Below are positions 1-64,000 of a stretch of DNA of 64,000 nt, piece by piece. The position numbers and the translations under genes were made by a program. Location: positions 248,001 to 312,000 of the IMG/VR virus record IMGVR_UViG_3300027834_000005. The stretch is one strand, 5' to 3'. The stretch comes from a virus. Numbering within the stretch: position 1 is the first letter of the stretch; each line of letters starts with the position of its first letter. The notes beneath the pieces are model-generated. The model worked only from the letters and a program-made list of their open reading frames with translations, was not told the origin of the DNA and made no database searches.

Positions 1-543
1 GACTCTGTGAAGGATGTCGTGTCCACAGTCTTTGACTGGGACAGAGAAATGATGGAAGGCGCAACGCCTGAGTCAAGAGAATTTAGGGATGCAGTCGATC
101 AAGACTGGTCCGATATGTTAGGCGTAGAAATGTTTTCTCCTAGAAAAGCCATGCAGATGGTTGGCACGGATACGTTTAGAAATCACTTTAATAATAATAT
201 CTGGGTTTATAATACGATGCGTCGTGCGTCAAAGTACGAAAATACAGTAATCAGTGACGTAAGATTCGTCAATGAAGCTAACGCAATATTAGATGCCGGT
301 GGAGTTTTGATAAGAGTGTTTGGCAGCAAGACACCGTCGTGGTATGATGTGGCTCAAATGGCTGCTGAAGGCGACGAGATCTCTGAAATGTACATGGAGT
401 CCCACTATCCACACGTGCACAGAAGTGAATGGGATTGCGCAGCAGTAGAGGCCAATTACGTGATTGAGAACACCGGCACCAAGGATGATCTTAATAGTGT
501 AGTACTTGAAGTGCACGAAAGTGTGGAGGCTGTTAGACAATAA
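1..543 (+). CDS. 1: Deoxynucleoside monophosphate kinase (T4 gp1-like), 5' partial
   Basis: The frame is open from base 1, so this is the C-terminal ~180 codons of a gene that starts upstream; the GTG at 7 is probably internal. The segment around RKAMQMVGTDTFRN followed by ENTVISDVRFVNEANAI resembles the C-terminal half of T4-type dNMP kinases, which phosphorylate dGMP, dTMP and hydroxymethyl-dCMP for the phage dNTP pool. The P-loop would lie outside the window. It fits the later NrdAB, ThyA and DHFR genes. Family assignment is from motif recall, not a search. Confidence 0.75.
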   Translation, partial: DSVKDVVSTVFDWDREMMEGATPESREFRDAVDQDWSDMLGVEMFSPRKAMQMVGTDTFRNHFNNNIWVYNTMRRASKYENTVISDVRFVNEANAILDAGGVLIRVFGSKTPSWYDVAQMAAEGDEISEMYMESHYPHVHRSEWDCAAVEANYVIENTGTKDDLNSVVLEVHESVEAVRQ

Positions 544-568
544 CCTATTCTGTTTGGGGTAGGTTTGA
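542..568 (+). terminator. Weak stem-loop terminator after the kinase gene
   Basis: Bases 542-550 can pair with 557-565 (two G-T pairs) around a short loop, starting at the stop codon and followed by only a short T run. It separates the kinase from the late-promoted sheath gene. The poor T-tract makes termination uncertain. Confidence 0.35.
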
Positions 569-578
569 AGACCATTAT

Positions 579-586
579 GATAAATA
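579..586 (+). promoter_or_regulatory. Late-type promoter box GATAAATA upstream of sheath
   Basis: GATAAATA differs from the T4 late promoter TATAAATA only at the first base. With T4 geometry transcription would start near 592, giving a ~29-nt leader with a Shine-Dalgarno (TAGGAG) before the ATG at 621. The same box recurs before most structural genes here. Confidence 0.75.
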
Positions 587-620
587 CCTGTAGATTTTAT
601 AAACTATTAGGAGATTATCA

Positions 621-3353
621 ATGGCAAATCTTGTGTCACCAGGTTCACTGGTAACAGTCACCGATGAAAGCTTTACGGTTGGTACAGGTCCAGGCACTGT
701 TCCACTTATCTTTATGGCTACGGGCCAAGATAAATTGAACTCTGCTGGGGACGGTATCGCTGAAGGAACAACAAAGCAAAATGCCGGTAAATTATTCTTA
801 ATTTCTTCTCAGAGGGAATTATTACAAACATACGGACTACCCGACTTCAATGAAGTAGGCGGTAATTCACTAAACGCATTCCCATTAAATGAATACGGTC
901 TTTTGGCTGCGCATTCATATATGGGCATTGCAAACAGAGCTTATTGCTTAAGAGCAGACGTAGATCTAGACCAAATGGTGCCTTCTGATGTGCCACCTAC
1001 TTCATCGCCTACAAGCGGAACTTACTGGTTAGATGCTAATGGCGTCGATGCTGGAATGTTCGTTAGAGCTTCTGGAACATGGGTTAAAACTTCCGTTTAC
1101 ATGTACGATGGGATCGTTGACGAAAATACTGGTGCCCCTTTAGCTGCGCCTAACAACGAAGAATATGTAATGGTTGTCGGTAAAGTGGATATCACTACCG
1201 AAATTATTGAAAACCAAATCTGGAGACAGGTTGCTGGTGTTGGATACGTTAGAATGAACGACCAAACTATCTCTGAAGATCTTCAGTATAGTAAAGTTTG
1301 GCCTTCACTTCGTAGCAACGCAACTGCTCTTGTTGACGGTGACTACTGGATTAGCACGGACATTGCTGAGTACGACTTAAGCGTTTATAGCGCGACAAGT
1401 GGTAGTTTTGTAATTCAAACTGCTCCATTATTCGAAACAACTGCATTAGCTAATGACTTCTACGGAACTCCGGTAGCTGGCGATTTGTTCGTACAGTACA
1501 ACTCTGAAGATTTAGATCCAGCAACTTCTACAGTTTTCCAACATGCTATTCGTAGACATAACGGTAAAGCTACAGTTGAAGTTATTTCTACTCATCAGTT
1601 CTCTGTAACAAACCCAATGATCGCATCTGTTAGTTTTAACGGTGGCGCACCTATCGCTATCAACGAAATTACTGCACAAGCTGCGGCATTATATATTAAC
1701 CAAGCCTTAGTAACTCAAGGTAGCACAAACATCGAAGCTAGAGATGCAAACGGAACATTAGTTATTGCTGAACTGAATGGTGATGATTTAGATATTGACG
1801 TTACAAGCGGAAGCATGGGTATCCCATCAGACGTATATAGTAACTGGGAATCTTTATCTTATGAAGCTTCTTTATCTGCTCCTATTGGTGACCTTCCAGA
1901 AGGTACGCTTTGGTATAGCGCTGATTTTAAAGCTGATGTTATCATTGCTAACAATGGTGCTTGGGAAGAACTTCCATGGCCTGTACATGTACAGCCTGAC
2001 GCTCCAACAGCTCAATTTGAAAATGAAGTATGGATTGATTCAGATCAACTTTCTGATTATCCTGTGATGTATAAGTCTGATAGCTCTCTTAAGTGGGTTC
2101 TAGTAGACAATGCTGACCAGAGTACTCCAAACGGTGCTGTATTCGCAGACGCTAGACAAGAGCCATTGTACCCAGAAGGTCCAGTAGTTCCACCTCTACC
2201 TGTTATCACTCCGTCTCAAACTGCTAACTCTTTAGATAGTGACGCGCCTGACGCATTAGCTTACCCTACTGGTATCCTATTGTTCAATACACGTTACTCT
2301 ACTCGCGTAGTTAAAGAATGGAAACATGACCATGCTTATAAAATTGGTGATGGTCCATCTGCAATTGGTGATCGTTGGACATTGAAATCTGGCTTAAGCT
2401 ATGATGGATCTTTGATTACTGGTAACGACGCTATTAAGCAAGTTGTTGTTGAAGCTATGGCTGCTGCTATTGCGAGTAACGATGACATTAGAGCTGAAGC
2501 TGTGTTCTATAACCTAATCGCTGCACCTGGATATCCTGAGTTAATGGACGAGATGGTTGCATTGAATATCGACAGAAAAGAAACTGCATTCATCCTTGGT
2601 GATACGCCAATGACATTGAAGCCAAGTGGTACTGCTCTACAAGAGTGGGCATCTAACGCTAATGTTGTTCCTTCTACTGGTGATGACGGTTTAACTACTT
2701 CTGATGAAAATTTAGGTGTGTTCTATCCTTCTGGATTAGCGACTAACTTAGACGGTAACGAAGTTGTTGTTCCTGCTTCTCATATGGAACTTAGAACTTT
2801 CGCGTATAATGATCAAGTAGCTTACCCATGGTTTGCTCCAGCTGGTCTACAACGTGGCGTTATTCAGAATGCTTCAAGTGTTGGTTATGTTGATGATGAA
2901 GGTGAATACGTTGCAGTATCCTTGAACGAAGGACAACGTGATGTACTTTATACTAACAGCCTTAACCCTATCAGAACTATTCCTAACAGTGGCGTAGTAA
3001 ACTGGGGTCAAAAAACTCGTAGTCCTGTTCCTAACAGTGCATTGTCCAGAATCAATGTGGCTCGTTTGATCAACTATATGAGATATCAATTAGATCGTTT
3101 GGTTCAGCCATTCATCTTTGAGCCTAATGACGCACAGACTCGCGGTAACGTGAAGACTGCTGTAGATTCATTCATGGCTGAGTTGGTAACTCTACGTGGC
3201 GTAACTGACTTCGTAGTTGTTTGTGATCAAAGCAATAACACTCCAGATCGTATTGATCGTAATGAGTTGTGGATTGACATCGCAATCGTGCCTACTAAAG
3301 CAATTGAATTTGTTTATATTCCTATTCGTATTAAGTCTACTGGCTCAATCTAA
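621..3353 (+). CDS. 18: Tail sheath protein (T4 gp18-like)
   Basis: Contractile tail sheath subunit. It polymerises around the tail tube and contracts to drive the tube through the host envelope. The N-terminus (MANLVSPGSLVTVTDES) and the C-terminal part (FVVVCDQSNNTPDRID then IEFVYIPIRIKSTGSI) are typical of myovirus sheath proteins. At 910 aa it is longer than T4 gp18 (659 aa); the extra length lies in the middle (about residues 120-570), the surface-exposed variable region of sheaths. Start set by the TAGGAG site and late promoter. A strong terminator follows. gp19 normally follows directly but is displaced by a two-gene island. Confidence 0.95.
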   Translation: MANLVSPGSLVTVTDESFTVGTGPGTVPLIFMATGQDKLNSAGDGIAEGTTKQNAGKLFLISSQRELLQTYGLPDFNEVGGNSLNAFPLNEYGLLAAHSYMGIANRAYCLRADVDLDQMVPSDVPPTSSPTSGTYWLDANGVDAGMFVRASGTWVKTSVYMYDGIVDENTGAPLAAPNNEEYVMVVGKVDITTEIIENQIWRQVAGVGYVRMNDQTISEDLQYSKVWPSLRSNATALVDGDYWISTDIAEYDLSVYSATSGSFVIQTAPLFETTALANDFYGTPVAGDLFVQYNSEDLDPATSTVFQHAIRRHNGKATVEVISTHQFSVTNPMIASVSFNGGAPIAINEITAQAAALYINQALVTQGSTNIEARDANGTLVIAELNGDDLDIDVTSGSMGIPSDVYSNWESLSYEASLSAPIGDLPEGTLWYSADFKADVIIANNGAWEELPWPVHVQPDAPTAQFENEVWIDSDQLSDYPVMYKSDSSLKWVLVDNADQSTPNGAVFADARQEPLYPEGPVVPPLPVITPSQTANSLDSDAPDALAYPTGILLFNTRYSTRVVKEWKHDHAYKIGDGPSAIGDRWTLKSGLSYDGSLITGNDAIKQVVVEAMAAAIASNDDIRAEAVFYNLIAAPGYPELMDEMVALNIDRKETAFILGDTPMTLKPSGTALQEWASNANVVPSTGDDGLTTSDENLGVFYPSGLATNLDGNEVVVPASHMELRTFAYNDQVAYPWFAPAGLQRGVIQNASSVGYVDDEGEYVAVSLNEGQRDVLYTNSLNPIRTIPNSGVVNWGQKTRSPVPNSALSRINVARLINYMRYQLDRLVQPFIFEPNDAQTRGNVKTAVDSFMAELVTLRGVTDFVVVCDQSNNTPDRIDRNELWIDIAIVPTKAIEFVYIPIRIKSTGSI

Positions 3354-3384
3354 TAAGTATAATATATAATAATAAGAACTTCAG

Positions 3385-3407
3385 ACCCGCTACGGCGGGT
3401 TTTTTTA
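3385..3407 (+). terminator. Rho-independent terminator after sheath gene
   Basis: Stem ACCCGC/GCGGGT with a TACG loop followed by seven T residues. It closes the sheath transcription unit and isolates the following two-gene island. Confidence 0.9.
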
Positions 3408-3410
3408 TGC

Positions 3411-3439
3411 TTGCGTATAAGTGAAATTTGTTGTAATAT
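3411..3439 (+). promoter_or_regulatory. Putative sigma70-type promoter
   Basis: TTGCGT (3411-3416), 17-bp spacer, TAATAT (3434-3439), starting four bases after the sheath terminator. Predicted start near 3446, with GGGAGA and an ATG at 3469 downstream. The 17-bp spacing matches the other host-type promoters of the window. Confidence 0.5.
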
Positions 3440-3468
3440 TACCGACATTATGTATTGGGAGAAATAAT

Positions 3469-3840
3469 ATGTGTATTAAAGAATACGCAATCAAAGAATT
3501 TAACGAAATTGCTTGTCTTTATGGAACAGATAAAGATGAAGGCGTGATAGAAGCCCTAATGGATAGGCTAAGCACGTTAGTAGAATATTTGTGTCTATGT
3601 AAAGAGAACCATGTTTTTACGGAAGCTGATAAAAAGCTAGTGAAAGACTTTATGGTTACAGGGTATGATCTCAAAAATGGATCTGTGGAAGATATGATTG
3701 AGCCTTTTCCAGATTATTTAGTGGTAGTGCCAATTTTGGTATTGGTGTTACGCTGGCATAAAATGCCTTTGGGAATGGCAAGCCGTGCATTCAAAGATGT
3801 CTTCCATCCTGTGTATGGCGTTTTAATACTTGATGATTAG
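3469..3840 (+). CDS. Hypothetical protein in the sheath-tube island
   Basis: A 123-aa protein of unknown function. I chose the ATG at 3469 (MCIKEYAIKEF) because GGGAGA lies six bases upstream; an upstream GTG at 3421 would put the start inside the promoter. It is mostly helical in appearance, with a hydrophobic stretch near DYLVVVPILVLVLRW (about residues 84-98) that could be one membrane segment. It sits with a rhomboid protease gene between two terminators, so it may be a functional partner, for instance a membrane-bound regulator; this is inference only. Confidence 0.65.
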   Translation: MCIKEYAIKEFNEIACLYGTDKDEGVIEALMDRLSTLVEYLCLCKENHVFTEADKKLVKDFMVTGYDLKNGSVEDMIEPFPDYLVVVPILVLVLRWHKMPLGMASRAFKDVFHPVYGVLILDD

Positions 3841-3848
3841 CTATTAAG

Positions 3849-3876
3849 TTGAATATGATATATACTTGTCTAAAAT
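3849..3876 (+). promoter_or_regulatory. Putative sigma70-type promoter for rhomboid gene
   Basis: TTGAAT (3849-3854), 16-bp spacer, TAAAAT (3871-3876), then TTAGGAG as ribosome site and ATG at 3889. It gives the rhomboid gene host-type (early) expression inside an otherwise late-promoted structural region. The leader is very short (about 6 nt), so the -10 and ribosome site nearly abut. Confidence 0.5.
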
Positions 3877-3888
3877 TAGGAGATACCC

Positions 3889-4512
3889 ATGGATCTACAG
3901 CGTCGATATTCACCCAATGCAGTAACTACTTTACTGTCCATAAATGCAGCAGTTTTTATTTACACGTTCTTCTTCGGTAATATGATGGATTATGCCGCGT
4001 ACTCATGGGTACATGAAAGTTTCAAACTAGAAATGGTATTCACACATATGTTCGTACATAGTGGAATACTACATTTCGCATTCAATATGTTAGGTCTGTT
4101 TATGTTCGGTTCCCTAGTTGAGATGCGCTTGGGAACGGGACGATTCTATATGATGTATTTCCTCGCTGGACTATTTGCATATTTCCTCCATTGCGCGTTA
4201 GGTAGTCCCGCTGGTGGTATGGTAGGGGCATCTGGTGCCATAATGGGAGTATTAGGCGCATTCGTAGTTCTTAAGCCCAAAGAAAAGATCATCTTTATTC
4301 TGTTACCTTTTTGGCCAATCGAGGCTTGGAAGTTAATGTGTGCGTTAATGCTTATTGAGACTGTAATGGGATTTACCGGCGTCATGTCAGGTATTGGTCA
4401 CTTCGCTCATGTCGGTGGATTCATAGTAGGTGTGTCTACGATGTTAATATTGTTCGAAGGGCATAGATATATGTTAATCCATAGTATTAAGGTAATGCTT
4501 AAAAGAACTTAA
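3889..4512 (+). CDS. Rhomboid-family intramembrane serine protease
   Basis: A 207-aa polytopic membrane protein with the rhomboid signatures in order: H62 and N66 in GILHFAFNM (oxyanion region), catalytic serine S115 in GASGAIMG, and catalytic histidine H174 in GHFAHVGG. About six hydrophobic helices are visible, as in a minimal bacterial rhomboid without extra domains. Rhomboids cut single-pass membrane proteins within the bilayer, so the likely site is the host inner membrane. All catalytic residues are present, so it is probably active. It lies between the sheath and tube genes, has its own promoter and is followed by a terminator, consistent with an acquired cargo gene. The substrate is unknown. 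Confidence 0.93.
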   Translation: MDLQRRYSPNAVTTLLSINAAVFIYTFFFGNMMDYAAYSWVHESFKLEMVFTHMFVHSGILHFAFNMLGLFMFGSLVEMRLGTGRFYMMYFLAGLFAYFLHCALGSPAGGMVGASGAIMGVLGAFVVLKPKEKIIFILLPFWPIEAWKLMCALMLIETVMGFTGVMSGIGHFAHVGGFIVGVSTMLILFEGHRYMLIHSIKVMLKRT

Positions 4513-4518
4513 CGATAT

Positions 4519-4542
4519 ATGGCCACTCAGATGGCCATTTTA
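4519..4542 (+). terminator. Terminator after rhomboid gene
   Basis: Perfect 7-bp stem ATGGCCA/TGGCCAT with loop CTCAGA, followed by TTT. It closes the island before the tail-tube late promoter. Confidence 0.7.
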
Positions 4543-4570
4543 ATGCCGACTGATAAAACTCCTCCAAAGT

Positions 4571-4578
4571 GATAAATA
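4571..4578 (+). promoter_or_regulatory. Late-type promoter box GATAAATA upstream of tail tube
   Basis: GATAAATACTGG with predicted start near 4584 and a strong ribosome site (GGAGGAAAG) before the ATG at 4612. Same architecture as the sheath promoter. Confidence 0.75.
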
Positions 4579-4611
4579 CTGGTAGTATATATTAACGGAG
4601 GAAAGACATAT

Positions 4612-5259
4612 ATGTCTACTTTATCAAAATTCGGTGTACAGGTTGCTCCTGGCGTTGGCGGTATTTTACAGCCTAAACTACCTTATAGATTCAGAGTTAG
4701 GTTCTATGGGTTCGGTGTATCTGGCGCAGACACATCCAAGTTAGTTCAGAATGTAGAATCATGTTCAAGACCTAAATTCAGCCAAGAACAAGTTGAAGTT
4801 CATTCTTATAATTCAAGAATTCGCGTTGGCTCTAAAGTTGACTGGGATGAATTGACCTTAGTAGTAAGAGATGACATTACGAATGGTTCTGTATCTTTAA
4901 TTGGTCAGCAAATTCAGAAACAATTTAACTTCTTTGAACAAACTAGTGCTATTGCTGGTAACGATTATAAGTTCAGAATGGAAATTGAATCATTAGACGG
5001 TACTCACGGTTCTGCTTTAGAAGTATGGAACGTAGAAGGCGCATGGTTAACAAGTGTTGAGTATGGTCAAGGCGATTACACTAGTACTAGTGAATCACAG
5101 AAAGTTACTATGACTGTTCGTTTCGACAACGCAACTCATGTATCTGGTAATAACGAGAACGTTGTGACTGATGGCGGTGATCCATTCACTCAGGAAGATC
5201 AAACCGTAATCGGTAACTTAGGTAACGCATTAGGCGGATTTGGCGATCCTACAACCTAA
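4612..5259 (+). CDS. 19: Tail tube protein (T4 gp19-like)
   Basis: A 215-aa tail tube subunit, which forms the inner tube through which DNA is ejected. Family cues are the PYRFRVRFYGFGV start of the beta-sandwich, the central KVDWDELTLVVRDDITN and the C-terminal QKVTMTVRFDNATHV strand. T4 gp19 is 163 aa; the extra length is a C-terminal Asp/Gly/Asn-rich tail. A GGAGGAAAG ribosome site and late promoter precede it. The next gene starts on its last base. Confidence 0.9.
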   Translation: MSTLSKFGVQVAPGVGGILQPKLPYRFRVRFYGFGVSGADTSKLVQNVESCSRPKFSQEQVEVHSYNSRIRVGSKVDWDELTLVVRDDITNGSVSLIGQQIQKQFNFFEQTSAIAGNDYKFRMEIESLDGTHGSALEVWNVEGAWLTSVEYGQGDYTSTSESQKVTMTVRFDNATHVSGNNENVVTDGGDPFTQEDQTVIGNLGNALGGFGDPTT

Positions 5260-6575
5260 TGGGCATACTTAATTCACTTGGTGGTGCCGTATCTAAGGGT
5301 GCCACTAGCCTATGGAATGATTTAACAGGTGCCCAAGTAGAGTTATTCTTCAAAGACTCGGAGCAAACATCGTTTGACTTCGGGCAGAAGAGCGCATACT
5401 ACTTGGACGGACAACCACGTCTTAAATTCCAGTATTTCGCAAAGATAAAACTTAACCCTTTAGCCACTGATGGTAATGGTGATAAGTTTGTTGATCAGTA
5501 CTTGAATAAAGACGAAGTTGCCATGTTAGTTCCACTTGTCAGGTCGGTAGAATTACCTTCAATGACCATGGACACTAATATGCTGAACCAGTATAATCAC
5601 TGGAGAACATCTCAGACTAAGATTAAATTTGAGCCTGTTACTATGGAGATGCATGACGTCGCCGATGGTAAGACTCTTAGATTTTGGGAGATGTACTACG
5701 AGTATTATTTCAAGGATAACTTCTTAGATCTAAGTCAATTACCGAAAGAAACTGCTAAAGATTTTGATTCTAGCGGTAGTATATTGGACAGTGGAAGCGC
5801 ATACCTAGACTCAATAGTACATGGAGATAGCGAGGAATCTTTTGGTGGGGAATCTACCCCTACAGATCCTAAACTTTCTTTTGTTGATGGCACGCCAGAA
5901 TACGCTCAGCCTAATGCATATTCCGAAAAGTTCGATCCTATGCACGGTTTTAACTTAGAAACAGTCAAAAATCAAAAACATCTAATAGATTACGTTGAGA
6001 TATACCAGTTTCACGCCGGTAGATGGTCCGTGGTGCATTTAGTTAAGCCAGTGATCTCCAAGTTCCAACATGATACGCTGAGCTATGAGGACACTTCAGA
6101 CACCGCCAAGATGACATTCACTTTCGAATACGAATATGCTCTTTATCATAACTACTACACATTGTTTGATGAAGATGACACGAGAGAGAAGACTGGCGCT
6201 AAAGATTATTTCAAATTTAGTAATGGGTTGGAAATTGATCATCCGCCTAACTCGTCTGATTTCAATATTAGAAAGCGTAGAGCTGGTGATGCACCGGCAC
6301 TAAAAGAAGAATTTGGTACATTACCCAATGAGAGTTTATTAGGTAATCTAGTTTCCGACGTATCGGACATATTAACAACGTCTCCAGATAAGATAGGTGA
6401 TGCGGTTGTTAAAGGTGTTACCACAGGTGAGTGGGAATCCCCGATTGACGTTGAATCTATAAAAAATAGTTTCAAAAACAAAGGCGTTAATGGCATACAG
6501 ACCATAAGTACTAAAAACCTTAAGGCTACAGCGTCAGGATCATCTAAGGCTTTTGTAGATTTTAGGAGAACGTAA
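5259..6575 (+). CDS. Tail-tube-related structural protein (possibly gp54-like baseplate tube initiator)
   Basis: A 438-aa protein directly after the tube gene, overlapping it by one base. Residues ~70-190 (RLKFQYFAKIKLNP, LVRSVELPSMTMDT, ADGKTLRFWEMYYEYYF) resemble the tube fold used by gp19 and the tube-initiation proteins gp48/gp54. A second related segment lies near residues 245-310 (YVEIYQFHAGRWSVVHLVKP, MTFTFEYEYALYHNYYTL). The C-terminal ~120 residues are low in recognisable features. I infer a tube cap or baseplate-tube junction protein. The exact T4 counterpart is uncertain. Confidence 0.6.
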   Translation: MGILNSLGGAVSKGATSLWNDLTGAQVELFFKDSEQTSFDFGQKSAYYLDGQPRLKFQYFAKIKLNPLATDGNGDKFVDQYLNKDEVAMLVPLVRSVELPSMTMDTNMLNQYNHWRTSQTKIKFEPVTMEMHDVADGKTLRFWEMYYEYYFKDNFLDLSQLPKETAKDFDSSGSILDSGSAYLDSIVHGDSEESFGGESTPTDPKLSFVDGTPEYAQPNAYSEKFDPMHGFNLETVKNQKHLIDYVEIYQFHAGRWSVVHLVKPVISKFQHDTLSYEDTSDTAKMTFTFEYEYALYHNYYTLFDEDDTREKTGAKDYFKFSNGLEIDHPPNSSDFNIRKRRAGDAPALKEEFGTLPNESLLGNLVSDVSDILTTSPDKIGDAVVKGVTTGEWESPIDVESIKNSFKNKGVNGIQTISTKNLKATASGSSKAFVDFRRT

Positions 6576-7024
6576 TGGCTGAACGATTCAGTACGCAATT
6601 CTTAAAGCAGCAAGGTGCTAGGAGGAAAACTGTTGAAGACGCAGGACGCCTAGTGAATACGTTTCAAGACAGAAAAGGTTTTGAGCACGCACTTAACGCT
6701 GCTAACACTGCATTAATGGATAAGACGTTAGTGTCTTCTTCTCTAAATTCGGAGCAATACTTTTTTGCAAAGAGTTTTTTTCAGCAAAGAGGTTTAACTG
6801 AGACCACTGCCGCGACCATGGCGGTCCTATCTATGGATGCCGCTAAAATAATGGAAGTTAGCGTTATGGTATTCTTGGAACCAATGAGAAAGAACCCTGA
6901 TGCCAATCTGGATTTTGAAGCCTACGTAGCTGCTAATTTATTCAGACCAAACTCATCGCAGCAAACATACTTATTGCAAAAAGAAAATGTTAATAGCTTG
7001 CGTAGTAGAGACATTTTACCGTGA
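6575..7024 (+). CDS. Hypothetical virion-associated protein
   Basis: A 149-aa protein encoded between the tube-like gene and gp4 and translationally coupled to both (1-bp and 4-bp overlaps). It looks alpha-helical with no membrane segment or known motif. Position in the late tail/head operon suggests a structural or assembly role. I do not recognise the family. Confidence 0.65.
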   Translation: MAERFSTQFLKQQGARRKTVEDAGRLVNTFQDRKGFEHALNAANTALMDKTLVSSSLNSEQYFFAKSFFQQRGLTETTAATMAVLSMDAAKIMEVSVMVFLEPMRKNPDANLDFEAYVAANLFRPNSSQQTYLLQKENVNSLRSRDILP

Positions 7025-7446
7025 GTAAGACACTAAAAGGTTTTTTTGAAGCAAAGAATGTTGGTAAGACTGGCACACCTAGGCCATATTACAAATCTTC
7101 ATGGGAGTTAGCTTTCATGAGGATGTGTGATGAGCATCCAGCTATCGTAAGTTGGGCATATGAGCCGATTAAGATCCCATATATGAATCCCTTCACTCAT
7201 AAGAGCACAGTGTACGTACCTGATTTTCTGGTTGTCTTTGTAGATAAACAGCAGAACCAAAAAGTACAGCTCATTGAAGTAAAACCATCCAAACAAGCAC
7301 ATATTGGCAATGCTAAGTCCAAAGATGATAAGTTGCAGTTAGCACTTAATGCGTCGAAATGGGAAGCAGCCAGTAAGTATGCAAAATCACATGGTATGAC
7401 GTTCAGAATAGTAACTGAATACGATATCTATAGAAATCCAAAATAA
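7021..7446 (+). CDS. 4: Head completion protein (T4 gp4-like nuclease fold)
   Basis: A 141-aa homolog of T4 gp4, which completes filled heads so tails can join. The N-terminal block PYYKSSWELAFMRMCDEHP and the following PIKIPYMNP...YVPDFLV correspond to the conserved gp4 region, a TnsA/restriction-endonuclease-like fold; VYVPDF with a later IEVKPSK supplies the PD...ExK-type residues. It starts with GTG overlapping the previous stop. T4 gp4 is 150 aa, so the length matches. Confidence 0.85.
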   Translation: MSKTLKGFFEAKNVGKTGTPRPYYKSSWELAFMRMCDEHPAIVSWAYEPIKIPYMNPFTHKSTVYVPDFLVVFVDKQQNQKVQLIEVKPSKQAHIGNAKSKDDKLQLALNASKWEAASKYAKSHGMTFRIVTEYDIYRNPK

Positions 7447-7481
7447 TCATCCCACGTTATTATGTCATTGTCTTTACGTGG

Positions 7482-7489
7482 CATAAATA
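7482..7489 (+). promoter_or_regulatory. Late-type promoter box CATAAATA upstream of small terminase
   Basis: CATAAATA with predicted start near 7495, followed by AGAGGA and the ATG at 7510. One of three C-variants of the late box. Confidence 0.6.
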
Positions 7490-7509
7490 ATGACATAGAG
7501 GACACAGTC

Positions 7510-8004
7510 ATGACAAAAAAATTAGCAGAAACCTTAAATTTAGCAGACCCTGAAGATATGGAAGGAAACGAGCCTGAAGATATCAGAAGCGTTGACGACG
7601 TATTAGAAGAAGCGGAACTCATCAAAGAGGAACTAGCAACGACTGATAAAATAGACAATGCTCTAGCTTCTGTTGAGAGTTTACAACAACACGACGTTGA
7701 GATGGATGACATTGCAGAGAAAGCATTACAGTCATATAAAGATCTTTGTGACTTGAGTATGAATATGCAAGATAACTACGTTGCTAGGCTATATGAAGTA
7801 TCTAATGGAATGTTGAATACGGCATTAAAGGCTAGAGACTCGAAAATAAACAGAAAATTAAAGACTATTGAGCTGCAGATGAAGAAGATGAAGTTGGATA
7901 GGGACATTGGCGGCGACGATCCTAAATCGCAGAGCGCATCAGGCGCACAGTTCGACAGGAATGAGCTTCTTAAGTTGATTAAAGACAACAGCGACAAAAA
8001 GTAA
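7510..8004 (+). CDS. 16: Terminase small subunit (T4 gp16-like)
   Basis: With the ATG at 7510 (AGAGGA six bases upstream) the protein is 164 aa, the same length as T4 gp16. An upstream ATG at 7462 would place the late promoter inside the gene. The acidic N-terminus is followed by a helical core with VEMDDIAEKALQSYKDLCDL and a long coiled-coil stretch (SKINRKLKTIELQMKKMKL), as in gp16-type small terminases that form a ring and regulate gp17. The large subunit lies 4.6 kb downstream, whereas T4 has the two genes adjacent. Confidence 0.8.
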   Translation: MTKKLAETLNLADPEDMEGNEPEDIRSVDDVLEEAELIKEELATTDKIDNALASVESLQQHDVEMDDIAEKALQSYKDLCDLSMNMQDNYVARLYEVSNGMLNTALKARDSKINRKLKTIELQMKKMKLDRDIGGDDPKSQSASGAQFDRNELLKLIKDNSDKK

Positions 8005-8023
8005 CGTATGTTTGGTTAATTCT

Positions 8024-8031
8024 GATAAATA
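8024..8031 (+). promoter_or_regulatory. Late-type promoter box GATAAATA
   Basis: GATAAATAGTAG, predicted start near 8037, then AAAGGA before the ATG at 8060. Confidence 0.7.
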
Positions 8032-8059
8032 GTAGTAAAATTAAAGGACTTTATTTGCC

Positions 8060-8719
8060 ATGCAACAGTTTGTTGATTACTACAATGCTAATAAAAAGCA
8101 ATACAAATACACCATAAAAATTGCCCAGAACGATTTAAGCGCAAATGATGCCTCGACTCTGGAGCAATATCTAGAAAGATATAATCTTCTTGAATTTAGC
8201 CCATTCAGAAAAACCCCTATCCAACAAAACCCTATCGATTTTCCTAACGTGAGAGACTGTGAAGTTTATATTAACGACATCATCGTTGAATATCCTATCA
8301 CGCCTAATGCTTTACATAGAGAAGTGTCTAGTGCCATGGGTATCAATGAGCAAAGCATTGCCATTTACTCTGAGAATGATCCTCGTAAACAATACGAAGA
8401 AGAATGGTTGGAAAGAGTAGTAGGTAATGAAGAATTCAAGGATAAGTATAAGTCTAAGTTAGGTAGTCCAGAAAACTGGGAAGTAGAGCCTGCTTACGGC
8501 GAAGATTACAATAACGAATTCCTAAAAAGCTTAAATAGTGTTAGCGATAAGACTGAAGAAGTTAATAACGCACTTAGTCCTAAAGAGAAGAGAGATAGCG
8601 AAAAAGCTAAACCTGCTGAATTTGATGGCGAAGGTACGGACGCAGTGTTGAATGATAGATGGAGAAATGCTACTGAATACTCCCCTAGAAAGAACACCTT
8701 AATGTCTAAGGGCGACTAA
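8060..8719 (+). CDS. Hypothetical late protein
   Basis: A 219-aa protein of unknown function preceded by a late promoter and AAAGGA. The first ~110 residues look globular (YKYTIKIAQNDL, then CEVYINDIIVEYPIT); the last ~70 residues are charged and probably disordered. Its place between gp16 and internal-head-type genes suggests a virion or head-assembly role. Confidence 0.65.
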   Translation: MQQFVDYYNANKKQYKYTIKIAQNDLSANDASTLEQYLERYNLLEFSPFRKTPIQQNPIDFPNVRDCEVYINDIIVEYPITPNALHREVSSAMGINEQSIAIYSENDPRKQYEEEWLERVVGNEEFKDKYKSKLGSPENWEVEPAYGEDYNNEFLKSLNSVSDKTEEVNNALSPKEKRDSEKAKPAEFDGEGTDAVLNDRWRNATEYSPRKNTLMSKGD

Positions 8720-8720
8720 T

Positions 8721-9215
8721 ATGGATCTGCAACGACTATTGTTATTATCTGGCCAAGGCGAAATGACTGAAGAAATTGTTTCTGAAGGAAAAGAACGTTT
8801 CGAATCACAGGCTGAAGATTTCTGGAATGAGCATATCATAGACAGGGATGAGATGATCGATAGTTACGAAGAGCTATATAGTTATGCTAACAGCGAACAT
8901 AATATTGACAACACTAAGTTAGTGGCCGTTAAATCTGATATTGACGATTTCACATCTGAATTAGCAAGCAAAGGCGACAAAGCCGGTATGGCAAGTAACG
9001 GCGAGAAAGCTATGCAAATGGTTTATGATGGATTGGCACAGATGGACGGCGGCGACACTGGTGAAGGTATAGAAACCATAAAACGAGCGTATAATATTGC
9101 AAAGGCATCATTAATTAGTTTTGATGAATTTGTGAGTGAATACAGCAATGACATATTGAATAGTATGGCAGACCCCTACGTGGAACATGGTGTAGACGGA
9201 AGCGATTTTATTTAA
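8721..9215 (+). CDS. Hypothetical acidic helical late protein
   Basis: A 164-aa acidic, helical protein starting two bases after the previous stop. The N-terminus MDLQRLLLLSG resembles that of the large acidic protein at 9787 (MDINKLLELAG), suggesting a shared N-terminal signal or interaction motif. No catalytic motif is visible. Probably a head-associated protein. Confidence 0.6.
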   Translation: MDLQRLLLLSGQGEMTEEIVSEGKERFESQAEDFWNEHIIDRDEMIDSYEELYSYANSEHNIDNTKLVAVKSDIDDFTSELASKGDKAGMASNGEKAMQMVYDGLAQMDGGDTGEGIETIKRAYNIAKASLISFDEFVSEYSNDILNSMADPYVEHGVDGSDFI

Positions 9216-9223
9216 GGACACAC

Positions 9224-9382
9224 ATGAGTAATTTTCAAGGTAAAGGCGATTGGCAAAGACCAACGCAAGTAAGTATGGCTGAAAGCGATTTACGCTGGGA
9301 GCTAATGAGTAGCAAGACTACTCAGGAACGTAAAGAAGAAATTTTATTAGTACTTGAATGTATGAAAGAAGAAAAAAAATGA
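9224..9382 (+). CDS. Small hypothetical protein (52 aa)
   Basis: Begins MSNFQGKGDWQRPTQ and ends in a Lys/Glu-rich tail. An AAGGA ribosome site lies seven bases before the ATG, and the stop overlaps the next start (ATGA), indicating translational coupling. Short GDWQRP-type proteins accompany head genes in other T4-like phages as I recall them. Function unknown. Confidence 0.7.
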   Translation: MSNFQGKGDWQRPTQVSMAESDLRWELMSSKTTQERKEEILLVLECMKEEKK

Positions 9383-9765
9383 GACTAAATGAATTTATAA
9401 CTGAAGGTAGAGTGGTAGGGTTAGATACGGAATACGTAGACGTCTCTGGTACATCTCTTAAAGGAAAAATTCAAGTACCATATCAAGCATTAGTTAATAT
9501 GTTTGGTGAGCCACAATCCTTCTATGATGATCCTCAATCGGATGTTAATGTCATGTGGGAAGTGGAACTGCAATATCAGGATGACACTACTGAGTACGGT
9601 GAAGGTCATGAATATGATACTGCAGCTACAACGATTTATGATCGTAGATACGATTATGATAAAGATAGGCGCATAGATCCAAATTCTATTACGGAATGGA
9701 ATATTGGTGCCAGATCTAACAACGAAGCTTGGATGCTGGAAAAATACATACGCAGCAATAGCTAA
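9379..9765 (+). CDS. Putative capsid-targeted internal protein
   Basis: A 128-aa protein starting at 9379 (MRLNEFITE, then GRV). This start closely resembles the T4 internal-protein leader MKTYQEFIAE, which is cut by the gp21 prohead protease after an I/L-x-E motif; here I-T-E ends at residue 9. The rest is acidic and tyrosine-rich (DTEYVDV, YDRRYDYDKDRR). Inference: packaged in the head and perhaps ejected with DNA. Confidence 0.6.
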   Translation: MRLNEFITEGRVVGLDTEYVDVSGTSLKGKIQVPYQALVNMFGEPQSFYDDPQSDVNVMWEVELQYQDDTTEYGEGHEYDTAATTIYDRRYDYDKDRRIDPNSITEWNIGARSNNEAWMLEKYIRSNS

Positions 9766-9786
9766 AATAAAATAAAGGATATTTTA

Positions 9787-11496
9787 ATGGATATTAATAA
9801 ATTACTAGAGTTAGCTGGCGTTACTCCTAGTGAAAAAACTAAGCTTGATGAGAATTGTGCTGGTGGATTTGCTGGAGTTATGGGTGGACAGGCTCAAGAC
9901 ATAGAAGAGACTGATGCTGAATCCCACACACAAGAAATTGAATACGATGAGACTATGGCTGAAGCTGAATGTCAAACACCGTATGACGATGGTCATGGTC
10001 AATATGGCGATAAATGTTTAGTTGGTGATTCTGCAGAATCAGCAGTTCCTGTGCCAGATCAAGTGTCAGGCGGAGAAGAAATTATAGTTGTTGATCTTGG
10101 AGAGAATGATTTCGAAGACGGCGGCGTAGACGATACTGAGCTAGAACTAGATTTCACTCAGAGTGGCGAGGAGCCAGAGATTTCAATGGTACAAAGTATT
10201 CCTAATGTTGGTGAAGTTCCTACTGACCATACAGTTGATCCATCTATGATGGTCCAAAAAATAGACACTATGCAACAAGGCGGAATGTCTTCAGACGTAG
10301 ATAGTCATGATATTGAAGAATTAATGGGTATGGCTTTAGATAGTATCACTGCTGTATATAATAAAGTTATGGGTAATGAACAGCCAGCTCCTATTGAAGC
10401 TCCTGCTCCAGAACAAGAACCAGCTCCTGTTGCAGCTCCTGCTCCAGAAGAACCAGCTCCTGTTCCGGCACCAGCACAAGGCGTTGAAAATGAGTTAGAT
10501 GAAAATCCATTAGCCGCTGCCGCAGCAGGCGCAGTTGCAGGTAAAGTTGCAGATAAGTTTATGGGTGAAGATGAATTTAGCGATGAATTCGATGATGACT
10601 TTAGTGGTGATGAATTTGGTCAAGAAGACGAACCTGATTTAGGTTATGGCGATGACGAAGTAGAAATGGATGCCGACTTTGGTTCTATGGACCCAACTAA
10701 CGACATGGCACCAGCTAGAACTATGGACCATAACGTTCAAGATAGTTCATCTATGGTTGCTAAGATTATGGCTATGCAAGACAGCGGAATGTCTTCTGCT
10801 AAAGCACAATACAATGCTGACTCATTAGTTAATATGAGTCCTGATATGTTGCTTAGAGTGCATAATAAAGTAATGGGTCAAGGCCTTGAAGAAGAAGATG
10901 ATAACTGGGGCGGAGAGTCTGGATACCAAACTCAACCAGATGATACAGAAGGCCATCTAAGAGGCACTTCACCTTATAATGGCGGAGAAGGTTTCCCTAC
11001 AGGCCAAGCAAGTAACGCAGCATCTCACATCGGTAATACTGGTGGTGATTTCAAAGATAATCCTCTAGGTAATAGCGATCCTGTTACTCAAGTAGAAGAG
11101 TCAACTGATGACATCCACAATAGACTTTCAGAAGCATTTGATTCTTTCTGTGAAGATTATGAATCTATGATTGAAGCTGAGTTAAACGAAATTGGCGGAA
11201 TGCGCATTGCTGGTGGACCTTCATCTATGAGGTCACGTGGTTATGGCCTAGGAAGTAAAAAGTCTGGCGGTAAAGTTGAACGTAGACGTAGTGAAGAGCC
11301 AGTTAAGAAAGAAAGACGTAATAAGCCAGAAGTTGATGAAGCAGGCTGTGAAGCAAGCGTTCAGAAAATGAAAGGTGATATGTCTCCTACTAAAGCTAAT
11401 TTCAGAGCTGCTACTGGTCATGATGACTACGAAGGCATGGAAGAAGGCGGCAATTTCACTAAACGTAATGAAGCGCCTAGAAAACCTAGAGGCTAA
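9787..11496 (+). CDS. Large acidic Pro/Ala-rich protein with internal duplication (putative head core protein)
   Basis: A 569-aa strongly acidic protein. Segments: an N-terminal MDINKLLELAG leader with an L-D-E cleavage-like site at residues 20-22; an APAPE-type linker (about residues 200-235); an Asp/Glu-rich tract; and a basic patch (residues ~495-520). About 45 residues near 153-197 and 317-363 are similar (MMVQKIDTMQQGGMSS versus MVAKIMAMQDSGMSS, each ending near NKVMG), an internal duplication. Acidic low-complexity proteins of this type occur in prohead cores. A strong terminator follows. Confidence 0.6.
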   Translation: MDINKLLELAGVTPSEKTKLDENCAGGFAGVMGGQAQDIEETDAESHTQEIEYDETMAEAECQTPYDDGHGQYGDKCLVGDSAESAVPVPDQVSGGEEIIVVDLGENDFEDGGVDDTELELDFTQSGEEPEISMVQSIPNVGEVPTDHTVDPSMMVQKIDTMQQGGMSSDVDSHDIEELMGMALDSITAVYNKVMGNEQPAPIEAPAPEQEPAPVAAPAPEEPAPVPAPAQGVENELDENPLAAAAAGAVAGKVADKFMGEDEFSDEFDDDFSGDEFGQEDEPDLGYGDDEVEMDADFGSMDPTNDMAPARTMDHNVQDSSSMVAKIMAMQDSGMSSAKAQYNADSLVNMSPDMLLRVHNKVMGQGLEEEDDNWGGESGYQTQPDDTEGHLRGTSPYNGGEGFPTGQASNAASHIGNTGGDFKDNPLGNSDPVTQVEESTDDIHNRLSEAFDSFCEDYESMIEAELNEIGGMRIAGGPSSMRSRGYGLGSKKSGGKVERRRSEEPVKKERRNKPEVDEAGCEASVQKMKGDMSPTKANFRAATGHDDYEGMEEGGNFTKRNEAPRKPRG

Positions 11497-11536
11497 TTAG
11501 AACACTGGGAAGATTCGCTACCGACCCGTTGTACGT

Positions 11537-11560
11537 GGGGGCTTAACGGCCCCCTTTTTT
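11537..11560 (+). terminator. Rho-independent terminator
   Basis: Stem GGGGGC/GCCCCC with loop TTAACG and six T residues. Ends the unit begun before the small terminase. Confidence 0.9.
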
Positions 11561-11571
11561 ATGGAGACAGA

Positions 11572-11985
11572 ATGAAGATCACAGAGATACTAAAAGAATA
11601 CGAAAGTCGATATGGCGAAGATGAAGGCCGTACATTAAAAAATCCATTACCGCATATAACTGGTGATGATAGGCTGTTCGGTCATATATTTGATTTGTAC
11701 GATGATACTGTTGGAGAAATAGCAAGTACCCTAGACATAGCAGATAATCCAACTAAATGGAAAAAAGCTACCTCAATGGCAGCTACAACACATACCGTGC
11801 CTATTAAAGATATTGTTGGTACGGAGAAATACCTTGACCCTCGTGGAGCTAAGTCTAGAGATTTACCAGTTCTGGTTTTGTATGAAGGTAAATATTACGT
11901 TCTTGACGGTAACCATAGAGTTTATGCCGCCCACGCAAATGGTGAGAAGGCTATACAAGCATCAGTTATACAGGTAGAAGACTAA
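11572..11985 (+). CDS. ParB-like domain protein with capsid-targeting-like leader
   Basis: A 137-aa protein. The C-terminal part (LPVLVLYEGKYYVLDGNHR, then VYAAHANGEKAIQASVI) matches the ParB/sulfiredoxin-type fold, whose DGNHR-like loop binds nucleotide or acts as a nuclease in some members. The N-terminus MKITEILKE, then Y, fits the capsid-targeting pattern with an L-K-E cut site. This suggests a DNA- or nucleotide-acting enzyme carried in the head. It starts just after a terminator with no obvious promoter of its own. Confidence 0.65.
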   Translation: MKITEILKEYESRYGEDEGRTLKNPLPHITGDDRLFGHIFDLYDDTVGEIASTLDIADNPTKWKKATSMAATTHTVPIKDIVGTEKYLDPRGAKSRDLPVLVLYEGKYYVLDGNHRVYAAHANGEKAIQASVIQVED

Positions 11986-12224
11986 TGAGATTATATGAAT
12001 TTATAGAACCAGATATGCTAGGTAAACCTACATTGTCCGCAGAAGAAGTTGCCGGTAAACATGGCGTTCCTTTAGAGGTTATAACGCGTCAGCTGGCCAT
12101 TGGCACACAGGTAGAAAAAGAACATACTGGTGACGAATCCATAGCAATGGAAATAGCTCTTGATCATTTGGCAGAAATGCCAGACTATTATAGTAGATTA
12201 CAGGATATGGAAAATGAAGCTTAA
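11985..12224 (+). CDS. Small phage protein, DUF5661-like, with capsid-targeting-like leader
   Basis: A 79-aa protein overlapping the previous stop by one base (TAATG). The region EVAGKHGVPLEVITRQLAIG with VEKEHTGDES and IALDHLAEMPDYY matches a conserved phage domain I recall as DUF5661 (function unknown). The start MRLYEFIEPDM resembles the T4 internal-protein leader but the cut site is less clear. Confidence 0.65.
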   Translation: MRLYEFIEPDMLGKPTLSAEEVAGKHGVPLEVITRQLAIGTQVEKEHTGDESIAMEIALDHLAEMPDYYSRLQDMENEA

Positions 12225-12254
12225 CGAAATACAGTTTACTCTTACGAGAGTATA

Positions 12255-12527
12255 TTAGTCATATTCTGTGACAAGCATAAGGGCTATTCTAATATCGTTA
12301 AAGGACAGCCCTTTAAACCATTCCCCTTTAGTTCTGTATTTTTGTAGACTCCTATGAAGTTCCTTTTCAACTGCGTATGGATTTATTTTCCCTTCAGTAT
12401 ATTCCAATAAAAGCTCTTCGCTATTGCCTGTTTGTAACTGCCTAAGCCTATGCTCAGGGTTCTTAGCAACTCCAATTTTATATGCGTCTCCGCATGAAAT
12501 TATGTATACGAAACCGTTGTTTTCCAT
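12255..12527 (-). CDS. GIY-YIG / T5orf172-type nuclease-domain protein
   Basis: A 90-aa minus-strand protein. FVYIISCGDAYKIGVAKNPEHRL with later AVEKELHRSLQKYRTKGEWF matches the compact GIY-YIG variant found in T5orf172/MUG113 proteins: paired YI, the R, and the final E-W-F. I chose the ATG at 12527 (MENNGFVYI) with AGGGA upstream; the longer TTG start would lie in the promoter. Possibly a small homing-type or host-DNA nuclease. It is alone on the minus strand, divergent from the large terminase. Confidence 0.75.
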   Translation of the reverse strand: MENNGFVYIISCGDAYKIGVAKNPEHRLRQLQTGNSEELLLEYTEGKINPYAVEKELHRSLQKYRTKGEWFKGLSFNDIRIALMLVTEYD

Positions 12528-12547
12528 AGTTATATCCCTAAAACCCC

Positions 12548-12555
12548 TATTTATC
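12548..12555 (-). promoter_or_regulatory. Late-type promoter box GATAAATA (minus strand)
   Basis: GATAAATA on the minus strand with predicted start near 12542 and a short AGGGA-containing leader. It forms a divergent pair with the box at 12567-12574, only 11 bp apart. Confidence 0.7.
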
Positions 12556-12566
12556 AAGGCTTTTGT

Positions 12567-12574
12567 GATAAATA
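12567..12574 (+). promoter_or_regulatory. Late-type promoter box GATAAATA upstream of large terminase
   Basis: GATAAATA, predicted start near 12580, then CGGAGA and the ATG at 12596. Confidence 0.75.
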
Positions 12575-12595
12575 AAATAAACTGCGGAGATAATT

Positions 12596-14176
12596 ATGGC
12601 AGGCATAGATGATACTAAATTCATTAAGAAACCAAATCAGCTTAGTGAATATACACCAGAACAACTAGAACATTTTAAAAAATGTACCGATCCGGTAGAC
12701 GGGCCTTTATACTTCATGGAGAACTTCATGATGATACAGCATCCAATATTAGGCTCATTACTTTTTGATCCATATGAATATCAAAAAGACCTTATCGCGT
12801 CCTATGTAAAACATAGACAGCAGATATCTTTACTGGGAAGACAGTTAGGAAAAACTACGTGCGCGGCAGGGTATCTTTTATGGTATGCTATGTTCATGCC
12901 GGATTCATATATACTAGTTGCGTCTAAGACAGGTTCGGATGCAATAGACATCATGGATAGGGTTAGATATACCTACGAGAACTTACCGGATTACATTAGG
13001 GCCGGTGTGCGAGAGTACAATAAAAAATCAATGAAGTTTGATAACGGTTCAACAATCGTGTCAACCACAACAACAATAAATACGGGTCGTGGTAAATCCA
13101 TATCCCTTATCTATCTCGATGAATTTGCGTTCGTTGATCCACCAAGAGTGGCAAAAGAATTATGGACTTCACTGTCACCTACATTGTCTACGGGTGGTAA
13201 AGTAATCCTAACAAGTACGCCTAACTCAGATACAGATCAGTTCGCTGAAATTTGGCATCAAGCCCAAGAGAAACATGACGAATACGGTAACTTATATCCT
13301 AACGATACCGGCATGAACGGATTCGGGTCATACTTTGCTACATACGAAGATCATCCAGAACGTGATGAAGAGTGGGCAAGAATAGAAAGAAATAAAATTG
13401 GCGATGAACGATTCAGACGTGAGCATTTGGCCGAATTTATTGTATTCGAAGAAACGTTAGTAAACTCTGTTAAATTATCAGATGCGAAGACTAAAGAGCC
13501 TTTCCGTAAGTCAGGACAAGTACGTTGGTTCAAACAAATCAGAGAAGATCAAACATATGTCGTTTCATTAGATCCGTGTATGGGTACTGGTGGCGATAAC
13601 GCTGCGATAACCATATGGGAAATGCCATCGATGGAACAAGTGGGCGAGTGGTATCATAACAAGACGTCCATTGAAGGACAAATGAAAGTGTTAAGAAATA
13701 TTTTACTTGAGATATGGGAACACGGCAAACCTGAGATCTATTGGTCATTAGAATCCAACACATTAGGTGAAGCGGCACTCGTTATTATCAGGGACACTGG
13801 GGAGGAGAATTTTCCAGGTACTTTCTTATCTGAACGTAAGAGTGATGGTGGTAATCGTAAGCGTAAAGGTTTCACTACGACCAGTAAAAACAAACTGAAG
13901 TCGTGCTCTAGGTTCAAGCAATGGTTCGAGAGTGGCAAGTTAACAATACATTCGTCTCCAATGATAACCGAATTGAAGAACTACATCGCTAGGGGTAACT
14001 CCTATCAAGCCAAAGAGGGCTGTAAGGATGACTTGGTGTCTTCTGCGCTAGTATTCATTAGGATGGTTGAGAGCATCTCAAGGTGGGACGAAGACACTTA
14101 CGGCACCATTAATAGTAACATTGATGATGATTACGATGAAGACGATGGTAGAATCCCATTGCCACTTATCATGTAA
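12596..14176 (+). CDS. 17: Terminase large subunit (T4 gp17-like)
   Basis: A 526-aa DNA-packaging motor with ATPase and headful nuclease domains. Visible motifs: Walker A SLLGRQLGKTT (residues 78-88), Walker B LIYLDE (171-176), coupling STPN (207-210), and the RNase-H-like nuclease triad D326 (VVSLDP), E386 (WSLES) and D478/D479 (CKDDL). Slightly shorter than T4 gp17 (610 aa). Own late promoter and CGGAGA ribosome site. Catalytic residues appear intact. Confidence 0.97.
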   Translation: MAGIDDTKFIKKPNQLSEYTPEQLEHFKKCTDPVDGPLYFMENFMMIQHPILGSLLFDPYEYQKDLIASYVKHRQQISLLGRQLGKTTCAAGYLLWYAMFMPDSYILVASKTGSDAIDIMDRVRYTYENLPDYIRAGVREYNKKSMKFDNGSTIVSTTTTINTGRGKSISLIYLDEFAFVDPPRVAKELWTSLSPTLSTGGKVILTSTPNSDTDQFAEIWHQAQEKHDEYGNLYPNDTGMNGFGSYFATYEDHPERDEEWARIERNKIGDERFRREHLAEFIVFEETLVNSVKLSDAKTKEPFRKSGQVRWFKQIREDQTYVVSLDPCMGTGGDNAAITIWEMPSMEQVGEWYHNKTSIEGQMKVLRNILLEIWEHGKPEIYWSLESNTLGEAALVIIRDTGEENFPGTFLSERKSDGGNRKRKGFTTTSKNKLKSCSRFKQWFESGKLTIHSSPMITELKNYIARGNSYQAKEGCKDDLVSSALVFIRMVESISRWDEDTYGTINSNIDDDYDEDDGRIPLPLIM

Positions 14177-14181
14177 AAATT

Positions 14182-14189
14182 GATAAATA
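14182..14189 (+). promoter_or_regulatory. Late-type promoter box GATAAATA
   Basis: GATAAATAGAAG, predicted start near 14195, then AAAGGGA before the GTG start at 14214. Confidence 0.7.
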
Positions 14190-14213
14190 GAAGCAGATAA
14201 AGGGAATTATACT

Positions 14214-15890
14214 GTGATCGATCCGAAACGTGTAAAAGAGCGTGTATTTAAAGCGCTAAAAAGCCAAGGTTACCAAATCAAGATGTACGATGATGGCGGT
14301 ATGGCTACTGTGGATGCTGAGTTAGCATCCAGATTCTACGTTGAAGACCCTAATCTTCTCATCCATGTTGATGAAGAAGACGAAGAGGTCAATTTCAATA
14401 AGAACGGTAACATACCTCTTAGTGATTTTGAGAAAGCAATGTGGGCTGTTAAAGCGGTTGCGAAAGAATACATGTATAAATTCACGATAAGAGAATACGG
14501 TAAGCATATAACACCTAAAGATTTTTCATACCAGACAAAGAAAGGGGATCAAATGGAAAGCGTCCAAGAATCTGCCATGTACGGCACCAAAAAAACCAGC
14601 AGACAGATGATCGAAAATGTTTGTTTGGTAGTCAAGCATAAGAAAGAAGTAGATGAAAGCGTTAGAGGCGCAAGATCTAGAAATATCCAAAGTATCTTTT
14701 TGGAAAGCAACGGGGAAAGATATAAGTTTCCTCACACCAACTTGAACGGTGCTAGAGCAATGGCGCGTCACTTCGCTAACGGCGGATCTAGCCATGACGT
14801 TATTGGCGAGAGTATTGTAAACCTCACTGGAAAAATGTTAGAACTTAGAGAGTTCTACGTTTACTCTAAAAGAAATAAATTAGTAACCGAAGACACCACT
14901 GAAGTGATTGCTGCTCTTAGAGAGAGTATCAATGCTATTGCTGGTGACCTTAAATCAATTTACGGCAAGAAGAGTTACACTAGTGCTACTCAAAGAATTG
15001 CTGAACAAGAAAATTTTATAGCTGAAGACGACGACGGCATTGATTATAGAGATATGTTCACTGTTAAGAAATTCGATGAGAAATTCGAAGCAGTATTGCC
15101 TGTAGTCAGCAGCATTGTACAGGAAAGAAACATGAAATTAAGACGTATTGAAGAATCTTCTCTGGAAAGAGTAAAAGCAACATCTTTTAAGTTTACTGAG
15201 AGTGCTGCTGTTACCTTTGAAAGTAGTACTGTTAAAATGGGACACAGATTGAAAGCTGTGGCACTATCTATCAATGAGAATCCAGAATTAGCCACGTACA
15301 TCGGTTCTATCGGTGGCAAGATGATTTCTGAAGGTGACATTAGTGATTTCGAGAAGTCTGTAGTTAAGAACGTTCTAGAGAACATTACTATGGTATCTGA
15401 AGATGAGCCACAAGATCTTATTTCTGAGTCCGTACGTAAGTTAAGCGAGAAGTTAACAGATATCGAAGATAACGTATACGATAACTTCATTAATGAAGGT
15501 ATGGGTGATGCTATGTCTAGAACTAAACAAGGGGCTAAGTCATTCCAGCGTGAAGCTAATGATGAATTGATGGACCTTGGAACTAGACTTAAAGCTATTC
15601 AGCAGAAAATGAAACAAGGCGAAGGCGTTGAAGAAGGCGTGGAGCGCATGAGTAGCGACGAAGTACATAATTCTACTCTTATGCAATTCAGGCAAGCAGT
15701 GGATCGCTTCGAAGCTGCTAGAAGAGCCATGAAAATTGCTCATAAGCTTAAAGATAAACAGTCTAATGCTAGGCATCAGAAGCAGATCATGATAAACATG
15801 AATAAGCTAAGAGCTGACGTACAGCAACTTGAAAAGAGTTGGGGTATAGGAAGAAATGAAATACCTAACCATCTATTACCTCAAGAGTAA
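14214..15890 (+). CDS. Large late protein of the T4-like virion/head class, function unknown
   Basis: A 558-aa protein starting at GTG (AAAGGGA upstream). The N-terminal ~110 residues (VKERVFKALKSQGYQIKMYDD, then FTIREYGKHITPKDFSY) form a block I recall as conserved in marine T4-like phages without a firm function. The rest is helical and charged, with repeated short motifs such as LITE/LVSE/FINE. The late promoter and position after gp17 suggest a virion or internal head protein rather than an enzyme. Confidence 0.65.
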   Translation: MIDPKRVKERVFKALKSQGYQIKMYDDGGMATVDAELASRFYVEDPNLLIHVDEEDEEVNFNKNGNIPLSDFEKAMWAVKAVAKEYMYKFTIREYGKHITPKDFSYQTKKGDQMESVQESAMYGTKKTSRQMIENVCLVVKHKKEVDESVRGARSRNIQSIFLESNGERYKFPHTNLNGARAMARHFANGGSSHDVIGESIVNLTGKMLELREFYVYSKRNKLVTEDTTEVIAALRESINAIAGDLKSIYGKKSYTSATQRIAEQENFIAEDDDGIDYRDMFTVKKFDEKFEAVLPVVSSIVQERNMKLRRIEESSLERVKATSFKFTESAAVTFESSTVKMGHRLKAVALSINENPELATYIGSIGGKMISEGDISDFEKSVVKNVLENITMVSEDEPQDLISESVRKLSEKLTDIEDNVYDNFINEGMGDAMSRTKQGAKSFQREANDELMDLGTRLKAIQQKMKQGEGVEEGVERMSSDEVHNSTLMQFRQAVDRFEAARRAMKIAHKLKDKQSNARHQKQIMINMNKLRADVQQLEKSWGIGRNEIPNHLLPQE

Positions 15891-15897
15891 TTAGGGG

Positions 15898-15926
15898 TTG
15901 TGTTGAGTCGTTGGGTGTGTTATAAT
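15898..15926 (+). promoter_or_regulatory. Sigma70-type promoter P1 for gene 32 region
   Basis: TTGTGT, 17-bp spacer, TATAAT followed by AGCGC. The same -35, spacing and TATAATAGC element recur ~100 bp downstream, so gene 32 has tandem promoters. Confidence 0.6.
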
Positions 15927-15996
15927 AGCGCTCAGCGGCGTTATGACACATTATAGTAAGTATATAATAAATATTATAAAGTTGCAACAATAACCA

Positions 15997-16025
15997 TTGT
16001 GTAACGCACGCTTTTGTGGTATAAT
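15997..16025 (+). promoter_or_regulatory. Sigma70-type promoter P2 for gene 32
   Basis: TTGTGT (15997-16002), 17-bp spacer, TATAAT (16020-16025) followed by AGCCGC. Predicted start near 16032 leaves a ~125-nt leader before the gp32 ATG. Confidence 0.7.
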
Positions 16026-16036
16026 AGCCGCATAAA

Positions 16037-16078
16037 CTGATGAGGGATAGCTCGAATCATCAGTATACGAAAAGAGCT
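16037..16078 (+). promoter_or_regulatory. Candidate pseudoknot operator in the gp32 leader
   Basis: CTGATGA (16037-16043) pairs with TCATCAG (16057-16063). AGCTC inside the loop (16049-16053) can pair with GAGCT (16074-16078), giving an H-type pseudoknot. It is followed by ~80 nt of A/U-rich sequence to the ATG. T4 gp32 represses its own translation by nucleating on a leader pseudoknot and spreading over unstructured RNA, so the layout matches. Structure is by eye only. Confidence 0.5.
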
Positions 16079-16157
16079 TATGGGAACGTCCAAGAAGGAC
16101 CGACCTATCTGGAATATATCTAGAAAAAGAACTGGAATAATTAAAGGAATAATTATA

Positions 16158-17138
16158 ATGGCTACATTAGCTGAACTACGTGCAAAATTACAAAAAGCAG
16201 ACGAAAAATCCCAAGGTAAAGGTAAATCACGAGGCGATGGTCTCACTTTTCCATTCTGGGACGCCAAAACTGGCGACACCTCAACACTACGCTTCCTACC
16301 AGACGGTAACCAAGATAATACATACTTTTGGAAAGAGCGTCAAGTAATAAAATTGGAATTTCCAGGTATTAAAGGGCATGATGAGAATAAAGTCATCACT
16401 ATCCAAGTACCATGCATGGAAATGTGGGGTGAAACCTGCCCAATCTTACAAGAAATTCGTCCTTGGTTCAAGGGTGACAAAGAGCAAGAAGCCTTAGCAC
16501 GTAAGTACTGGAAAAAACGTACCTATATGTTCCAAGGATTTGTTCGTGACTCCGCTATTTCGGAAGACGAAGCGCCAGAGAACCCTATCCGTAAATTCAT
16601 CATTGGTCCACAGATTTTCGGTCCAATTAAGAATGCACTGTTAGACCCAGACATGGAGAATATCCCAACTGATTACCTATTAGGCACAGACTTCCGTCTT
16701 ACTAAAGGTAACAACGGGCAATACGCCGATTACGGTAACTCTGTATGGGCAAGAAAAGAGACTGCTTTGACTGAAATTGAAGCAGAAGCTGTAGAAAAGT
16801 ATGGTCTTGTTGATTTGGAAACATATCTTCCAGCTAAACCATCTCCAGAAGCACTAGCTGCTATCTTCGACATGTTCGAAGCGTCTGTTGAAGGTGAGTT
16901 GTACGATCCAGAGCAATTTGCTGAGTTCTACAAGCCTTACGGTTTCGAATACACCACTAGCGCTCGTAAAGCGACTGGCTCTGCTCCAGCAGCACAGGAT
17001 TCAACTCCAGCTGCACAGGATTCAACTCCAGCTGCACAGGAATCAACTCCAGCAGCACAGGATACAACTCCAGTGTCTACACCGTCTAGCGGTCAATCGG
17101 CTCAAGATATCTTAGCCAAGATTCGCGGCAACTCTTAA
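16158..17138 (+). CDS. 32: Single-stranded DNA-binding protein (T4 gp32-like)
   Basis: A 326-aa replication and recombination SSB. The ATG at 16158 is preferred (AAAGGA upstream; N-terminus MATLAELRAKLQK matches the family's basic cooperative domain). The core contains LTFPFWDAKTGDTSTLRFLPD and KKRTYMFQGFVRD. T4 gp32 binds zinc through one His and three Cys; here H74, C86 and C94 are present but the fourth position is Leu (CPIL), so the zinc site may be altered. The C-terminus holds four tandem 7-residue PAAQDST-type repeats and ends DILAKIRGNS rather than in a strongly acidic tail. Confidence 0.95.
   Translation: MATLAELRAKLQKADEKSQGKGKSRGDGLTFPFWDAKTGDTSTLRFLPDGNQDNTYFWKERQVIKLEFPGIKGHDENKVITIQVPCMEMWGETCPILQEIRPWFKGDKEQEALARKYWKKRTYMFQGFVRDSAISEDEAPENPIRKFIIGPQIFGPIKNALLDPDMENIPTDYLLGTDFRLTKGNNGQYADYGNSVWARKETALTEIEAEAVEKYGLVDLETYLPAKPSPEALAAIFDMFEASVEGELYDPEQFAEFYKPYGFEYTTSARKATGSAPAAQDSTPAAQDSTPAAQESTPAAQDTTPVSTPSSGQSAQDILAKIRGNS
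16984..17073 (+). repeat. Four tandem 21-bp repeats in the gp32 C-terminus
   Basis: Units at 16984, 17005, 17026 and 17047 plus a partial unit, each encoding TPAAQ-D/E-S-like seven residues. They form a flexible linker before the terminal KIRGNS segment. Copy number could vary by slippage. Confidence 0.9.
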
Positions 17139-17164
17139 TCTAACGCCAAACGGCGACTAAAATA

Positions 17165-17187
17165 TGCGGGGCAAGGATAGCCCCGCA
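17165..17187 (+). terminator. GC-rich hairpin between gp32 and uvsX
   Basis: Perfect 8-bp stem TGCGGGGC/GCCCCGCA with a 7-nt loop, followed by TCCTCTTATAAGG. The T-tract is poor, so it may be a partial terminator or an RNA-stability element separating heavily expressed gp32 from uvsX. Confidence 0.55.
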
Positions 17188-17208
17188 TCCTCTTATAAGG
17201 ATGTTGTA

Positions 17209-18270
17209 ATGACAGCCCCTATTGATTTTACAAAATATAGAAAAAGCTTAACTAAGGCCATTCCAGGTATTAGTTCTGGCTTTAACGATCCAGATACTTG
17301 GATAAGTACTGGAAGCCATGCATTAAACTATCTTATTTCTGGCGATTTCCACCGAGGCATTCCTCTAAGTAAAGTATGTTGCTTTGCTGGTGAGAGTGGC
17401 AGTGGGAAATCTTTGATAGTATCCGGTAATATTGTGAAGCATGCACAAGAACAAGGCATTTTTTGTGTTGTTCTGGATACAGAAAACGCACTCGATGAAG
17501 ATTGGTTGCAAGCGCTAGGTGTAGATACCAGCGAAGACAAACTTATGAAACTTGGCGTATGCATGATCGATGATGTTGCAAGCATCATATCAGACTTTAT
17601 GAAGGCATACAATGCTGATTATGGTTCTATGGATCGTGAAGATAGACCTAAAGTGTTATTCGTTTGTGATAGCTTAGGTATGCTACTAACTCCTACTGAA
17701 ATTAATCAGTTCGAGAAAGGCGACATGAAAGGCGACATGGGACGTAAGGCTAAGCAGTTAAACGCGTTAGTTAAAAACGTTATCAACCTTATTGCCGAGC
17801 ACAACGTTGGATTCGTAGCAACAAACCACACATACGCATCACAGGACATGTTTGATCCAGATGACAAAATCTCAGGTGGTAATGGACCTATCTTCGCATC
17901 TTCCATTGTAGTTGCTTCTAAGAAACGTAAGTTGAAAGAAGATTCCGATGGTAAGAAAACTACTTCTGTGCAAGGTATAAAAGCTGACTGTAAAGTAGTT
18001 AAGAGTCGTTTCTCTAAACCTTTTGAAAGCGTAAAAATTAACATCCCTTGGGATGGAGGATTGGACCCATACTCAGGTCTGTTCGATATGTTTGAAACAT
18101 CTGGTCTGTTACAAAAGCAAGGCAACCGCTATCGCTATGTTAGTAGACAAACAGGTGAAGAATTCATTGAGTTCAGAAAGAACTGGGGTCCAGAATTGCT
18201 AGACGTGGTCATGGGTGAATTCACAGCTGACGACTTAGAAGTTGTTGATGTTGGTGAATTAGATGACTAA
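17209..18270 (+). CDS. uvsX: RecA-like recombinase UvsX
   Basis: A 353-aa strand-exchange protein (T4 UvsX 391 aa). Walker A GESGSGKS at residues 61-68, a VLDTENALDED segment and the KVLFVCDSLGML Walker-B-type strand are visible. The ATG at 17209 follows TAAGG; the region upstream in frame is the hairpin and is unlikely to be coding. It acts with gp32, UvsY and UvsW encoded alongside, and stops 8 bases into the next gene. Confidence 0.95.
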   Translation: MTAPIDFTKYRKSLTKAIPGISSGFNDPDTWISTGSHALNYLISGDFHRGIPLSKVCCFAGESGSGKSLIVSGNIVKHAQEQGIFCVVLDTENALDEDWLQALGVDTSEDKLMKLGVCMIDDVASIISDFMKAYNADYGSMDREDRPKVLFVCDSLGMLLTPTEINQFEKGDMKGDMGRKAKQLNALVKNVINLIAEHNVGFVATNHTYASQDMFDPDDKISGGNGPIFASSIVVASKKRKLKEDSDGKKTTSVQGIKADCKVVKSRFSKPFESVKINIPWDGGLDPYSGLFDMFETSGLLQKQGNRYRYVSRQTGEEFIEFRKNWGPELLDVVMGEFTADDLEVVDVGELDD

Positions 18271-18487
18271 TGATTCTGCATTTATATCTGAAATTTGGGC
18301 GATTGTTAAAGAAAACGTAGATGATTCCCAGTATATAGATATCTGTGACAGATTAGTTGAATTATTCGATGTGTATAACACGTCGGATGGTTTCTCTACC
18401 GATGTTGATTTCGATCAGCCTCTTGCTGTTGCCATATCTACTTACTTTGAGTTGTCAGATGAAGGAGAAGATAATGAAAATTTTTGA
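18263..18487 (+). CDS. Hypothetical small acidic protein
   Basis: A 74-aa acidic helical protein (FISEIWAIVKENVDD, YIDICDRLVELFDVY) overlapping uvsX by 8 bp. Similar small proteins sit beside uvsX/uvsY in other T4-like phages as I recall; function unknown. Confidence 0.65.
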   Translation: MTNDSAFISEIWAIVKENVDDSQYIDICDRLVELFDVYNTSDGFSTDVDFDQPLAVAISTYFELSDEGEDNENF

Positions 18488-18752
18488 AGACCTTGACGTG
18501 GCGATAACTGAAAAAGATATCGAAGAAGTCCGACGATTACTTGTTGAAATAAAACAAGAGATAGACACTGGCAATGTTGAAGTCGTAGAGCACGTAGCAA
18601 CACCAGCGAATCTTACTGTATTACAAGCGAGATTGTGCGATGAACTTGGCGTTAATAGAAGACTGTTGCAATTGCGTAACAGAGTTCCTAACGCAGTACA
18701 TAGGTCGTCGTTGTTTGTGCAAGCCATGATGAATGCCGTGGGGTATTTATAA
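18474..18752 (+). CDS. Hypothetical small helical protein
   Basis: A 92-aa protein, start at 18474 (MKIFEDLDVAITEKD) with GGAG eight bases upstream. Helical throughout. It overlaps both neighbours and lies in the uvsX-uvsY operon. Unknown function. Confidence 0.65.
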   Translation: MKIFEDLDVAITEKDIEEVRRLLVEIKQEIDTGNVEVVEHVATPANLTVLQARLCDELGVNRRLLQLRNRVPNAVHRSSLFVQAMMNAVGYL

Positions 18753-19216
18753 TGAGCAAATGGTATAGAAAAGTAACTGGTAGTGTTGCGGAAGTTCCTA
18801 ACTTCCTAACGTTCTTCGAGAATGAATTAGAAGACGCCAAGAAACAACTTTCTATGTCGGGTGTATCATTGGAAAGGCATGCAGCTATGATGCCAGGAAT
18901 AACAGAACATAGATTCAGTCAGCTTCAAGAAATAGAAGCTGTTCTTGAGTTTCTGAATATCGAAATGAAGAGAATTAGAGGTAGGCGCTTTAAGCACTAC
19001 TTCCAAGGTTATGATAAAGCATTAACGTCTAGAGATGCTGAGAAGTATGTTGACGGCGATGATGAAGTTATCGACCAAGCTCTATTGATTAATGAAGTCG
19101 CTCTGTTGCGAAACAAATACCTAGCAATACATAAAGGTCTAGAAGCTAAACATTGGCAAATAAACAATGTAGTTAGACTTAGATGTGCTGGCCTTGAAGA
19201 CGCGACGGTGGGTTAG
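18752..19216 (+). CDS. uvsY: Putative recombination mediator UvsY-like
   Basis: A 154-aa protein between uvsX and uvsW. The C-terminal part (MKRIRGRRFKHYFQGYDKAL followed by RDAEKYVDGDDEV and HWQINNVVRLR) resembles UvsY-type mediators, which load UvsX onto gp32-coated DNA: a basic helix, an acidic segment and a final helix ending in QI-N. T4 UvsY is 137 aa. The position supports the call. Sequence similarity to T4 UvsY itself is weak by eye. Confidence 0.6.
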   Translation: MSKWYRKVTGSVAEVPNFLTFFENELEDAKKQLSMSGVSLERHAAMMPGITEHRFSQLQEIEAVLEFLNIEMKRIRGRRFKHYFQGYDKALTSRDAEKYVDGDDEVIDQALLINEVALLRNKYLAIHKGLEAKHWQINNVVRLRCAGLEDATVG

Positions 19217-20680
19217 ATGACTAATAAAGTATGTGACCTAGTTTTGAGAGATGAAGTTAATTGTCGTTTCGAAAATGTTGATCCGTCCACTCGAAGGAAG
19301 ATGTCTAAGAAATTAGAATTCTTTCTTCAGTACGCAAGACATACCCCAGCATACAAATTAGGACGCTGGGACGGCATGAAAAGATTTTTTGATGCCGGTG
19401 GAAGAACATATATCAATCTTATAGATGATGTGCTTCCTATTCTTCTTGACGAAGGATACGAGATAGATGTAGTGGATAAGAGATCATGTGACCGCATGTC
19501 TTTTAGTCCAATAACTGCGGATAGTTACTCACATGTTAAGTGGCCTGAAGGTCATGTATGTGAAGGCGAATCTTTAGTTATACGTGAACACCAAGTTGAA
19601 GCCATTAATGACTTTTTGGCTAACCCTTGTGGTATGGGAGAGATAAGTACTGGCGCTGGTAAAACAATTATCACCGCTGTGTTATCCGATCACATTGGGC
19701 AGTACGGTAGATCTATAGTTATTGTTCCTAATAAGGATCTGGTTACGCAAACCAGAAGAGACTATGAGCTACTAGGACTCGATGTAGGCGTGTATTACGG
19801 CGATAAGAAAGAGATAGGGCATATGCATACCATATGCACGTGGCAGAGCTTAGAGGCACTGGATAAGAAGAAGGACGGTAAGATAACGATGTCAGATATA
19901 TCTGATGGAGTCGTTGGTGTTATTGTCGATGAAGCTCATTCATGTAAAGCGGATAAATTGTTTAAGCACCTAACTAAGACATTTAGTCAATGTCCTATTA
20001 GATGGGCGATGACTGGTACTATACCGTTAGACCCAGCTGAAGCATTTTCTCTTAAGGCTGCAATTGGTCCTGTTATATGTCAAGTGTCCGCAAAGGAATT
20101 GCAAGACAAAGGTGTTCTGAGTAATCTTAACATTGACGTATTACAAGTCCAAGATTATTATTCTAACTTTCCTGATTATCAGGAAGAACTGAATTATTTA
20201 GTGACTGACGATAAGAGATTAAAATTTCTTACTGAGACGTTTATTATGCCTGCTCTAGAAACTGGAAACACATTGATTCTGGTTGATAGGATAGCCACTG
20301 GTAAAAAACTACAGGCGTTAATTCCTGATTCTGTTTTCATCAATGGTAACGTTAAGTCGGTAGACAGAAAGACTGAATATGACTCTGTGAAAAATGCAGA
20401 TAACAAACCTATAATTGCAACCTTCGCGGTAGCAAGTACAGGTATCGACATACCAAGAATATTTAACGTATTCATGTTTGAGTCAGGTAAAAGTTTTATT
20501 AAAGTTATACAGTCCATTGGTAGGGGAATTCGTAAAGCTAAAGATAAAGACTTCGTAAATATTTACGACGTATGTTCTAGTGCTAAGTACTCCAAGAAAC
20601 ATTTGACCGAAAGGAAAAAGTTTTATAAGAGTAAAGAATACCCATTTAAAATTAACAAAGTAAAAGGAGATTTCATATGA
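19217..20680 (+). CDS. uvsW: DNA/RNA helicase UvsW
   Basis: A 487-aa SF2 helicase (T4 UvsW 503 aa) that branch-migrates recombination intermediates and unwinds R-loops. The N-terminal double-stranded-DNA-binding segment includes PAYKLGRWDGMKRFFD. Motifs: Q/Ia-region IREHQVEAI, Walker A STGAGKT (144-150), DEAH (238-241), MTGTI and motif VI IQSIGRGIRKAKD. Starts one base after the uvsY-like stop. Confidence 0.95.
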   Translation: MTNKVCDLVLRDEVNCRFENVDPSTRRKMSKKLEFFLQYARHTPAYKLGRWDGMKRFFDAGGRTYINLIDDVLPILLDEGYEIDVVDKRSCDRMSFSPITADSYSHVKWPEGHVCEGESLVIREHQVEAINDFLANPCGMGEISTGAGKTIITAVLSDHIGQYGRSIVIVPNKDLVTQTRRDYELLGLDVGVYYGDKKEIGHMHTICTWQSLEALDKKKDGKITMSDISDGVVGVIVDEAHSCKADKLFKHLTKTFSQCPIRWAMTGTIPLDPAEAFSLKAAIGPVICQVSAKELQDKGVLSNLNIDVLQVQDYYSNFPDYQEELNYLVTDDKRLKFLTETFIMPALETGNTLILVDRIATGKKLQALIPDSVFINGNVKSVDRKTEYDSVKNADNKPIIATFAVASTGIDIPRIFNVFMFESGKSFIKVIQSIGRGIRKAKDKDFVNIYDVCSSAKYSKKHLTERKKFYKSKEYPFKINKVKGDFI

Positions 20681-21183
20681 GTAAGATTCTAACAGTTGAA
20701 AATAAAATGTATGACATAGACCACGTACCAGAAGTGGTAGATGACTTAAGATTTTGTGTATTAGATTGTACAGAGACCGACTACATAGATTTCTTCTTTC
20801 TTCCGCTGATCTACTTGGAGAGTTTCTATTCTCCAATGGTAGTTCTTTCTATAGGCAAGTACACAGTTAAGATGCCTTTAGATTGGTCGGTGATGGTATG
20901 CGATGAAGATTATAGCGCAATGGAAATTATGCCATTGACTAGCTTAAATGATAGAGGTTTCCATACCGTATTGTTTAATCCTTTGAAGCATTTCGTTCCT
21001 GAATCAAAAGAAGTTGTTATGATGGACGTGTACTCTGACGTGAAATGGTTTTTCCCTAAACTGAAGACAGGTAACATTTTAGTTGTCCCAGTTGAAGACG
21101 GAGATACACCTTTATGTGCATTGTTCGTTAAAGACCATACTAAAATACCTAATCCTTTAGATATTGGATTGATTTTTGAGTAG
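20677..21183 (+). CDS. Conserved hypothetical protein downstream of uvsW
   Basis: A 168-aa protein overlapping uvsW by 4 bp. Segments LIYLESFYSPMVVLSIGKYTV, MPLDWSVMV and MPLTSLNDRGF form a pattern I recall from a conserved hypothetical beside uvsW in marine T4-like phages. No enzymatic motif seen. Confidence 0.7.
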   Translation: MSKILTVENKMYDIDHVPEVVDDLRFCVLDCTETDYIDFFFLPLIYLESFYSPMVVLSIGKYTVKMPLDWSVMVCDEDYSAMEIMPLTSLNDRGFHTVLFNPLKHFVPESKEVVMMDVYSDVKWFFPKLKTGNILVVPVEDGDTPLCALFVKDHTKIPNPLDIGLIFE

Positions 21184-21197
21184 AAACGTAGTATAAT
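21169..21197 (+). promoter_or_regulatory. Sigma70-type promoter
   Basis: TTGATT, 17-bp spacer, TATAAT followed by AGGC. Predicted start near 21204, and the ATG of the next gene is at 21213 (AAGGTG as ribosome site would be mostly inside the promoter region, so the leader is very short). Confidence 0.6.
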
Positions 21198-21212
21198 AGG
21201 CAAGGTGAAAAT

Positions 21213-21695
21213 ATGGCAAAGGCAAGATTAAATAAGTTGAGCGATGTTCTCAATGCCATTGACTTCGGGAATACTGATTATCTGGGCGGTCTGCCCGACG
21301 ACAAGAAGGCGGACCTATCTAAGAATATCTGGCTAATGATGCGTTATTGTAGCGGTGTAAAACCTAACTATCGTAGCGATCATAGCCTTCATTACTTGAT
21401 TATGACACATAGTCTAGTGAATAAAGATTTCATGAAGGTCAGTGACCATCCAGAACTTCAATGGAAACTAATGGCTCATTGTGGCGTAGGTAATAAACAA
21501 TACCACGAATTGTTACCTCCCACTTCATCACGAAGAATTGACCCTAAAATAAAAATGTTGACATCTGTGTTCCCTGAAAAGAAACCGGACGATATAGATT
21601 TACTTATAAAGATAAACGACGTGAGTGAACTTAAGGAAATGTGTATAGATTATGGCTTCGAAACCAAAGACGTCAATAGTGCGTTCACGAGATAA
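21213..21695 (+). CDS. Conserved hypothetical protein (possible replication accessory)
   Basis: A 160-aa helical protein. DVLNAIDFGNTDYLGGLPDD, LMMRYCSGVK and HPELQWKLMAHCGVGNKQYH resemble a family of unknown function next to replication genes in marine T4-like phages. The C-terminal PDDIDLLIKINDVSELKEM segment is common there too. A clamp-loader small subunit (gp62) role is possible but unsupported by a clear motif. Confidence 0.6.
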   Translation: MAKARLNKLSDVLNAIDFGNTDYLGGLPDDKKADLSKNIWLMMRYCSGVKPNYRSDHSLHYLIMTHSLVNKDFMKVSDHPELQWKLMAHCGVGNKQYHELLPPTSSRRIDPKIKMLTSVFPEKKPDDIDLLIKINDVSELKEMCIDYGFETKDVNSAFTR

Positions 21696-22362
21696 CATAT
21701 GTAAATTCTGTAAGAAAGGATTTAGCTCTGAGAGAACTCTAGCAGCGCATATGTGTGTCAAGAAACGTCGATTTGCAGATAAAGATGCACCAGGATCTAT
21801 GTTAGGTTACAGGGTATTTCAAAGGTTCTATGAACTTACATCACGTAAGAGCGAACCAAAAAGCGTGTATGAATTCATAGACAGCTCCCACTACAACGCA
21901 TTCGTTAAATTCGCCAGATATATGGTAGATTTGAATCCGTTAGTTCCAGATCAATTCATAGACTACGTTATTACTAACGGAATCAAAATGAAGGACTGGG
22001 ATAAGCCATCCATTTACGATAAATTCTTAGGTGAATACATTCGTAAAGAGCCGGTGAAAAGAGCACTAGAAAGATCCATAATCGAAATGGATAAATGGGC
22101 ACAGGAAAACAATACGGAATTTACGAACTTCTTTGAGTACGTCCATCCTGTAGAGGCTGTGTACCTCATTAAGAGCGGTAGAATATCCCCATGGATAATC
22201 TACATATCTGATAACTCATCTAAGCTACTGAGCAGCTTTAACCAAGAACAGGTTAAGATGTTAGCTAATATCATGGACGTAAATTTATGGAACTTTGTGT
22301 TTCATAAGAAAGTTGATGATGTGAAATATGCAAGAGACATTATAAGCGCGGCAGGACTATGA
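21652..22362 (+). CDS. Zinc-finger protein of unknown function
   Basis: A 236-aa protein with an N-terminal C2H2-like finger: C-x2-C (CKFCKKGFSSERTLAAH) with His ~13 residues later and a following C (HMCVKKRRF). The rest is helical. It overlaps the previous gene by 44 bp and the DnaE-like gene by 4 bp, so it belongs to the replication operon. It probably binds DNA or a replication protein. Family not named. Confidence 0.65.
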   Translation: MASKPKTSIVRSRDNICKFCKKGFSSERTLAAHMCVKKRRFADKDAPGSMLGYRVFQRFYELTSRKSEPKSVYEFIDSSHYNAFVKFARYMVDLNPLVPDQFIDYVITNGIKMKDWDKPSIYDKFLGEYIRKEPVKRALERSIIEMDKWAQENNTEFTNFFEYVHPVEAVYLIKSGRISPWIIYISDNSSKLLSSFNQEQVKMLANIMDVNLWNFVFHKKVDDVKYARDIISAAGL

Positions 22363-22943
22363 GTATTTTTAAAGGTGATATCGATATTGATGTGGCAAGT
22401 CGTGATGAGGCGCTGAAGAGCGTCCGTCATGTTCGTGCTATGATACGTACCAAAGATGATAAAGAACAAGTACATAACGTGGGTATCTATGTTCAAGATA
22501 TACCTGCTAACCCTATTACAGGGATGGCTACGTTCGAGTACAAGATAGCTGAAGAGTTAGGGTATCAGAAGATCGATGTCCTTAATAATTCGATATATGA
22601 AGAGGTTGAAGATGAAGCTCATCTTGATGCCCTTTGTGAAGAGTGCATGGTACAGTGGGACCTAATGGAACATGAAGAATTCGTGGATCAATTACCTCAC
22701 CTTACTGGTCACTTTGATATTGTTAATAGTATACGCCCACGTAATGTGGATGATCTAGCTGTGGCACTGGCTATTATACGACCAGCAAAGAGACACCTAG
22801 TTGGTAGATCTAGAATTGATATTGATAAAGAGATTTGGGATAAGCCTGCTGATGGCGGTTATCACTTCAAACGTGCGCATAGTTACGCTTACGCCATGTC
22901 ATTAGTAGTAAAAATGAATCTTATTACTGAGAAGATATATTGA
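22359..22943 (+). CDS. DnaE-like (DNA polymerase III alpha) C-terminal fragment
   Basis: A 194-aa protein. QVHNVGIYVQDIP, ELGYQKIDVLNN, SIRPRNVDDLAVALAIIRPAK and HFKRAHSYAYAMSLV follow, in order, DnaE landmarks (HxAGVVI, LGLLKFDFLG, KPxxxxDLxALxALYRPG, FNKSHAxAYA). The catalytic aspartates of the DnaE palm are outside this segment. A second protein at 60447 carries the preceding DnaE GRGS region, so the phage has two separated DnaE-derived pieces. Role unknown; perhaps a scaffold or a polymerase-interacting factor. Confidence 0.65.
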   Translation: MSIFKGDIDIDVASRDEALKSVRHVRAMIRTKDDKEQVHNVGIYVQDIPANPITGMATFEYKIAEELGYQKIDVLNNSIYEEVEDEAHLDALCEECMVQWDLMEHEEFVDQLPHLTGHFDIVNSIRPRNVDDLAVALAIIRPAKRHLVGRSRIDIDKEIWDKPADGGYHFKRAHSYAYAMSLVVKMNLITEKIY

Positions 22944-23124
22944 TCATGTAGTACCGTGTTGGTTCATAGGTATCTGGGTTGACAGTTACGTACGTTTCTA
23001 CTATACCAAGAACATAGATGTCCTTCGGTACGCCTTCACGAATTTCACTTAATGACCTGTGTTCCAAATCTTCATAATATATGAAAGCGGAGTCATTAGC
23101 TAGATATTTAATATGAGATATCAC
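22924..23124 (-). CDS. Hypothetical small protein
   Basis: A 66-aa minus-strand protein starting at GTG overlapping the upstream stop (GTGA), thus coupled to the 23121-23480 gene. It converges on and overlaps the DnaE-like gene by 20 bp. Looks like a small beta-rich domain (DIYVLGIVETYVTV). Unknown function. Confidence 0.55.
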   Translation of the reverse strand: MISHIKYLANDSAFIYYEDLEHRSLSEIREGVPKDIYVLGIVETYVTVNPDTYEPTRYYMINISSQ

Positions 23125-23480
23125 TTTGGCTTTCTTACTAAAGTGATTTGACGCTTCTTAACTCTCTTACGTATAAGATTGTTTAAAGAAGTACATGGGC
23201 CAGAAATGACCTCTACGTCTTTTTTGTTAACAGTCCTAAGAAATGGCTTATATCTAGTCATCTCTTCTCTAAGAAAGATATTAATAGGTAGTAAGCGATT
23301 GCTCTCATGCCACCAAGTATCGCCAAGTTCTAATAATCTGGCCTTCTCTTCCTTGATAACGATGCTATCCAAGTCATAATAACTTAGAATTTTCTCGTCA
23401 CTGTTTTGTATAAGGCACAATTTCTCGCCGCCTTGTAAGGATATATGTGTTAAAAATGGGAATTCGTCTGTATTTGTCAT
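23121..23480 (-). CDS. Hypothetical late protein, possibly leaderless
   Basis: A 119-aa minus-strand protein with the ATG at 23480 (MTNTDEFPFL). The sequence upstream reads GATAAATACTATT then ATG, so T4 late geometry puts the first transcribed base on the start codon; no ribosome site is visible. Lys/Arg-rich C-terminus (IRKRVKKRQITLVRKPK). Function unknown. Confidence 0.6.
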   Translation of the reverse strand: MTNTDEFPFLTHISLQGGEKLCLIQNSDEKILSYYDLDSIVIKEEKARLLELGDTWWHESNRLLPINIFLREEMTRYKPFLRTVNKKDVEVISGPCTSLNNLIRKRVKKRQITLVRKPK

Positions 23481-23485
23481 AATAG

Positions 23486-23493
23486 TATTTATC
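23486..23493 (-). promoter_or_regulatory. Late-type promoter box (minus strand)
   Basis: GATAAATACTATT, the longest match to the extended T4 late consensus, divergent from the CATAAATA box at 23533. Five bases separate the box from an ATG. Confidence 0.7.
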
Positions 23494-23532
23494 ATAGCTA
23501 AATCTATCAGCAGTAAAAATCATTCCGAAATC

Positions 23533-23540
23533 CATAAATA
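23533..23540 (+). promoter_or_regulatory. Late-type promoter box CATAAATA
   Basis: CATAAATA followed by GAGGT and the ATG at 23546, so the predicted start coincides with the ATG. Confidence 0.55.
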
Positions 23541-23545
23541 GAGGT

Positions 23546-24487
23546 ATGTTATATGACTTATATAGATACGACAATTGGTATGATCTGCTGTTTGATAATA
23601 GTAGGTTCACTTGCGAGTGTAATTTGACGGACAACGCGCCTATGAACACAAGATTAGTAAAAATTCATAAAGGGGTCGATAACCTTCTGAAATTCAGAGT
23701 TTTCGATTCCGATAGAAAAAGAGCAAAAATAGACCACCTTAAAATAAGTGGCACATTAATTAATAAAGAGAACCGCGAACGCGTATTAACTGTTAAGGGA
23801 ACACTTGAATGTACTAGAGGTATATTCACAGTTGCTATTCCAGAAGGGCAGTTAGTAGATATCGCCGCTGGTTTCTATGACTTCGTTGTTACTGGCGAAG
23901 AAGACTTTATCCCTAGCCAAGCTGGTGAGATAGTATCTACCCCATTCTATACAGACGCTACTTCTAATATAAGATTAGAAGCTGAAGTGACTGATAGTGT
24001 TGAGAAGGCACCTATTCCAACCACAGAGATAATTGAATGGTCTTCGCAGTCAGTTGAGATAGAAGGCGTATATACTAAATTGTATTACAGCCACCCTATC
24101 GCAGCTAATAGACTAAGAAACCTTAAACATGGAACTCATACATTTACAGTCTCGGCTGAAAATTACCGTGGGTTATTCCAAGCACGTGGATCACTGGAAC
24201 ATATCCCTCCAGCTGCTTCGGATAGAGAAAAGTACTTCCCTCTTAACCTTACTGATTATAGTGAGTTCGCTAGATATGGCGATGTTGACGAGAATGGAAA
24301 ACTACAAACGTTTCATGGTATAGATGCATGGTCTATACAATCTAATGTGCTGTGGATTATTTTCTATTGGGTTGCTACTGATGATGCCGGTGTCCCACAC
24401 CCATCACATCTTGATCCGCCTGAGTTAATCTTAGATGACAATAGTGTCGTTGAGAATAAACTGGATAGAGTACAATTAAGATCATAA
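23546..24487 (+). CDS. Virion structural protein (tail/baseplate-associated)
   Basis: A 313-aa protein. MLYDLYRYDNWYDLLFDNSRF leads into MNTRLVKIHKGVDNLLKFRVFDSDRKR and repeated beta-strand segments, a pattern I associate with structural proteins of marine T4-like phages (baseplate or fiber-adaptor class). The late promoter agrees. The start is uncertain: 23546 would be leaderless, while an internal ATG at 23642 (MNTRLVKI) is an alternative. A bidirectional terminator follows. Confidence 0.65.
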   Translation: MLYDLYRYDNWYDLLFDNSRFTCECNLTDNAPMNTRLVKIHKGVDNLLKFRVFDSDRKRAKIDHLKISGTLINKENRERVLTVKGTLECTRGIFTVAIPEGQLVDIAAGFYDFVVTGEEDFIPSQAGEIVSTPFYTDATSNIRLEAEVTDSVEKAPIPTTEIIEWSSQSVEIEGVYTKLYYSHPIAANRLRNLKHGTHTFTVSAENYRGLFQARGSLEHIPPAASDREKYFPLNLTDYSEFARYGDVDENGKLQTFHGIDAWSIQSNVLWIIFYWVATDDAGVPHPSHLDPPELILDDNSVVENKLDRVQLRS

Positions 24488-24489
24488 AA

Positions 24490-24508
24490 AAAGCGCCCTA
24501 GGCGCTTT
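24490..24508. terminator. Bidirectional terminator between convergent genes
   Basis: Perfect 8-bp stem AAAGCGCC/GGCGCTTT with loop CTA, with A-run upstream and T-rich tail downstream, so it can serve both the + gene ending at 24487 and the - gene ending at 24511. Confidence 0.85.
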
Positions 24509-24510
24509 AT

Positions 24511-25074
24511 TTATTTGTGTCTACCGCGATGGCCGCCTGCTGTTCTACTGTAGGTCTTATCGTTCCACCTTTTGTCAGTCTTCATTTTACTGGCTGCTCT
24601 TATGCCAGCATCATCACTAATGTCATTAGCTTTGTTGTTCATGGCACCTTCTATTTTTCTGAATCTTTCTACGCTTAATGAGCCATTCTTTTTCAACTCG
24701 ATAATTGCTTGCTTAGCGTTAAGGTTACCTTTCTTATTATCTAGAATATATTGGTATATTTCTGGATGTCCAGCTTTGAAGTCTTTAATGCTCTCATAAT
24801 CATCTGGATTATAACCCATGGATAGTTTACCCTCTACTTTGTCGGTGTAACCTTTACCATGACAATTGGTGCATATCTTAGTAGGGTTGGTGTCTCCACC
24901 TTGCATAAATTCGTTATTATTTCTCTGTAAAGGTCTGCTGATTCCCTCTTTACCGCTACCCTTACACTGTGGGCAAGTCTGCGCTATAGAGCCATCTGGT
25001 AAATTAATATGGTCTCCGCCTGTTCTGTAGTCAAGGCTAGAACCTTCTCTGTCTACGATTTCTGAAATGATCAT
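24511..25074 (-). CDS. Late protein with DnaJ-type zinc-finger motifs
   Basis: A 187-aa minus-strand protein. Two CxxCxGxG motifs (CPQCKGSGK near residue 34 and CTNCHGKGY near 68) form one DnaJ-like zinc centre; no J domain is present. The N-terminus MIISEIVDRE resembles the capsid-targeting leaders of other late genes. The C-terminus is basic (KRWNDKTYSRTAGGHRGRHK). It has its own late promoter. It may bind unfolded protein or DNA in the head; function inferred only. Confidence 0.65.
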   Translation of the reverse strand: MIISEIVDREGSSLDYRTGGDHINLPDGSIAQTCPQCKGSGKEGISRPLQRNNNEFMQGGDTNPTKICTNCHGKGYTDKVEGKLSMGYNPDDYESIKDFKAGHPEIYQYILDNKKGNLNAKQAIIELKKNGSLSVERFRKIEGAMNNKANDISDDAGIRAASKMKTDKRWNDKTYSRTAGGHRGRHK

Positions 25075-25097
25075 TGATAGTGTCCGTTAGTTTACTG

Positions 25098-25105
25098 TAT
25101 TTATC
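25098..25105 (-). promoter_or_regulatory. Late-type promoter box GATAAATA (minus strand)
   Basis: GATAAATA with predicted start near 25092 and an 18-nt leader containing CGGAC before the ATG at 25074. Confidence 0.7.
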
Positions 25106-25111
25106 GTATAT

Positions 25112-25140
25112 TTGCTATAACGCGTAAGTTGTGGTATACT
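25112..25140 (+). promoter_or_regulatory. Sigma70-type promoter
   Basis: TTGCTA, 17-bp spacer, TATACT; predicted start near 25147, followed by TTGGAG and the ATG at 25160. Divergent from the late promoter at 25098. Confidence 0.6.
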
Positions 25141-25159
25141 TCCATTTTTGGAGAATACC

Positions 25160-25570
25160 ATGTCCGTGAATTTACAGGTCTATCGAGACAAATTAGAAAA
25201 AATAAAAAATATGAATAGGGTCTATAATAAAAGCGAACATGGCAGCGGCCTAACTAACTATGAAAACGGAAGTTACTCTATAAGTAACGACGGATCAACT
25301 AGATGGTACGATAAAGAAGGCAACCCACATAGGGGTGATGGTCTACCGGCTGTAATTGGACCAGGAAAATTAACACATTATCACCGTGGTAAACTACATA
25401 GAATAGATGGACCGGCACTCATTAGGCAAATTGGGTCCGACAAAGTCTATACTTGGTATGTAGATAATAAAAGAATAACCAGTTGGGAACAGTTCTCTGA
25501 CATGTCCGGCGTGCCATTAGAAGAAGTCATGTTAAAAGTTCTATCTGGGGATTGGCCACCTACGCCATAA
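25160..25570 (+). CDS. HRxDGPA-repeat phage protein
   Basis: A 136-aa protein with W-Y-x-x-x-G-x-x-H-R-x-D/G-G-P/L-A repeats: RWYDKEGNPHRGDGLPAV, then YHRGKLHRIDGPALI and TWYVDNKRI. Such repeats resemble MORN-like or YwqK-type modules common in phages, thought to mediate protein interactions. Start at 25160 set by TTGGAG. Precise role unknown. It precedes primase but has a separate promoter. Confidence 0.7.
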   Translation: MSVNLQVYRDKLEKIKNMNRVYNKSEHGSGLTNYENGSYSISNDGSTRWYDKEGNPHRGDGLPAVIGPGKLTHYHRGKLHRIDGPALIRQIGSDKVYTWYVDNKRITSWEQFSDMSGVPLEEVMLKVLSGDWPPTP

Positions 25571-25575
25571 ACATC

Positions 25576-25604
25576 TTGCCAAACTAGTGTTCCTATGTTA
25601 TAAT
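25576..25604 (+). promoter_or_regulatory. Sigma70-type promoter for primase
   Basis: TTGCCA, 17-bp spacer, TATAAT followed by AGCCGG. The usual start (7 bases after the -10) falls exactly on the primase ATG at 25611. Confidence 0.75.
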
Positions 25605-25610
25605 AGCCGG

Positions 25611-26630
25611 ATGCTACTAGACACTATTATAGAAACAATTGTACCGAAGTTAGGCGGGTTAAAAGCGAGTCGTAAAGGCTGGCAAACCCGTAACTGTCCA
25701 CTGTGCCCTCATAGAGGACATGGTATAGACAAAAAAAGCAGATTCGGGATGAAGATAGAAGGCGGTACGTCCGTCGCTGTCCATTGTTTCAACTGTGCCT
25801 TCAAAGCCAAGTATGGCAGAGGTTCATTAATCAGCAAAGATTTTGCTTGGTTTATGGAGACTATAGGGGTTCCGTCAGACGATGTCAAGAAAATTAAGTT
25901 CCAATCTTTCAGAGAGAAAGAAGCAGGCGAGATTTTCCAAGATGTTAAGGTTACTGAGGACTCTAGGTCTAAGTGGAAGAAGGTGGATTTACCACCAGAT
26001 TCCCGCTCTGTATTATTCTGGCTGGAAGCCGGTTGTAACGACAAGAATTTGGTAAAGGTTGCCAACTACTGTCTGGAAAGGAAACTTGACCTTACGGATA
26101 TGTACTGGACACCTAACACAGAGCACTCAATGCACAAAAGAATCCTTATGCCTTTCTGGTATAAAGATGAAGTTGTAGGATACAGCGGGAGATACTATGT
26201 TGCGTCACCCGCAAAACACATACGCAGATACCTAAATTTGACTCCAGAAGATTTCATTTATAATCTGGATAAGCAATCTATGGACTATCCATTCATACTA
26301 CTTACAGAGGGCGTCATAGACGCGTATCTATGTAATGGTGTGTCTTGTATGGGAACAATGAACCAAGCGCAGATAGACATTATAAACAGTCTAGGAAAGA
26401 GAGTCATTGTCATCCCTGATAGAGATAAAGATGGTCAATCATTAGTGGACATAGCATTGGCTAATAAATGGGAAGTGAGTTTCCCTAACTGGCGAAAAGA
26501 TATTAAAGATGTGGGTAAGGCAGTTCAGGAATATGGAAGATTGCTGACTGTTAAATCGGTTATTGCCAGTGCCGAACATAACCCTATGAAAATAACACTA
26601 AAAAGGAAGATGGATAACTTTAATGAGTGA
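25611..26630 (+). CDS. 61: DNA primase (T4 gp61-like)
   Basis: A 339-aa primase making RNA primers for the lagging strand, partner of gp41. Zinc-binding motif C29/C32 (CPLCPHRGHG) and C59/C62 (HCFNC), then a TOPRIM domain with LLTEGVIDAY and VIVIPDRDKDGQ. The start at 25611 lacks a ribosome site and sits at the predicted transcription start, suggesting a leaderless message. It overlaps gp41 by 8 bp. Confidence 0.93.
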   Translation: MLLDTIIETIVPKLGGLKASRKGWQTRNCPLCPHRGHGIDKKSRFGMKIEGGTSVAVHCFNCAFKAKYGRGSLISKDFAWFMETIGVPSDDVKKIKFQSFREKEAGEIFQDVKVTEDSRSKWKKVDLPPDSRSVLFWLEAGCNDKNLVKVANYCLERKLDLTDMYWTPNTEHSMHKRILMPFWYKDEVVGYSGRYYVASPAKHIRRYLNLTPEDFIYNLDKQSMDYPFILLTEGVIDAYLCNGVSCMGTMNQAQIDIINSLGKRVIVIPDRDKDGQSLVDIALANKWEVSFPNWRKDIKDVGKAVQEYGRLLTVKSVIASAEHNPMKITLKRKMDNFNE

Positions 26631-28056
26631 TATAAAGGAATATACTGCTGATATTGAGAACATATTTATAAGATTTTTTGTGACCGACCCTTCACTATTC
26701 GTTAGATGCTTAGGTATCATCGATAGTGAGCATTATTCAGATGCTAATAATAGGAAAGTTGTATTCTTTTTGGCTGATTACGCCAAAGACTACAACGGAC
26801 TACCTACGTTAGAACAGATTAAGGCCGTTACGGGCGTCACAGTAGAAAAACTAACACAGTGCGATGACACGGAACGTGATTGGTTCTTAGATGAATATGA
26901 AAAGTTCGCAAGACATAAACAAATAGAAACAGCCATATTTGCTGCTCCAGATCTGTTGATAGAACACAGGTATGGCGAAGTAGAAGACATGGTAAAGCAA
27001 GCGGTGAGCGTAGGCTTAGTAAAAGACCTAGGTTTGGACTACTTTGCTGATCCCCTGCAGCGTCTTAATGACGTTGCTAATACCAGAGGTGCAATATCTA
27101 CTGGATGGGACGCGTTAGATGAGAAACTGTACGGCGGAGTGAATAGAGGTGAGCTATCTATATTCGCTGGACAATCAGGTGCCGGTAAATCTGTATTCTT
27201 ACAGAATATAGCTGTTAACTGGGTTGAGATGGGCCTGAACGTGATATACGTGACATTGGAACTTAGTGAGAATCTATGTGCCATGCGTATTGACGCTATG
27301 ATCACTGATCATGGAACCAGAGACGTTCTTAAGAATAGGGACGACGTACATCTTAAGCTAAACACCTTTAATAAGAAGTTTGGTGGATCACTTCGTATTA
27401 AACAGATGAAGAACGGATGTACAGCAAACGACATCAAAGCTTTCGTGAAGGAATATGAAATTCAAACTGGCATCAAAGTGGATGCGTTAGTATTGGATTA
27501 CTTAGATCTGTTCATGCCAACCAACGCTAAGATATCTCCAGAAAACTTATTCGTTAAGGATAAGTACGTAACGGAAAACTTACGTGATTTGGCAGTGGAA
27601 TTGGATACCCTATTAGCGACTGCGAGTCAGTTAAATAGATCGTCCCATGAAGACACCGTAGAGTTCACACACGCTAACATCGCTGGTGGTATGAGTAAGA
27701 TCAACACTGCGGATAACGTGTTTGGTATCTTTACTACGCCGACAATGAAAGAGAATGGTAGATACCAGCTTCAATTCATGAAAACGCGTTCTAGTGCCGG
27801 TGTTGGTTCTAAGATTGATCTTGGCTTTAATGTAAAAACGCTTAGGATACATGACTTGGCCCCAGACGCGGTAAGCTCTATACAGTTAAATACGACTGGA
27901 GTGATTAATAAGTTGGGAAGTGATCCTAGCGTAGTTACTGGTGGTACTGGTGCATCTCCTGCTCCTGCTCCTGCTGCTACTACAGATGATGATGGAAAGA
28001 CTCCGGCAGTTGGCGATTTCAATGCTTTACAGAGTATCATTAAGAAATTGAATTAA
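26623..28056 (+). CDS. 41: Replicative DNA helicase (T4 gp41-like, DnaB family)
   Basis: A 477-aa hexameric 5'-3' helicase. GWDALDEKLYGGVNRGELSI precedes Walker A GQSGAGKS (183-190); VTLELSENLCAMRIDAM and VDALVLDYLDLF (Walker B) follow. The C-terminus is a PAPAPAA-type linker with an acidic end. Coupled to primase by an 8-bp overlap. Length matches T4 gp41 (475 aa). Confidence 0.95.
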   Translation: MSDIKEYTADIENIFIRFFVTDPSLFVRCLGIIDSEHYSDANNRKVVFFLADYAKDYNGLPTLEQIKAVTGVTVEKLTQCDDTERDWFLDEYEKFARHKQIETAIFAAPDLLIEHRYGEVEDMVKQAVSVGLVKDLGLDYFADPLQRLNDVANTRGAISTGWDALDEKLYGGVNRGELSIFAGQSGAGKSVFLQNIAVNWVEMGLNVIYVTLELSENLCAMRIDAMITDHGTRDVLKNRDDVHLKLNTFNKKFGGSLRIKQMKNGCTANDIKAFVKEYEIQTGIKVDALVLDYLDLFMPTNAKISPENLFVKDKYVTENLRDLAVELDTLLATASQLNRSSHEDTVEFTHANIAGGMSKINTADNVFGIFTTPTMKENGRYQLQFMKTRSSAGVGSKIDLGFNVKTLRIHDLAPDAVSSIQLNTTGVINKLGSDPSVVTGGTGASPAPAPAATTDDDGKTPAVGDFNALQSIIKKLN

Positions 28057-28060
28057 ACTT

Positions 28061-28068
28061 GATAAATA
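28061..28068 (+). promoter_or_regulatory. Late-type promoter box GATAAATA
   Basis: GATAAATAGGGAA immediately after the gp41 stop; predicted start near 28074, only 6 nt (TGGAAG) before the ATG at 28080. Starts a late unit of internal-head-type genes. Confidence 0.7.
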
Positions 28069-28079
28069 GGGAATGGAAG

Positions 28080-28496
28080 ATGTATAACCCAAGAGTAACT
28101 AAAGATTTCGACACTTTCAGGATGTTCTTAAAATCGGAAGATATTGTATTATCTGATGACGGCAACTTAAGAAGTACTGAAGGGAAGAATTTTGAAATAT
28201 TAAAGCAAACTATTGGACTGAGGGCAATTCCCGAAAGTGTATCAGCATTAAAGAAAGTTAGATCAGTGAAAGATTTAGGATCTGAAAACTTTAAAGGAAC
28301 TGGGTACGTTTGGGATTTTGCTATTGAAGCAGTCGATATTTTTCTTGGTGATGACGGCAATCCGGTAGGATTATTACAGGATGAACTGAACGATACGGTT
28401 CTACCTTGTGGAAATGTTTTGAAAACGTCTGGTGACGATTTGAATTTGGAATTCTTAAAGGGAGATTTTGATGTTGATAGCGGAGATATTGAGTGA
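28080..28496 (+). CDS. Hypothetical late protein
   Basis: A 138-aa protein of mixed charge (MYNPRVTKDFDTFRMFL; C-terminus acidic, FDVDSGDIE). Preceded by a late promoter and GGAAG directly before the ATG. It overlaps the next gene by 26 bp. Not recognised. Confidence 0.6.
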   Translation: MYNPRVTKDFDTFRMFLKSEDIVLSDDGNLRSTEGKNFEILKQTIGLRAIPESVSALKKVRSVKDLGSENFKGTGYVWDFAIEAVDIFLGDDGNPVGLLQDELNDTVLPCGNVLKTSGDDLNLEFLKGDFDVDSGDIE

Positions 28497-28761
28497 AAGT
28501 GAAGACATCGATGAGTCTTTAGTATGGGGTCGTACTGGCACTAAGCTAAAAAAGAAATTCAGATGTACTAGTGGCCTTAGAAAAGGTCGCGTAGTATCCA
28601 GTCCAGAGCAGTGTAGTCTGCCCTTGGACATTGGTAAGAGCGTAAGCCTTAAAAAGACGAAGAAGAAATACGGAAGACGATTAGTTAAAAAAGCTAAGAA
28701 GACAAAACGTATAAATCCAGCGTCTAGAAAGTTGGTTATTATCAATAGGAGAAAGAAGTAA
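28471..28761 (+). CDS. Basic putative capsid-targeted internal protein
   Basis: A 96-aa protein: leader MLIAEILSE (L-S-E cut site) followed by SEDIDES, then a strongly basic region with KKKFRCTSGLRKGRVV, KKTKKKYGRRLVKKAKK and a conserved C-x(~16)-C. It resembles small DNA-binding internal head proteins. The ATG at 28471 has GGGAG upstream. Inference: packaged with DNA, and possibly ejected. Confidence 0.65.
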   Translation: MLIAEILSESEDIDESLVWGRTGTKLKKKFRCTSGLRKGRVVSSPEQCSLPLDIGKSVSLKKTKKKYGRRLVKKAKKTKRINPASRKLVIINRRKK

Positions 28762-29402
28762 TGTTCGATAGGATCGTAAAGGGAATATTAAACGAGGATG
28801 TATCATCAATTTTATCTCAGACTTACGGAGTTGATTCTTCAAAGGCTAGAGAGTTATTAAGGCAAATGTCATTTAGTGACTACACCGATCTAAAAGACGC
28901 TATTGATGCTAACGATACTCCTAAAGTGAAAGCTATACTTCATAGTAAAATTGCCATGGAAGGTAACGCATACACTGCGGCTAGACAAGGCACACAAGAT
29001 CCTATGGCGAACCAAGACCAAGATGACGAAATGGTTAACTTGGCAGCACTACAAAGTGGAGATATGGTTTCTACTGGTAGTGGAGACAGCAAGATTTCAA
29101 GCGTATCTATGATGGGCGATAAAACGACCATGCAAACAGATGACGGACAGCATATTTCTATTTCAGATATGCCTGATATACCTAACGCGCCAATCACCAA
29201 TAGGGATGATGCCATGGCGGAGATAGATCGTATTAGACAGTTAGCTGGGATAGAAGATGAAGCTATGGGTGAAGAGATTGGGTCACCTACGCCGATGACG
29301 TGTAAAGCGATGTCTCGTGATGGAAGTACCACTCCGAATCAGATAATCAAACGACACAGAAAGAACGAGAAACCAGGTCCAAAAACGGGCAGGACTCGAT
29401 GA
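28761..29402 (+). CDS. Putative capsid-targeted internal protein
   Basis: A 213-aa protein. The leader MFDRIVKGILNE, then DVSS, carries an L-N-E cut site. Next is a helical domain (residues ~13-70), a Gly/Ser/Asp-rich middle resembling a small beta domain (SGDMVSTGSGDSKISSV) and a basic tail (IIKRHRKNEKPGPKTGRTR). It overlaps its upstream neighbour by one base. Candidate internal protein. Confidence 0.6.
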   Translation: MFDRIVKGILNEDVSSILSQTYGVDSSKARELLRQMSFSDYTDLKDAIDANDTPKVKAILHSKIAMEGNAYTAARQGTQDPMANQDQDDEMVNLAALQSGDMVSTGSGDSKISSVSMMGDKTTMQTDDGQHISISDMPDIPNAPITNRDDAMAEIDRIRQLAGIEDEAMGEEIGSPTPMTCKAMSRDGSTTPNQIIKRHRKNEKPGPKTGRTR

Positions 29403-29869
29403 ATACACATAATGGATTAATTAAAAAGGAAACTATCGTGGAAACAGTTCAGTTGCTGGAACAAAAGATCAAAACTTATCAGTTAGACCAATTGGAAGAG
29501 AAGATCAAGGACGGTGTTAGCGTTGGCGAATATGTCATTCACTCTACTAGTCTCGGTTACGACATTCATCTTGGTAAGTATAGCGTATGTAAGAATCTAT
29601 ATAGTCTAGATACTGCATTCCTTATCGTCCAAGTTAAGTTAAAATCACCACATAAGAATATTTCCGACATCGTAAAAGCGGACCATGAGTACGGTAAGTA
29701 TAAATACGATACTCTAGTCTACAGTAATACAATTGCCACATCAGATAATATGTGCGCAGTGATGGTTGCTGAAGATAGATTGAACGAAGCAGTTGATAGA
29801 ATGAAGGATGCTAAGAAGATTCTTAGTAAACTAAGAATAGATATCAATGCGCCTATTTTTGATAAATAG
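29399..29869 (+). CDS. Hypothetical protein
   Basis: A 156-aa charged protein with helical N- and C-termini and a middle beta region (SLGYDIHLGKYSVCKN). Overlaps the previous gene by 4 bp. The next late promoter lies inside its last codons. Unknown function. Confidence 0.6.
   Translation: MNTHNGLIKKETIVETVQLLEQKIKTYQLDQLEEKIKDGVSVGEYVIHSTSLGYDIHLGKYSVCKNLYSLDTAFLIVQVKLKSPHKNISDIVKADHEYGKYKYDTLVYSNTIATSDNMCAVMVAEDRLNEAVDRMKDAKKILSKLRIDINAPIFDK
29861..29868 (+). promoter_or_regulatory. Late-type promoter box GATAAATA
   Basis: GATAAATAGTATG overlapping the end of the previous gene; predicted start near 29874, leader with ACAGGA before the ATG at 29896. Confidence 0.7.
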
Positions 29870-29895
29870 TATGAAACTACAGGATATAACAGGAT

Positions 29896-30873
29896 ATGTA
29901 CCTTAATCAAATTGAAATACATGATAAAAAGAAGCTATCAAAGCTTAATAACTATCTAAGTGAAAATTTTAAGATTAGAGTAGATGTTGATGGCGACAGC
30001 AAAGAGCTTCTTTCGTTGAGAGAACACGTTATTAACGAAATACACGAGCTAAAGGTTGTGCGCGGTTGTACCCCTAAAGATGCCGATTTAGGCAAAAGCT
30101 TGGCAATGCTTGAGGCAATTGATCTAATTTTGGCAAACCGACGCGCAGTTGTGGAATCTTCTGAGCGATTTGGCCCTTACTCAGGCATCGTAGATAAGAT
30201 GTCAGATGCAGTGGCTAAGTACGTGAATCAGGGCGATGACTTAGATTCAGCCATTTCTGTAGCTATGAGAGAATACCGCTCTAGCAAATACAGATATCCA
30301 GATCACGAAGTAGAACAAGACGTACGTCACAGTGTAGCTTCTAAGCTTATCGGTGGTGTAAATGACGTAGATGAAACTCTAGTCAAAGGTCTTGGAGTAG
30401 AAGTAGATGAAGCCGGTGATTTCTATCATCCAAATACCGATCACGGTTCTTTAGATAGAAAACCTAGAAGATCAGCAGCTCAAGACGTCCCTACTGCATA
30501 TACGCAGAGAGGCCAAAAAGCAGCATTCGGTCCACGTGATAGTGGCAGAGAAACTACCCCAGCAAGATCAAAACTTAACATGAGCGAAGATGGCGGACAG
30601 TATATTTATTTAGCTGACGAACCAAAACTAGCTTTCAATCCCAATACCAGCAAAGGTAACGCTATAGCCATGACAGGCTTTGATAGCGGCGGCGAAGAAA
30701 TTTCCTATCCAGTTAGAGTTAGATTCGTATATGATGACGCTGCTGGTCTCGTTAATATTATTACTATCGTTGATGGTGATGGTAGCGAAACAGGTACTGA
30801 ACTTGATGATGCTGAGAAAGCAACATTAGGACAAAACATTTTAGATGAATTAATGGCAAAGGGCATTTACTAA
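29896..30873 (+). CDS. Hypothetical late head/virion protein
   Basis: A 325-aa protein. Residues ~1-120 are helical (SLREHVINEIHELKVVRG), ~120-150 helical (VDKMSDAVAKYVNQGDD), ~175-240 low-complexity (PRRSAAQDVPTAYTQRG) and the last ~90 a compact beta domain with acidic end. Late promoter; overlaps the next gene by one base, so co-expressed with prohead-core-like proteins. Family not named. Confidence 0.6.
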   Translation: MYLNQIEIHDKKKLSKLNNYLSENFKIRVDVDGDSKELLSLREHVINEIHELKVVRGCTPKDADLGKSLAMLEAIDLILANRRAVVESSERFGPYSGIVDKMSDAVAKYVNQGDDLDSAISVAMREYRSSKYRYPDHEVEQDVRHSVASKLIGGVNDVDETLVKGLGVEVDEAGDFYHPNTDHGSLDRKPRRSAAQDVPTAYTQRGQKAAFGPRDSGRETTPARSKLNMSEDGGQYIYLADEPKLAFNPNTSKGNAIAMTGFDSGGEEISYPVRVRFVYDDAAGLVNIITIVDGDGSETGTELDDAEKATLGQNILDELMAKGIY

Positions 30874-31454
30874 TGAATGAGAATAAAAGTTACGTTAAAG
30901 AATTAAGAATAATTCTTGAAGGCGAAGTCGAAGAAGCAGAAGTAATTATGGCTGCTAGAGGTTTCAGTAAAGAACTTCAAGATATGATTCAGAAAGTTGG
31001 TCGTTTGGCCAATGAACAGGTTGGTCCTGTTGTAGATCAAATGCGTTTGACCTATGGCAGTGATATGGCTAACTCTTTCCAAGACACTGTTAAAGGTGAA
31101 ATGGATGCAGTATTACAAACACTAGCACAAGCTAAAGATACTTTAGATGATGTTGTAACAGACATTAGCAATGGTACAGTTCCAGGTGGAGTAGACATGG
31201 ACGAGTTTGGCGGTGATGAGCTAGGCGGAGAAATCGACGCTGAGATTGGTTTTGATGACGATGGTATTGATGGCATTGAAGGCGAAGTCGAAGGCGAATT
31301 CGATATTGATCCTGTTGGTGATGGCGAAGAATCATTTGATGATGAGTTCGGTGCTGAAGAGCCTTTAGGTAGAGCAGCTTTAGAATCTCGTAGATATGCA
31401 GTTGCCAAAAAGATCATGGAAACGGAAGCTAAGCTCAAGTCAAAGAGTAAGTAA
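30873..31454 (+). CDS. Putative prohead core / internal protein
   Basis: A 193-aa protein. The leader MNENKSYVKELRIILE, then GE, ends in an I-L-E cut site; a helical domain follows (IMAARGFSKELQDMIQKVGRL, MRLTYGSDMANSFQDTV), then a strongly acidic Asp/Glu/Gly tract (~105-165) and a basic C-terminal helix. The helical domain resembles a conserved protein of marine T4-like phages that I associate with the prohead core. Likely processed by the prohead protease. Confidence 0.65.
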   Translation: MNENKSYVKELRIILEGEVEEAEVIMAARGFSKELQDMIQKVGRLANEQVGPVVDQMRLTYGSDMANSFQDTVKGEMDAVLQTLAQAKDTLDDVVTDISNGTVPGGVDMDEFGGDELGGEIDAEIGFDDDGIDGIEGEVEGEFDIDPVGDGEESFDDEFGAEEPLGRAALESRRYAVAKKIMETEAKLKSKSK

Positions 31455-31783
31455 TGCGTTTATATCAGATCATTAAAGAAAACGATTCAGCCGACGATAT
31501 TATGTCGGCTTTGTCGTCTATGATTTCCGTGTTGAAATCAAAAGGACATGACAATATCCCTACTCAATATGCTGTACAGTATTTGAATAATATGGGACAA
31601 AATGTTGATGCTGAGTCACTTGCAAGTATTGCTGTTCAGAGTCCCTTTATTACTAGCGCTACTCCAGAAGAGTTGGTTATTGGTAATGAAGCTGAACAAG
31701 ATCTTGGCGCAGGAAATAACGAAATGAATCAGGACGTCGTCGGTCAGATGGCAACTGATACAGCTAAGAGGGATATAGGATGA
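31454..31783 (+). CDS. Putative capsid-targeted internal protein
   Basis: A 109-aa protein starting MRLYQIIKE, then NDSADD. The leader nearly repeats the MRLYEFI start of the 11985 gene and fits the I-x-E cut rule. The remainder is Gln/Asn-rich and helical (IMSALSSMISVLKSKGHDNIP). Overlaps neighbours on both sides. Internal head protein is inferred. Confidence 0.65.
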   Translation: MRLYQIIKENDSADDIMSALSSMISVLKSKGHDNIPTQYAVQYLNNMGQNVDAESLASIAVQSPFITSATPEELVIGNEAEQDLGAGNNEMNQDVVGQMATDTAKRDIG

Positions 31784-32670
31784 GTGGTTGTTCTGGAAGT
31801 GGATTTTTGCCAGCTGTCGATGCTAGGTTAAAAGCTAGGAATGATAGAGTTATCTATGCGGAAATTTGCGCTATAGAACAACAAATCTTAGACACTATAA
31901 ATAATTGTACAGGCACGGCACCATTAGAAATTACTATCAATGGCGGAACTCCTATTACGACTCCTAACGGAATTGAATCTATCATGGTTCTTGACGGCGG
32001 ATCTCAATACATAGAAAGTTCCCCTACGGTAGCTATCACGTCAACAGCCGGTACAGGTTTTGCAGCTATTCCTCTAGTAGATTTAACTACTGGTGCGGTT
32101 ATCGGTTTCAATATCAGTGACCGAGGTTCTGATTATGAAGTTGGTGATGTTGTAGACGTAACACATGCCCTAGGCGCTACTGGAATTTTATTCGAAGGTG
32201 TTGTTAGTGCAGTAAGTGATGTTGCGCCTTTCGATGTTTTAGGTATTACTATCACCGTTGGTGGCACAGGTTACTTAGACACTCCATACGTTACTATATT
32301 AGATCCAGAATCAACAGGTTCAGGTTTCATAGGAACAATCGAATTAGACCCAGCAGATAATTCCGTAGTTGAAATTAGCATCCTTAACGGCGGCAGAAAC
32401 TACAGCACAAACTCAACAGCTATCATCGTAGGTGACGTAGGTGTAGGTGGCTCTAATGCTATTATAACCACTACTACACAGTCTTCTATGTATAATGTTA
32501 ATGTAGATCCTTCTCATTATTATGAAGTGTGGGCAGGTCTTGTTGATGATAAAGCTGTGAAGTTACAAATCGATACGATCCAACAGTATTTTATTAGTTT
32601 AGGATACAATTTTATTATCCAAGTTAACCCAGTTACCATGGATACTCTACAGTGGTATATTAGTTGGTAG
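31780..32670 (+). CDS. Virion structural protein with beta repeats
   Basis: A 296-aa protein with repeated G-G/S-x-Y/D-x-x-x-P-x-V-x-I/T units (DGGSQYIESSPTVAIT, GGTGYLDTPYVTI, GGRNYSTNSTAIIV), as found in fibre or decoration proteins of T4-like phages and also in the 34345 gene of this window. The N-terminus MSGCSGSGFLPAVDARLKAR is short and polar. Likely head-surface, neck or fibre component; T4 counterpart unknown. Confidence 0.65.
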   Translation: MSGCSGSGFLPAVDARLKARNDRVIYAEICAIEQQILDTINNCTGTAPLEITINGGTPITTPNGIESIMVLDGGSQYIESSPTVAITSTAGTGFAAIPLVDLTTGAVIGFNISDRGSDYEVGDVVDVTHALGATGILFEGVVSAVSDVAPFDVLGITITVGGTGYLDTPYVTILDPESTGSGFIGTIELDPADNSVVEISILNGGRNYSTNSTAIIVGDVGVGGSNAIITTTTQSSMYNVNVDPSHYYEVWAGLVDDKAVKLQIDTIQQYFISLGYNFIIQVNPVTMDTLQWYISW

Positions 32671-32674
32671 CGCT

Positions 32675-33556
32675 ATGTTCATCAATAACAAATACACTGA
32701 TACATATCACAGATTAATATACAAATGTTCCTCCTATAATAGGTCTCGTGAAGACGAGGTCTATTATGAGTCCCACCATATAATTCCCAAATCGATGGGA
32801 GGAAGCGATGAAAAAGACAATCTTGTATTTCTCACATCACGTGAACATTACGTAGCGCATTTACTTTTAGTTAAAATGACAGAAGGTGATAACTTCGTAA
32901 GAATGTCCAGAGCGGCACACATGATGATGCATGATAAATATGGCAATAAACTAAAAACCTCCAAGCTTTACGAAGATCTAAAGCATACGTTCATAACAGC
33001 TATTAGCGAAGAAAAGAAAGATAGGACAGTATACGAGTGGACACATGAAGTTTACGGCACGGCGGAATGTTCTATGTGGGATCTCCTAGAAAAATATCCA
33101 GACCATGGAATGACAGTATCTGCTATCAGAAATGTGAAGAATGGCTTCAATAAAACGTGCAAAGGGTGGCGTCTAAAGACGACAATCATTAATGAATATC
33201 ATCACAATACCGACCTTACGGAATATGACTGGTGGAACCAAGAATACGGTGTAGTCACTACGTCAACCCATAAAATGGTGAAAGATTTCAACCTGAACAT
33301 TGATTGTCTGAATTCGGTCAAAAAAGGATGCCAAAAATCTCATAGTGGTTGGTTCCTGTACAATGGCGAAGCACAGTCAGATAAAAGAAGTAAAAAAATA
33401 ATAGACGTAATTAAATGGTATCACGTTGAAAATGGGGATATAGTTTGCACGATAGATGAGTTGTGCGAGTCACACCCACACATAAGCAAAAATCATATAG
33501 CTAGAGTGGCAAAGGGAACTAGAAAATCCCACAAGGGATGGCGGCTAAGCTCATAG
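32675..33556 (+). CDS. Free-standing HNH homing endonuclease with three DNA-binding repeats
   Basis: A 293-aa protein. HNH nuclease motif: ESHHIIPKSMGGSDEKDNL (H34, H35, N49) followed by H58 and H62. The C-terminal ~190 residues contain three related ~50-residue units, each ending S/C-x-x-GW-x-L (CKGWRL, SGWFLY, KGWRL) with N-terminal W/H-E or W-x-N motifs; such modules are likely DNA-binding. No intron signs beside it. It lies between a structural and a nuclease gene with no promoter or ribosome site of its own, as homing genes often do. Confidence 0.85.
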   Translation: MFINNKYTDTYHRLIYKCSSYNRSREDEVYYESHHIIPKSMGGSDEKDNLVFLTSREHYVAHLLLVKMTEGDNFVRMSRAAHMMMHDKYGNKLKTSKLYEDLKHTFITAISEEKKDRTVYEWTHEVYGTAECSMWDLLEKYPDHGMTVSAIRNVKNGFNKTCKGWRLKTTIINEYHHNTDLTEYDWWNQEYGVVTTSTHKMVKDFNLNIDCLNSVKKGCQKSHSGWFLYNGEAQSDKRSKKIIDVIKWYHVENGDIVCTIDELCESHPHISKNHIARVAKGTRKSHKGWRLSS

Positions 33557-33577
33557 TCACCTTCAATATTATATAAG

Positions 33578-33611
33578 CTGGTAATAAGCGAGAAATCGCT
33601 TGTAATACCAG
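33578..33611 (+). promoter_or_regulatory. Compound hairpin upstream of nuclease gene
   Basis: Perfect AAGCGA-GAAA-TCGCTT hairpin (33586-33601) within an outer CTGGTA/TACCAG pairing (33578-33583 with 33606-33611). The last arm can instead pair with the promoter palindrome at 33605-33625, so the two structures compete. No T-tract. Confidence 0.55.
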
Positions 33612-33628
33612 ACCCAGTCTGGTATAAT
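33600..33628 (+). promoter_or_regulatory. Sigma70-type promoter with palindromic operator in the spacer
   Basis: TTGTAA, 17-bp spacer, TATAAT. Bases 33605-33625 form a near-perfect palindrome (9-bp arms ATACCAGAC/GTCTGGTAT, 3-bp centre CCA) covering the spacer and the start of the -10. A repressor bound there would block the promoter. Predicted start falls on or next to the ATG at 33636. Confidence 0.6.
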
Positions 33629-33635
33629 GTGCCAC

Positions 33636-34307
33636 ATGCACACACCAAAATATAATTACAAAGAATTACACAGACAATATTCAGATCACGGAAGATTTTA
33701 CGCGGTTGGTGGAGAGAGACCTCTCCCTTCAGTAACCACCGTAATGTCAAACACCAGTGACAAAGAATGGCTAACTCAATGGAAAGAACGAGTAGGTGAG
33801 GCAGAAGCCAAAGCTATCGTTGACGAGTCCGTTATGATCGGCCAAGGAATGCATGACTTATTAGAATCACACTATACCGGCATACACGTTGGTAAGGTCC
33901 CTGTCATCTCTAAAATCTTTGCAGATACCGTAATAAAGAAAGGTCTATCTAAGGTAGATGAAGTATGGGGCGTCGAAGCACCATTATTCTTTCCAGATCT
34001 TTATGCAGGCACAACAGATTTAGTTGGGGTCCATGAAGGTGAACCCGCAGTTATGGATTATAAGAACGCTAGGCAAGATAAGAAAGATGAAGATGTAGAC
34101 GATTATAAGATGCAACTTTGCGCGTATGGTGCCGCTCATGATGAGCTATATGGGACACGTATACGTAAAGGGGTAATAATGATGATGTGTAGATCCGGTA
34201 GATATAAGGAATTCATAATTCAGGGAAACGAATATGATAAGTATCGAAGGATGTGGTTTGCAACTTTAGAAAAATATTACGTAGAATATGGAATTCTATT
34301 ACCTTAA
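33636..34307 (+). CDS. PD-(D/E)XK nuclease (Cas4/RecB-like exonuclease family)
   Basis: A 223-aa protein. The nuclease core is AGTTDLVGVHEGEPAVMDYKNA (D in GTTDL, D-x-K in MDYKN), followed by DDYKMQLCAYGAA (RecB-type QxxxY). The N-terminal RFYAVGGERPLPSVTTVMSNT is typical of these phage exonucleases. I chose the ATG at 33636 (MHTPKYNYKEL); the ATG at 33627 is inside the -10. No ribosome site, so it may be leaderless. Probably works in recombination or DNA degradation. A late promoter begins 4 bp after the stop. Confidence 0.85.
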   Translation: MHTPKYNYKELHRQYSDHGRFYAVGGERPLPSVTTVMSNTSDKEWLTQWKERVGEAEAKAIVDESVMIGQGMHDLLESHYTGIHVGKVPVISKIFADTVIKKGLSKVDEVWGVEAPLFFPDLYAGTTDLVGVHEGEPAVMDYKNARQDKKDEDVDDYKMQLCAYGAAHDELYGTRIRKGVIMMMCRSGRYKEFIIQGNEYDKYRRMWFATLEKYYVEYGILLP

Positions 34308-34310
34308 AAG

Positions 34311-34318
34311 CATAAATA
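34311..34318 (+). promoter_or_regulatory. Late-type promoter box CATAAATA
   Basis: CATAAATAAAGGG, predicted start near 34324, then CAGGGAAG before the ATG at 34345. Confidence 0.6.
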
Positions 34319-34344
34319 AAGGGTAAGAAACAGGGAAGTTAGAC

Positions 34345-36132
34345 ATGACTAGTTCATCATTTTCAGTGACAACTCCAAACGGAGTTATACAAGCTGGCGA
34401 CACAGTAGTTGCTAGAATTCAGAATAGGAGAGGTTATAAGATTAACCTTCCTCAACCATTAGCACCAGGAGAACTGGGCTGGTGTATCGATACTAAAGAG
34501 CTTTTCATTGGCTTGGATTCGTCCACGTCTAGTTCCTCTATCACTGTTACCGATCAGGTTGAAGTGCAGAGACTTTTAGATGAAGAGATGATTGAGTGTC
34601 AGAGCAAATGGTCATACCTCAATGGTACTGTTACCGGCTCAGTAGATAATGGCGGATCTAGTTTAACTGAAGAAGACTTCATTAGAAACTATTTGGCTAT
34701 GTCTCCAGAAGATTTCATTAATGGCACGTCAGTTATTGCAGACGTTGAAGATAATGTTTTCGTTCTAACACAATTCAAAAATGCCATTGCAAGTTCTGTG
34801 CCTGCCGGTCTACAACCAGAAATGGTTAGAGTGACGACTACAGAATCCACAGCGGTAGGAACAGCAAAAATCATCATAACCTCTATAGTCGGCGGTGTTA
34901 TCACCGGATATAGCGCGGCACCTGACGTACTAGTCGATAGTGACGCTGGTCTTGGTTACTTTGATGGTGACATTGTTGAGATTCCTAACGGAGCTGGCAC
35001 AAACGCTACATTCTCTATTACCGTATTAGATGACGGGCAAGGTAAAGTTACTACTTTTAACTTATTGTCTGGAGGTACTGGCTACGCTGCTATCGCAGGT
35101 AATACTAAGTTCACTGTCACAGGGCCTGATTTAAGCTCTAAGACGGCAGTTGCTGGCCCAACTACTATATCTGGTGGGGAATTAACTAGTGTTCCTTTAA
35201 TCAGTGGCGGTGGCGAATATAGAACTAAGCCTATTGTAGATGTTAATGGTGGTAGTGCTGTTGTTAATGCGGTAGTTGAAGCTATATGGGATAACGTAAC
35301 GAGAACTGTTACTGGCCTTACAATCGTTAGTGTTGGTTCTGGATACGTATCAGCGCCATCAGTTACTATCAGAGATCCTTTATCTAAGGTAATGTATAAG
35401 TTTAGATATGACTTAGGTTTGCCAACTGCAACACCTACAGACATTACTAATGCTAACGCAGCTTTTAATGCCGTAGACGATCTTACATTTCCTCTGTCTA
35501 AGCTTATCGACTCAGTGGCTAATTCACAGTCGCAGTTATTAGGTGCAGGCGGACAAGGCAAAGCAGTAATTATAGATTCTAGTGGACAAGCTGTCCTAGT
35601 AATGGACACGCCCAATCAGGCATCAGCTACCACTACAATCATCAATGAGATTAATAGTAGCTCAGCGTCATTGGCTCAATCAAGCCAGAACGTAGAAGTA
35701 CTAACAGAATACTCTACATTACCAACAGCGCCACCATCAGTTATCATACCGACTGAAGATTTAGAAAGTGGACAGTTAGTGGCAACTGGTGCTAACACAT
35801 GGACTAATGTAGAGATTGACGACAAGGATAATCCAGGTAATACGATTGTATTAGCTTATGATCCATTAGACTCTAATTCAATATTCCTGAAGTTTAGCGC
35901 TAAGCATTCTTCTGGTGATACGTTCTTAAGAAACGGATTCATGAACATCGTTGTGTACGATGGCGTGACTGACTTAACGACGTCAAGTACTGAAGTTAAA
36001 GCTCCTGCGTTGTCCGGCAATAACATTTATTTCAGAACCTTTATGGTTACTGGACAGGCAGTCCTTCAGTATTGGCATACATTCCCTAACGACGTGGAAT
36101 TAAAGTTTGCATCTACTGAATGGTTAGCTTAA
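34345..36132 (+). CDS. Virion structural protein (fibre/decoration type)
   Basis: A 595-aa late protein. The N-terminal RRGYKINLPQPLAPGELGWCIDTKELFIG is the short tail-fibre/spike head motif (APGE-x-G-x-x-x-D-T-x-x-L-F-I-G). Residues ~175-350 hold G-G-x-Y/G-Y-x-x-x-P repeats like the 31780 gene; a Ser/Asn-rich coiled segment (~440-470) and a C-terminal beta domain follow. Likely a fibre, whisker or surface protein. Overlaps the next gene by one base. Confidence 0.7.
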   Translation: MTSSSFSVTTPNGVIQAGDTVVARIQNRRGYKINLPQPLAPGELGWCIDTKELFIGLDSSTSSSSITVTDQVEVQRLLDEEMIECQSKWSYLNGTVTGSVDNGGSSLTEEDFIRNYLAMSPEDFINGTSVIADVEDNVFVLTQFKNAIASSVPAGLQPEMVRVTTTESTAVGTAKIIITSIVGGVITGYSAAPDVLVDSDAGLGYFDGDIVEIPNGAGTNATFSITVLDDGQGKVTTFNLLSGGTGYAAIAGNTKFTVTGPDLSSKTAVAGPTTISGGELTSVPLISGGGEYRTKPIVDVNGGSAVVNAVVEAIWDNVTRTVTGLTIVSVGSGYVSAPSVTIRDPLSKVMYKFRYDLGLPTATPTDITNANAAFNAVDDLTFPLSKLIDSVANSQSQLLGAGGQGKAVIIDSSGQAVLVMDTPNQASATTTIINEINSSSASLAQSSQNVEVLTEYSTLPTAPPSVIIPTEDLESGQLVATGANTWTNVEIDDKDNPGNTIVLAYDPLDSNSIFLKFSAKHSSGDTFLRNGFMNIVVYDGVTDLTTSSTEVKAPALSGNNIYFRTFMVTGQAVLQYWHTFPNDVELKFASTEWLA

Positions 36133-36596
36133 TGGAATGGAATAATTGTACCTACATCGAAATGTTAAGGGAATGGAAGCAACATAGAGTAGATATTGTT
36201 GCTCTCCCTTTCGAAGATGCGATGAAAGCAGTCGCTAAATTTTGGGGAACGGTCCCCATACACACATCAAAAAATGTAAGATTATACGAACCGGAGACTT
36301 GGATGTCACCATGGGAAATCCTACATGAGAATTCGCTATGCGAAAACAAGGTAGCCATAATGATCTACCATACGTTAGTAGCAGCTTATGAAGATGACGA
36401 CGTCGATGTGACCATGAGAGTGGCATACGATAAGGGTGACGAGTTTCTCGTTGTCGCAGTAAACAGAACGTATATATCAGGGGACGCATGTACCTTGAAC
36501 TATATTACTGGAAGTCCAGTCATGGAAGACGACCAACCATCGATAAACTTCATACATACATTCGATGAGGACACTCCTCATCTTAGAGAAAAATAA
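36132..36596 (+). CDS. Hypothetical protein
   Basis: A 154-aa acidic protein starting on the last base of the previous stop (TAATG). Begins MEWNNCTYIEMLREWKQHR; the C-terminal half is beta-rich (MRVAYDKGDEFLVVAVNRTY). No known motif. Confidence 0.6.
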   Translation: MEWNNCTYIEMLREWKQHRVDIVALPFEDAMKAVAKFWGTVPIHTSKNVRLYEPETWMSPWEILHENSLCENKVAIMIYHTLVAAYEDDDVDVTMRVAYDKGDEFLVVAVNRTYISGDACTLNYITGSPVMEDDQPSINFIHTFDEDTPHLREK

Positions 36597-36619
36597 AATA
36601 CAGTTAATCAGGAGATGTT

Positions 36620-37612
36620 ATGACTAAATTGACAAGATGTCAACAAAAACAGTCAGCGTATATCGTCACCTATCCAGATGCAGTTAACTTTGCTGAGATG
36701 CAATCTTCTATCGCGTGGCCTCCATTGGAGATCCCAGTAGAAGGTGACATACAGGAATTCTTAACCGGAGCAACGGAAAGTGATCGACACGCTGTTACTA
36801 CAGTCCTAAAGCTATTCACCAAATATGAATTAGTGGCAGGCAACGAATACTGGGGCAATAGAATTGCAAAACGTTACCCTAGAGTATGCATACAACGTAT
36901 GGCGAATTCATTTGCTAATGCAGAATTAAATATGCACGCGCCGTTCTATAACGAATTGAACAAGGTACTTAACTTAGACACTGAAGAGTTCTATAACAGT
37001 TACCTAGAAGACGAAACATTAACCGCACGTATGAAGCATATCGATTCAGTTGTTTCATCTAAGAATGACCTATTGTCAGTTGGTGCATTCTCTATTGTAG
37101 AAGGTGCGATTTTATATTCTGCCTTTGCTTTTTTAAAGCACTACAGAGTTGGCGGTAAAAATATGTTTAAGAATCTTATCTCAGGAATTAACTTTTCTGT
37201 TAGAGATGAGAACCTTCACTCAGAAGGCGGAGCATGGTTATTTAGAACACACAAAAAAGAACTTGAAGAAGCTGGACAACTTAGTTCAGAAGAACAAGAA
37301 TCTTTACGTGATGAAGTTTATGAATTTGCCACTACGGTATATGAGCACGAATGTAAGATCATTGAGATGTTATTTGAGAAAGGTAATATTCCAGGTATCA
37401 CATCCACACAGCTGAAGCATTTTGTAGAAAGTAGAATTAATATGTGCTTGAAAAACTTAGGTTACCCTGCGTTATTCAAAGTGTCCTATAACCCTATTGC
37501 AGAATGGTTCTACGATAATATCAACGCGGTTAAACTGCATGATTTTTTCGACACTACAGGTTCAGAATACAACAGAAGTTGGAACCAAGACAAATTTGAC
37601 GCATGGGATTAA
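36620..37612 (+). CDS. nrdB: Ribonucleotide reductase small (beta) subunit NrdB
   Basis: A 330-aa class I radical-generating subunit. Di-iron ligands are visible in the NAELNMHAPFY (ExxH), VEGAILYSAF and VRDENLHSEGG (ExxH) helices. The start at 36620 has CAGGAG upstream. NrdA follows after 3 bases, so the pair is co-translated. It makes dNTP precursors together with ThyA, DHFR and dNMP kinase. Confidence 0.95.
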   Translation: MTKLTRCQQKQSAYIVTYPDAVNFAEMQSSIAWPPLEIPVEGDIQEFLTGATESDRHAVTTVLKLFTKYELVAGNEYWGNRIAKRYPRVCIQRMANSFANAELNMHAPFYNELNKVLNLDTEEFYNSYLEDETLTARMKHIDSVVSSKNDLLSVGAFSIVEGAILYSAFAFLKHYRVGGKNMFKNLISGINFSVRDENLHSEGGAWLFRTHKKELEEAGQLSSEEQESLRDEVYEFATTVYEHECKIIEMLFEKGNIPGITSTQLKHFVESRINMCLKNLGYPALFKVSYNPIAEWFYDNINAVKLHDFFDTTGSEYNRSWNQDKFDAWD

Positions 37613-37615
37613 AGC

Positions 37616-39367
37616 ATGGCCAAGGAAGATAACATATACGAAATTCTTTCAGAAGAGAGAAAGAAATTACAGGACGAAGGTAAATTACCAGAATGGTTTA
37701 CCACAGGCGGATGGCAGCTTTTCAAAGAGAAAGTAATGTATGACTGCGATGGATATATTCCTCAAGTAGTTAGAGTTGCTGAAGACTTAGCTAAGCACGC
37801 ACCTTCCTTCCCAGAGAAAGGACACAAACACGGAGATCTTCTTAGAGCTAACTACGGTGACAACTGGAAAGACGTTTTCATCGCATTGTTCAAGGATGGT
37901 GATTTAGCACCGTCTTCTCCATTAATCGCCAATGGCGGAACTGATAGAGGCTGTACAGTTAGTTGTTCAGGCGGAGTAATCCCTGACTCTATCGGTGGGT
38001 TCTATAAAGCTCAACATGAGACTGCTCTGTTGACTAAAGAAGGATTCGGTACAAGTGCATACTTAGGTGATATTAGACCTCGCGGTTTTACATTCGCTGG
38101 CGGTGGCACAGCATCAGGTACATACCCAGTACTACGTGACTTTGTACAACTAAGTAAAGATGTTAGTCAAGGCGCAGTACGTCGTGGCGCATGGGCAGGA
38201 TACATAGAAATCGATCATGATGATTTTGATGAATGGGCAGACATGTTACATAAAAATCCAGAAGGTATTAATATCGGTTGGGTTGTAACTAAAGAAGTAA
38301 TCCAGAAATGGGTTGATAAAGATCCAGAAATGATTCGTCGTTTCAAGAAAGCTTTATGGATTAAGTGTCAATCTGGTAAAGGTTACTTTTGGAAAGTAGA
38401 TCACGTAAATGATCAACAGCCGCAGATGTATAAAGACAAAGGTTTGGCCAATAAAGCTTCTAACCTATGTACTGAAATTACATTGCACGCCGATGATGAA
38501 CATACTTATACGTGCGTACTTTCTTCCATGAATGGTTATCACTATGACCGTTGGAAAGATACTGGTGCTGTCTTTGCATCAACAGTATTACTTGATTGTA
38601 ATGCTCAAGCTTTCTTAGAGAGAGCAAAAGGTATTGAAGGTTTGGAAAAATCTGTACGCTTCACCGAAAAGTCACGCGCTTTAGGTTTAGGACTACTAGG
38701 ATTCCATTCTTACTTACAGAAGAATATGGTTGCTATGGATAGCTTTGAAGCTCATCAGATCAACAATACAATGTTCAAGCACATGCACGATGAATCTCTA
38801 GCAGCTTCACAGTGGATGGCGGGTGAATGGGGCGAACCAGAATGGTGTAAAGGTTACGGCGTACGTAATACACATCGCATGGCAATAGCACCTAACATGA
38901 GTTCTGCTGTAATGGCTGGTCAAGTATCTCAGGGTATAGAACCAATCATTGCTAACGTTTACACTCAGGCTACGACTGCTGGTGAAATGCAACGTATCAA
39001 TCCAGAGTTCTTGAAGATTGCTAAAGAGCGCGGTAAGTACAATAAGACAACTATCCGTTCTATCATTGATAGATTGGGATCAGTACAGCACTTAGATTGG
39101 TTGACTGAAAACGAAAAGAATGTATTTAAAACTGCATTCGAAATCGATCAACGTCTATTACTACGTTTAGCTTCAACTAGACAGCAATGGATTGACCAAG
39201 GGCAATCTCTTAACTTGTTCTTCTCTGCAGATGAAGATGAATCTTACATTGCGGAAGTACACAGAGAGTTCTTCATGGATGACAGACTGAAAGGTTTGTA
39301 CTACTTGAGAACAATGGCCGGTGTTGATGCCGCTAAAGATAGTGATTGTGCAGCATGTGAAGGATGA
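37616..39367 (+). CDS. nrdA: Ribonucleotide reductase large (alpha) subunit, shortened NrdA
   Basis: A 583-aa catalytic subunit. Active-site motifs: SPLIANGGT and GCTVSCSGG (C113/C117), NLCTEI with a following TCVLSSMN, APNMSSAVMAGQVSQGIEP, and a C-terminal CAACEG thiol pair (C578/C581). E. coli and T4 NrdA exceed 750 aa: the N-terminal ATP cone is absent and internal insertions are missing, so allosteric activity control may be lost. Adjacent nrdB indicates class I. Confidence 0.92.
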   Translation: MAKEDNIYEILSEERKKLQDEGKLPEWFTTGGWQLFKEKVMYDCDGYIPQVVRVAEDLAKHAPSFPEKGHKHGDLLRANYGDNWKDVFIALFKDGDLAPSSPLIANGGTDRGCTVSCSGGVIPDSIGGFYKAQHETALLTKEGFGTSAYLGDIRPRGFTFAGGGTASGTYPVLRDFVQLSKDVSQGAVRRGAWAGYIEIDHDDFDEWADMLHKNPEGINIGWVVTKEVIQKWVDKDPEMIRRFKKALWIKCQSGKGYFWKVDHVNDQQPQMYKDKGLANKASNLCTEITLHADDEHTYTCVLSSMNGYHYDRWKDTGAVFASTVLLDCNAQAFLERAKGIEGLEKSVRFTEKSRALGLGLLGFHSYLQKNMVAMDSFEAHQINNTMFKHMHDESLAASQWMAGEWGEPEWCKGYGVRNTHRMAIAPNMSSAVMAGQVSQGIEPIIANVYTQATTAGEMQRINPEFLKIAKERGKYNKTTIRSIIDRLGSVQHLDWLTENEKNVFKTAFEIDQRLLLRLASTRQQWIDQGQSLNLFFSADEDESYIAEVHREFFMDDRLKGLYYLRTMAGVDAAKDSDCAACEG

Positions 39368-39471
39368 TTACTCGTAGGGGTAAGGTGATCTTTGTGGAGG
39401 TAGGGGATATGGCCACCGCCGAAGCAGAGATGTTACTGAAGAAGCTAAAGAGAAAGCGCAGGGCTAGATAA
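39364..39471 (+). CDS. Small basic peptide gene after nrdA
   Basis: A 35-aa open frame overlapping the nrdA stop (ATGA). It reads VIFVEVGDMATAEAEML and ends in KKLKRKRRAR. The ribosome site for the ATG is poorly spaced (GAAGG touches it); a GTG at 39385 with AGGGG upstream is an alternative. Similar short GDM/GNM-x-x-AEA peptides occur near structural genes in related phages as I recall. Tentative. Confidence 0.45.
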   Translation: MITRRGKVIFVEVGDMATAEAEMLLKKLKRKRRAR

Positions 39472-39522
39472 TCTAGTCCAGCTACACAAATAATTATACA
39501 CATACAAAAAGGATAAATACAA

Positions 39523-39858
39523 ATGATTAAAGAAAAAACTACACTTATAGAAGAAGGCGCGATCATCGGAGTTAAATTTGTTTCTGGTGAAGACGTTATG
39601 GCAAAGATCGGAAAAATATTAGGTGACCAAGTAGAATTAATTCTACCTCACTCTTTGGTAACATCGCACGAAGGAGCAGCGTTTATGGCTTGGCCTTCAA
39701 TGGTGAGCGATGACTCGTTTTTCGTTCATAAGAATAAAATTATGATTGCCTATCCGTTAAGAGAAGATTTCTTAAACCAATACTCTCCACTTCATGGTGA
39801 AGTTGAGGAAGAAAAAGCTGGCATCTTTATGCCGCCAGAGAAGAAGATAATTTCATAA
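39523..39858 (+). CDS. Hypothetical Sm-like phage protein
   Basis: A 111-aa protein. IIGVKFVSGEDVMAKIGKIL followed by beta strands and HKNKIMIAYPLREDFLNQY resembles small Sm-like proteins common in marine T4-like phages. AAGGA serves as ribosome site. A GATAAATA match at 39512-39519 overlaps it and is too close to the ATG to act as promoter for this gene. Overlaps the PAAR gene by one base. Confidence 0.6.
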   Translation: MIKEKTTLIEEGAIIGVKFVSGEDVMAKIGKILGDQVELILPHSLVTSHEGAAFMAWPSMVSDDSFFVHKNKIMIAYPLREDFLNQYSPLHGEVEEEKAGIFMPPEKKIIS

Positions 39859-40151
39859 TGACTATTCCGGTATCCAGATTAGGAGATCTATCTACTCCAG
39901 ACCCATGTAAAGCTCCTCCAAGAGCTAGTATACAAGGTTCGGGTAATGTATTTGTTAATGGGATTCCGGTACATAGAGTCGGCGATGCTTGGGCACCACA
40001 TGCTTGCCCAGGTTCACCTCCGCATGCAGCCACCACCGCTGTCGGATCGGCAACAGTTTTTGTAAACGGTATGCCTATTTCAAGACTAGGTGATCTCATT
40101 AGTTGTGGTTCTACCATAGCTGTGGGTTCTGGGAATGTATTCGCGGGATAA
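39858..40151 (+). CDS. PAAR-domain tail spike tip protein
   Basis: A 97-aa PAAR protein that caps the central spike (gp5-type) and helps pierce the envelope. Three repeat-like units: VSRLGDLSTPDPCKAPP, VHRVGDAWAPHAC and ISRLGDLISCG, each followed by a GSGNVFVNG-type strand. Zn-binding His/Cys residues are present (H in CPGSPPHA, C residues). T4's equivalent is gp5.4. Confidence 0.92.
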   Translation: MTIPVSRLGDLSTPDPCKAPPRASIQGSGNVFVNGIPVHRVGDAWAPHACPGSPPHAATTAVGSATVFVNGMPISRLGDLISCGSTIAVGSGNVFAG

Positions 40152-40153
40152 TT

Positions 40154-40975
40154 ATGGCTTATTTGAATGAAAATGGCGAGTGGGTTTTAGGCGATGCCGT
40201 AGAATCCACTACTCAGCCTGAAGAAGAATTACGTGATGAAAATGGGTGTCTACCCATTGATCCAACCCAACCTTATAAACCGCCTTGTTTTCTTCCCAGT
40301 GAAGAAGATTGCGTGTCCCCATATGTTATAAGACAGAAGAGTAGAGAAACAGTATCTGGATTTGTTTATAGATCAGTAGACACTGGAAAGAGACCTTATG
40401 TAAGTATGACATGGCAGTATCATAATGGCACGTCTTATGTTGATACAACTAATTATAATAATATGAAGATTACGTCAGCCGGTGCCGCTAACAAGCCAAG
40501 AGCTAAGTTCACTACATACGATGATAGTAATGGTTCCCAAGAAACTTTATACGGAAGTCATTATGAATTGACAGTTACTATACCTCCTGTGCTACCCGCT
40601 ACAGTTGGAACAACTGTAACAACATACGTAAATGCGATGAATGCCTCTACTACAGCGTTAAGTGCCAGCTCATTTGTAAGGTTGCCCAATGTTGATGAGC
40701 TAGAAAACTACACTAGAAATATTGATGGTGTCGGTGGATTTGAACCGTCCAGTATCACTACGTATTTTAGCAAGCAAAGATTGGAATATAATATTCCGGT
40801 GGATGGAGTTTCAACAGTAACAGAAATTGAAGACCCTACGTCATTAAGGACAGGTCCATTTGAGACTATCGCTTATGAAGGGTTGACAGAAGAGAACAAT
40901 GACATCGGTAGGTTAGAAGATGGTGTTGGTAAAGTAAGATATAATTATGTGACGTCCTTATGGGAAGAACTATAA
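40154..40975 (+). CDS. Putative virion protein next to PAAR gene
   Basis: A 273-aa protein, start at 40154 (MAYLNENGEWVLGD). The N-terminus is polar with two CxxP-like clusters (GCLPIDPTQPYKPPCF), and the middle has Thr-rich beta strands (LTVTIPPVLPATVGTTVTTYV). Begins 2 bases after PAAR, suggesting a baseplate-related role. No family recognised. Confidence 0.6.
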   Translation: MAYLNENGEWVLGDAVESTTQPEEELRDENGCLPIDPTQPYKPPCFLPSEEDCVSPYVIRQKSRETVSGFVYRSVDTGKRPYVSMTWQYHNGTSYVDTTNYNNMKITSAGAANKPRAKFTTYDDSNGSQETLYGSHYELTVTIPPVLPATVGTTVTTYVNAMNASTTALSASSFVRLPNVDELENYTRNIDGVGGFEPSSITTYFSKQRLEYNIPVDGVSTVTEIEDPTSLRTGPFETIAYEGLTEENNDIGRLEDGVGKVRYNYVTSLWEEL

Positions 40976-40981
40976 AACGAC

Positions 40982-41010
40982 TTGACAATTAGTTAGAGAG
41001 GTACTATAAT
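40982..41010 (+). promoter_or_regulatory. Near-perfect consensus sigma70 promoter overlapping a start codon
   Basis: TTGACA, 17-bp spacer, TATAAT: an exact consensus. The -10 overlaps the ATG at 41009 (TATAATG), so this promoter cannot express that gene's N-terminus; it would instead serve downstream genes. AGAGAGG in the spacer is a ribosome site for the ATG when read from upstream transcripts. Confidence 0.7.
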
Positions 41011-41233
41011 GTCGTACGGTAATACAGGAAGTAATAACAGCAACTACAATGAAAGAAAGCGTAGTGGCGGTGGTGGTAAAAGTGCATACGAGATCAGAAC
41101 AGATGTTTTGAAATTGGCAATGGAACTACATAACGTCAATAGTACTGGAAAGGGTGAAGAAATTGATCCTGACAAAGTTATTGAAACAGCTACTAAGTTT
41201 AACGACTTCATTTCTAAAAAGAATGACAAATAA
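41009..41233 (+). CDS. Hypothetical protein
   Basis: A 74-aa protein with a Gly/Ser/Asn-rich N-terminus (MSYGNTGSNNSNYNERKRSG) and a helical C-terminus (YEIRTDVLKLAMELHNV, VIETATKFNDFISKK). Similar small proteins appear in T4-like genomes as I recall. Expected from read-through of upstream transcripts. Confidence 0.65.
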   Translation: MSYGNTGSNNSNYNERKRSGGGGKSAYEIRTDVLKLAMELHNVNSTGKGEEIDPDKVIETATKFNDFISKKNDK

Positions 41234-41245
41234 CGCACAGTAACA

Positions 41246-41274
41246 TTGATTGCTGTGCTCAATATGGTTATACA
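41246..41274 (+). promoter_or_regulatory. Possible sigma70-type promoter
   Basis: TTGATT, 17-bp spacer, TATACA. GCACAG (41235-41240) and CTGTGC (41253-41258) form an inverted repeat across the -35. Weak -10; lower confidence. Confidence 0.35.
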
Positions 41275-41289
41275 CGAGGTAACGTGACC

Positions 41290-42051
41290 ATGGACATGAG
41301 TAAAGTAATCCTAGATCATATGGAAGGGTTCTTAGTCATCAGTGATATTCATGGAGAATATGACAAGATGATGGGGGCGGTTGAATATGCAAAAAGTCAC
41401 TACCTTCATATAGTCTTCTTAGGGGATTTGGTTGATGGTGGTGATAAGCCATATGAAACAGTTAAAGAAGTAAAGTCTCTTTTAGACAGCGGCATGGCAA
41501 CTTTTATCATGGGAAACCACGATTATAAATGGCACAGGGCTATCTTGGGAAACAAAGTAATCTTTACCGACTATATGGTTTCTACAATTTTTGATATACC
41601 TCTTGGTTCAGAACAAGACTTCATGGACACGTACAAATATGTATGTGAGCATAAAAACACATCAGTCCATGCGATATACATGGAATGGGCATTTGTTCAT
41701 GCTGCCATCGTTCCTAACGTATACACAGATGTAGATCTCACTAAGAAAGAGACTCATACTCTATTGTACGGTAGCACCAACGGTAGGCGTGATGACAGGG
41801 GATTCCCTGTGAGGTTATACGATTGGATAGATGATATCCCAAAGGGCCACAAAGCGATTGTGGGGCACGACAGAGCGCCTATGGGCAAGACTTTTGATGG
41901 TAGGCCAGAAATGTACGGTGGTGCATTAGGCGGGTTAGCCATTTTTACAGATACCGGATGTGGAAAGAGAGACGACGGGACATTAACAGTCACTAGTCTT
42001 AAGTTTGTATACGACATCGGGTTAACTTTTGATAGATTTATTTCATTTTGA
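41290..42051 (+). CDS. Calcineurin-like serine/threonine metallophosphatase (copy 1)
   Basis: A 253-aa PPP-type phosphatase. Motifs: SDIHGEYD (D-x-H), GDLVDGGDK (usual GDxxDRG, with R replaced by G) and GNHDYKWH. Late HAAIV and GHDRAP supply further metal-binding histidines. Usable starts are GTG 41284, ATG 41290 and ATG 41296; GAGG lies at 41276. One of two such enzymes in the window. May dephosphorylate host or phage proteins or nucleotides. Confidence 0.9.
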   Translation: MDMSKVILDHMEGFLVISDIHGEYDKMMGAVEYAKSHYLHIVFLGDLVDGGDKPYETVKEVKSLLDSGMATFIMGNHDYKWHRAILGNKVIFTDYMVSTIFDIPLGSEQDFMDTYKYVCEHKNTSVHAIYMEWAFVHAAIVPNVYTDVDLTKKETHTLLYGSTNGRRDDRGFPVRLYDWIDDIPKGHKAIVGHDRAPMGKTFDGRPEMYGGALGGLAIFTDTGCGKRDDGTLTVTSLKFVYDIGLTFDRFISF

Positions 42052-42058
42052 GGTGATT

Positions 42059-42280
42059 ATGAGCGAATTATGTGATATACTTGATTCTTTCGTCAGTAAT
42101 GTTTCTACCTACCCTTGCGGTAAGAGAGAGAACGAACTAATAAAACTACGGATGGGATTGAATGACAAATACTGTCCTTTGATCGTTGAAATGACTATTG
42201 GAAGGTATGTAAAAGATGGTAAGCTTACCCACTGCCAAAGCACTATTGATGCACTTGATGATGTTGTTCTCGTTAAATGA
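42059..42280 (+). CDS. Hypothetical small protein
   Basis: A 73-aa protein (MSELCDILDSFVSNVSTYPCG) with a TGAGG ribosome site. Its last 65 bases overlap the cell-wall hydrolase gene in another frame. Unknown function. Confidence 0.6.
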   Translation: MSELCDILDSFVSNVSTYPCGKRENELIKLRMGLNDKYCPLIVEMTIGRYVKDGKLTHCQSTIDALDDVVLVK

Positions 42281-42749
42281 TGGACAAATAGATCAAGAAC
42301 AAGCGTACTGCATGGCTATAAATATTTACCACGAAGCTAGATCCGAATCTATTGCAGGTCAGATAGAAGTAGCTCACGCTACTATGGAACGTGTTAGGGA
42401 TAAAAGATTCCCTAGTACTATATGCGGAGTGGTATTACAAACGAACCGTGATTCTTTGGGTAGACCAAAGTTATATCGCTGTTCGTTTTCTTGGTTTTGC
42501 GATGGCAAGCCAGATGATATTGAATTTGTTAAGAAAGGCAAGTTCATGATCATAGATTACAGAAACTTTATGACGGCGTCTATGGTGGCGTTGAGAGTAA
42601 TAAACGGTGACTATAAAAGCGAGTGCGAAGGTGCTAACTTTTATTATAATCCTACTTTAGCTTCACCTCGGTGGGCTAAACACTACACATTAAAATGCAG
42701 GATAGGAAATCATGCATTTCACAGACGAGAGAAAGGAAGTCTTTTATGA
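42216..42749 (+). CDS. SleB/CwlJ-type cell wall hydrolase (putative endolysin)
   Basis: A 177-aa hydrolase. INIYHEARSESIAGQIEVAHATMERVRD (catalytic-type E in YHEAR), CSFSWFCDGK, and NFYYNPTLASPRWAKHY with the final GNHAFHR match the SleB/CwlJ family that degrades peptidoglycan. Starting at 42216 (GAAGG ten bases upstream) gives a Lys plus a hydrophobic stretch (ALLMHLMMLFSL), possibly a secretion or SAR-like signal; a start at 42261 would remove it. The only clear lysis enzyme in the window. Confidence 0.85.
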   Translation: MVSLPTAKALLMHLMMLFSLNDGQIDQEQAYCMAINIYHEARSESIAGQIEVAHATMERVRDKRFPSTICGVVLQTNRDSLGRPKLYRCSFSWFCDGKPDDIEFVKKGKFMIIDYRNFMTASMVALRVINGDYKSECEGANFYYNPTLASPRWAKHYTLKCRIGNHAFHRREKGSLL

Positions 42750-43594
42750 AGAATTATCTTGAATTATTGCAAGATATTAAGGACAATGGAGTTGTCAAAG
42801 GAAGTAGATCAGGTAAAACCACATCCGTATTTGGCAGATCCCTTAGATGGGATCTTTCAGAAGGATTCCCCGCATTAACTACTAGAAGAGTACCCCTACG
42901 TTTCGCTTTTGAGGAAACATGGTTCTTCCTTAGTGGTAGCACAGACACTACCATCTTAGCAGACAAAAACATTCCCATTTGGGAAGGAAACACCACGCGT
43001 GAGTTTTTAGATGATAAAGGCCTTACTGATTTGCCAGTTGGCAGCTTAGGAACAGGCTATTCTCATCAGTGGAGAAACTTTGGTGGCGCTATAGGCGGTG
43101 ATGACGGCATAGACCAGATCACAGAGCTTGTAGAAGGCCTTAAGAACGATCCTAACTCAAGAAGGCACATTGTGTCGGGTTGGAATCCAAAGCAGTTAGA
43201 CGGCACTCCACTGCCTCCATGTCACGTATATAATCAATACTATATTGCAGAAGGCAAATTGCACTCCACATTCATGATGAGAAGCACAGACGTTCCGTTT
43301 GGTCTCCCATTTAATATGATGGGCTATGCACTTCTTAACATGGCGATTGCTAAGCTATTAGGATTGGAAGCTGGTGACTTGGTTTACTTCGGTAATGACG
43401 TTCATATCTATGAAGAGCAGATGCCTATGGTGGATGAGATGTTACAGCGCACACCTGACGCCATGCCTACTCTAATAATCAAAAAAGATCTGAAAACGAT
43501 TGACGATTTGCTGTCTATGGAGTATAATGATATTGAGCTGAAGGACTATGCGCCACAGCCAGATATAAAAAATAAGCCAAAGATGGCGGTGTAA
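42746..43594 (+). CDS. td: Thymidylate synthase (ThyA type)
   Basis: A 282-aa enzyme converting dUMP to dTMP with methylene-tetrahydrofolate. Motifs: GYSHQWRNFGG, SRRHIVSGWNPKQLD, PPCHVYNQYYIA (catalytic C159) and VPFGLPFNMMGYALL; YFGNDVHIYEEQ near the C-terminus. The ATG at 42746 follows GAAAGGAAG. Works with DHFR at 47649. Confidence 0.96.
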   Translation: MKNYLELLQDIKDNGVVKGSRSGKTTSVFGRSLRWDLSEGFPALTTRRVPLRFAFEETWFFLSGSTDTTILADKNIPIWEGNTTREFLDDKGLTDLPVGSLGTGYSHQWRNFGGAIGGDDGIDQITELVEGLKNDPNSRRHIVSGWNPKQLDGTPLPPCHVYNQYYIAEGKLHSTFMMRSTDVPFGLPFNMMGYALLNMAIAKLLGLEAGDLVYFGNDVHIYEEQMPMVDEMLQRTPDAMPTLIIKKDLKTIDDLLSMEYNDIELKDYAPQPDIKNKPKMAV

Positions 43595-43595
43595 T

Positions 43596-44024
43596 ATGGA
43601 AATTTCTAGGACGTTAGAGGAGCAACTCAGTTATTTAGAGATGGCTCTTTTCAATGGAGTATTCAGTGAAGATAAGCTTGCGGATCATTTGCAATGTGTG
43701 ATGCAAGATAAACTGGCAGGGCATGACCCTATGGCATATGATTCAGCTACGTGTAAACAGTTGAACCTAAATAAATATAGCGACCTGACAGATTACAGTA
43801 CCGTTTATCCAGCTAGGCATAGTATTTTTACTGAGATGGCTAATGAGATAACTATTCTGGTTAAACGTAATGAAGTATTAGAAGCCGAAGTAAAAACGTT
43901 ATGCGAAGACCGTACTAGACATGATAATAGATTACGTAATCTTGAAGATAAAGTGAATGTTTTAGTACAAACGCACAACGCTAAAGCAGAACATGAATCT
44001 GCTATACAGACGAGGATTTATTAA
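43596..44024 (+). CDS. Hypothetical coiled-coil protein
   Basis: A 142-aa protein with a predicted coiled coil in its C-terminal half (ILVKRNEVLEAEVKTLCEDR, NRLRNLEDKVNVLVQTHN). Between thyA and clpX, overlapping clpX by one base. Unknown; co-expression makes it worth testing as a Clp-related factor. Confidence 0.65.
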   Translation: MEISRTLEEQLSYLEMALFNGVFSEDKLADHLQCVMQDKLAGHDPMAYDSATCKQLNLNKYSDLTDYSTVYPARHSIFTEMANEITILVKRNEVLEAEVKTLCEDRTRHDNRLRNLEDKVNVLVQTHNAKAEHESAIQTRIY

Positions 44025-45238
44025 TGAGTGAATTATGTACTTTTTGTGGTAAAGGAAAAGGCGAGGTTGATTTACTTATATCAGGACCGTTAGACTCTGA
44101 AGGTGTACCATCAGCCTACATTTGTAGTGAATGTACTGGTGTCGCTGAAGAGTTCGTATTAGAAATGAAAGCGGATGAGGCTGCACTTGATAAAGTTGAG
44201 TGTACCAAGTCCATTTTGTATCCTAATGATATTAAGAATCAATTAGATGAGTACGTGGTTGGTCAAAATAGCGCTAAAGAAAAGTTATCAGTGGCGATAT
44301 TCAATCATAAGAAAAGAATTGCCATGGTTAATCGTGGTGAGGACACAGTGGAAAAGTCAAATATTCTAATGGTAGGACCATCAGGTAGTGGTAAGACGTT
44401 ATTATTGAAGACTATTACTAAGATTGCTGACGTTCCGTGCATTGTCGCTAACAGCACCTCTCTCACTGAGGCAGGTTATGTAGGGCAAGACGTAGAAAGT
44501 ATCTTTGAGGACCTTCTTATGGCCGCTGACGGCGATATAGATAAGGCACAGCAAGGTATTGTGTTCTTAGATGAGATTGATAAGAAAGCTAAGGCAAAAA
44601 CAGGCGGTAGTGGTAGGGATATCTCAGGCGAAGGCGTACAGCAAGCTTTATTGAAGCTAGTTGAGGGCACAGAGCTTATGATCAACCCTAATCCGAAGAA
44701 TAAGCAACCATTAACGTTGGTTCCATTCAACACTAAGGACATTTTGTTCATAGCTGGTGGTGCATTCGTTGGGTTGGATGATATAGCTAAGAAAAGAGAT
44801 GCTGGCACGACCATGGGTCTATCTGCAACTCTTACTAATAGTGATGAGGCCACAGTGCCTAAGATATCATCTGAAGATTTGAGTAAGTATGGTCTTATAC
44901 GGGAATTCATTGGTAGATTCCCTATCATGGTAACTCTGCAACCACTAAGCGTGGATATGCTGAAAAGAATTATCGTGGAACCTAAGAATAGCATATTCTC
45001 TCAATTTAAAGACTTGTTTGCGGTTGAAGAAATAGAATTGGTATTCACAGAAGAATACCTAGAGTACTTGGCTTCAAAAGCCATAGAGCACAAGACTGGG
45101 GCCAGAGGCCTTAGAAGAAGTCTTGAAGAAGATCTTAGTGGCGTACAGTTCGATCTTAAAAAACATAAAAATGATAATGTCATACGTGTAGTCGTTGGAG
45201 ACAAAGGTATCATTACATTAGAAAAGGAAGATACATGA
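44024..45238 (+). CDS. clpX: ATP-dependent unfoldase ClpX
   Basis: A 404-aa full-length AAA+ ClpX. Zinc-binding domain C5/C8/C34/C37; Walker A GPSGSGKT (118-125); pore loop GYVG (151-154); Walker B IVFLDEID (179-186); arginine-finger region REFIGR (293-298); sensor-2 GARGLRRS. Two functional loops differ from E. coli: the ClpP-docking IGF loop reads MGL (264-266), and the substrate-selecting RKH loop is replaced near PKNKQP (224-229). It probably unfolds selected proteins for a matching protease. Overlaps bS21 by 4 bp. Confidence 0.95.
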   Translation: MSELCTFCGKGKGEVDLLISGPLDSEGVPSAYICSECTGVAEEFVLEMKADEAALDKVECTKSILYPNDIKNQLDEYVVGQNSAKEKLSVAIFNHKKRIAMVNRGEDTVEKSNILMVGPSGSGKTLLLKTITKIADVPCIVANSTSLTEAGYVGQDVESIFEDLLMAADGDIDKAQQGIVFLDEIDKKAKAKTGGSGRDISGEGVQQALLKLVEGTELMINPNPKNKQPLTLVPFNTKDILFIAGGAFVGLDDIAKKRDAGTTMGLSATLTNSDEATVPKISSEDLSKYGLIREFIGRFPIMVTLQPLSVDMLKRIIVEPKNSIFSQFKDLFAVEEIELVFTEEYLEYLASKAIEHKTGARGLRRSLEEDLSGVQFDLKKHKNDNVIRVVVGDKGIITLEKEDT

Positions 45239-45471
45239 AAGGTCCAGTAAGGATAGAAGGTCTTGCGGTAGAAGTTAAAGGTAACTTCGAACGCGCATTA
45301 AGGATGTTCAGTAAAAAAGTACAAAGCTCAGGACTCATTCGTGAGTTGAGAGAAAGAGAGCACTACGAGAAGAAGACGTCTAAGCGAAAGAAAGATAAGG
45401 CAGCTGCAAGTCGTAGAGAGCAAAAGCGCGTCAGAGATAATAGCCCTGAAGCACAACACAGAAAAAGATAA
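45235..45471 (+). CDS. rpsU: Ribosomal protein bS21
   Basis: A 78-aa homolog of small-subunit protein bS21 (E. coli 71 aa). VEVKGNFERALRMFSKKVQ and SSGLIRELREREHYEKKT followed by the basic KRKKDKAAASRREQKRVRD tail align with the whole family. bS21 sits near the anti-Shine-Dalgarno end of 16S rRNA and aids initiation. The gene is translationally coupled to clpX (ATGA). It could replace host bS21 on ribosomes during infection. Confidence 0.9.
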   Translation: MKGPVRIEGLAVEVKGNFERALRMFSKKVQSSGLIRELREREHYEKKTSKRKKDKAAASRREQKRVRDNSPEAQHRKR

Positions 45472-45474
45472 ATA
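45467..45474 (+). promoter_or_regulatory. Late-type promoter box at the end of the bS21 gene
   Basis: GATAAATACTATT, same extended form as 23486. It overlaps the bS21 stop codon; predicted start near 45480, upstream of clpS. Confidence 0.55.
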
Positions 45475-45515
45475 CTATTATCAGTTGTTTTTTTGATCTT
45501 ATTTGTAAATAAAGC

Positions 45516-45544
45516 TTCCCTTAACGGGGAAAGTTTGTTACAAT
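45516..45544 (+). promoter_or_regulatory. Possible sigma70-type promoter for clpS
   Basis: TTCCCT, 17-bp spacer, TACAAT followed by AGCGC (as in other -10 regions here). The -35 is poor and overlaps a TTCCC/GGGAA inverted repeat (about 45516-45531), which may be a weak terminator instead. Confidence 0.4.
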
Positions 45545-45583
45545 AGCGCAAAATTAATATACTGATGGTAGGAGATACCGACA

Positions 45584-45889
45584 ATGAGCACACAAACATG
45601 CGAAGACACTATGGTTTTGGAAGAAGTTCAGATTAAGGAACCTTCCACGTATCAAGTAGTTTTCTTGAACGACGATAAAACCCACATTGAATTTGTGGTG
45701 GATGTATTAGCTTCAGTATTTCACAAAACATTAGTGGATGCGGAAATGGTTACCTTACAGATTCATCATACTGGGCGTGGCATTGCCGGTGTATACAGTG
45801 AGGAAATTGCCGAGACTAAGCAAGAAGAGACTACGAAATTGGCTCGCGCCAATGGATTCCCTCTTCAAGTTGTGGTTGAGGAAGTGTAA
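45584..45889 (+). CDS. clpS: Clp protease adaptor ClpS
   Basis: A 101-aa N-degron adaptor. YQVVFLNDDKTHIEFVVDVL, VTLQIHHTGRGIAGVYSEEI and AETKQEE/LARANGFPL align with ClpS. The binding-pocket residues N29-D30-D31 and H62 are conserved; the specificity gate (Met in E. coli) is Ile35. In bacteria ClpS feeds N-terminal Leu/Phe/Tyr/Trp substrates to ClpA, not ClpX, and no clpA is in this window. The ribosome site is AGGAG. Host ClpAP is the likely partner. Confidence 0.92.
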   Translation: MSTQTCEDTMVLEEVQIKEPSTYQVVFLNDDKTHIEFVVDVLASVFHKTLVDAEMVTLQIHHTGRGIAGVYSEEIAETKQEETTKLARANGFPLQVVVEEV

Positions 45890-46161
45890 TGAATAACTTT
45901 TTCATGATTTCAACATTATGTTTGTGTTTTGGATTGGCCTCCTTACTTATGGGTAGGGAAATAGGCCATAAAGAATCACGAATAGATGCTGATGCTGTGG
46001 TAAGTGTTTCTAAACTGACAATAGTGAAGATGCATTATGCATGTGGCGGAAGCCAATACGTTAATGAATTCAATTTTGACGTCAATACACTTACGGGTGA
46101 TTTCGGAACAGTCACTGTAATATGCAGAGACGGTACGGAAATTTCTTTGATAGACGAATAG
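45889..46161 (+). CDS. Hypothetical membrane-anchored or secreted protein
   Basis: A 90-aa protein with an N-terminal hydrophobic helix (MNNFFMISTLCLCFGLASLL) and a soluble, beta-rich remainder containing two later cysteines. Overlaps clpS by one base. Unknown. Confidence 0.6.
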   Translation: MNNFFMISTLCLCFGLASLLMGREIGHKESRIDADAVVSVSKLTIVKMHYACGGSQYVNEFNFDVNTLTGDFGTVTVICRDGTEISLIDE

Positions 46162-46227
46162 TACCGTAAAATATACCGTCATTATACGTGACGTACGATG
46201 GTGGTAATTATGTACAAGGAGTGTACC

Positions 46228-46506
46228 ATGAGAACCAGAGAACATTGGAAAGAATGCTTAAGTGATGAGCCGTATATTATGGCCCAGACAGTAGTTCTAG
46301 AGTTAAAAGACATTGCTAAAAACTCAGGATATGATCCTAGAGGAGTTAAGGTCCATAGTAAAGAAGAAGCTATGAGGCGTAACATCGGACGCGTTGGTGC
46401 ATTCATAACGTGGAATGAAGGTCCCATTGGTTGGACTGATTTCTGTGATTTGCCCTTCGAGTTTTGTGATGTGTATGAAGGTTCCATGCTAATATTTTAT
46501 GATTGA
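46228..46506 (+). CDS. Hypothetical protein
   Basis: A 92-aa protein, start at 46228 (MRTREHWKECLSDE) with AAGGAG. Tryptophan-rich C-terminal half (TWNEGPIGWTDFCDLP). Overlaps the next gene by 8 bp. Unknown. Confidence 0.6.
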   Translation: MRTREHWKECLSDEPYIMAQTVVLELKDIAKNSGYDPRGVKVHSKEEAMRRNIGRVGAFITWNEGPIGWTDFCDLPFEFCDVYEGSMLIFYD

Positions 46507-46804
46507 TTTAAAAGAGGTCGGCGTTAAATACGTCGCCACAGATAAGAAAGGAAAGAAAATAACCTTCCAGATCATTTATTACGACAGTTTAATTGAGATG
46601 GTAGGTTTGAACGATTGTAACGTATACGATCTTGATGATTACCGAAAGAACGTGTACGATGCAGTGAAGGGATTCGTAGATAGCCCGTATGATATTACGT
46701 GGTATTCAGTGCCAAGCTACGAAAGTAACCTAGTTGATGCCGTAAAGGAGGCAATAACTACAGGCAACCATACCATAGTCATAGAATACACAGATATAGA
46801 TTGA
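46499..46804 (+). CDS. Hypothetical protein
   Basis: A 101-aa acidic alpha/beta protein (VGVKYVATDKKGKKITFQII). No motif recognised. The next promoter region starts at its stop codon. Confidence 0.6.
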   Translation: MIDLKEVGVKYVATDKKGKKITFQIIYYDSLIEMVGLNDCNVYDLDDYRKNVYDAVKGFVDSPYDITWYSVPSYESNLVDAVKEAITTGNHTIVIEYTDID

Positions 46805-46831
46805 GAAAACATGTTGAAAACATGTTATAAT
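46801..46831 (+). promoter_or_regulatory. Promoter with duplicated 11-bp operator-like element
   Basis: TATAAT at 46826-46831; the best -35, TTGAGA (46801-46806), has a 19-bp spacer. The spacer is two exact copies of GAAAACATGTT (46805-46815 and 46816-46826), each holding the palindrome AACATGTT, one helical turn apart. It looks like tandem sites for a regulator covering the promoter. Confidence 0.6.
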
Positions 46832-46862
46832 TGATTCAGATTATCCATTAACAGAGGTATAT

Positions 46863-47096
46863 ATGACGACTCCCCAACATAACACAGGTCCTATCCCACC
46901 AGCCACAGAATGTGAGTGGCCGGTGTCGATAGACGAGCGTGGCATAGTTTTCTGCCATAGCAAGCAAATTAAATCTGGATCAAGTTACTGCGCTGAACAC
47001 CATTCAGAAGCCTATTACTCTCCATCTAACCAAGATGATATCGACTTAGCAGAAGTTGACACAAACACTGTTGAGATCGATCCACTGAGAGAATAG
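46863..47096 (+). CDS. GcrA-like zinc-ribbon protein
   Basis: A 77-aa protein. CEWPVSIDERG with FCHSKQIKSGSSYCAEHHSEAY matches the C-terminal Cys/His motif (C-W-P ... F-C ... Y-C-x-x-H) of GcrA-type cell-cycle regulators. GcrA itself recruits sigma70 RNA polymerase at methylated sites in alphaproteobacteria. The N-terminal DNA-binding domain of GcrA is missing, so this may be a stand-alone RNA-polymerase-binding module. Confidence 0.6.
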   Translation: MTTPQHNTGPIPPATECEWPVSIDERGIVFCHSKQIKSGSSYCAEHHSEAYYSPSNQDDIDLAEVDTNTVEIDPLRE

Positions 47097-47378
47097 ATGA
47101 CGTATCATGTAACTGGGTTGGTGTCGGAGCCGACGTTATTTTTCTCCGATGATGGCGTTTCATTGTTTACAGATCCAAACGAGAAGTGGTTTATTAGTGA
47201 AGTATTAGATCGTTTGGTATCAAAGGACACAAAAAAAGTGTATTCGGTGGAACTATTTGGTAAGAACGCCAATATAAATCCTGGTCTACGGCGCATGGAA
47301 CTATCTGTGCGACTTCAAGAGATTGATGATAGTGGAGCAGATAGTATTGACGATAAGGTTTTGGTGTATAGCAAATGA
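47097..47378 (+). CDS. Hypothetical protein
   Basis: A 93-aa protein starting directly after the previous stop. Mixed alpha/beta (WFISEVLDRLVSKDTKKVYSV). No recognised domain. Confidence 0.6.
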   Translation: MTYHVTGLVSEPTLFFSDDGVSLFTDPNEKWFISEVLDRLVSKDTKKVYSVELFGKNANINPGLRRMELSVRLQEIDDSGADSIDDKVLVYSK

Positions 47379-47665
47379 TTGATGTGGCCTACGTATTTAT
47401 ATCACAGTTTTTTATGATTTTATTAGTGGGCCTCAATCAATTAAATGTGGTTCACAACCATATTTATATGGCAATGACGACATCACTGCTCATCAGTGTG
47501 TGTAGCTTTTATAACGTCAACGCCATATCACAGACAGAGGCATACTCACCTACATGGTTTGCTTTTATAATTGCCGGTGGTATAGCTATTGGGGCATCTA
47601 TGAAATTGCATCCTATAATGGTTAGAGCATTTAACAAGGCAGATAAAAATGACACAGATACTTGA
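47375..47665 (+). CDS. Small integral membrane protein
   Basis: A 96-aa protein with about three hydrophobic segments (residues ~5-25, 32-50, 60-78). A holin-like role is conceivable given a lysin elsewhere, but it lies between takeover genes far from the lysin. Overlaps its neighbours. Confidence 0.6.
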   Translation: MIDVAYVFISQFFMILLVGLNQLNVVHNHIYMAMTTSLLISVCSFYNVNAISQTEAYSPTWFAFIIAGGIAIGASMKLHPIMVRAFNKADKNDTDT

Positions 47666-48155
47666 GAATTTATCCCTTATCGCGGCGACTACGCAAGATG
47701 GCGGTATAGGGTCAGAAAATAGATTACCATGGAAATGTCCAGAAGACATGAAATTCTTTAAAGAATTCACCACTGGTAAATCAGTTATTATGGGACATAA
47801 CACGTTTGAGTCCATTGGTAGCAGAGCGCTACCTAACAGAGACAACTATGTTGTCACACGTCATGCTAATAGCACGCATGGTAGTTTGAGGTTTATGAAC
47901 TTTGATAGCATCCTTGAATTAGTTAAACTCCACAGCGATAAAGAATTTATCGTGATAGGTGGAGAAAAAACATACGCTGCTTTTATGAAACACATCAGTA
48001 AGGCATATATAACTACGATCAAAGATTCGTGCGTATATAAAGATATGGAAATAGATACGTTCTTGCCATCGTTATCGGAGTCATTCTTTTTGCAAGGTGT
48101 ACTCCGTTCCCATGACACTTGCGTTATTAGAAAATGGAGAACACCGAGAACTTAA
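47649..48155 (+). CDS. frd: Dihydrofolate reductase
   Basis: A 168-aa DHFR regenerating tetrahydrofolate used by ThyA. Motifs: LIAATTQDGGIGSENRLPWKCPEDMKFFK, GKSVIMGHNTFESIGSRALPNR and EFIVIGGEKTY. Overlaps the membrane protein gene by 17 bp. Length (~160-170 aa) matches the family. Confidence 0.95.
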   Translation: MTQILENLSLIAATTQDGGIGSENRLPWKCPEDMKFFKEFTTGKSVIMGHNTFESIGSRALPNRDNYVVTRHANSTHGSLRFMNFDSILELVKLHSDKEFIVIGGEKTYAAFMKHISKAYITTIKDSCVYKDMEIDTFLPSLSESFFLQGVLRSHDTCVIRKWRTPRT

Positions 48156-48157
48156 CA

Positions 48158-48400
48158 ATGAATACTTACACTCACATATATAACATCGTTGGTAAGCCTA
48201 CATGTACAGTAACTGTACATGAAGATTGCGCAGGCATGCATACATTTGCATCTAGCTCTCTAAAAAAATCGTCAAATAACCTAGCTAGTCCGAATATATT
48301 GGAGTTGTTAGTGTGGGTTAGCGAAAGAAAGAATGCTGAGTTGGAACTAAAGGAGTCAACGCGTAATGAAGGTGAGATTGAAGGAAAGTTCAAAGTTTGA
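48158..48400 (+). CDS. Hypothetical protein
   Basis: An 80-aa protein, start at 48158 (MNTYTHIYNIV), two bases after the DHFR stop. Contains a perfect 21-bp palindrome at 48201-48221. No recognised domain. Overlaps the next gene by 35 bp. Confidence 0.55.
   Translation: MNTYTHIYNIVGKPTCTVTVHEDCAGMHTFASSSLKKSSNNLASPNILELLVWVSERKNAELELKESTRNEGEIEGKFKV
48201..48221. repeat. Perfect 21-bp palindrome inside a coding region
   Basis: Arms CATGTACAGT and ACTGTACATG around a central A. Perfect 10-bp arms in 64 kb are unlikely by chance; may be a protein-binding site or strong RNA hairpin. Confidence 0.7.
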
Positions 48401-49022
48401 TGATCTCCAAAGTATAAAAAGACGTTACTATGGTTACTTGGACGACACTAATATAAGGGCGCTGGCTTTTATGTTAACTGTCCCTATTGCCATTAGTCAT
48501 TTCATTAGATATTGCTTGCATAAATTTAAGTTTAGTGATAAAATAGTCATAGAGTCAAACGACGTGAAGAATGCCGATATAACAATGGCTAAAATTATAG
48601 TGCCATTATTGGAAAGGTTAAATGTTGAGAAGCAAGGTGTGCCTCCAGTTGATGACATGGACGTACCGGATGCTATTATGGATATAGGCGTTAAGTTCCA
48701 TGGTATAGACGTGTCTCGTAGCTTTAAGTGGGAATATGTCATGACTAGGATGATTATATCATTCAAGTACGTGTCTAATGAGTTAGCCGTAACATCCTGC
48801 GAGGAAGGTCTAGGAGACATTAGAATACCTGATGTTCTTAAGATACACACTGAGTTGATTCATGAAGAGATGGACACATTAAAGTCTCTTGAAGAAACAC
48901 ACGGCAAGATTAAGATGGAAGACTACTATGAGTTCATGGAAGTGGACCCGAACAATATTGAAAGGGTAGTCCAAGAAGGTCTTGATTTATTCTCCAAATA
49001 TTACTTGAGGTTATGGACATAA
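48366..49022 (+). CDS. Hypothetical protein
   Basis: A 218-aa protein with one hydrophobic stretch (IRALAFMLTVPIAISHFIRY) near residues 30-50 and a helical, acidic C-terminus. AAGGAG lies nine bases upstream of the ATG. Possibly membrane-associated; family not recognised. Confidence 0.6.
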   Translation: MKVRLKESSKFDDLQSIKRRYYGYLDDTNIRALAFMLTVPIAISHFIRYCLHKFKFSDKIVIESNDVKNADITMAKIIVPLLERLNVEKQGVPPVDDMDVPDAIMDIGVKFHGIDVSRSFKWEYVMTRMIISFKYVSNELAVTSCEEGLGDIRIPDVLKIHTELIHEEMDTLKSLEETHGKIKMEDYYEFMEVDPNNIERVVQEGLDLFSKYYLRLWT

Positions 49023-49285
49023 TGTACATTAACGATGAAGACAAAAAAGATACAGCAAACAGCACACTAGGTATATACTACATGGGCGTATTACTTATTT
49101 TATTGCTCGCAGTATGTGGGTATCAGCGCTATATGTTAGATGATATGGGATATGGCAATAAGGAATACTCTGAGGTTAGAGAACTATGCGTGGAAGCGCA
49201 CAAGGAAGGTATCGGATGTAAAGTTGGCTTTGGCCCTTACGCCGAGTTTGAGCAAATGGAGTACACCAAGGAAGATGAGCGATAA
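49013..49285 (+). CDS. Single-pass membrane protein
   Basis: A 90-aa protein with one TM segment (YYMGVLLILLLAVCGYQ). The short N-terminus is probably cytosolic, the rest acidic. The ATG at 49022 is an alternative start. Overlaps phosphatase copy 2 by 11 bp. Confidence 0.6.
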   Translation: MDIMYINDEDKKDTANSTLGIYYMGVLLILLLAVCGYQRYMLDDMGYGNKEYSEVRELCVEAHKEGIGCKVGFGPYAEFEQMEYTKEDER

Positions 49286-50099
49286 TATACACTTTTTACA
49301 GATCATGGAGCCTAATGTAGAAGGGAAAGACTTCGTTGTTGGGGACATCCATGGTCATTTCAGAAAACTTGATAATAAGTTGGAAGAAATAGGTTTTAAT
49401 TTCGAACAAGATAGGCTATTCGTAGTGGGTGACTTGATCGATAGAGGTCCGTACTCTCATGAGTGCTTAGATTATCTTAAAAAAGACTGGTTCTATTCCA
49501 TAAAAGGAAACCATGAAGAGTTTCTAGTTAGAGGAGTAGACTTTATGTTACGCGGCTGCCCTGCTGATGATATGACTGGTATCATATCATATAATACATG
49601 GATGGGTAACGGCGGAAGATGGTTCGAAGACTTAAAAACCGTGCACGGTGAAGACCTTGGAGTTAAAGAGCTTAAAGAATACATGGTCGCATTAGACGCA
49701 TTACCGTATTTCATGGAAATTCCGGTACAAGTCGATGGCACTATGAAGAAAGTTGCAATGGTACATGCTGAAATCAACGATACCTATGACTGGAACGACG
49801 TAGTGTCGGTGTCGAATGGTTTAGAAGTCGAATGTACTGATGCTAGTAGACTCATGCGAGACGCTGCTTGGAGCAGATCACGCATAGAGAGATGTGGAAC
49901 CTCAGTTATGTATGGTAAGGATCACTCTTGTGAAACTATGCTTAATATAGACGCTGTGTTCTGCGGACACACACCCATCATTGAGTATACAGATACTGCG
50001 CCGTTTACTATAGGTAATATTCACTATATAGACACGTGGGTATATGGGCAGATAGATAATAATTTTCAGATAATTGATCTGAAGGATTTTTTATCTTGA
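49275..50099 (+). CDS. Serine/threonine metallophosphatase (copy 2, PPP family)
   Basis: A 274-aa PPP enzyme with canonical GDIHGHF, GDLIDRGPY, GNHEEFLV and late GHTPI and HAEI motifs. Length and motifs resemble lambda-type protein phosphatases. Start at 49275 with AAGGAAG. More conserved than copy 1 (intact GDxxDRG). The final bases overlap the next promoter. Confidence 0.92.
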   Translation: MSDNIHFLQIMEPNVEGKDFVVGDIHGHFRKLDNKLEEIGFNFEQDRLFVVGDLIDRGPYSHECLDYLKKDWFYSIKGNHEEFLVRGVDFMLRGCPADDMTGIISYNTWMGNGGRWFEDLKTVHGEDLGVKELKEYMVALDALPYFMEIPVQVDGTMKKVAMVHAEINDTYDWNDVVSVSNGLEVECTDASRLMRDAAWSRSRIERCGTSVMYGKDHSCETMLNIDAVFCGHTPIIEYTDTAPFTIGNIHYIDTWVYGQIDNNFQIIDLKDFLS

Positions 50100-50124
50100 C
50101 TTGACTCATGAATGATGGTAAAAT
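50096..50124 (+). promoter_or_regulatory. Sigma70-type promoter
   Basis: TTGACT, 17-bp spacer, TAAAAT; predicted start near 50131. Followed by a ~85-nt leader ending in a terminator before the next gene. Confidence 0.75.
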
Positions 50125-50130
50125 ACACAC

Positions 50131-50217
50131 ATGATAAGGCAATTGGTGAGCCAGTTAATCAACACCACATTAGACTGATAATAAAATACCTTTTTGGGCA
50201 CTACGGTGCCCTTTTTT
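50131..50217 (+). ncRNA. Candidate ~87-nt leader/small RNA
   Basis: The stretch from the predicted start to the terminator (50196-50217) has no good ribosome site and no clear ORF. It is either a small RNA or an attenuator leader for the downstream SLOG gene. No known RNA family recognised. Confidence 0.4.
50196..50217 (+). terminator. Terminator upstream of the SLOG-type gene
   Basis: GGGCAC/GTGCCC stem, TACG loop, six T residues. It lies directly before, not after, the coding gene that its promoter faces. Confidence 0.9.
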
Positions 50218-50225
50218 ATGGACAT

Positions 50226-50570
50226 ATGAAGACAATAATAGCCGGTAGTAGAGACAACGTAGGACCAGAACATTTATTTGAGGCATTTGACATAATAGAT
50301 TATGAAATTACTCAAGTGATATGCGGATGCGCCAGAGGTGCAGACACAATAGGTAAGGCATGGGCCGACCTAGAAGGCATACCATGCTTAGAAATGCCTG
50401 CGGACTGGGATCTACACGGAAAGAAAGCTGGATCTATTCGTAATGAAGAGATGGCGTTAGAAGCAGAAGCTCTCATCGCGTTGTGGGACGGAGTAAGCAC
50501 CGGCACGGCTAACATGATAAACATAGCAGAACGTCTTGGGCTTCATGTCACTGTGATATACACACAATAA
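50226..50570 (+). CDS. DUF2493/SLOG-type nucleotide-binding protein
   Basis: A 114-aa Rossmann-like protein. MKTIIAGSRD, VICGCARGADTIGKAWA and MPADWDLHGKKAGSIRNEEM match the YspA/DUF2493 family of the SLOG superfamily, which is often linked to nucleotide-derived signalling or DNA metabolism. A three-codon ORF (ATG at 50218) ends on its start codon, so translation may be coupled. Located behind an attenuator-like terminator. Confidence 0.85.
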   Translation: MKTIIAGSRDNVGPEHLFEAFDIIDYEITQVICGCARGADTIGKAWADLEGIPCLEMPADWDLHGKKAGSIRNEEMALEAEALIALWDGVSTGTANMINIAERLGLHVTVIYTQ

Positions 50571-50573
50571 TAT

Positions 50574-50602
50574 TTGACAACAACTTTAAAATAGAATAGT
50601 AT
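50574..50602 (+). promoter_or_regulatory. Sigma70-type promoter
   Basis: TTGACA, 17-bp spacer, TAGTAT; then CGGAG before the ATG at 50626. Confidence 0.75.
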
Positions 50603-50625
50603 TATGCTTCTTAACGGAGAATACT

Positions 50626-51861
50626 ATGTTAGCTTTTTTATTAATACTTATCCCATTCGCAGCATTCTTGATTGCGAAATTATGTTTTAACCACAAATTT
50701 AACTTCCAAGAGGTCGTGATCGGTATCATCATATGTGCTGCTTCTGCGATAGCCGTTCTTGAAGTATCTAAAAATGGCAAAATGGCTGACAGAGAGATCT
50801 GGAACGGCAAAGTTACCTCCAAACAACCAGAGAAACGCAATTGTCCCGTACCAGACTACGATGGCTGGACAGATGAGTACTCATCCTTCTGTAGTGCCCA
50901 TGATGATGAAGAGCGTATTGTTGGGTATGAGACAGTATGTGACTCTTATAATGATAGCGGCAGCTGCACAAGCTCACATGAAGAGCCAATCTATGAAACG
51001 TACTACCGTTATTACTTTAGATACGAACAGCGTTGGTATGTAAACTCCAATCTGGTTAGCTGGGAAGAACCACGCGTAGGCGGACGTTATAAGCAAGGTC
51101 TAAAAGAGCCTAAGAGCTGGACTATTGTCAAGATTAACGACCCTGTGAGTGTCACTAGGCCATATGACAACTACGTCAGAGCCGTACCAGAGAGCTTATT
51201 CAATAATAAGGAAGTAAAGAACGCACATAGCGCTAGTGTTCCGGCATACCCAACAGTTCACGGCAGATATAAAGTGAATCGTGTACTATCGGTGGGATAT
51301 AAAGGTAATATCGACAAAAATAAGCTAAATTATGAGCTTGGTAAGGCATTAGGGCGATTAAACCCTGCAAAACAGGTAAATGTCATCGTTATCCTAACTA
51401 GTATAGGTGATATGTCATTCCGACATGCCGTAGAGAACAAATGGCTTGGTGGTAAGAAAAACGACGCTATTATCTTCATTAGTTTAGACACTAACGGTGA
51501 TATATTGTGGACAGACCTAATGACATTCGGAAAAAATAAGTTTAATGGTATATATACTGCTAATTTAACTGGCGCAATCAGTGATATGGAAAATATTACT
51601 AAAGATAATCAAGGTGAGCTGGTAGGCACTATAGAGAACTTAACTGCCAAGCATTATGATCGACCTGCAATGAAAGAATACTTTTATTTAGTGAAGCATA
51701 TACAACCTTCTACCGGAGCGCTTATATTTGCATTCATATTAGACATTCTTATTTGCGTAGGGTTGTTATGGGCATTCAATAAGTACGACTTTGATCCGAT
51801 AGGCAACTCATACAGACACATTAAGTGGAAATTTAATAGACGTAGAAGATTTAGAAGATAA
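50626..51861 (+). CDS. Membrane protein with TPM-like domain
   Basis: A 411-aa protein with two N-terminal hydrophobic helices (~1-20 and 28-46), a cysteine-bearing extracytoplasmic region, a TPM-like domain (NVIVILTSIGDMSFRHAVEN, KNDAIIFISLDTNGDI) and a C-terminal TM helix (ALIFAFILDILICVGLLW) followed by an Arg-rich tail. TPM domains (YgcG-like) often accompany LemA proteins, and a LemA-like gene lies just downstream. Function in phage unknown; perhaps envelope remodelling or defence against superinfection. Confidence 0.6.
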   Translation: MLAFLLILIPFAAFLIAKLCFNHKFNFQEVVIGIIICAASAIAVLEVSKNGKMADREIWNGKVTSKQPEKRNCPVPDYDGWTDEYSSFCSAHDDEERIVGYETVCDSYNDSGSCTSSHEEPIYETYYRYYFRYEQRWYVNSNLVSWEEPRVGGRYKQGLKEPKSWTIVKINDPVSVTRPYDNYVRAVPESLFNNKEVKNAHSASVPAYPTVHGRYKVNRVLSVGYKGNIDKNKLNYELGKALGRLNPAKQVNVIVILTSIGDMSFRHAVENKWLGGKKNDAIIFISLDTNGDILWTDLMTFGKNKFNGIYTANLTGAISDMENITKDNQGELVGTIENLTAKHYDRPAMKEYFYLVKHIQPSTGALIFAFILDILICVGLLWAFNKYDFDPIGNSYRHIKWKFNRRRRFRR

Positions 51862-51874
51862 ACGGAGAAGGGAA

Positions 51875-52042
51875 ATGGAAATTATTTTAGCGATAATCGT
51901 ATTAAACGGAGCATTCTCAAAAACTATTGAGTATGATATGTCTAGTCTCGCCGAGTGTGAGAGTCACAAGGAAGAGTTAGTGGAGCGATTACGCAAAGAT
52001 AACTTCGTACTTTCTGCAAAATGCAAAATAGAAGGAAAATAG
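51875..52042 (+). CDS. Small secreted or membrane peptide
   Basis: A 55-aa protein (MEIILAIIVLNGAFSKTIEY) with a hydrophobic N-terminus resembling a signal sequence; the C-terminal half is charged with two Cys. GGAGAAGGGA precedes the ATG. It lies between the TPM and LemA-like genes. Confidence 0.6.
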   Translation: MEIILAIIVLNGAFSKTIEYDMSSLAECESHKEELVERLRKDNFVLSAKCKIEGK

Positions 52043-52043
52043 G

Positions 52044-52436
52044 ATGTCAAAAATATTAAGACTAAGTGAATGGATTAAAGGCCGTAAGAATAAAACCGAA
52101 ACTACACCTGCAAAGTATGCGAAAGGTGAAGAGAAGCCGGAGCCGGTGCAGGAACCGGAGTATTATTCAGCTATACATATACAACTGAAGAATAATAGAA
52201 CTCTAAACTTGGAGTTAAAAGTTGCGAAACCTGATGGTAAGTTTGGTGTTAGAGAGGCATGGTTGGATTTCATCAAATGGTATCACTGTAGAGAGTCATC
52301 TGAGGTATACACTTTTAAATATAGAGACGATACGTGTTGGACGTATCGATGCATAAAGAAATCAAACATTGAAGAGTACACCATTACTTCTAAAGAAATC
52401 AAACATTCGAAGAGTGCATCATTATTTCCAAAGTAA
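52044..52436 (+). CDS. Hypothetical protein
   Basis: A 130-aa protein with a basic N-terminus (LSEWIKGRKNKTE), a Pro/Glu linker and a globular C-terminus (YYSAIHIQLKNNRTLNLEL). Immediately after the 55-aa gene. No motif recognised. Confidence 0.6.
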   Translation: MSKILRLSEWIKGRKNKTETTPAKYAKGEEKPEPVQEPEYYSAIHIQLKNNRTLNLELKVAKPDGKFGVREAWLDFIKWYHCRESSEVYTFKYRDDTCWTYRCIKKSNIEEYTITSKEIKHSKSASLFPK

Positions 52437-52464
52437 AGAAAAGATGGGCTTTTAGATAAAAGTG

Positions 52465-52493
52465 TTGACGGTAAGTGTAAAAGATTATATAGT
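52465..52493 (+). promoter_or_regulatory. Sigma70-type promoter
   Basis: TTGACG, 17-bp spacer, TATAGT; CGGAG precedes the ATG at 52529. Confidence 0.75.
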
Positions 52494-52528
52494 GAACTCA
52501 TCAAATACATATCCCAACGGAGAAACAC

Positions 52529-53107
52529 ATGAAGCAATCAACAAAAACAACGCTAGCTATCGTAGTAACAGTATTGGTCTTAGTATTAGGTCCTATCATT
52601 GCATTTGGCGTAGCGTATATCGGGCATAAAGATACTGCAGTGGCAACTGAAGAAGGTATTGTAGGTCAATACAAGGCGGACGAGAACACATTGGCCCAGA
52701 TGTCATTGAAAGTAGTGGAAATGATGCAGGTAGCTAACTCACATACCGATGATATGGTGAAGTTAATTTCCGCAGCTATGAAAGGTAAGTATGGTGATGA
52801 CGGAGCAACGGCTAAGATGTTATGGTCGAATGAATCTACGCAGACTATTGATCCTTCTCTGAAGAAAGAAGTAATGCGTGCCATTAAAGGCGGACGTACT
52901 AACTTCGAGCAGATGCAGAATAACAGAATTGACATGTGTCGAGCGTATAAGACGACATTAAGACAGACAGTTAGTGGTTTCTTCTTATCACTGGCTAAGT
53001 TCCCCGAAATTGACTTGGCAACGTACTGTGAAATTGTAAGTTCATCTCATGCTCGTGAAGCTTTCGAGACGAAGATTGACAAAGGTTTAGATCTTAAGAA
53101 CCTATAG
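52529..53107 (+). CDS. LemA-like membrane protein
   Basis: A 192-aa protein with an N-terminal TM helix (AIVVTVLVLVLGPIIAFGVAY), then EEGIVGQYKADENTLAQMSLKVVEM and a long helical domain ending in LATYCEI, consistent with LemA (N-out helical bundle). LemA/TPM gene pairs are common in bacteria, and a TPM-like gene is 0.7 kb upstream. Function of the family is poorly known. A terminator follows. Confidence 0.65.
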   Translation: MKQSTKTTLAIVVTVLVLVLGPIIAFGVAYIGHKDTAVATEEGIVGQYKADENTLAQMSLKVVEMMQVANSHTDDMVKLISAAMKGKYGDDGATAKMLWSNESTQTIDPSLKKEVMRAIKGGRTNFEQMQNNRIDMCRAYKTTLRQTVSGFFLSLAKFPEIDLATYCEIVSSSHAREAFETKIDKGLDLKNL

Positions 53108-53124
53108 CACTTACTTTATGAACA

Positions 53125-53147
53125 AAAACCGCCTAGTGCGGTTTTTT
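53125..53147 (+). terminator. Rho-independent terminator
   Basis: AAAACCGC/GCGGTTTT stem with CTAGT loop and T-tract; closes the LemA-like unit. Confidence 0.9.
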
Positions 53148-53163
53148 ACGTGGAGAACAAAGA

Positions 53164-53658
53164 ATGAGATCTATAATCGTACTGTCCACATGGTGGGGCG
53201 GTAAAAAAATAGAAATGAAATGTAAATCGGTAGATATGGTTGGTATTGATGCGGATTACGTAGCCGCAGGATTACAGATTGATGTTGAAAATGATGGAAA
53301 AATGAGACATGGGAAAACTTTCGTACTGAAGGTGAGAAATATCGAAGAGGTAGATGGTGAGAACATAGACGACTTCGAGAATACATTACGAGGCCTGAAA
53401 AAATACGCCATGGTCTTGCATTCATTCAGGTCATATGAGAAAGAAGATTTCATTTGTAAGGAAGTGTATGCCAAAGACGATAGAGATGCTGAAAATCAGA
53501 CGTCGTATTGGTTAATAAATGAGGAATACGATAGCGGATGCTGGGTTGAAATAGAAACCAATGAAACTATAACCAAAAAACCGGAACGTATTCACCAGAC
53601 ATCTAAAAGTTATGTTCCTTGTTGGTGGTGCAAGCTTAAATCCTTTATATTTGGATAA
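53164..53658 (+). CDS. Hypothetical protein
   Basis: A 164-aa protein with a C-terminal CWWCKLKSFIFG motif (CxxC). TGGAG precedes the ATG at 53164. Read-through past the terminator or an unseen promoter would drive it. Unknown function. Confidence 0.6.
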   Translation: MRSIIVLSTWWGGKKIEMKCKSVDMVGIDADYVAAGLQIDVENDGKMRHGKTFVLKVRNIEEVDGENIDDFENTLRGLKKYAMVLHSFRSYEKEDFICKEVYAKDDRDAENQTSYWLINEEYDSGCWVEIETNETITKKPERIHQTSKSYVPCWWCKLKSFIFG

Positions 53659-53661
53659 GTC

Positions 53662-53690
53662 TTTACAAAAAAGTCGTGGTGTGGTAAAAT
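53662..53690 (+). promoter_or_regulatory. Sigma70-type promoter
   Basis: TTTACA, 17-bp spacer, TAAAAT followed by ACGC. Confidence 0.7.
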
Positions 53691-53724
53691 ACGCACCATA
53701 AAACATACCTAGAGCTTATTTATT

Positions 53725-53889
53725 ATGGAAGAAGACGTTATTGCAGAGTTAGAACGACATAAAAAGTTCATAGCTGGAATGTATGAAATATTATCTGCCG
53801 AAGGATACTTCGGTATAGCTACTCAGTGCGAAGAGCTTACTGAGAGCACAGAAAACTTAATTGAAAGACTAAAAAATGATAAACTTTGA
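53725..53889 (+). CDS. Small acidic helical protein
   Basis: A 54-aa protein (MEEDVIAELERHKKF, then CEELTESTENLIERLKN). It overlaps the exonuclease-like gene by 14 bp and follows a good promoter. Ribosome site is weak. Function unknown. Confidence 0.5.
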   Translation: MEEDVIAELERHKKFIAGMYEILSAEGYFGIATQCEELTESTENLIERLKNDKL

Positions 53890-54622
53890 TAATGTAACAA
53901 TAGTTAATACCGAAACAACTGGACTTGACTTCAAACAAGACCAAGTCATAGCATTATGCGTAGGATATAAGTCATCCACTGGTAAGTGGGATAATATGAC
54001 ATCTTATTGTAAAGCTGATGTTCCTATTACGCCAGAAATTTCATACCTACATGACATTACTGAAAGTATGTTAGGCGATAAGAGACTTCATGAGTTAGAT
54101 GGCGTTATACCTGACGTGAATGAATACGTTGTAATGTGTAATTCAACTTTTCATGCAGGCATGATTAACGGTAATGGCAGTAAAATGTTATCCGGTAAAA
54201 AATTGATATGCGTTAGTAGAATAAGTAAGAAGCTTGATGCGTTAGGTTTGGGCATGACTAATTATAAATTGCCATACTTGAATCATTTCTTCGGGGCGAA
54301 CATAAAAAGAAATGATTATGAAACCGACACTGCTATGCATAACGCCATCATAGGTAAAGTGTTCGAGAAGCAAGTAGAAATGATGAAGGCTTTAGGGCAG
54401 ATTCATGAATATAATCTTGAAGAGATCTATGAGTGGTTAGAAGCGCCTATTATATATGAAAATATGACGTTTGGTAAACATGTCGGTAAGCCTATGGTAG
54501 AAATACCTATTACTTACTGGACGTGGGCCTTAAGCAACATGGATTCATTGCAGGAAGATGGCGATAAGTACGATTCTGACTTAGCTGCCTCTGTGGCTGC
54601 CGCTTTAGATAAGATTCTATAG
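53876..54622 (+). CDS. DEDD-type exonuclease homolog, catalytically degenerate
   Basis: A 248-aa protein of DnaQ/ExoX type: motif I reads VNTETTGLD (N11 in place of Asp), motif II CNSTFHAG (H93 where Asp is expected), motif III TDTAMHNAIIG (no Asp at the usual distance after H155). A C-terminal MTFGKHVGKPMVEIPITYWTWAL matches the ExoX/DUF3820-like domain that binds DNA or partners. Three of four catalytic acids are missing, so nuclease activity is doubtful; it may bind DNA or decoy a host factor. Confidence 0.8.
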   Translation: MINFDNVTIVNTETTGLDFKQDQVIALCVGYKSSTGKWDNMTSYCKADVPITPEISYLHDITESMLGDKRLHELDGVIPDVNEYVVMCNSTFHAGMINGNGSKMLSGKKLICVSRISKKLDALGLGMTNYKLPYLNHFFGANIKRNDYETDTAMHNAIIGKVFEKQVEMMKALGQIHEYNLEEIYEWLEAPIIYENMTFGKHVGKPMVEIPITYWTWALSNMDSLQEDGDKYDSDLAASVAAALDKIL

Positions 54623-54961
54623 CGGAGTAGGAACATCTGGGGTATCTTGGACGAAATAGTCAGGGTCGAATCGTTGGTATTTGTCATGTGGCATACCAGC
54701 ATTAGCTTTAGCCTCTTCTCTTCCTCGATATCCAGCAGATTGCATATCACCTACGACTGGAGTAGAGGTCCAATCCTCTTCTTCGTTATCAACATCATCC
54801 GTGACTACGGGCGTGCCCCCTTTATTATCTTTGGCTTTCTTTTTAGCCTTAGATTCCTCTTCTTCTTTATAAGAAGATGATTCAGGGTTCAACTCAGCAT
54901 CCAATTCATTGGTGGCTGAAAAGTATTTGTCGTTTGTCTCGAAAAGTTCTATAAGTCTCAT
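54617..54961 (-). CDS. Putative capsid-targeted internal protein (minus strand)
   Basis: A 114-aa acidic protein starting MRLIELFE, then TNDKYFSA; the leader fits the capsid-targeting pattern with an L-F-E cut site. The middle is Lys/Glu-rich (EEEESKAKKKAKDNKGG) and the tail Asp/Pro-rich. GATAAATA lies five bases before the ATG, so the message would be leaderless. It converges on the exonuclease-like gene with a 6-bp overlap. A lone late gene in an early region. Confidence 0.6.
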   Translation of the reverse strand: MRLIELFETNDKYFSATNELDAELNPESSSYKEEEESKAKKKAKDNKGGTPVVTDDVDNEEEDWTSTPVVGDMQSAGYRGREEAKANAGMPHDKYQRFDPDYFVQDTPDVPTPL

Positions 54962-54966
54962 GCTAT

Positions 54967-54974
54967 TATTTATC
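54967..54974 (-). promoter_or_regulatory. Late-type promoter box GATAAATA (minus strand)
   Basis: GATAAATA, then ATAGC, then ATG on the minus strand; divergent from the sigma70-type promoter at 54982. Confidence 0.7.
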
Positions 54975-54981
54975 AAAAACA

Positions 54982-55010
54982 TTGACCTTATGTGGTCTTT
55001 GTAGTATAAT
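54982..55010 (+). promoter_or_regulatory. Sigma70-type promoter
   Basis: TTGACC, 17-bp spacer, TATAAT followed by ACACGC; AAAGGAG lies before the ATG at 55034. Confidence 0.8.
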
Positions 55011-55033
55011 ACACGCATTAAAGGAGAGCCACA

Positions 55034-55240
55034 ATGAAGAAAGATTATAAAATCAGTGACATCAGCCAAATAACCCGATATAATGGGTTCACTGAGATGC
55101 TCTTGCAAGAAGATTACAAGAAATTCAAAGAAGGTCAGTACTCTAGTGCCGTGTATGTTGCAGAACAAAAGCAGTTCTATGTGTATGGCGAGTTAACCTT
55201 CGAAAAAGTTAACGTAGATGAGAATCCATTCAATGATTAA
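55034..55240 (+). CDS. Hypothetical small protein
   Basis: A 68-aa protein (MKKDYKISDISQITRYNGF) with a strong promoter and AAAGGAG. Overlaps the next gene by 8 bp. Unknown. Confidence 0.65.
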   Translation: MKKDYKISDISQITRYNGFTEMLLQEDYKKFKEGQYSSAVYVAEQKQFYVYGELTFEKVNVDENPFND

Positions 55241-55520
55241 CGTAAACGGCATTGTAACCAACACAGACGCTATCGCTATAGACCCTTTGGAAGTATTTGT
55301 GCTCCTAACTATTAAAGCTTTAGTAGTAATCGACACTGAAAAGTTCGATGGTGCAGATAGTGTCGGTCTGGATATGAAAACAGACGAAGTTGTAGTTATT
55401 AAAGGTACAGGCGTTACACGTTATGGGCCTGATGATTTTGAATGTGAGTCTTATGATCGCATTGCCAACTTGTTAATCGGTAAACTTGAATTTTTAGAAG
55501 TAGCAAAAAATATTAGATGA
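55233..55520 (+). CDS. Hypothetical protein
   Basis: A 95-aa protein starting MINVNGIVTNTDAIA. A hydrophobic stretch (PLEVFVLLTIKALVVID) may be a buried helix. Ends just before the clpP promoter. Unknown. Confidence 0.55.
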   Translation: MINVNGIVTNTDAIAIDPLEVFVLLTIKALVVIDTEKFDGADSVGLDMKTDEVVVIKGTGVTRYGPDDFECESYDRIANLLIGKLEFLEVAKNIR

Positions 55521-55525
55521 TTATG

Positions 55526-55554
55526 TTGACACCAATATAAAAATCGAATAGAAT
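55526..55554 (+). promoter_or_regulatory. Sigma70-type promoter for clpP
   Basis: TTGACA, 17-bp spacer, TAGAAT; predicted start near 55561, ~31-nt leader to the clpP ATG. Gives clpP host-type expression. Confidence 0.8.
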
Positions 55555-55591
55555 TACAACTCAATACTTTCACTGACAAAAGAGAAAAAAC

Positions 55592-56236
55592 ATGAATACT
55601 CCATTATCTAGCTTAGTACCTATGGTCGTTGAACAAACCCCTAACGGCGAACGCTCTTACGATATCTTCTCACGTTTACTTAAAGAACGTATCATCTACG
55701 TAAGTGGTGAAGTCCATGACGGTATGGCTGATATTGTTACTGCGCAAATGATGTTCCTTGAAGCGGAAAATCCTGAAAGCGATATCAATATGTACATCAA
55801 TTCTCCTGGTGGTTCTGTTACTGCTGGCTTAGCCATCTATAACACCGCTCAATTTATCGAATGTGACGTGAAAACTATCGTTACTGGTCAAGCAGCATCA
55901 ATGGGTAGCTTCTTAGCTCAATCAGGTACTGCCGGTAAGCGTTTTGTAATGGGCGAATCACGTACTATGATCCATCGTGTTAGTGCCGGTACAGCCAACA
56001 CACAAGGTTCTATCCACGTTATGCGTGAAGAGTTGGAAGATATCAAACGTTCGGTTGAAGAAGGTGAGCGTTTGAACGAACGTTTGACTCAACTGTATGT
56101 TCAGCATAACTCTGTGGGTAAAACTTACGAAGAATTGTTCGAAACCATGCGTTACGACACGTTCTTATCAGCAGAAGATGCTGTTAAAGGCGGATTCGCT
56201 GACCGTGTAATCAGATCACGTGCCGACTTAACCTAA
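55592..56236 (+). CDS. clpP: ATP-dependent Clp protease proteolytic subunit ClpP
   Basis: A 214-aa ClpP with the catalytic triad S103 ([11 protein letters not shown]), H128 (MIHRVSAG) and D189 ([12 protein letters not shown]). [30 protein letters not shown] and [24 protein letters not shown] match the family closely; the N-terminal propeptide is a few residues. It should form a 14-mer degrading proteins fed by ClpX or host ClpA/ClpX. clpX and clpS lie ~10 kb upstream. Confidence 0.96.
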
Positions 56237-56296
56237 GTCTGTGCATAGGGGTGGCACAGGAGTGCTGCCCTTTATAATTTATATCAAGGAAGAAAA

Positions 56297-56707
56297 ATGA
56301 AAGACCAGAATATTTTAAAGAACTACACACATTTTGTTGACACACTTACTAGTGATGAAAGCACTAAATTTGAATCCTATATCGCACGTTTGACTCAATT
56401 GAATGAGCAAGGCTGTGATATTGCTAGATTGGACACAGCATCTCAAGGTATGTCGGCGGAAGCAGGCGAATTTGAAGAAGTTGTTAAGAAAATCAAGTAT
56501 CAGGGTAAAGAATACAACGAAGATAATATTTTCCACATGCAACGCGAGTTGGGTGATATCATTTTCTATTGGATCAACGCGTGTATGGCGTTAGATATCG
56601 ATCCGATCAAAGTTATAGAGATGAATGTCGAAAAGCTGGAAAGCAGATACCCAAGTGGATCATTCGACGTACATTTCAGTGAGAACAGGAAGGACGGTGA
56701 CGTGTGA
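56297..56707 (+). CDS. mazG: MazG-like nucleotide pyrophosphohydrolase
   Basis: A 136-aa protein. SAEAGEFEEVVKKIKYQGK (E-x-x-E-x-x-E) and RELGDIIFYWINACMALD (E-x-x-D) are the MazG metal-binding motifs. MazG proteins hydrolyse non-canonical or excess NTPs or alarmones; phage versions are common. GGAAG precedes the ATG. Follows clpP by 60 bp. Confidence 0.85.
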   Translation: MKDQNILKNYTHFVDTLTSDESTKFESYIARLTQLNEQGCDIARLDTASQGMSAEAGEFEEVVKKIKYQGKEYNEDNIFHMQRELGDIIFYWINACMALDIDPIKVIEMNVEKLESRYPSGSFDVHFSENRKDGDV

Positions 56708-57039
56708 GCGTAGTATTAATAACAACCACGGGCGAAGCTTTGCCCTTGGTATGTGTATCGAATATCTACGAGCGTGACCAAGAAACAGAAAGTTTTTTAG
56801 AGTTTAAATTGTCATGTAGTCTTTTTATGGAAGGCGATAATTACTTAACAGTTAAAACTATCCACGGTGAATACGCACAGATAGATGTTAGAGACATGCA
56901 TAACAGTAGAGTTCTATCCCCTCTTGGGCTGATAGGTTCTGAGTACATGTATGACGGAACTCTAAAGAATAATCTGTATTGTATGTGGGCAACACTCATA
57001 GAACAAGGTATTATACATACCAAACCAACCAAAGACTGA
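56704..57039 (+). CDS. Hypothetical protein
   Basis: A 111-aa protein starting GTG overlapping the mazG stop. Beta-rich (LEFKLSCSLFMEGDNYLTV). No family recognised. Confidence 0.6.
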   Translation: MSVVLITTTGEALPLVCVSNIYERDQETESFLEFKLSCSLFMEGDNYLTVKTIHGEYAQIDVRDMHNSRVLSPLGLIGSEYMYDGTLKNNLYCMWATLIEQGIIHTKPTKD

Positions 57040-57050
57040 CGGAGAATACC

Positions 57051-57290
57051 ATGAGTAATTCATTAGGCGGCGAACCAGTTACAAGACGTTTCGAAAAAAA
57101 ATGGAACGAATTCATTGATGACTTTTGTTATCGTGAACTTGGTAATAAAGGTGCCAATATCATGACGCCAGAAGACTTCATGTTCTTGAAGTTATCTTCG
57201 ACTGATGAAATTGTCGTGGAAAACGACGGAGTAAAACCACCTGACGGTTATGAAATCGGTAGTGATGGATATGCCAAGCGTACTTGGTAA
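57051..57290 (+). CDS. Hypothetical small protein
   Basis: A 79-aa protein (MSNSLGGEPVTRRFEKKWNE), with CGGAG five bases before the ATG. Acidic-basic mixed, with no known motif. Confidence 0.65.
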   Translation: MSNSLGGEPVTRRFEKKWNEFIDDFCYRELGNKGANIMTPEDFMFLKLSSTDEIVVENDGVKPPDGYEIGSDGYAKRTW

Positions 57291-57309
57291 AAACTTAGTA
57301 ACGGAAATA

Positions 57310-58242
57310 ATGCAAATGGGTAACTATTCGTGGTGGGCCGAAAACAATGGCGGTCAGTATGGAAGTAAAAATAAAACTAGAGCTGAATTGATACGTGACT
57401 TGGCGCAAAGAACAAAGCAAAAAGAACGTATCAATATAGTAGAGGCTGCCATCAAAAAAGGCACGTTATTTGACGTGTGTAATGTGGACTCTATGAATGA
57501 CCAAGACCTTATTGGTCTTATTGATGCCGGTATCATAGATTACACTGTTCTGTCTAACCGTAAAGGTTACATGTCTAGGCATGTAAGGATAGGCCTGTTT
57601 GCAGCTAAGCCAAATAACGAAACATATAAGTTGATATCAGATCGTATTCCTAGTAAGGATGAATATGGTGTCCTTGTTAGAGGGAAAGCTGGATTCAAAC
57701 TTAAGAAGTATGGACTTTCAGACACTCTTAAGCTTCATTGTTATGATTGGGGCGAATATGTGTCTAAAGGTAGAAAATCTACTGATGAAAGACTCGCTGA
57801 GTTTAAATCTGTATTCCATACCTTTAGGAATAAGTCAGATGTTAGGGCTATGTTATTCAATACGCCTTTATTAATGTCTGTCCTTGATACGTCTGACTAC
57901 CAACGTAGTCCTTTAACTGCCAAGGAGCTATGCTCGTTCATTAACCGTGACTTGAAACGTGCAGATAGAAAAGATGTGATAACTCGTGATCTTTATGAAT
58001 GGTTAGAGCAAGAGATATTCATGGAAACGTTGAGTGGGAAGTCTAAAGTGTCTAAGCCTATGCAGAAGAATCTCGATGAGCTTCTAGAAATATTGGAAGA
58101 GAAGGAAGATCCTAACTACGGTATGGAATCTGAAGGTGAATCCGCAGTGATTGAATATCAAGATCATGATAGTGATGATATTGATGCGATGGTTGAAATA
58201 TTAGCTGCTCACCACGAAGATAAAGGCTACGTGAAAAAATAA
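57310..58242 (+). CDS. Hypothetical protein
   Basis: A 310-aa helical protein. I chose ATG 57310 (MQMGNYSWWAENNGG) because CGGAA lies five bases upstream and it follows the previous stop by 19 bases; in-frame ATGs at 57250-57271 overlap the previous gene without a ribosome site. The C-terminus is Asp/Glu-rich. Family not recognised. Confidence 0.6.
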   Translation: MQMGNYSWWAENNGGQYGSKNKTRAELIRDLAQRTKQKERINIVEAAIKKGTLFDVCNVDSMNDQDLIGLIDAGIIDYTVLSNRKGYMSRHVRIGLFAAKPNNETYKLISDRIPSKDEYGVLVRGKAGFKLKKYGLSDTLKLHCYDWGEYVSKGRKSTDERLAEFKSVFHTFRNKSDVRAMLFNTPLLMSVLDTSDYQRSPLTAKELCSFINRDLKRADRKDVITRDLYEWLEQEIFMETLSGKSKVSKPMQKNLDELLEILEEKEDPNYGMESEGESAVIEYQDHDSDDIDAMVEILAAHHEDKGYVKK

Positions 58243-58244
58243 TA

Positions 58245-58273
58245 TTGACCGTGAATGTAATTGTTGGTATTAT
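58245..58273 (+). promoter_or_regulatory. Sigma70-type promoter
   Basis: TTGACC, 17-bp spacer, TATTAT; GTGGAG follows before the ATG at 58297. Confidence 0.65.
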
Positions 58274-58296
58274 TTAAAAAAGTGGAGAATGATGTT

Positions 58297-58632
58297 ATGG
58301 CTAAGAAGAAAAAATTAATGATGGATCAGTACATATCAGGCAAAGACTATCGTATGTTCATAGTTAAGTGTGATGATATTGCTGAAGTAAAGAAAGTTGT
58401 GCGTTGGTCTCGTAAGGGTTGCATAGGAACATTCTGTACATCTCAAATTCTTTCTGAAAAACAGACATTTCACTCTCGTATGAGCGGAGCTAAATCTGAA
58501 TTTTATGCATATGTTGGTTTTACCAATGACGATGATTCTATGGCAATGCAGCTATCTTTTGATATGGCCAAAGAAGTTCCTATGTGGCCATCCACCACAC
58601 GATTTAGTGTGTATGTGATGTCAGATGATTGA
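58297..58632 (+). CDS. Hypothetical protein
   Basis: A 111-aa protein starting MAKKKKLMMDQYISGKDY. C-terminal half resembles a small mixed alpha/beta fold. Overlaps the next gene by 8 bp. Unknown. Confidence 0.6.
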   Translation: MAKKKKLMMDQYISGKDYRMFIVKCDDIAEVKKVVRWSRKGCIGTFCTSQILSEKQTFHSRMSGAKSEFYAYVGFTNDDDSMAMQLSFDMAKEVPMWPSTTRFSVYVMSDD

Positions 58633-58942
58633 TCAACCTTACTCTGAATTAGAATGGCCATTATGCGGTAAAAAAATCGACATAGGTGGTCCAGACGGTA
58701 ACGTTTTCTTCCTTATAGGTAAGGTGTCTGGCGCTATACGAAGTGTTTACGGTAATGATGATGCCGAAGCTTACTCTGAAGGTGCTCACGGTAGAACTTT
58801 CAAGGCTATGGGATTTACCGATTGGACTTATGAAGACGTTCTCAAGTATACCATAGACTCCACTGGTATCGAACTCACCGCTGATAGAGATATTGGCATT
58901 AATGAAATACTATATACCATTACTAGGAATGATTACCTATGA
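58625..58942 (+). CDS. Hypothetical protein
   Basis: A 105-aa protein (ELEWPLCGKKIDIGGPDGNV). Glycine-rich start followed by alpha/beta segments. Overlaps neighbours by 8 and 4 bp. No family recognised. Confidence 0.6.
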   Translation: MIDQPYSELEWPLCGKKIDIGGPDGNVFFLIGKVSGAIRSVYGNDDAEAYSEGAHGRTFKAMGFTDWTYEDVLKYTIDSTGIELTADRDIGINEILYTITRNDYL

Positions 58943-59271
58943 ATACTGACGAACCTTATAGCCTTAGTGTCCAAAAGCGTCGTGTATTCGGCGTAACTAT
59001 GAAACTGAACCTGTATATGTTGGTTCAGGGTCTTTTGGGTCTTATATCATTCACGATGTTCAAGCGTTGTTTGACGACTGGTCCTTCTCAGGAACTAGCA
59101 AGAGAACGTGCTATTCTCAGAACTATGAATATTGATGATAAAGATAAATCTGAAGAGTCACGTCAACGTGCACGTGTGCTAAAAATGGATGATGAAGAGA
59201 AGAGTGATGAATTCCTTCGTATGATGTACGGTGACGACTACGAAAAGATTCTGGAGACACAGGAGGGGTAG
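58939..59271 (+). CDS. Single-pass membrane protein
   Basis: A 110-aa protein with one hydrophobic segment (LNLYMLVQGLLGLISFTMF, ~23-41) and a long charged C-terminal tail (Lys/Asp/Glu/Arg repeats). It ends on an AGGAGG region that serves the next small gene. Unknown. Confidence 0.6.
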   Translation: MNTDEPYSLSVQKRRVFGVTMKLNLYMLVQGLLGLISFTMFKRCLTTGPSQELARERAILRTMNIDDKDKSEESRQRARVLKMDDEEKSDEFLRMMYGDDYEKILETQEG

Positions 59272-59272
59272 T

Positions 59273-59410
59273 GTGATCATAACTTTCATAAATATAGTAA
59301 TAAGCGCAGAGAAGTCTGTGAAACGTGAGAATTTGCTAAGATGGGCGGCTATTGATATGTCTCTCATCTGCATTGCTATGGGAGCATTCATGTTATTGAC
59401 TTATACATAA
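59273..59410 (+). CDS. Small membrane protein (45 aa)
   Basis: Starts at GTG after AGGAGGGG. Basic middle (KSVKRENLLRW) and a C-terminal hydrophobic helix (AAIDMSLICIAMGAFMLLTY). Located between other small membrane and charged proteins. Function unknown. Confidence 0.6.
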   Translation: MIITFINIVISAEKSVKRENLLRWAAIDMSLICIAMGAFMLLTYT

Positions 59411-59420
59411 GGAAATGTAT

Positions 59421-59729
59421 ATGTATGATCTAATAGATCCTAAAGATTTAAGTGATGAGGAACTCATGGCGAAGTTACTGAAGAGTAACCAGATGCTAAT
59501 GAATTACCGAGGCACGCAATTCCAAGGAATGGTGGATAGTCTTGAATCATTGATTGGCGTACTAGGCGAAGAAGCTGAATATCGTCAACAAATGAAACAA
59601 GAAGAAGCCAATAAAGAACGCGAAAAGCAGAGTGCTGGTCGCTATGGCAGAAAGAAAAAATCCAAGAAGAAAAAACCAAATCCCAACGTTGTGGCTACTC
59701 TTGGTCATATCAAAGGCGTTGATGATTGA
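59421..59729 (+). CDS. Hypothetical Lys-rich protein
   Basis: A 102-aa protein. ATG 59421 is preferred to 59415 because AAGGA is seven bases upstream. A helical coiled-coil N-terminal region is followed by a very basic tail (RYGRKKKSKKKKPNPN). May bind nucleic acid. Unknown family. Confidence 0.6.
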   Translation: MYDLIDPKDLSDEELMAKLLKSNQMLMNYRGTQFQGMVDSLESLIGVLGEEAEYRQQMKQEEANKEREKQSAGRYGRKKKSKKKKPNPNVVATLGHIKGVDD

Positions 59730-59736
59730 GGAATCT

Positions 59737-60468
59737 ATGATAGACGAAAATATTCACGTGTATAACACGATTGAACACAATTTCAGCGGCATCAGGTCGT
59801 TCGACAGACACATGTACCCAGTTAATTGGGAACTAGTCATAAAACTCGCCGGTAAGGCACAAGAAGGCATCTCCGAAGAAGACAAAGAAGCCCAAATGAG
59901 GGATATAACAGTATCCTATCAACGCGTAAAGTGGTGGTTGCAAAACTTCATGATGGATATCTTTGCATGTGGATCTACAGACGTACCTACACTCGAAGCA
60001 TTTTTTACTGGTGACTTCGACAATGTATTTGTGTCTACTCCCCAAGAACCAACTGACAGCATACTTAGTGAAGCCTTATTCAAGAAAGTATCGGTATTGT
60101 CTGGTGATAACATAGAGGTGCTTCAAGTATCCCTTAAATCAACAGATTTTGAATCTACCTTTTACTTCAGTGATAAAGCTGGCTATCAGATTAACATGGA
60201 CAATAGCGTGTTTGAAGGTAAGTCTCTATATACAGAGCCTTGGTGGGCAAGATATGACTGTGATACGTGGGAACCAATGCACGTAGAAGGTATGTCTAAT
60301 GATGACTTGCTTGAGAGCTTAGAGACTGCTTCGGATCTAAACCAAATCACCAAATTAATCCATGACACTACCTACGGTGCTGCCGAGGAAGGTGAGATAG
60401 AGGTCCCTGACAAACTAACATCTACTATTGCTATGGCGGACTTGAAATGGAAACCAACGAAAACTTAG
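59737..60468 (+). CDS. Hypothetical protein
   Basis: A 243-aa acidic protein, start at 59737 with GAGGAA upstream. Segments VSYQRVKWWLQNFMMD, VLQVSLKSTDFESTFYF and WWARYDCDTW. No recognised motif. Overlaps the DnaE-like gene by 22 bp. Confidence 0.6.
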   Translation: MIDENIHVYNTIEHNFSGIRSFDRHMYPVNWELVIKLAGKAQEGISEEDKEAQMRDITVSYQRVKWWLQNFMMDIFACGSTDVPTLEAFFTGDFDNVFVSTPQEPTDSILSEALFKKVSVLSGDNIEVLQVSLKSTDFESTFYFSDKAGYQINMDNSVFEGKSLYTEPWWARYDCDTWEPMHVEGMSNDDLLESLETASDLNQITKLIHDTTYGAAEEGEIEVPDKLTSTIAMADLKWKPTKT

Positions 60469-60974
60469 ATGAATATGGAAGGTACTTACTGAGTAGTAAC
60501 GACGCGGTTGAGTTGATGCTACACGGTAAAGATGTTTCAGGTTGTTTTTTCCTTGACGAACAGGACGTATTAATGTATAATACGAACTGTAGTCAGGTTT
60601 TAGGTGAAACTGGACTTAATATCTACGAGAAGAATGAAACATCCTTTGAGGACTTTCATGCTGAGCAAGTCAATAAGTGGAATATCCCTTGGGAGTACCA
60701 AATACTTGATATCAAACATCATATAATGAATTTATGTGATGGTCAAGAAGAAATTGACAGAGTTACTCATGAGATGGAGCTATTTGAGAAATTTAATTTA
60801 CTTAATATGCTTAGGTTCATGAAATACTTCGTAGATACCATGAGAAAAGAAAGAACAGTGTGGGGCGTCGGACGTGGCTCTAGTGTATCCGTTTATACTT
60901 TGTATTTAATGGGCGTGCATAGGGTTGACAGTATCAAGTACAACTTAGACTGTAAAGAATTTTTTAAGGAATAG
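60447..60974 (+). CDS. DnaE-like (DNA polymerase III alpha) N-terminal palm fragment
   Basis: A 175-aa protein whose C-terminal part RTVWGVGRGSSVSVYTLYLMGVHRVDSIKYNLDCKEFFKE matches the DnaE palm start (GRGS ... DPL-x-Y-x-L-x-x-E-F). In DnaE this precedes the catalytic PDxDxD motif, which is absent because the protein stops. The 22359 gene carries the next conserved DnaE region. The catalytic aspartates are not encoded in either piece, so it is unlikely to be a polymerase by itself. Confidence 0.65.
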   Translation: METNENLDEYGRYLLSSNDAVELMLHGKDVSGCFFLDEQDVLMYNTNCSQVLGETGLNIYEKNETSFEDFHAEQVNKWNIPWEYQILDIKHHIMNLCDGQEEIDRVTHEMELFEKFNLLNMLRFMKYFVDTMRKERTVWGVGRGSSVSVYTLYLMGVHRVDSIKYNLDCKEFFKE

Positions 60975-61000
60975 CAACACACTAAAACAAAGGAGTTTTT

Positions 61001-61393
61001 ATGAGCAACATAAGAAAAACGGCCAACGGAAGGCCTATTGATATGGAAGCGTTAGCAGCCAAACACAAAGATAAAGTAGCTTTGGGTAATATGGGTGTTA
61101 ATGCCGGTGGTGATAAACTTGGTAAGGGCGGTGAAGTTGTTAAGACTTCCAGTGAACGCGTCAAAGATTACTACACTTCAAACCCTAATACCACAAGAAA
61201 AACAGTGAGTGTTAAAGGTACTGATGAAGTAGACGTAAATCTTGAAGAAGATGCTAAAACAACCGTGAAAGCCAAGGCTAAGAAGAATGAGAAGAAGTCC
61301 AACCAAGGGAAAAAAGCGGTTATCGAGAAGGAACTGCCAGATGGCTCGATTGAAGTCCTCGACCCAGAAAACGACGAAGGGAACGACCTCTAG
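61001..61393 (+). CDS. Conserved hypothetical basic protein
   Basis: A 130-aa protein. RKTANGRPIDMEALAAKHKDK and ALGNMGVNAGGDKLGKGGEVVK form a pattern I recall from a conserved hypothetical in T4-like cyanophages. The C-terminal half is Lys/Glu-rich. AAAGGAG precedes the ATG. Function unknown. Confidence 0.7.
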   Translation: MSNIRKTANGRPIDMEALAAKHKDKVALGNMGVNAGGDKLGKGGEVVKTSSERVKDYYTSNPNTTRKTVSVKGTDEVDVNLEEDAKTTVKAKAKKNEKKSNQGKKAVIEKELPDGSIEVLDPENDEGNDL

Positions 61394-61434
61394 TACAGAG
61401 GTTGACCCAACACACATACAGAGCGTAGACAAAG

Positions 61435-61728
61435 ATGAGTAGTAAAAGACCCCTATACGATAAGATTCTAGTAAAAGCAGAAGCGACACTTGAAAAAACG
61501 TCTGCTGGTATCTTTTTGCCTAAGAATAATGAAAAATCTAAACTCGGCGAAGTCGTTCAAGTAGGCGCAGGAATCAAATTGAAAGATGGTGGTATTAAAC
61601 CCCTAACTGTTCAAATAGGTGACACTGTGATGTTTGAAAAAGACGCTGGGTATCTAATGAACGTTGATGGTGAGAAGCTTCTCTTGATGAAAGAAGAAGA
61701 AGTTCAATGCATCATCGATAAAGAATAG
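61435..61728 (+). CDS. groES: Co-chaperonin GroES
   Basis: A 97-aa GroES, the same size as bacterial GroES. RPLYDKILVKAEATLEKTSAGIFLP (the mobile loop follows), KLGEVVQVGAGIKLKDG, TVQIGDTVMFEKDAG and LLLMKEEEVQCIID cover the whole fold. T4 uses the unrelated-looking gp31 for this job. It probably partners host GroEL to fold phage capsid proteins. Confidence 0.93.
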   Translation: MSSKRPLYDKILVKAEATLEKTSAGIFLPKNNEKSKLGEVVQVGAGIKLKDGGIKPLTVQIGDTVMFEKDAGYLMNVDGEKLLLMKEEEVQCIIDKE

Positions 61729-61730
61729 TC

Positions 61731-62000
61731 ATGAGTGACGATAAAGAAATGGTAACTCGAAGCACGTGGGACGAGTTTAGAAATTCTAAAATGCTATGGT
61801 TCGCCAATAGACTTCTACATGTCTTTGGTTGGGCTATAGTTGTCGATGTTGATGCAGATGGTGCCGTAACAGGTGCCTACCCAGCAAGAGTTAGATTCCG
61901 TGGGTTTGGCAATGAGTCTGAAGAGAAAGGTTTCATTGGTATAACTGAATACATGGTAGAAAATGCCGAACAATTATTACAAGAGGCCAAGGATGAGTGA
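61731..62000 (+). CDS. Conserved phage hypothetical protein
   Basis: An 89-aa protein. STWDEFRNSKMLWFANRLLHVFGWAIVVDVD and YPARVRFRGFGNESEEKGF are a pattern I recall from several phage genomes, function unknown. Between two GroES-like genes; overlaps the second by 8 bp. Confidence 0.7.
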   Translation: MSDDKEMVTRSTWDEFRNSKMLWFANRLLHVFGWAIVVDVDADGAVTGAYPARVRFRGFGNESEEKGFIGITEYMVENAEQLLQEAKDE

Positions 62001-62343
62001 ATTTAAGCCATTAGGCTCTACTGTCCTAGTAGAATCTATGAAGAGCGGAGAAAGGAAAGTTGGTAGAATTATAATTGCCAACGACGACGGTAAAGAACAC
62101 GGTGTTAGACCAAGATGGGCCAAAGTGAAATATATTGGTCCAGAAGTCGAGTTGCTTAAAGAAGGCGATTGGGTTTTGGTAGATCACGGTAGATGGACAA
62201 GGGAGATCAAAGCCAGAGGTTTAGAAGGCGATGAACTTAGAGCGATTGAGTACCCAGAGAGTGTGCTATTGGTGAGTGAAGATGAGCCAGAAGACGACAT
62301 GGTTATGAATTCGACTGAACACGGAAAATTACGTAGGTTTTAA
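61993..62343 (+). CDS. Second GroES-like (cpn10-fold) protein
   Basis: A 116-aa protein. FKPLGSTVLVESMKSGERKVGRIIIAN and PRWAKVKYIGPEVELLKEGDWVLVDH resemble the cpn10 beta-barrel with a mobile loop; ESVLLVSEDEPEDD parallels the C-terminal strand. Less conserved than the 61435 GroES. May be a specialised co-chaperonin (gp31-like role) or a diverged paralogue. Confidence 0.6.
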   Translation: MSEFKPLGSTVLVESMKSGERKVGRIIIANDDGKEHGVRPRWAKVKYIGPEVELLKEGDWVLVDHGRWTREIKARGLEGDELRAIEYPESVLLVSEDEPEDDMVMNSTEHGKLRRF

Positions 62344-62345
62344 AA

Positions 62346-63275
62346 GTGAAAGAAATTTGGAGCGAACATTACAGACCAGATGACATAGAAGGTTATGTCT
62401 TCAAGGATGAAGGTCTCAAGCTTAGAGTCAAACAATGGATTGAAGACGGTGTTCTTCCTCACGTAACGTTTTGTGGACCGGCAGGGACAGGGAAAACTAC
62501 TTTAGCTTTCCTTATCCTTAAAGAGTTAGAAGTTGACGAGTGTGATATTTTATATATCAATGCGTCGATTGATAATGGTGTCGATCACATCAGGAATCAA
62601 GTTGTTGGGTTTGCTGAAACTATGCCTTTTGGTGATTATAAGTATGTGCTTCTAGACGAAGCAGACTATGTGACCCATAATGGCCAAGCAGCACTTCGTG
62701 GGGTCATGCAAGACTTCGCGGATACAACTAGGTTCATATTAACGTGTAACTTCGTAGGGAAGCTTATGGAGCCGATTGTGAGTAGGTGCCCACCTATCAC
62801 TATTGATGCGCTAGATGTCACTGAGTTTACAGCCAGAGCTGCTTCTGTACTTTTGACGGAAGGTATACATTTTGGTGAAGAAGACTTAGAAAACCTGAAC
62901 GAATACGTTAAGCACACATACCCCGATTTACGTAAATGCATTAATAAGTTGCAATTAAGTTGTGTTGGTGGTAAAATACTGCCATTCTCGGACGATGAGA
63001 GCGGAAGTGAGAAAGAAATTTTCTTAGAAATGATATCTTTGTTCAAGAAAGGCCAAATCAGTGATGCTAGAACATTAGTATGCAAAGGCATAAGCCCAGA
63101 CCAGTACGTAAGTGCATATAGGTTCTTATATGAGAACGTGTCCATGATTGCGAGAGATGTTACGCATGAATGTGAATGTTTATATGCAATCAAAGAAGGC
63201 TTAGTTGACCACGCAGGTTCTGGTGATCCAGAAATATGTTTGAGTGGTACAATAGCGAAACTGTTTATATTATAG
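62346..63275 (+). CDS. 44: Sliding-clamp loader large subunit (T4 gp44-like)
   Basis: A 309-aa RFC-type AAA+ ATPase. FCGPAGTGKTTLAFLIL (Walker A), YVLLDEADYVT (Walker B), QAALRGVMQDFADTTRFILTCN and EPIVSRCPPI (arginine-finger SRC) are diagnostic. Loads gp45 clamp with gp62. Begins with GTG two bases after the second GroES-like gene. T4 gp44 is 319 aa. Confidence 0.95.
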   Translation: MKEIWSEHYRPDDIEGYVFKDEGLKLRVKQWIEDGVLPHVTFCGPAGTGKTTLAFLILKELEVDECDILYINASIDNGVDHIRNQVVGFAETMPFGDYKYVLLDEADYVTHNGQAALRGVMQDFADTTRFILTCNFVGKLMEPIVSRCPPITIDALDVTEFTARAASVLLTEGIHFGEEDLENLNEYVKHTYPDLRKCINKLQLSCVGGKILPFSDDESGSEKEIFLEMISLFKKGQISDARTLVCKGISPDQYVSAYRFLYENVSMIARDVTHECECLYAIKEGLVDHAGSGDPEICLSGTIAKLFIL

Positions 63276-63283
63276 AGGAATTT

Positions 63284-63490
63284 ATGAAAGATAAAAATGG
63301 ATATAAAGAATTATACGACGATACCGTGGCATGTAGTAAGACTGCATGTCGTTTAACGGGCCTAACCATTCTTGGTTCTTGCTTGTTAGCGTCAGCGATA
63401 CCATTAGCGTATTTATCAGCGTGTGAAGATAGCGTGAATATGATGATGGGTAAATTCAACCGAGGTACTGATGATGAATCAGCCTCCTGA
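63284..63490 (+). CDS. Small membrane protein
   Basis: A 68-aa protein, start at 63284 with GAGGAA; one hydrophobic segment (LTGLTILGSCLLASAIPLAYL). Two Cys before the segment and one after it. Overlaps the next gene by 17 bp. Unknown. Confidence 0.6.
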   Translation: MKDKNGYKELYDDTVACSKTACRLTGLTILGSCLLASAIPLAYLSACEDSVNMMMGKFNRGTDDESAS

Positions 63491-64000
63491 AAGTAAGATA
63501 ATCCTAACTGACGTTGATCATTGTCTAACCTCATGGATACATTCATTTCATGGCTACATGGATGAACTTGGACATGCTAGAGTCGATGATCACCACCAAC
63601 ACTTTTTTGTGAATGATAAGTATAACATCGACTTCGATCACGCAGAAGAGTTAGTTGCGGAATTTAACCTTACGGACAGTATCAAGACATTATCCCCTTT
63701 TAAGGACTCTCAGGAGTACGTGGGGCGCTTGAAGGACGAAGGCTTTGAGTTTCATGCGGTTACAAGCATAGGCACTCATAAGACCACTGTGGCTAATAGA
63801 ATCCACAACCTTGAGATGTTATTTGGCGAAGATACTTTCTCTTCGGTTAATTGCATACCAGTGTTTGGCGATAAGAGTCAAATATTGAAGCGTTGGAAAG
63901 ATGAAAAGTATATGTGGATTGAAGATTGTCCTAAGAATGCTGAAGTCGGACTGAATTTGGGATTATTCCCTATCTTGATAATGCATCCTGAAAATGCTCA
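63474..64000 (+). CDS. HAD-type phosphatase domain protein, 3' partial
   Basis: Open frame from 63474 to the window end (175 codons). LTDVDHCLTSW carries the D-x-D nucleophile motif of HAD/5'(3')-nucleotidase-type enzymes; a later KTLSPFKDSQEYVGRLKDEG and MWIEDCPKNAEVG supply the Thr/Lys/Asp motifs. Start is ATG 63474 or 63471. It may be a nucleotidase linked to nucleotide metabolism. Cut off by the window. Confidence 0.65.
   Translation, partial: MNQPPESKIILTDVDHCLTSWIHSFHGYMDELGHARVDDHHQHFFVNDKYNIDFDHAEELVAEFNLTDSIKTLSPFKDSQEYVGRLKDEGFEFHAVTSIGTHKTTVANRIHNLEMLFGEDTFSSVNCIPVFGDKSQILKRWKDEKYMWIEDCPKNAEVGLNLGLFPILIMHPENA

What the first reader, a model, noticed from the sequence alone, without database searches (positions are those of the whole stretch)
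9379..31783. About ten late proteins share a T4-like capsid-targeting leader
Proteins at 9379 (MRLNEFITE), 11572 (MKITEILKE), 11985 (MRLYEFIE), 28471 (MLIAEILSE), 28761 (ending ILNE), 30873 (ending IILE), 31454 (MRLYQIIKE) and 54961 on the minus strand (MRLIELFE), and less clearly 9787 and 24511, begin with a short leader like T4 IPIII MKTYQEFIAE. T4's gp21 protease cuts after I/L-x-E, which these match. Bodies are otherwise unrelated (ParB-like, basic DNA-binding, DnaJ-zinc, acidic). This suggests a large, modular set of proteins packaged in the head and possibly ejected into the host, and a rule for finding more.
Basis: partly seen in the sequence, partly recalled or inferred. Interest (0 to 1): 0.88.

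Follow-up and report, generated by a model that had tools for sequence, protein, structure and literature searches.

The report
Jumbo-phage proteins with head-packaging leaders
A 347-kb jumbo phage carries a dispersed set of otherwise unrelated late proteins with the same short N-terminal tag that phage T4 uses to load proteins into its head and then cuts off, so the tag marks probable cargo that would travel into the next bacterium; the tag is known from T4, while its spread here, and a second motif that some cargo shares with the scaffold protein, look new.

Summary
Eight window proteins start with a T4-like leader ending in [ILF]-x-E (four regular, four looser in length or spacing). Protein 9787 does not, and 24511 (MIISEIVDRE|G) is a variant. 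The strict leader form occurs at 7 of 555 called N-termini of this 347-kb virus, against 0.17 expected. The genome encodes the gp21-type protease (E=7.6e-29), and its major capsid protein carries the matching site (KRYIAE|SATSG).

Pseudomonas phage PA5oct is the nearest isolate with virion proteomics. Nine PA5oct proteins match leader proteins, 9787 or head-core genes (two weakly); eight are flagged ESI-MS/MS. Where window gene 30873 is fused to its neighbour in PA5oct, an LNE site stays at the junction. Two bodies carry a leader in phages with the protease and lack it in phages where none was found. Isolated leader genes have their own late-promoter motif (GATAAATA).

Packaging is therefore well supported; trimming and ejection are not shown. 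The motif also hits DNA ligases, so it is no proof alone.

New lead: a LAG motif ends 77 of 77 scaffold proteins in this clade and recurs in about 12 further families, including 9787 and 28761. It may be a second loading signal.

The parts
9379..9765 (+). Leader protein, 128 aa; MRLNEFITE|GRVV
   Evidence: strict leader form; ATGA overlap with the upstream gene; no Pfam match; no PA5oct match
9787..11496 (+). Acidic 569-aa protein; not a leader: LAG motif at residues 6-12 (LLELAGV)
   Evidence: weak match to MS-flagged PA5oct gp281, which also starts with a LAG motif (E=0.013)
11572..11985 (+). Leader + ParB-like domain; MKITEILKE|YESR
   Evidence: homologous domain lies inside unrelated proteins of Stenotrophomonas siphophages; weak match to MS-flagged PA5oct gp343 (E=0.004)
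11985..12224 (+). Leader + DUF5661; MRLYEFIE|PDML, doubtful substrate (Pro at P1')
   Evidence: DUF5661 E=1.7e-18 at residues 19-78; other phages match only from residue 11 on
24511..25074 (-). Variant leader + DnaJ-type zinc motif; MIISEIVDRE|G
   Evidence: DnaJ_CXXCXGXG E=0.0034, below cut-off; own GATAAATA motif 23 nt upstream; EIVDRE shared with G000:241461
28471..28761 (+). Leader + basic gp68-like body; MLIAEILSE|SEDI
   Evidence: two homologs keep a leader at 47-50% identity; loose resemblance to gp68 core proteins
28761..29402 (+). Leader MFDRIVKGILNE|DVSS plus LAG motif IDRIRQLAGI at residues 158-164
   Evidence: PA5oct gp249, MS-flagged, has both features, E=2e-15
29896..30873 (+). 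Late protein MYLNQIEIHDKKK, leader-like start without a site in this phage
   Evidence: matches the N-terminal part of MS-flagged PA5oct gp247, which starts MFLKDVKITE; GATAAATA 27 nt upstream
30873..31454 (+). Leader MNENKSYVKELRIILE|GEVE + virion-protein body
   Evidence: phrog_14154 virion structural protein E=1.3e-15; PA5oct gp247 keeps LNE at the fusion junction; G001 homolog TLLE|S
31454..31783 (+). Leader MRLYQIIKE|NDSA + small conserved body
   Evidence: homologs G001 MRLSELVLE|S and MS-flagged PA5oct gp246 MKIKDILVE|S
54617..54961 (-). Leader MRLIELFE|TNDK + acidic body
   Evidence: own GATAAATA motif 5 nt upstream of the start; PA5oct homolog at 179881-180267(-) has MKIKEIILE|N from an internal ATG, not MS-flagged

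Best explanation
The leaders are capsid-targeting propeptides of the T4 kind. A late-expressed cargo protein is drawn into the prohead core by its 8-16-residue N-terminal segment (consensus M-[KR]-h-x-[E/D/Q]-h-h-x-E, h hydrophobic). The phage's S77 prohead protease then cuts after [I/L/F]-x-E, as it does in its major capsid protein. The trimmed body stays in the head with the DNA and is probably ejected at infection. The set mixes core-type proteins (gp67- and gp68-position genes, 28471) with accessory bodies (ParB-like, DUF5661, DnaJ-zinc, KTSC and a possible ADP-ribosyltransferase-like protein at G000:232467) that may act on the new host. Shown here: leaders, protease, matching capsid site, retention of leaders in homologs, virion detection of a relative's homologs, late-promoter motifs on isolated leader genes. 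Inferred: targeting, cleavage, internal location, ejection and host action.
For: Strict leader form 7 vs 0.165 in this genome, 3 vs 0.17 in PA5oct, 6 vs 0.46 in environmental relatives; DNA pattern 25 vs 5 reversed control, none in the two records without an S77 hit. S77 protease E=7.6e-29, catalytic motifs conserved, matching capsid site. T4's own substrates fit: gp24 MAKINELLRE|S, ipII and ipIII MKTYQEFIAE|A. PA5oct: eight of nine matched proteins MS-flagged; leader-type proteins 7 of 9 flagged against 93 of 445 overall, P=3.6e-4. Leader kept while bodies diverge; site kept at a gene-fusion junction. Same body with a leader where the protease is present and without it where none was found: ART-like body, DUF5661. 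Five of 14 leader genes have a GATAAATA motif, P=9e-4.
Against: No trimmed peptide has been seen; virion data come from a relative and do not give location inside the head, and that list includes enzymes such as ribonucleotide reductase. The first loose motif tried showed no link with MS detection, so the 7-of-9 figure is exploratory. The 54961 homolog in PA5oct is not MS-flagged. 11985 has Pro at P1'. Cr30 has the protease but a degenerate DUF5661 start. DNA ligases match the pattern without being plausible cargo.
Confidence: 0.75

Rival explanations
1. The leaders are ordinary N-terminal amphipathic helices of small late proteins; the [IL]-x-E match is coincidence or convergence and has nothing to do with head packaging.
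For: Loose versions of the motif are only about 2.5-fold above chance. Phage DNA ligases match the pattern with what looks like a normal ligase N-terminus. In T4 about 4 of 13 loose hits are expected by chance.
Against: The strict form is far above chance in three data sets, is kept while bodies diverge to 26-28% identity, stays at a fusion junction, and matches the phage's own capsid cleavage site. PA5oct counterparts are mostly virion proteins.
Confidence: 0.12
2. The leader proteins are prohead core or scaffold components that the protease digests and clears during maturation, not cargo delivered to the host.
For: The gp67- and gp68-position genes and the scaffold carry the same kind of site, and 28471 resembles gp68 proteins. 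T4 core proteins gp22, gp67 and gp68 are cut into fragments (PMC5694885).
Against: PA5oct counterparts are retained in virions by the record's MS flags. Several bodies are recognisable domains unlikely to be scaffold: DUF5661, KTSC, ParB-like here, and a GNAT acetyltransferase and an amidoligase in relative G001. This probably does apply to a few members.
Confidence: 0.13

Closest known systems
T4 internal proteins ipII and ipIII with capsid-targeting sequence MKTYQEFIAE
   Same: Short N-terminal leader ending in [IL]-x-E on bodies that are otherwise unrelated; S77 protease in the same genome; leader stands outside the domain.
   Different: Here the leader varies more in sequence and length, the set is larger and spread over the genome, and trimming and function are untested.
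T4 Alt, head-packaged ADP-ribosyltransferase
   Same: G000:232467 has a leader (MKIEQVLNE|N) and a weakly PARP-like N-terminal stretch.
   Different: No sequence relation to Alt shown; PARP match below cut-off (E=0.016) and the structure model failed.
T4 gp24 propeptide (MAKINELLRE|S) and gp67/gp68/gp22 core proteins
   Same: Same consensus; the head module has the same gene order (portal, gp67- and gp68-positions, protease, scaffold, capsid).
   Different: The scaffold here ends in the LAG motif, which T4 gp22 lacks.
Pseudomonas phage PA5oct virion proteins gp249, gp247, gp246, gp333
   Same: Closest isolate found (terminase 59%, capsid protein 82% identical); syntenic cluster whose products are MS-flagged except gp248.
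   Different: Its record calls them structural or hypothetical proteins; no leader is noted in the annotations read.
phiKZ/SPN3US ejection proteins with long propeptides
   Same: Jumbo-phage head proteins trimmed by a prohead protease (PMC5694885).
   Different: Their protease family (S80) and propeptides (over 100 residues, A-x-E or S-x-E) differ.

Membership tests
T4-type capsid-targeting sequence (CTS) proteins | Short N-terminal leader (about 6-20 residues) ending in [IL]-x-E | tested here: met
   eight window proteins, 11985 and 54961 with a shortened form
T4-type capsid-targeting sequence (CTS) proteins | Cognate gp21-type (S77) protease in the same genome, with a matching site in the capsid protein | tested here: met
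T4-type capsid-targeting sequence (CTS) proteins | Leader separable from the body: body exists without it | tested here: met
   ART-like body and DUF5661
T4-type capsid-targeting sequence (CTS) proteins | Protein present in virions | tested here: inconclusive
   Met for PA5oct counterparts by the record's ESI-MS/MS flags; no data for this phage
T4-type capsid-targeting sequence (CTS) proteins | Leader removed by the protease during head maturation | not testable with these tools
   needs semi-tryptic peptides from virions
T4-type capsid-targeting sequence (CTS) proteins | Leader sufficient to load a foreign protein into the head | not testable with these tools
   shown for T4 in the literature (PMC5694885, PMC3012670); needs a loading experiment here
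ADP-ribosyltransferase (for G000:232467) | Profile or fold match to an ART family over threshold | tested here: inconclusive
   PARP E=0.016, below cut-off, residues 8-37 only; no PDB sequence match; model pLDDT 35, unusable

The most novel reading that the evidence does not exclude
In this clade of T4-like jumbo phages, head loading uses two short linear signals: the cleavable N-terminal leader, and a helical LAG motif ([ILV]xxLAG[LIV]) that is the near-invariant C-terminal end of the scaffold protein. Several cargo proteins copy the LAG motif, sometimes together with a leader, perhaps to use the same docking site in the prohead. The two motifs would then let a jumbo phage's packaged proteome be read from sequence.
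Probability: 0.35. Interest if true: 0.8.

Novelty: new variant of a known kind. Interest (0 to 1): 0.62.

Why it matters
Most jumbo-phage genes have no assigned function, and proteins that enter the cell with the DNA act first against host defences. In T4, IPI inhibits a restriction enzyme and IPIII is needed on a particular host strain (PMC9391042). A sequence rule that picks out packaged proteins would give a short list of candidate first-strike anti-defence proteins, testable on existing virion samples of PA5oct. If the shared LAG motif is a docking signal, it would also say how cargo and scaffold meet in the prohead.

Tried and rejected
(1) A first loose leader expression showed no association with MS detection in PA5oct (6 of 32 flagged against 93 of 445 overall); only forms with a hydrophobic-x-acid-hydrophobic core did (four forms tried), so that result is exploratory. 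(2) 9787 as a leader protein: rejected; no cleavage site, carries the LAG motif. (3) DNA ligases in Va1 and PA5oct match the leader patterns; judged ordinary ligase N-termini from memory of T4 ligase, not aligned here. (4) Structure prediction of 232467 from a single sequence failed (pLDDT 35), so no fold search was run. (5) Searches for environmental relatives of 232467 and 28761 found none. (6) Recent copying of leader DNA: codons differ among leaders, with the possible exception of 9379 and 11985. (7) LAG as a general T4-like feature: rejected; absent at the scaffold C-termini of T4, S-RIM2, Va1, pf16, CBA120 and PhiW-14, degenerate in K64-1. (8) Known defence-system proteins among the cargo: none. 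(9) A library search for the LAG motif gave no relevant paper; that is a weak test, since short peptide strings are rarely indexed as words. (10) An early belief that the script box held only part of the loci was my own reading error.

Full report
WHAT WAS CHECKED. The window is bases 248001-312000 of a 347,232-base virus record. By terminase and capsid protein the closest isolate found is Pseudomonas phage PA5oct (59% and 82% identity). Four have the same length and pattern (9379, 11572, 28471, 31454), two are one residue shorter (11985, 54961), two lie further in (28761, 30873). 24511 is a variant. 9787 has no cleavage site.

IS IT MORE THAN CHANCE. The strict form M[KR][ILVF].[EDQ][ILVFM].{0,2}E occurs at 7 of 555 called N-termini in this genome, against 0.165 expected from internal positions. 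Because the pattern was taken from this genome, independent sets count more: 3 against 0.17 in PA5oct, 6 against 0.46 in environmental relatives. As a DNA pattern over 20 phage records it matched 25 times against 5 for the reversed control, and not at all in the two records without a protease hit. A looser expression, one member per family, gave 39 against 11.9. A still looser core motif is only about 2.5-fold enriched. In T4 the looser expression finds ipII, ipIII, gp24 and Alt among 13 hits, of which about 4 are expected by chance. So the pattern is real, but a single loose match means little.

THE PROTEASE AND ITS SITES. A gp21-type S77 protease lies at G000:160273-160734 (E=7.6e-29), between the gp68-position gene and the scaffold and capsid genes. 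Its GELDHP, VSSRG and VD motifs align with T4 gp21. The capsid protein carries KRYIAE|SATSG in the region of T4's cut, and the gp67-position gene starts MKKSDIINE|N. Over 28 proposed sites in three related genomes, P1 is always Glu (by selection), P3 is Leu or Ile in 25, and P1' is mostly Ser, Asn or Gly. T4 literature gives the same kind of site (ITE and LTE in Alt; PMC5694885).

VIRION PROTEOMICS OF A RELATIVE. The PA5oct record flags 93 of 445 proteins ESI-MS/MS. Nine PA5oct proteins match leader proteins, 9787 or the gp67/gp68-position genes of this phage. Eight are flagged: gp333, gp332, gp249, gp247, gp246, the KTSC protein and, by weak matches, gp281 and gp343. The ninth, at 179881, is not. 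PA5oct proteins starting M[KR]h.[EDQ]h are flagged in 7 of 9 cases (P=3.6e-4). That was one of several forms tried; a looser one showed nothing. The list also holds enzymes, so it is not a clean head proteome, and it says nothing about trimming.

CONSERVATION AND MODULARITY. The cluster at 28.1-32.7 kb is syntenic with PA5oct gp250-gp245 and with relative G001. 31454 and two homologs keep a leader at 26-28% identity. 28471 and two homologs keep theirs at 47-50%. Window genes 29896 and 30873 are one gene in PA5oct, yet an LNE site remains at the junction, just before the shared body. The ART-like body of G000:232467 has a leader (MISFKQHLNE|S) in Rhizobium phage RHph_I1_18, which has the protease, and none in Dickeya phage JA13, where no S77 protease was found. 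DUF5661 follows a leader (MKKSQLRQIIKE|A) in Flavobacterium phage immuto and has none in Vibrio phage VPs20, with the same protease pattern. Cr30 is an exception: protease present, start degenerate.

LATE EXPRESSION. GATAAATA occurs 51 times against 28 for its reverse and stands upstream of tail sheath, tail tube, terminase and other structural genes, mostly 20-30 nt from the start. Five of 14 leader genes have it, including the two isolated minus-strand genes 24511 and 54961 (P=9e-4).

BODIES. Window: ParB-like, DUF5661, DnaJ-type zinc motif, gp68-like basic, acidic. Elsewhere in this genome: KTSC (E=3e-11), a weakly PARP-like protein, and unknowns. In relative G001: a GNAT acetyltransferase (E=3.9e-7) and an amidoligase (E=4.8e-9). 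Such a mix fits packaged effectors, but no host target is known.

A SECOND MOTIF. 9787 led to a different signal. [ILV]xxLAG[LIV] ends 77 of 77 scaffold proteins next to the capsid gene in environmental relatives, as well as this phage's and PA5oct's scaffolds. It recurs in 9787 and 28761 and in their PA5oct counterparts. Taking one member per family, 41 of 1,269 families carry it against 11.6 in shuffles; 13 families, the scaffold among them, keep it in at least half of their members. Some proteins have both a leader and a C-terminal LAG. It is absent at the scaffold ends of T4 and five other T4-like phages and degenerate in K64-1. Sharing by scaffold and probable cargo suggests a docking role; that is inference. 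The library search found no relevant paper.

VERDICT. As a kind it is known, a T4 capsid-targeting leader, here in a larger and more dispersed set than T4's, with a possible second signal that appears new.

Noticed in passing
L003:12874-13959 (G000 scaffold); window 9787-11496 and 28761-29402; IMG/VR loci L063-L236: LAG motif [ILV]xxLAG[LIV]: ends 77 of 77 scaffold proteins of related phages and recurs in about 12 other families, some with a cleavable leader as well.
   Followed up: partly
window upstream of 621, 4612, 8060, 12596, 29896, 24511(-), 54961(-): GATAAATA, 51 copies in the genome, mostly 20-30 nt upstream of structural genes: probable late promoter. At 54961(-) and G000:241461 it ends only 5 nt before the start codon, so the messages may be nearly leaderless.
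   Followed up: partly
window 55592-56236: Second protease-like gene; its PA5oct homolog (57% identity, MS-flagged) is annotated head maturation protease but the start resembles ClpP (the ClpP resemblance is from memory). Not the S77 enzyme.
   Followed up: no
L147:4467-4913 (G000:232467-232913): Leader protein with GTG start and a weakly PARP-like stretch (HGT...STSR): possible head-packaged ADP-ribosyltransferase. Fold prediction failed.
   Followed up: partly
L005:8437-9279 (G000:196437-197279): 280-aa protein MKLQHIIESLNE|APIGDF under a GATAAATA motif: further leader candidate, no Pfam match.
   Followed up: partly
L147:2137-2481 (G000:230137-230481): 114-aa protein with a short piece resembling the major capsid protein (IRRTVPKLIAEDLVGVQPM): looks like a capsid-gene fragment far from the head module.
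   Followed up: no
T4 AF158101: 18966-19130(-) gp61.1 and 76061-76885(-) gp2: gp61.1 starts MKTFKEFIKE|D, almost the T4 internal-protein leader, and gp2 starts MAIFQIINE|S: possible further gp21 substrates in T4 itself.
   Followed up: no
window 8060-8719: Homolog of an MS-flagged PA5oct protein. Proteins with a similar start near the terminase in environmental relatives have a full leader (for example MKSFSDILIE|SKKTYSF), while this phage and PA5oct have a degenerate one (MQQFVDYYNA, MKSFRDYYDA).
   Followed up: partly
window 31780-32670: 296 aa against 111 aa in MS-flagged PA5oct gp245: only the two ends match, so an insertion sits in the middle.
   Followed up: no

Follow-up and report, generated by a model that had tools for sequence, protein, structure and literature searches.

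Clp genes in the window and elsewhere in the phage genome

We analyzed a 64,000-nucleotide stretch of viral DNA (the window; positions 248,001 to 312,000 of IMG/VR record IMGVR_UViG_3300027834_000005). In this window, we identified open reading frames for full-length ClpX, ClpS and ClpP with intact motifs, just where the original prediction had placed them (44024, 45584 and 55592, respectively), and their matches in NCBIfam, Pfam and the PDB are beyond chance. The same 347-kb phage record codes for a fourth Clp component, a full-length ClpA, outside the window and 33 kb downstream of clpP. ClpA is the normal unfoldase partner of ClpS, and ClpS is not known to serve ClpX as an adaptor; because the record also encodes ClpA, the set comprises ClpAPS together with ClpXP. 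The features are as follows:

42695..43594, + strand, thymidylate synthase, lying upstream of clpX here as in PA5oct
44024..45238, + strand, ClpX unfoldase, 404 aa (NCBIfam, motifs)
45235..45471, + strand, ribosomal protein bS21 homologue (rpS21), with a 4-base overlap between its start and the clpX end
45584..45889, + strand, ClpS N-degron adaptor, 101 aa (Pfam, PDB relatives)
55592..56236, + strand, ClpP peptidase, 214 aa (Pfam, triad S103/H128/D189)
56297..56707, + strand, MazG-like nucleotide pyrophosphohydrolase, downstream of clpP (near clpP in PA5oct too)
61963..62343, + strand, GroES/Cpn10-like protein (weakly matched in Pfam; at the syntenic position of the PA5oct 'chaperonin')
337398-339620 of the phage record, ClpA, full-length (Clp_N and two AAA domains)

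The overlap between clpX and the bS21 gene recurs in Pseudomonas phage PA5oct, where it spans 14 bases. Unlike PA5oct, this phage has no Hsp20 gene between bS21 and clpS. A search for a phage L/F-transferase as a supplier of N-degrons found none.

The Clp set is shared with PA5oct and other huge phages

Judged by its shared capsid, portal and sheath proteins (82%, 60% and 51% identity to PA5oct for the MCP, portal and sheath, respectively) and by gene order, the phage is Arenbergviridae-like and related to PA5oct; the genomes are largely colinear (131 ORFs with matches). The earlier assignment of this DNA to a phage is supported. The closest known Clp sets are those of vB_PaeM_PA5oct and its relatives (MIJ3, Paride, Callisto, Ettore, Cassandra, Deifobo and PAC2; Arenbergviridae). 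The order ClpX, bS21, ClpS, ClpP, MazG, DnaJ, ClpA is common to this phage and PA5oct, with identities of 42% for ClpX, 41% for ClpS, 57% for ClpP and 51% for ClpA; the two differ in record length (347 kb here vs. 287 kb) and in clpA lying farther from clpP here.

All four Clp proteins are encoded in 11 of 11 PA5oct-like records, as well as in Agrobacterium phage Atu_ph07, Sinorhizobium phage Phosso and at least 8 other uncultivated huge phages (IMG/VR), and annotations of Clp genes exist for many huge phages. The original prediction had held the ClpX/ClpS/ClpP trio to be unusual, a view that was to fall if the trio proved routine in the clade, and routine it is, because all PA5oct-like records carry the Clp set, as do a number of other huge phages. 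Related giant phages were thus already known to have this gene set: ClpX, ClpA, ClpB, ClpS and Clp protease subunits were listed in the Atu_ph07 publication (2018). 'Acinetobacter phage MD-2021a' was rejected as a further carrier because its contigs bear argC, tig and aroF and are hence bacterial; they were used as a bacterial control.

The gene dnaJ adjoins clpA in this phage, in PA5oct and in Atu_ph07, and the two are separated only by a peptide deformylase gene in Phosso; overall, 72 of the 80 viral ClpA loci encode DnaJ nearby. Atu_ph07 and Phosso differ from this phage in that clpX adjoins IF-3 and topoisomerase genes and clpS is more distant from clpX. In most of the 29 distinct ClpX lineages, clpX, bS21, hsp20 and clpS are clustered.

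In trees of ClpX, ClpA, ClpP and ClpS, phage sequences split cleanly from the bacterial ones, which were narrowly sampled (support 99/92 for the ClpX split); in the ClpX tree, the long branch of this phage pairs with the long PA5oct branch. Because the clp genes sit within the PA5oct-colinear backbone and the trees part the phage from the sampled bacterial sequences, recent capture from a host and bacterial contamination are both rejected.

Assembly residues are kept and substrate-choosing residues are changed

Compared with Escherichia coli ClpXP and ClpAPS, the phage proteins keep the catalytic and ATPase residues, the docking loops and the ClpS amine-binding residues, whereas the substrate-choosing residues of ClpX and ClpS are changed. 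This contrast, with ClpP-docking and ClpA-docking residues kept and substrate-choosing residues altered, is what this set adds to earlier knowledge.

ClpX scores above the cut-offs of two NCBIfam models (PRK05342, 429 bits, cut-off 359; TIGR00382, 393 bits, cut-off 371). It carries a C4 zinc finger (Cys 5/8/34/37), Walker A (118) and Walker B (179) motifs, a GYVG pore-1 loop (151), an arginine finger in EFIGRF (294) and sensor-2 GARGLR (359), and the earlier claim that the catalytic and ATPase residues are intact stands: the motifs are present and the three proteins encoded in the window look functional. The ClpP-docking tripeptide is MGL (aa 264-266), which fits [LIVM]-G-[FL] and was not seen in any other ClpX sequence compared; bacterial ClpX have IGF, LGF, VGF or MGF, and PA5oct has MGF. 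Conversely, three residues that contact the ssrA tag and are invariant across 29 bacterial ClpX are replaced (T199 to G, R228 to N and H230 to Q; E. coli numbering). The RKH loop is intact in 39 of 39 bacterial ClpX vs. 18 of 53 phage ClpX, and the ClpX tree implies 3 or more changes in it, whereas the docking tripeptide is retained in essentially all of these sequences. PA5oct has likewise lost the RKH loop and T199, whereas Atu_ph07 and Phosso have RKN. In E. coli ClpX, R228A raises the KM for ssrA substrates at least 50-fold and confers N-degron specificity (PMC7652416). We predict that the phage ClpX does not accept host proteins bearing the ssrA tag.

These replacements bear on the possibility that the phage genes serve general protein quality control, in which ordinary extra Clp capacity, together with DnaJ, the GroES-like protein and an FtsH-like protease, would sustain a long, protein-rich infection. 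DnaJ and the Cpn10-like protein are indeed encoded in the same genome, as is an FtsH-like M41 protease, and in many huge phages clp genes adjoin those for bS21 and hsp20 (bS21 neighbourhoods with clp genes were noted earlier; PMC9723584). However, mere added capacity leaves unexplained why the phage ClpX lacks ssrA-recognition residues that never vary among the sampled bacteria, and we consider this explanation unlikely, albeit the strongest of the alternatives.

ClpS is recognized by Pfam (E=1.4e-27) and by PDB relatives (E about 1e-16 to 1e-17). Its amine-binding residues are present (N29/D30/D31 and H61), as are E74 and K79, which align with the ClpA-contact residues E79 and K84 of E. coli. 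Among 51 distinct phage ClpS, amine-binding N34/D35/H66 are retained in 50-51, E79 in 51 and K84 in 48; the amine-binding His is missing from the ClpS of Atu_ph07. The hydrophobic pocket is altered: Met40, described as the gatekeeper (PMC12493166), is replaced by Ile35, and Met62 by Thr57. PA5oct, unlike this phage, has the Met gate. Residues 40 and 62 vary among the 51 phage ClpS, and residue 40 varies in bacterial ClpS as well (Met in 57 of 75, Lys in 15 of 75). The phage pocket is predicted to take a different set of N-terminal residues. The suggestion that ClpS steers N-degron substrates within the trio is incomplete; what it missed is the partner, ClpA, encoded beyond the window.

ClpA has the expected domains (Clp_N and two AAA modules), Walker A/B motifs in two pairs and a docking loop that reads IGF; its best model is TIGR02639 (825 bits, under the 993-bit equivalog cut-off). 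With every partner thus supplied by this phage, and with ClpS co-occurring with phage ClpA and ClpP in many large contigs examined, we find it improbable that phage ClpS and ClpX mainly dock on and redirect host ClpA and ClpP, leaving the phage ClpA and ClpP secondary. In favour of this model, conservation of the docking residues would let the phage proteins fit bacterial partners, and a role of ClpS towards host ClpAP, which supports such docking, was proposed for jumbo phages with their own ClpS (PMC7824862).

ClpP matches Pfam (E=1.5e-57, 195 bits), and its nearest structures are housekeeping ClpP (PDB, E about 1e-54 to 1e-56). The predicted triad S103/H128/D189 was exactly borne out, and by fold and triad the protein appears to be of the housekeeping type, with scores below the NCBIfam curated cut-offs. 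Its handle segment has 62 residues, vs. 50-51 in 34 bacterial ClpPs (50 in E. coli, 12 fewer) and 52 in Atu_ph07 and Phosso; the protein belongs to a phage ClpP lineage with the 62-residue handle, which includes PA5oct. AlphaFold models the handle poorly, with pLDDT values of 31-36 near the insert. A special match between ClpX and the ClpP pocket is unsupported because bacterial ClpP likewise differ at the positions concerned (Y60, I90, M92, F112 and L189). That ClpP is instead a prohead or head-maturation protease is very improbable: head maturation proteases are among its PHROGs matches and the PA5oct ClpP record carries an 'ESI-MS/MS' note, but in NCBIfam the housekeeping ClpP model scores 232 bits and the model of the ClpP-related head protease only 88, the N-terminus is retained along with the region of the docking pocket, clpP does not adjoin capsid genes, and a separate, weaker ClpP-like protein is additionally present in some huge phages.

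A retargeted phage proteolysis machine as the favoured reading

The proposal that the phage could redirect proteolysis remains the best reading, given docking residues that are kept and substrate-choosing residues that are changed. With moderate confidence, we consider it most likely that the set is an old, two-armed, phage-resident machine that was inherited with the PA5oct backbone, has been retargeted and probably degrades a changed list of proteins. The phage would encode its own ATP-dependent protease, a single ClpP barrel fed by ClpX and ClpA, with ClpS passing N-degron proteins to the phage ClpA; such a set would have long resided in huge phages and come down along with the Arenbergviridae backbone that PA5oct represents. 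In infected cells, phage-specific ClpXP and ClpAPS would probably form, with host regulators or defence proteins and damaged or unassembled phage proteins as possible targets. From the genes, their intact motifs and synteny, the phage-specific lineages and the residue pattern, we infer that the set may assemble, be active on targets and benefit the phage; the altered substrate residues could also reflect relaxed constraint.

More tentatively, and with slightly less than even confidence, huge phages in general may possess an old, parallel Clp machine in which assembly contacts are frozen while the ClpX pore-2 and RKH loops and the ClpS pocket are repeatedly rewritten, so that it ignores ssrA-tagged host proteins and degrades a phage-chosen list. 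A phrase search of a collection of open-access papers found no experimental study of a phage-encoded Clp. The pattern of kept and changed residues yields sharp predictions, and phage Clp specificities may serve programmable degradation tools. The clade includes P. aeruginosa phages that can be cultured in the laboratory (such as PA5oct and Paride), and the targets of phage Clp are therefore directly testable; Paride replicates on dormant cells (PMC10761892).

A complete Clp set in the phage genome

All three genes of the original prediction, clpX, clpS and clpP, were found in the window, where they lie with a bS21 gene on the plus strand (window coordinates):

44024-45238, +: clpX
45235-45471, +: bS21, its start overlapping the end of clpX
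45584-45889, +: clpS
55592-56236, +: clpP, with a MazG-like gene 3' of it

ClpX scores exceed the curated NCBIfam cut-offs, ClpS and ClpP have Pfam matches (1.4 × 10−27 and 1.5 × 10−57, respectively), and the nearest solved structures of the three proteins are genuine ClpX, ClpS and ClpP chains. The proposed ClpP triad (S103/H128/D189) was recovered at the same residues, and the ATPase residues of ClpX are intact as claimed (Walker A and B, GYVG loop, arginine-finger motif and sensor 2), as are 4 of 4 zinc cysteines.

ClpS serves as the adaptor to ClpA or ClpC and is not known to do so for ClpX. When the whole record (G000; 347,232 bases, the window being G000:C1:248001-312000) was searched for protein families, two AAA_2 proteins and no others passed the cut-off, namely ClpX and ClpA; an FtsH-like protein is also encoded:

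G000:C1:337398-339620 (outside the window): full-length ClpA, 740 aa, comprising a Clp_N domain and two AAA modules; its docking loop is IGF
G000:C1:22975-24966 (2975-4966 of sequence stretch L097): FtsH-like protein, 663 aa, combining AAA and M41 peptidase domains, weakly similar to FtsH of phage PA5oct

The three-part set described earlier is present; ClpA, the expected ClpS partner, lies beyond the window and was overlooked. As ClpA, with its Clp_N, AAA and docking-loop features, is encoded in the same genome, the set amounts to ClpAPS plus ClpXP rather than three orphan parts. A dnaJ gene lies immediately 5' of clpA, and the genome also encodes a weak GroES-like protein.

Distribution of the Clp set

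Pseudomonas phage vB_PaeM_PA5oct (Arenbergviridae) was matched by 131 ORFs of the record with gene order largely kept (identity of 82% for the capsid protein, 60% for the portal and 51% for the sheath). Both genomes share the order thymidylate synthase, clpX, bS21, clpS, clpP, mazG, dnaJ, clpA, with identities of 42% for ClpX, 41% for ClpS, 57% for ClpP and 51% for ClpA. ClpX, ClpS, ClpP and ClpA are all present in 11 of 11 PA5oct-like records, in Sinorhizobium phage Phosso, and in at least eight more uncultivated IMG/VR records (G009, G016, G020, G021, G029, G033, G034 and G035; retrieved records with a canonical ClpP, AAA_2 proteins of ClpX and of ClpA length, and a ClpS match). Agrobacterium phage Atu_ph07 was published in 2018 with ClpX, ClpA, ClpB, ClpS and Clp protease subunits (PMC6102473). 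The set occurs throughout the clade and is therefore not unusual there, contrary to what had been supposed. Several further contigs carry ClpA, ClpS and ClpP without ClpX.

In most of 29 distinct ClpX lineages, bS21, Hsp20 and ClpS are encoded a few kb downstream of ClpX on the same strand, and DnaJ lies near ClpA in 72 of 80 viral ClpA loci. Among the clpX neighbourhoods (L012-L091), the order clpX, bS21, hsp20, clpS recurs across diverse huge phages, and one large group has clpP ~3 kb upstream of clpX. A published survey had earlier reported that Hsp20 and two families of Clp proteins are encoded close to the bS21 genes of phages (PMC9723584).

Two contigs filed under 'Acinetobacter phage MD-2021a' (CAKLQF020000005 and CAKLQF020000008; L124 and L125) contain bacterial housekeeping genes, marking them as bacterial contigs within a phage collection. 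Short or unannotated contigs OR844xxx-OR849xxx (e.g., matches H19-H21 and H26-H28), named as Staphylococcus, Listeria, Enterococcus or Escherichia phages, encode ClpX/ClpP and could be of host or mixed origin.

Substrate-choosing and assembly residues

In ClpX, T199, R228 and H230 (E. coli numbering) contact the ssrA degron (PMC7652416). These residues are invariant in 29 bacterial ClpX sequences but are G/N/Q in the window ClpX and G/S/F in that of PA5oct. An intact RKH loop was found in 39 of 39 bacterial vs. 18 of 53 distinct phage ClpX sequences (Fisher p ~3 × 10−12, kinship ignored), and the ClpX tree implies three or more such changes. At viral ClpX loci, phages with an intact RKH often have no canonical ClpP in the contig and those lacking it usually have one, a pattern confounded by kinship and incomplete contigs.

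ClpS keeps its amine-binding residues, whereas pocket residues 40 and 62 vary. Met40 has been described as a gatekeeper against beta-branched residues (PMC12493166), and the window ClpS has Ile at this position. Position 40 varies in bacterial ClpS too, so ClpS makes a weaker case for retargeting than ClpX does. In Atu_ph07 ClpS (L119:3808-4110), the amine-binding His is Glu and the Asn is Asp, and the usual N-degron binding may therefore be lost.

Nearly all phage ClpX sequences have a docking loop of the known pattern (MGL in the window ClpX), and the window ClpS has kept the counterparts of the ClpA-contacting E. coli residues E79 and K84. Judged from sequence, the contacts that would hold the Clp machine together are conserved and the putative substrate-choosing parts are not. 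The best-supported reading is that these genes would form a self-sufficient Clp system, resident in the phage and altered in its choice of substrates, the main rival being plain extra protein quality control. The original interpretation is partly supported: redirected proteolysis remains the best reading, and the supposed rarity of the set is not borne out. It is this pattern of kept and changed residues that deserves follow-up.

ClpP handle and phylogeny

Phage ClpPs fall into two types by the length between catalytic His and Asp. This length is 52 residues in Atu_ph07, in Phosso and in many ClpX-linked contigs but 62 residues in the window ClpP, PA5oct and all 37 close relatives, vs. 50 or 51 in 34 bacterial ClpPs. 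The 62-residue type has His-Arg where sampled bacteria show His-Gln. The insert sits in the handle joining the two rings and could therefore keep phage and host ClpP rings apart, although the AlphaFold model of this region is unreliable.

In trees of ClpX, ClpA, ClpP and ClpS, one branch separates all phage sequences, collected by similarity to the G000 phage, from all sampled bacterial ones, mostly from Pseudomonadota, Campylobacterota and spirochaetes. Support for this branch was 99/92 in a careful ClpX tree (99% of the bootstrap trees showing a single change) and modest in quick trees of ClpP (0.64) and ClpA (0.76). The branch of the window ClpX is long and groups with that of PA5oct, which is long as well.
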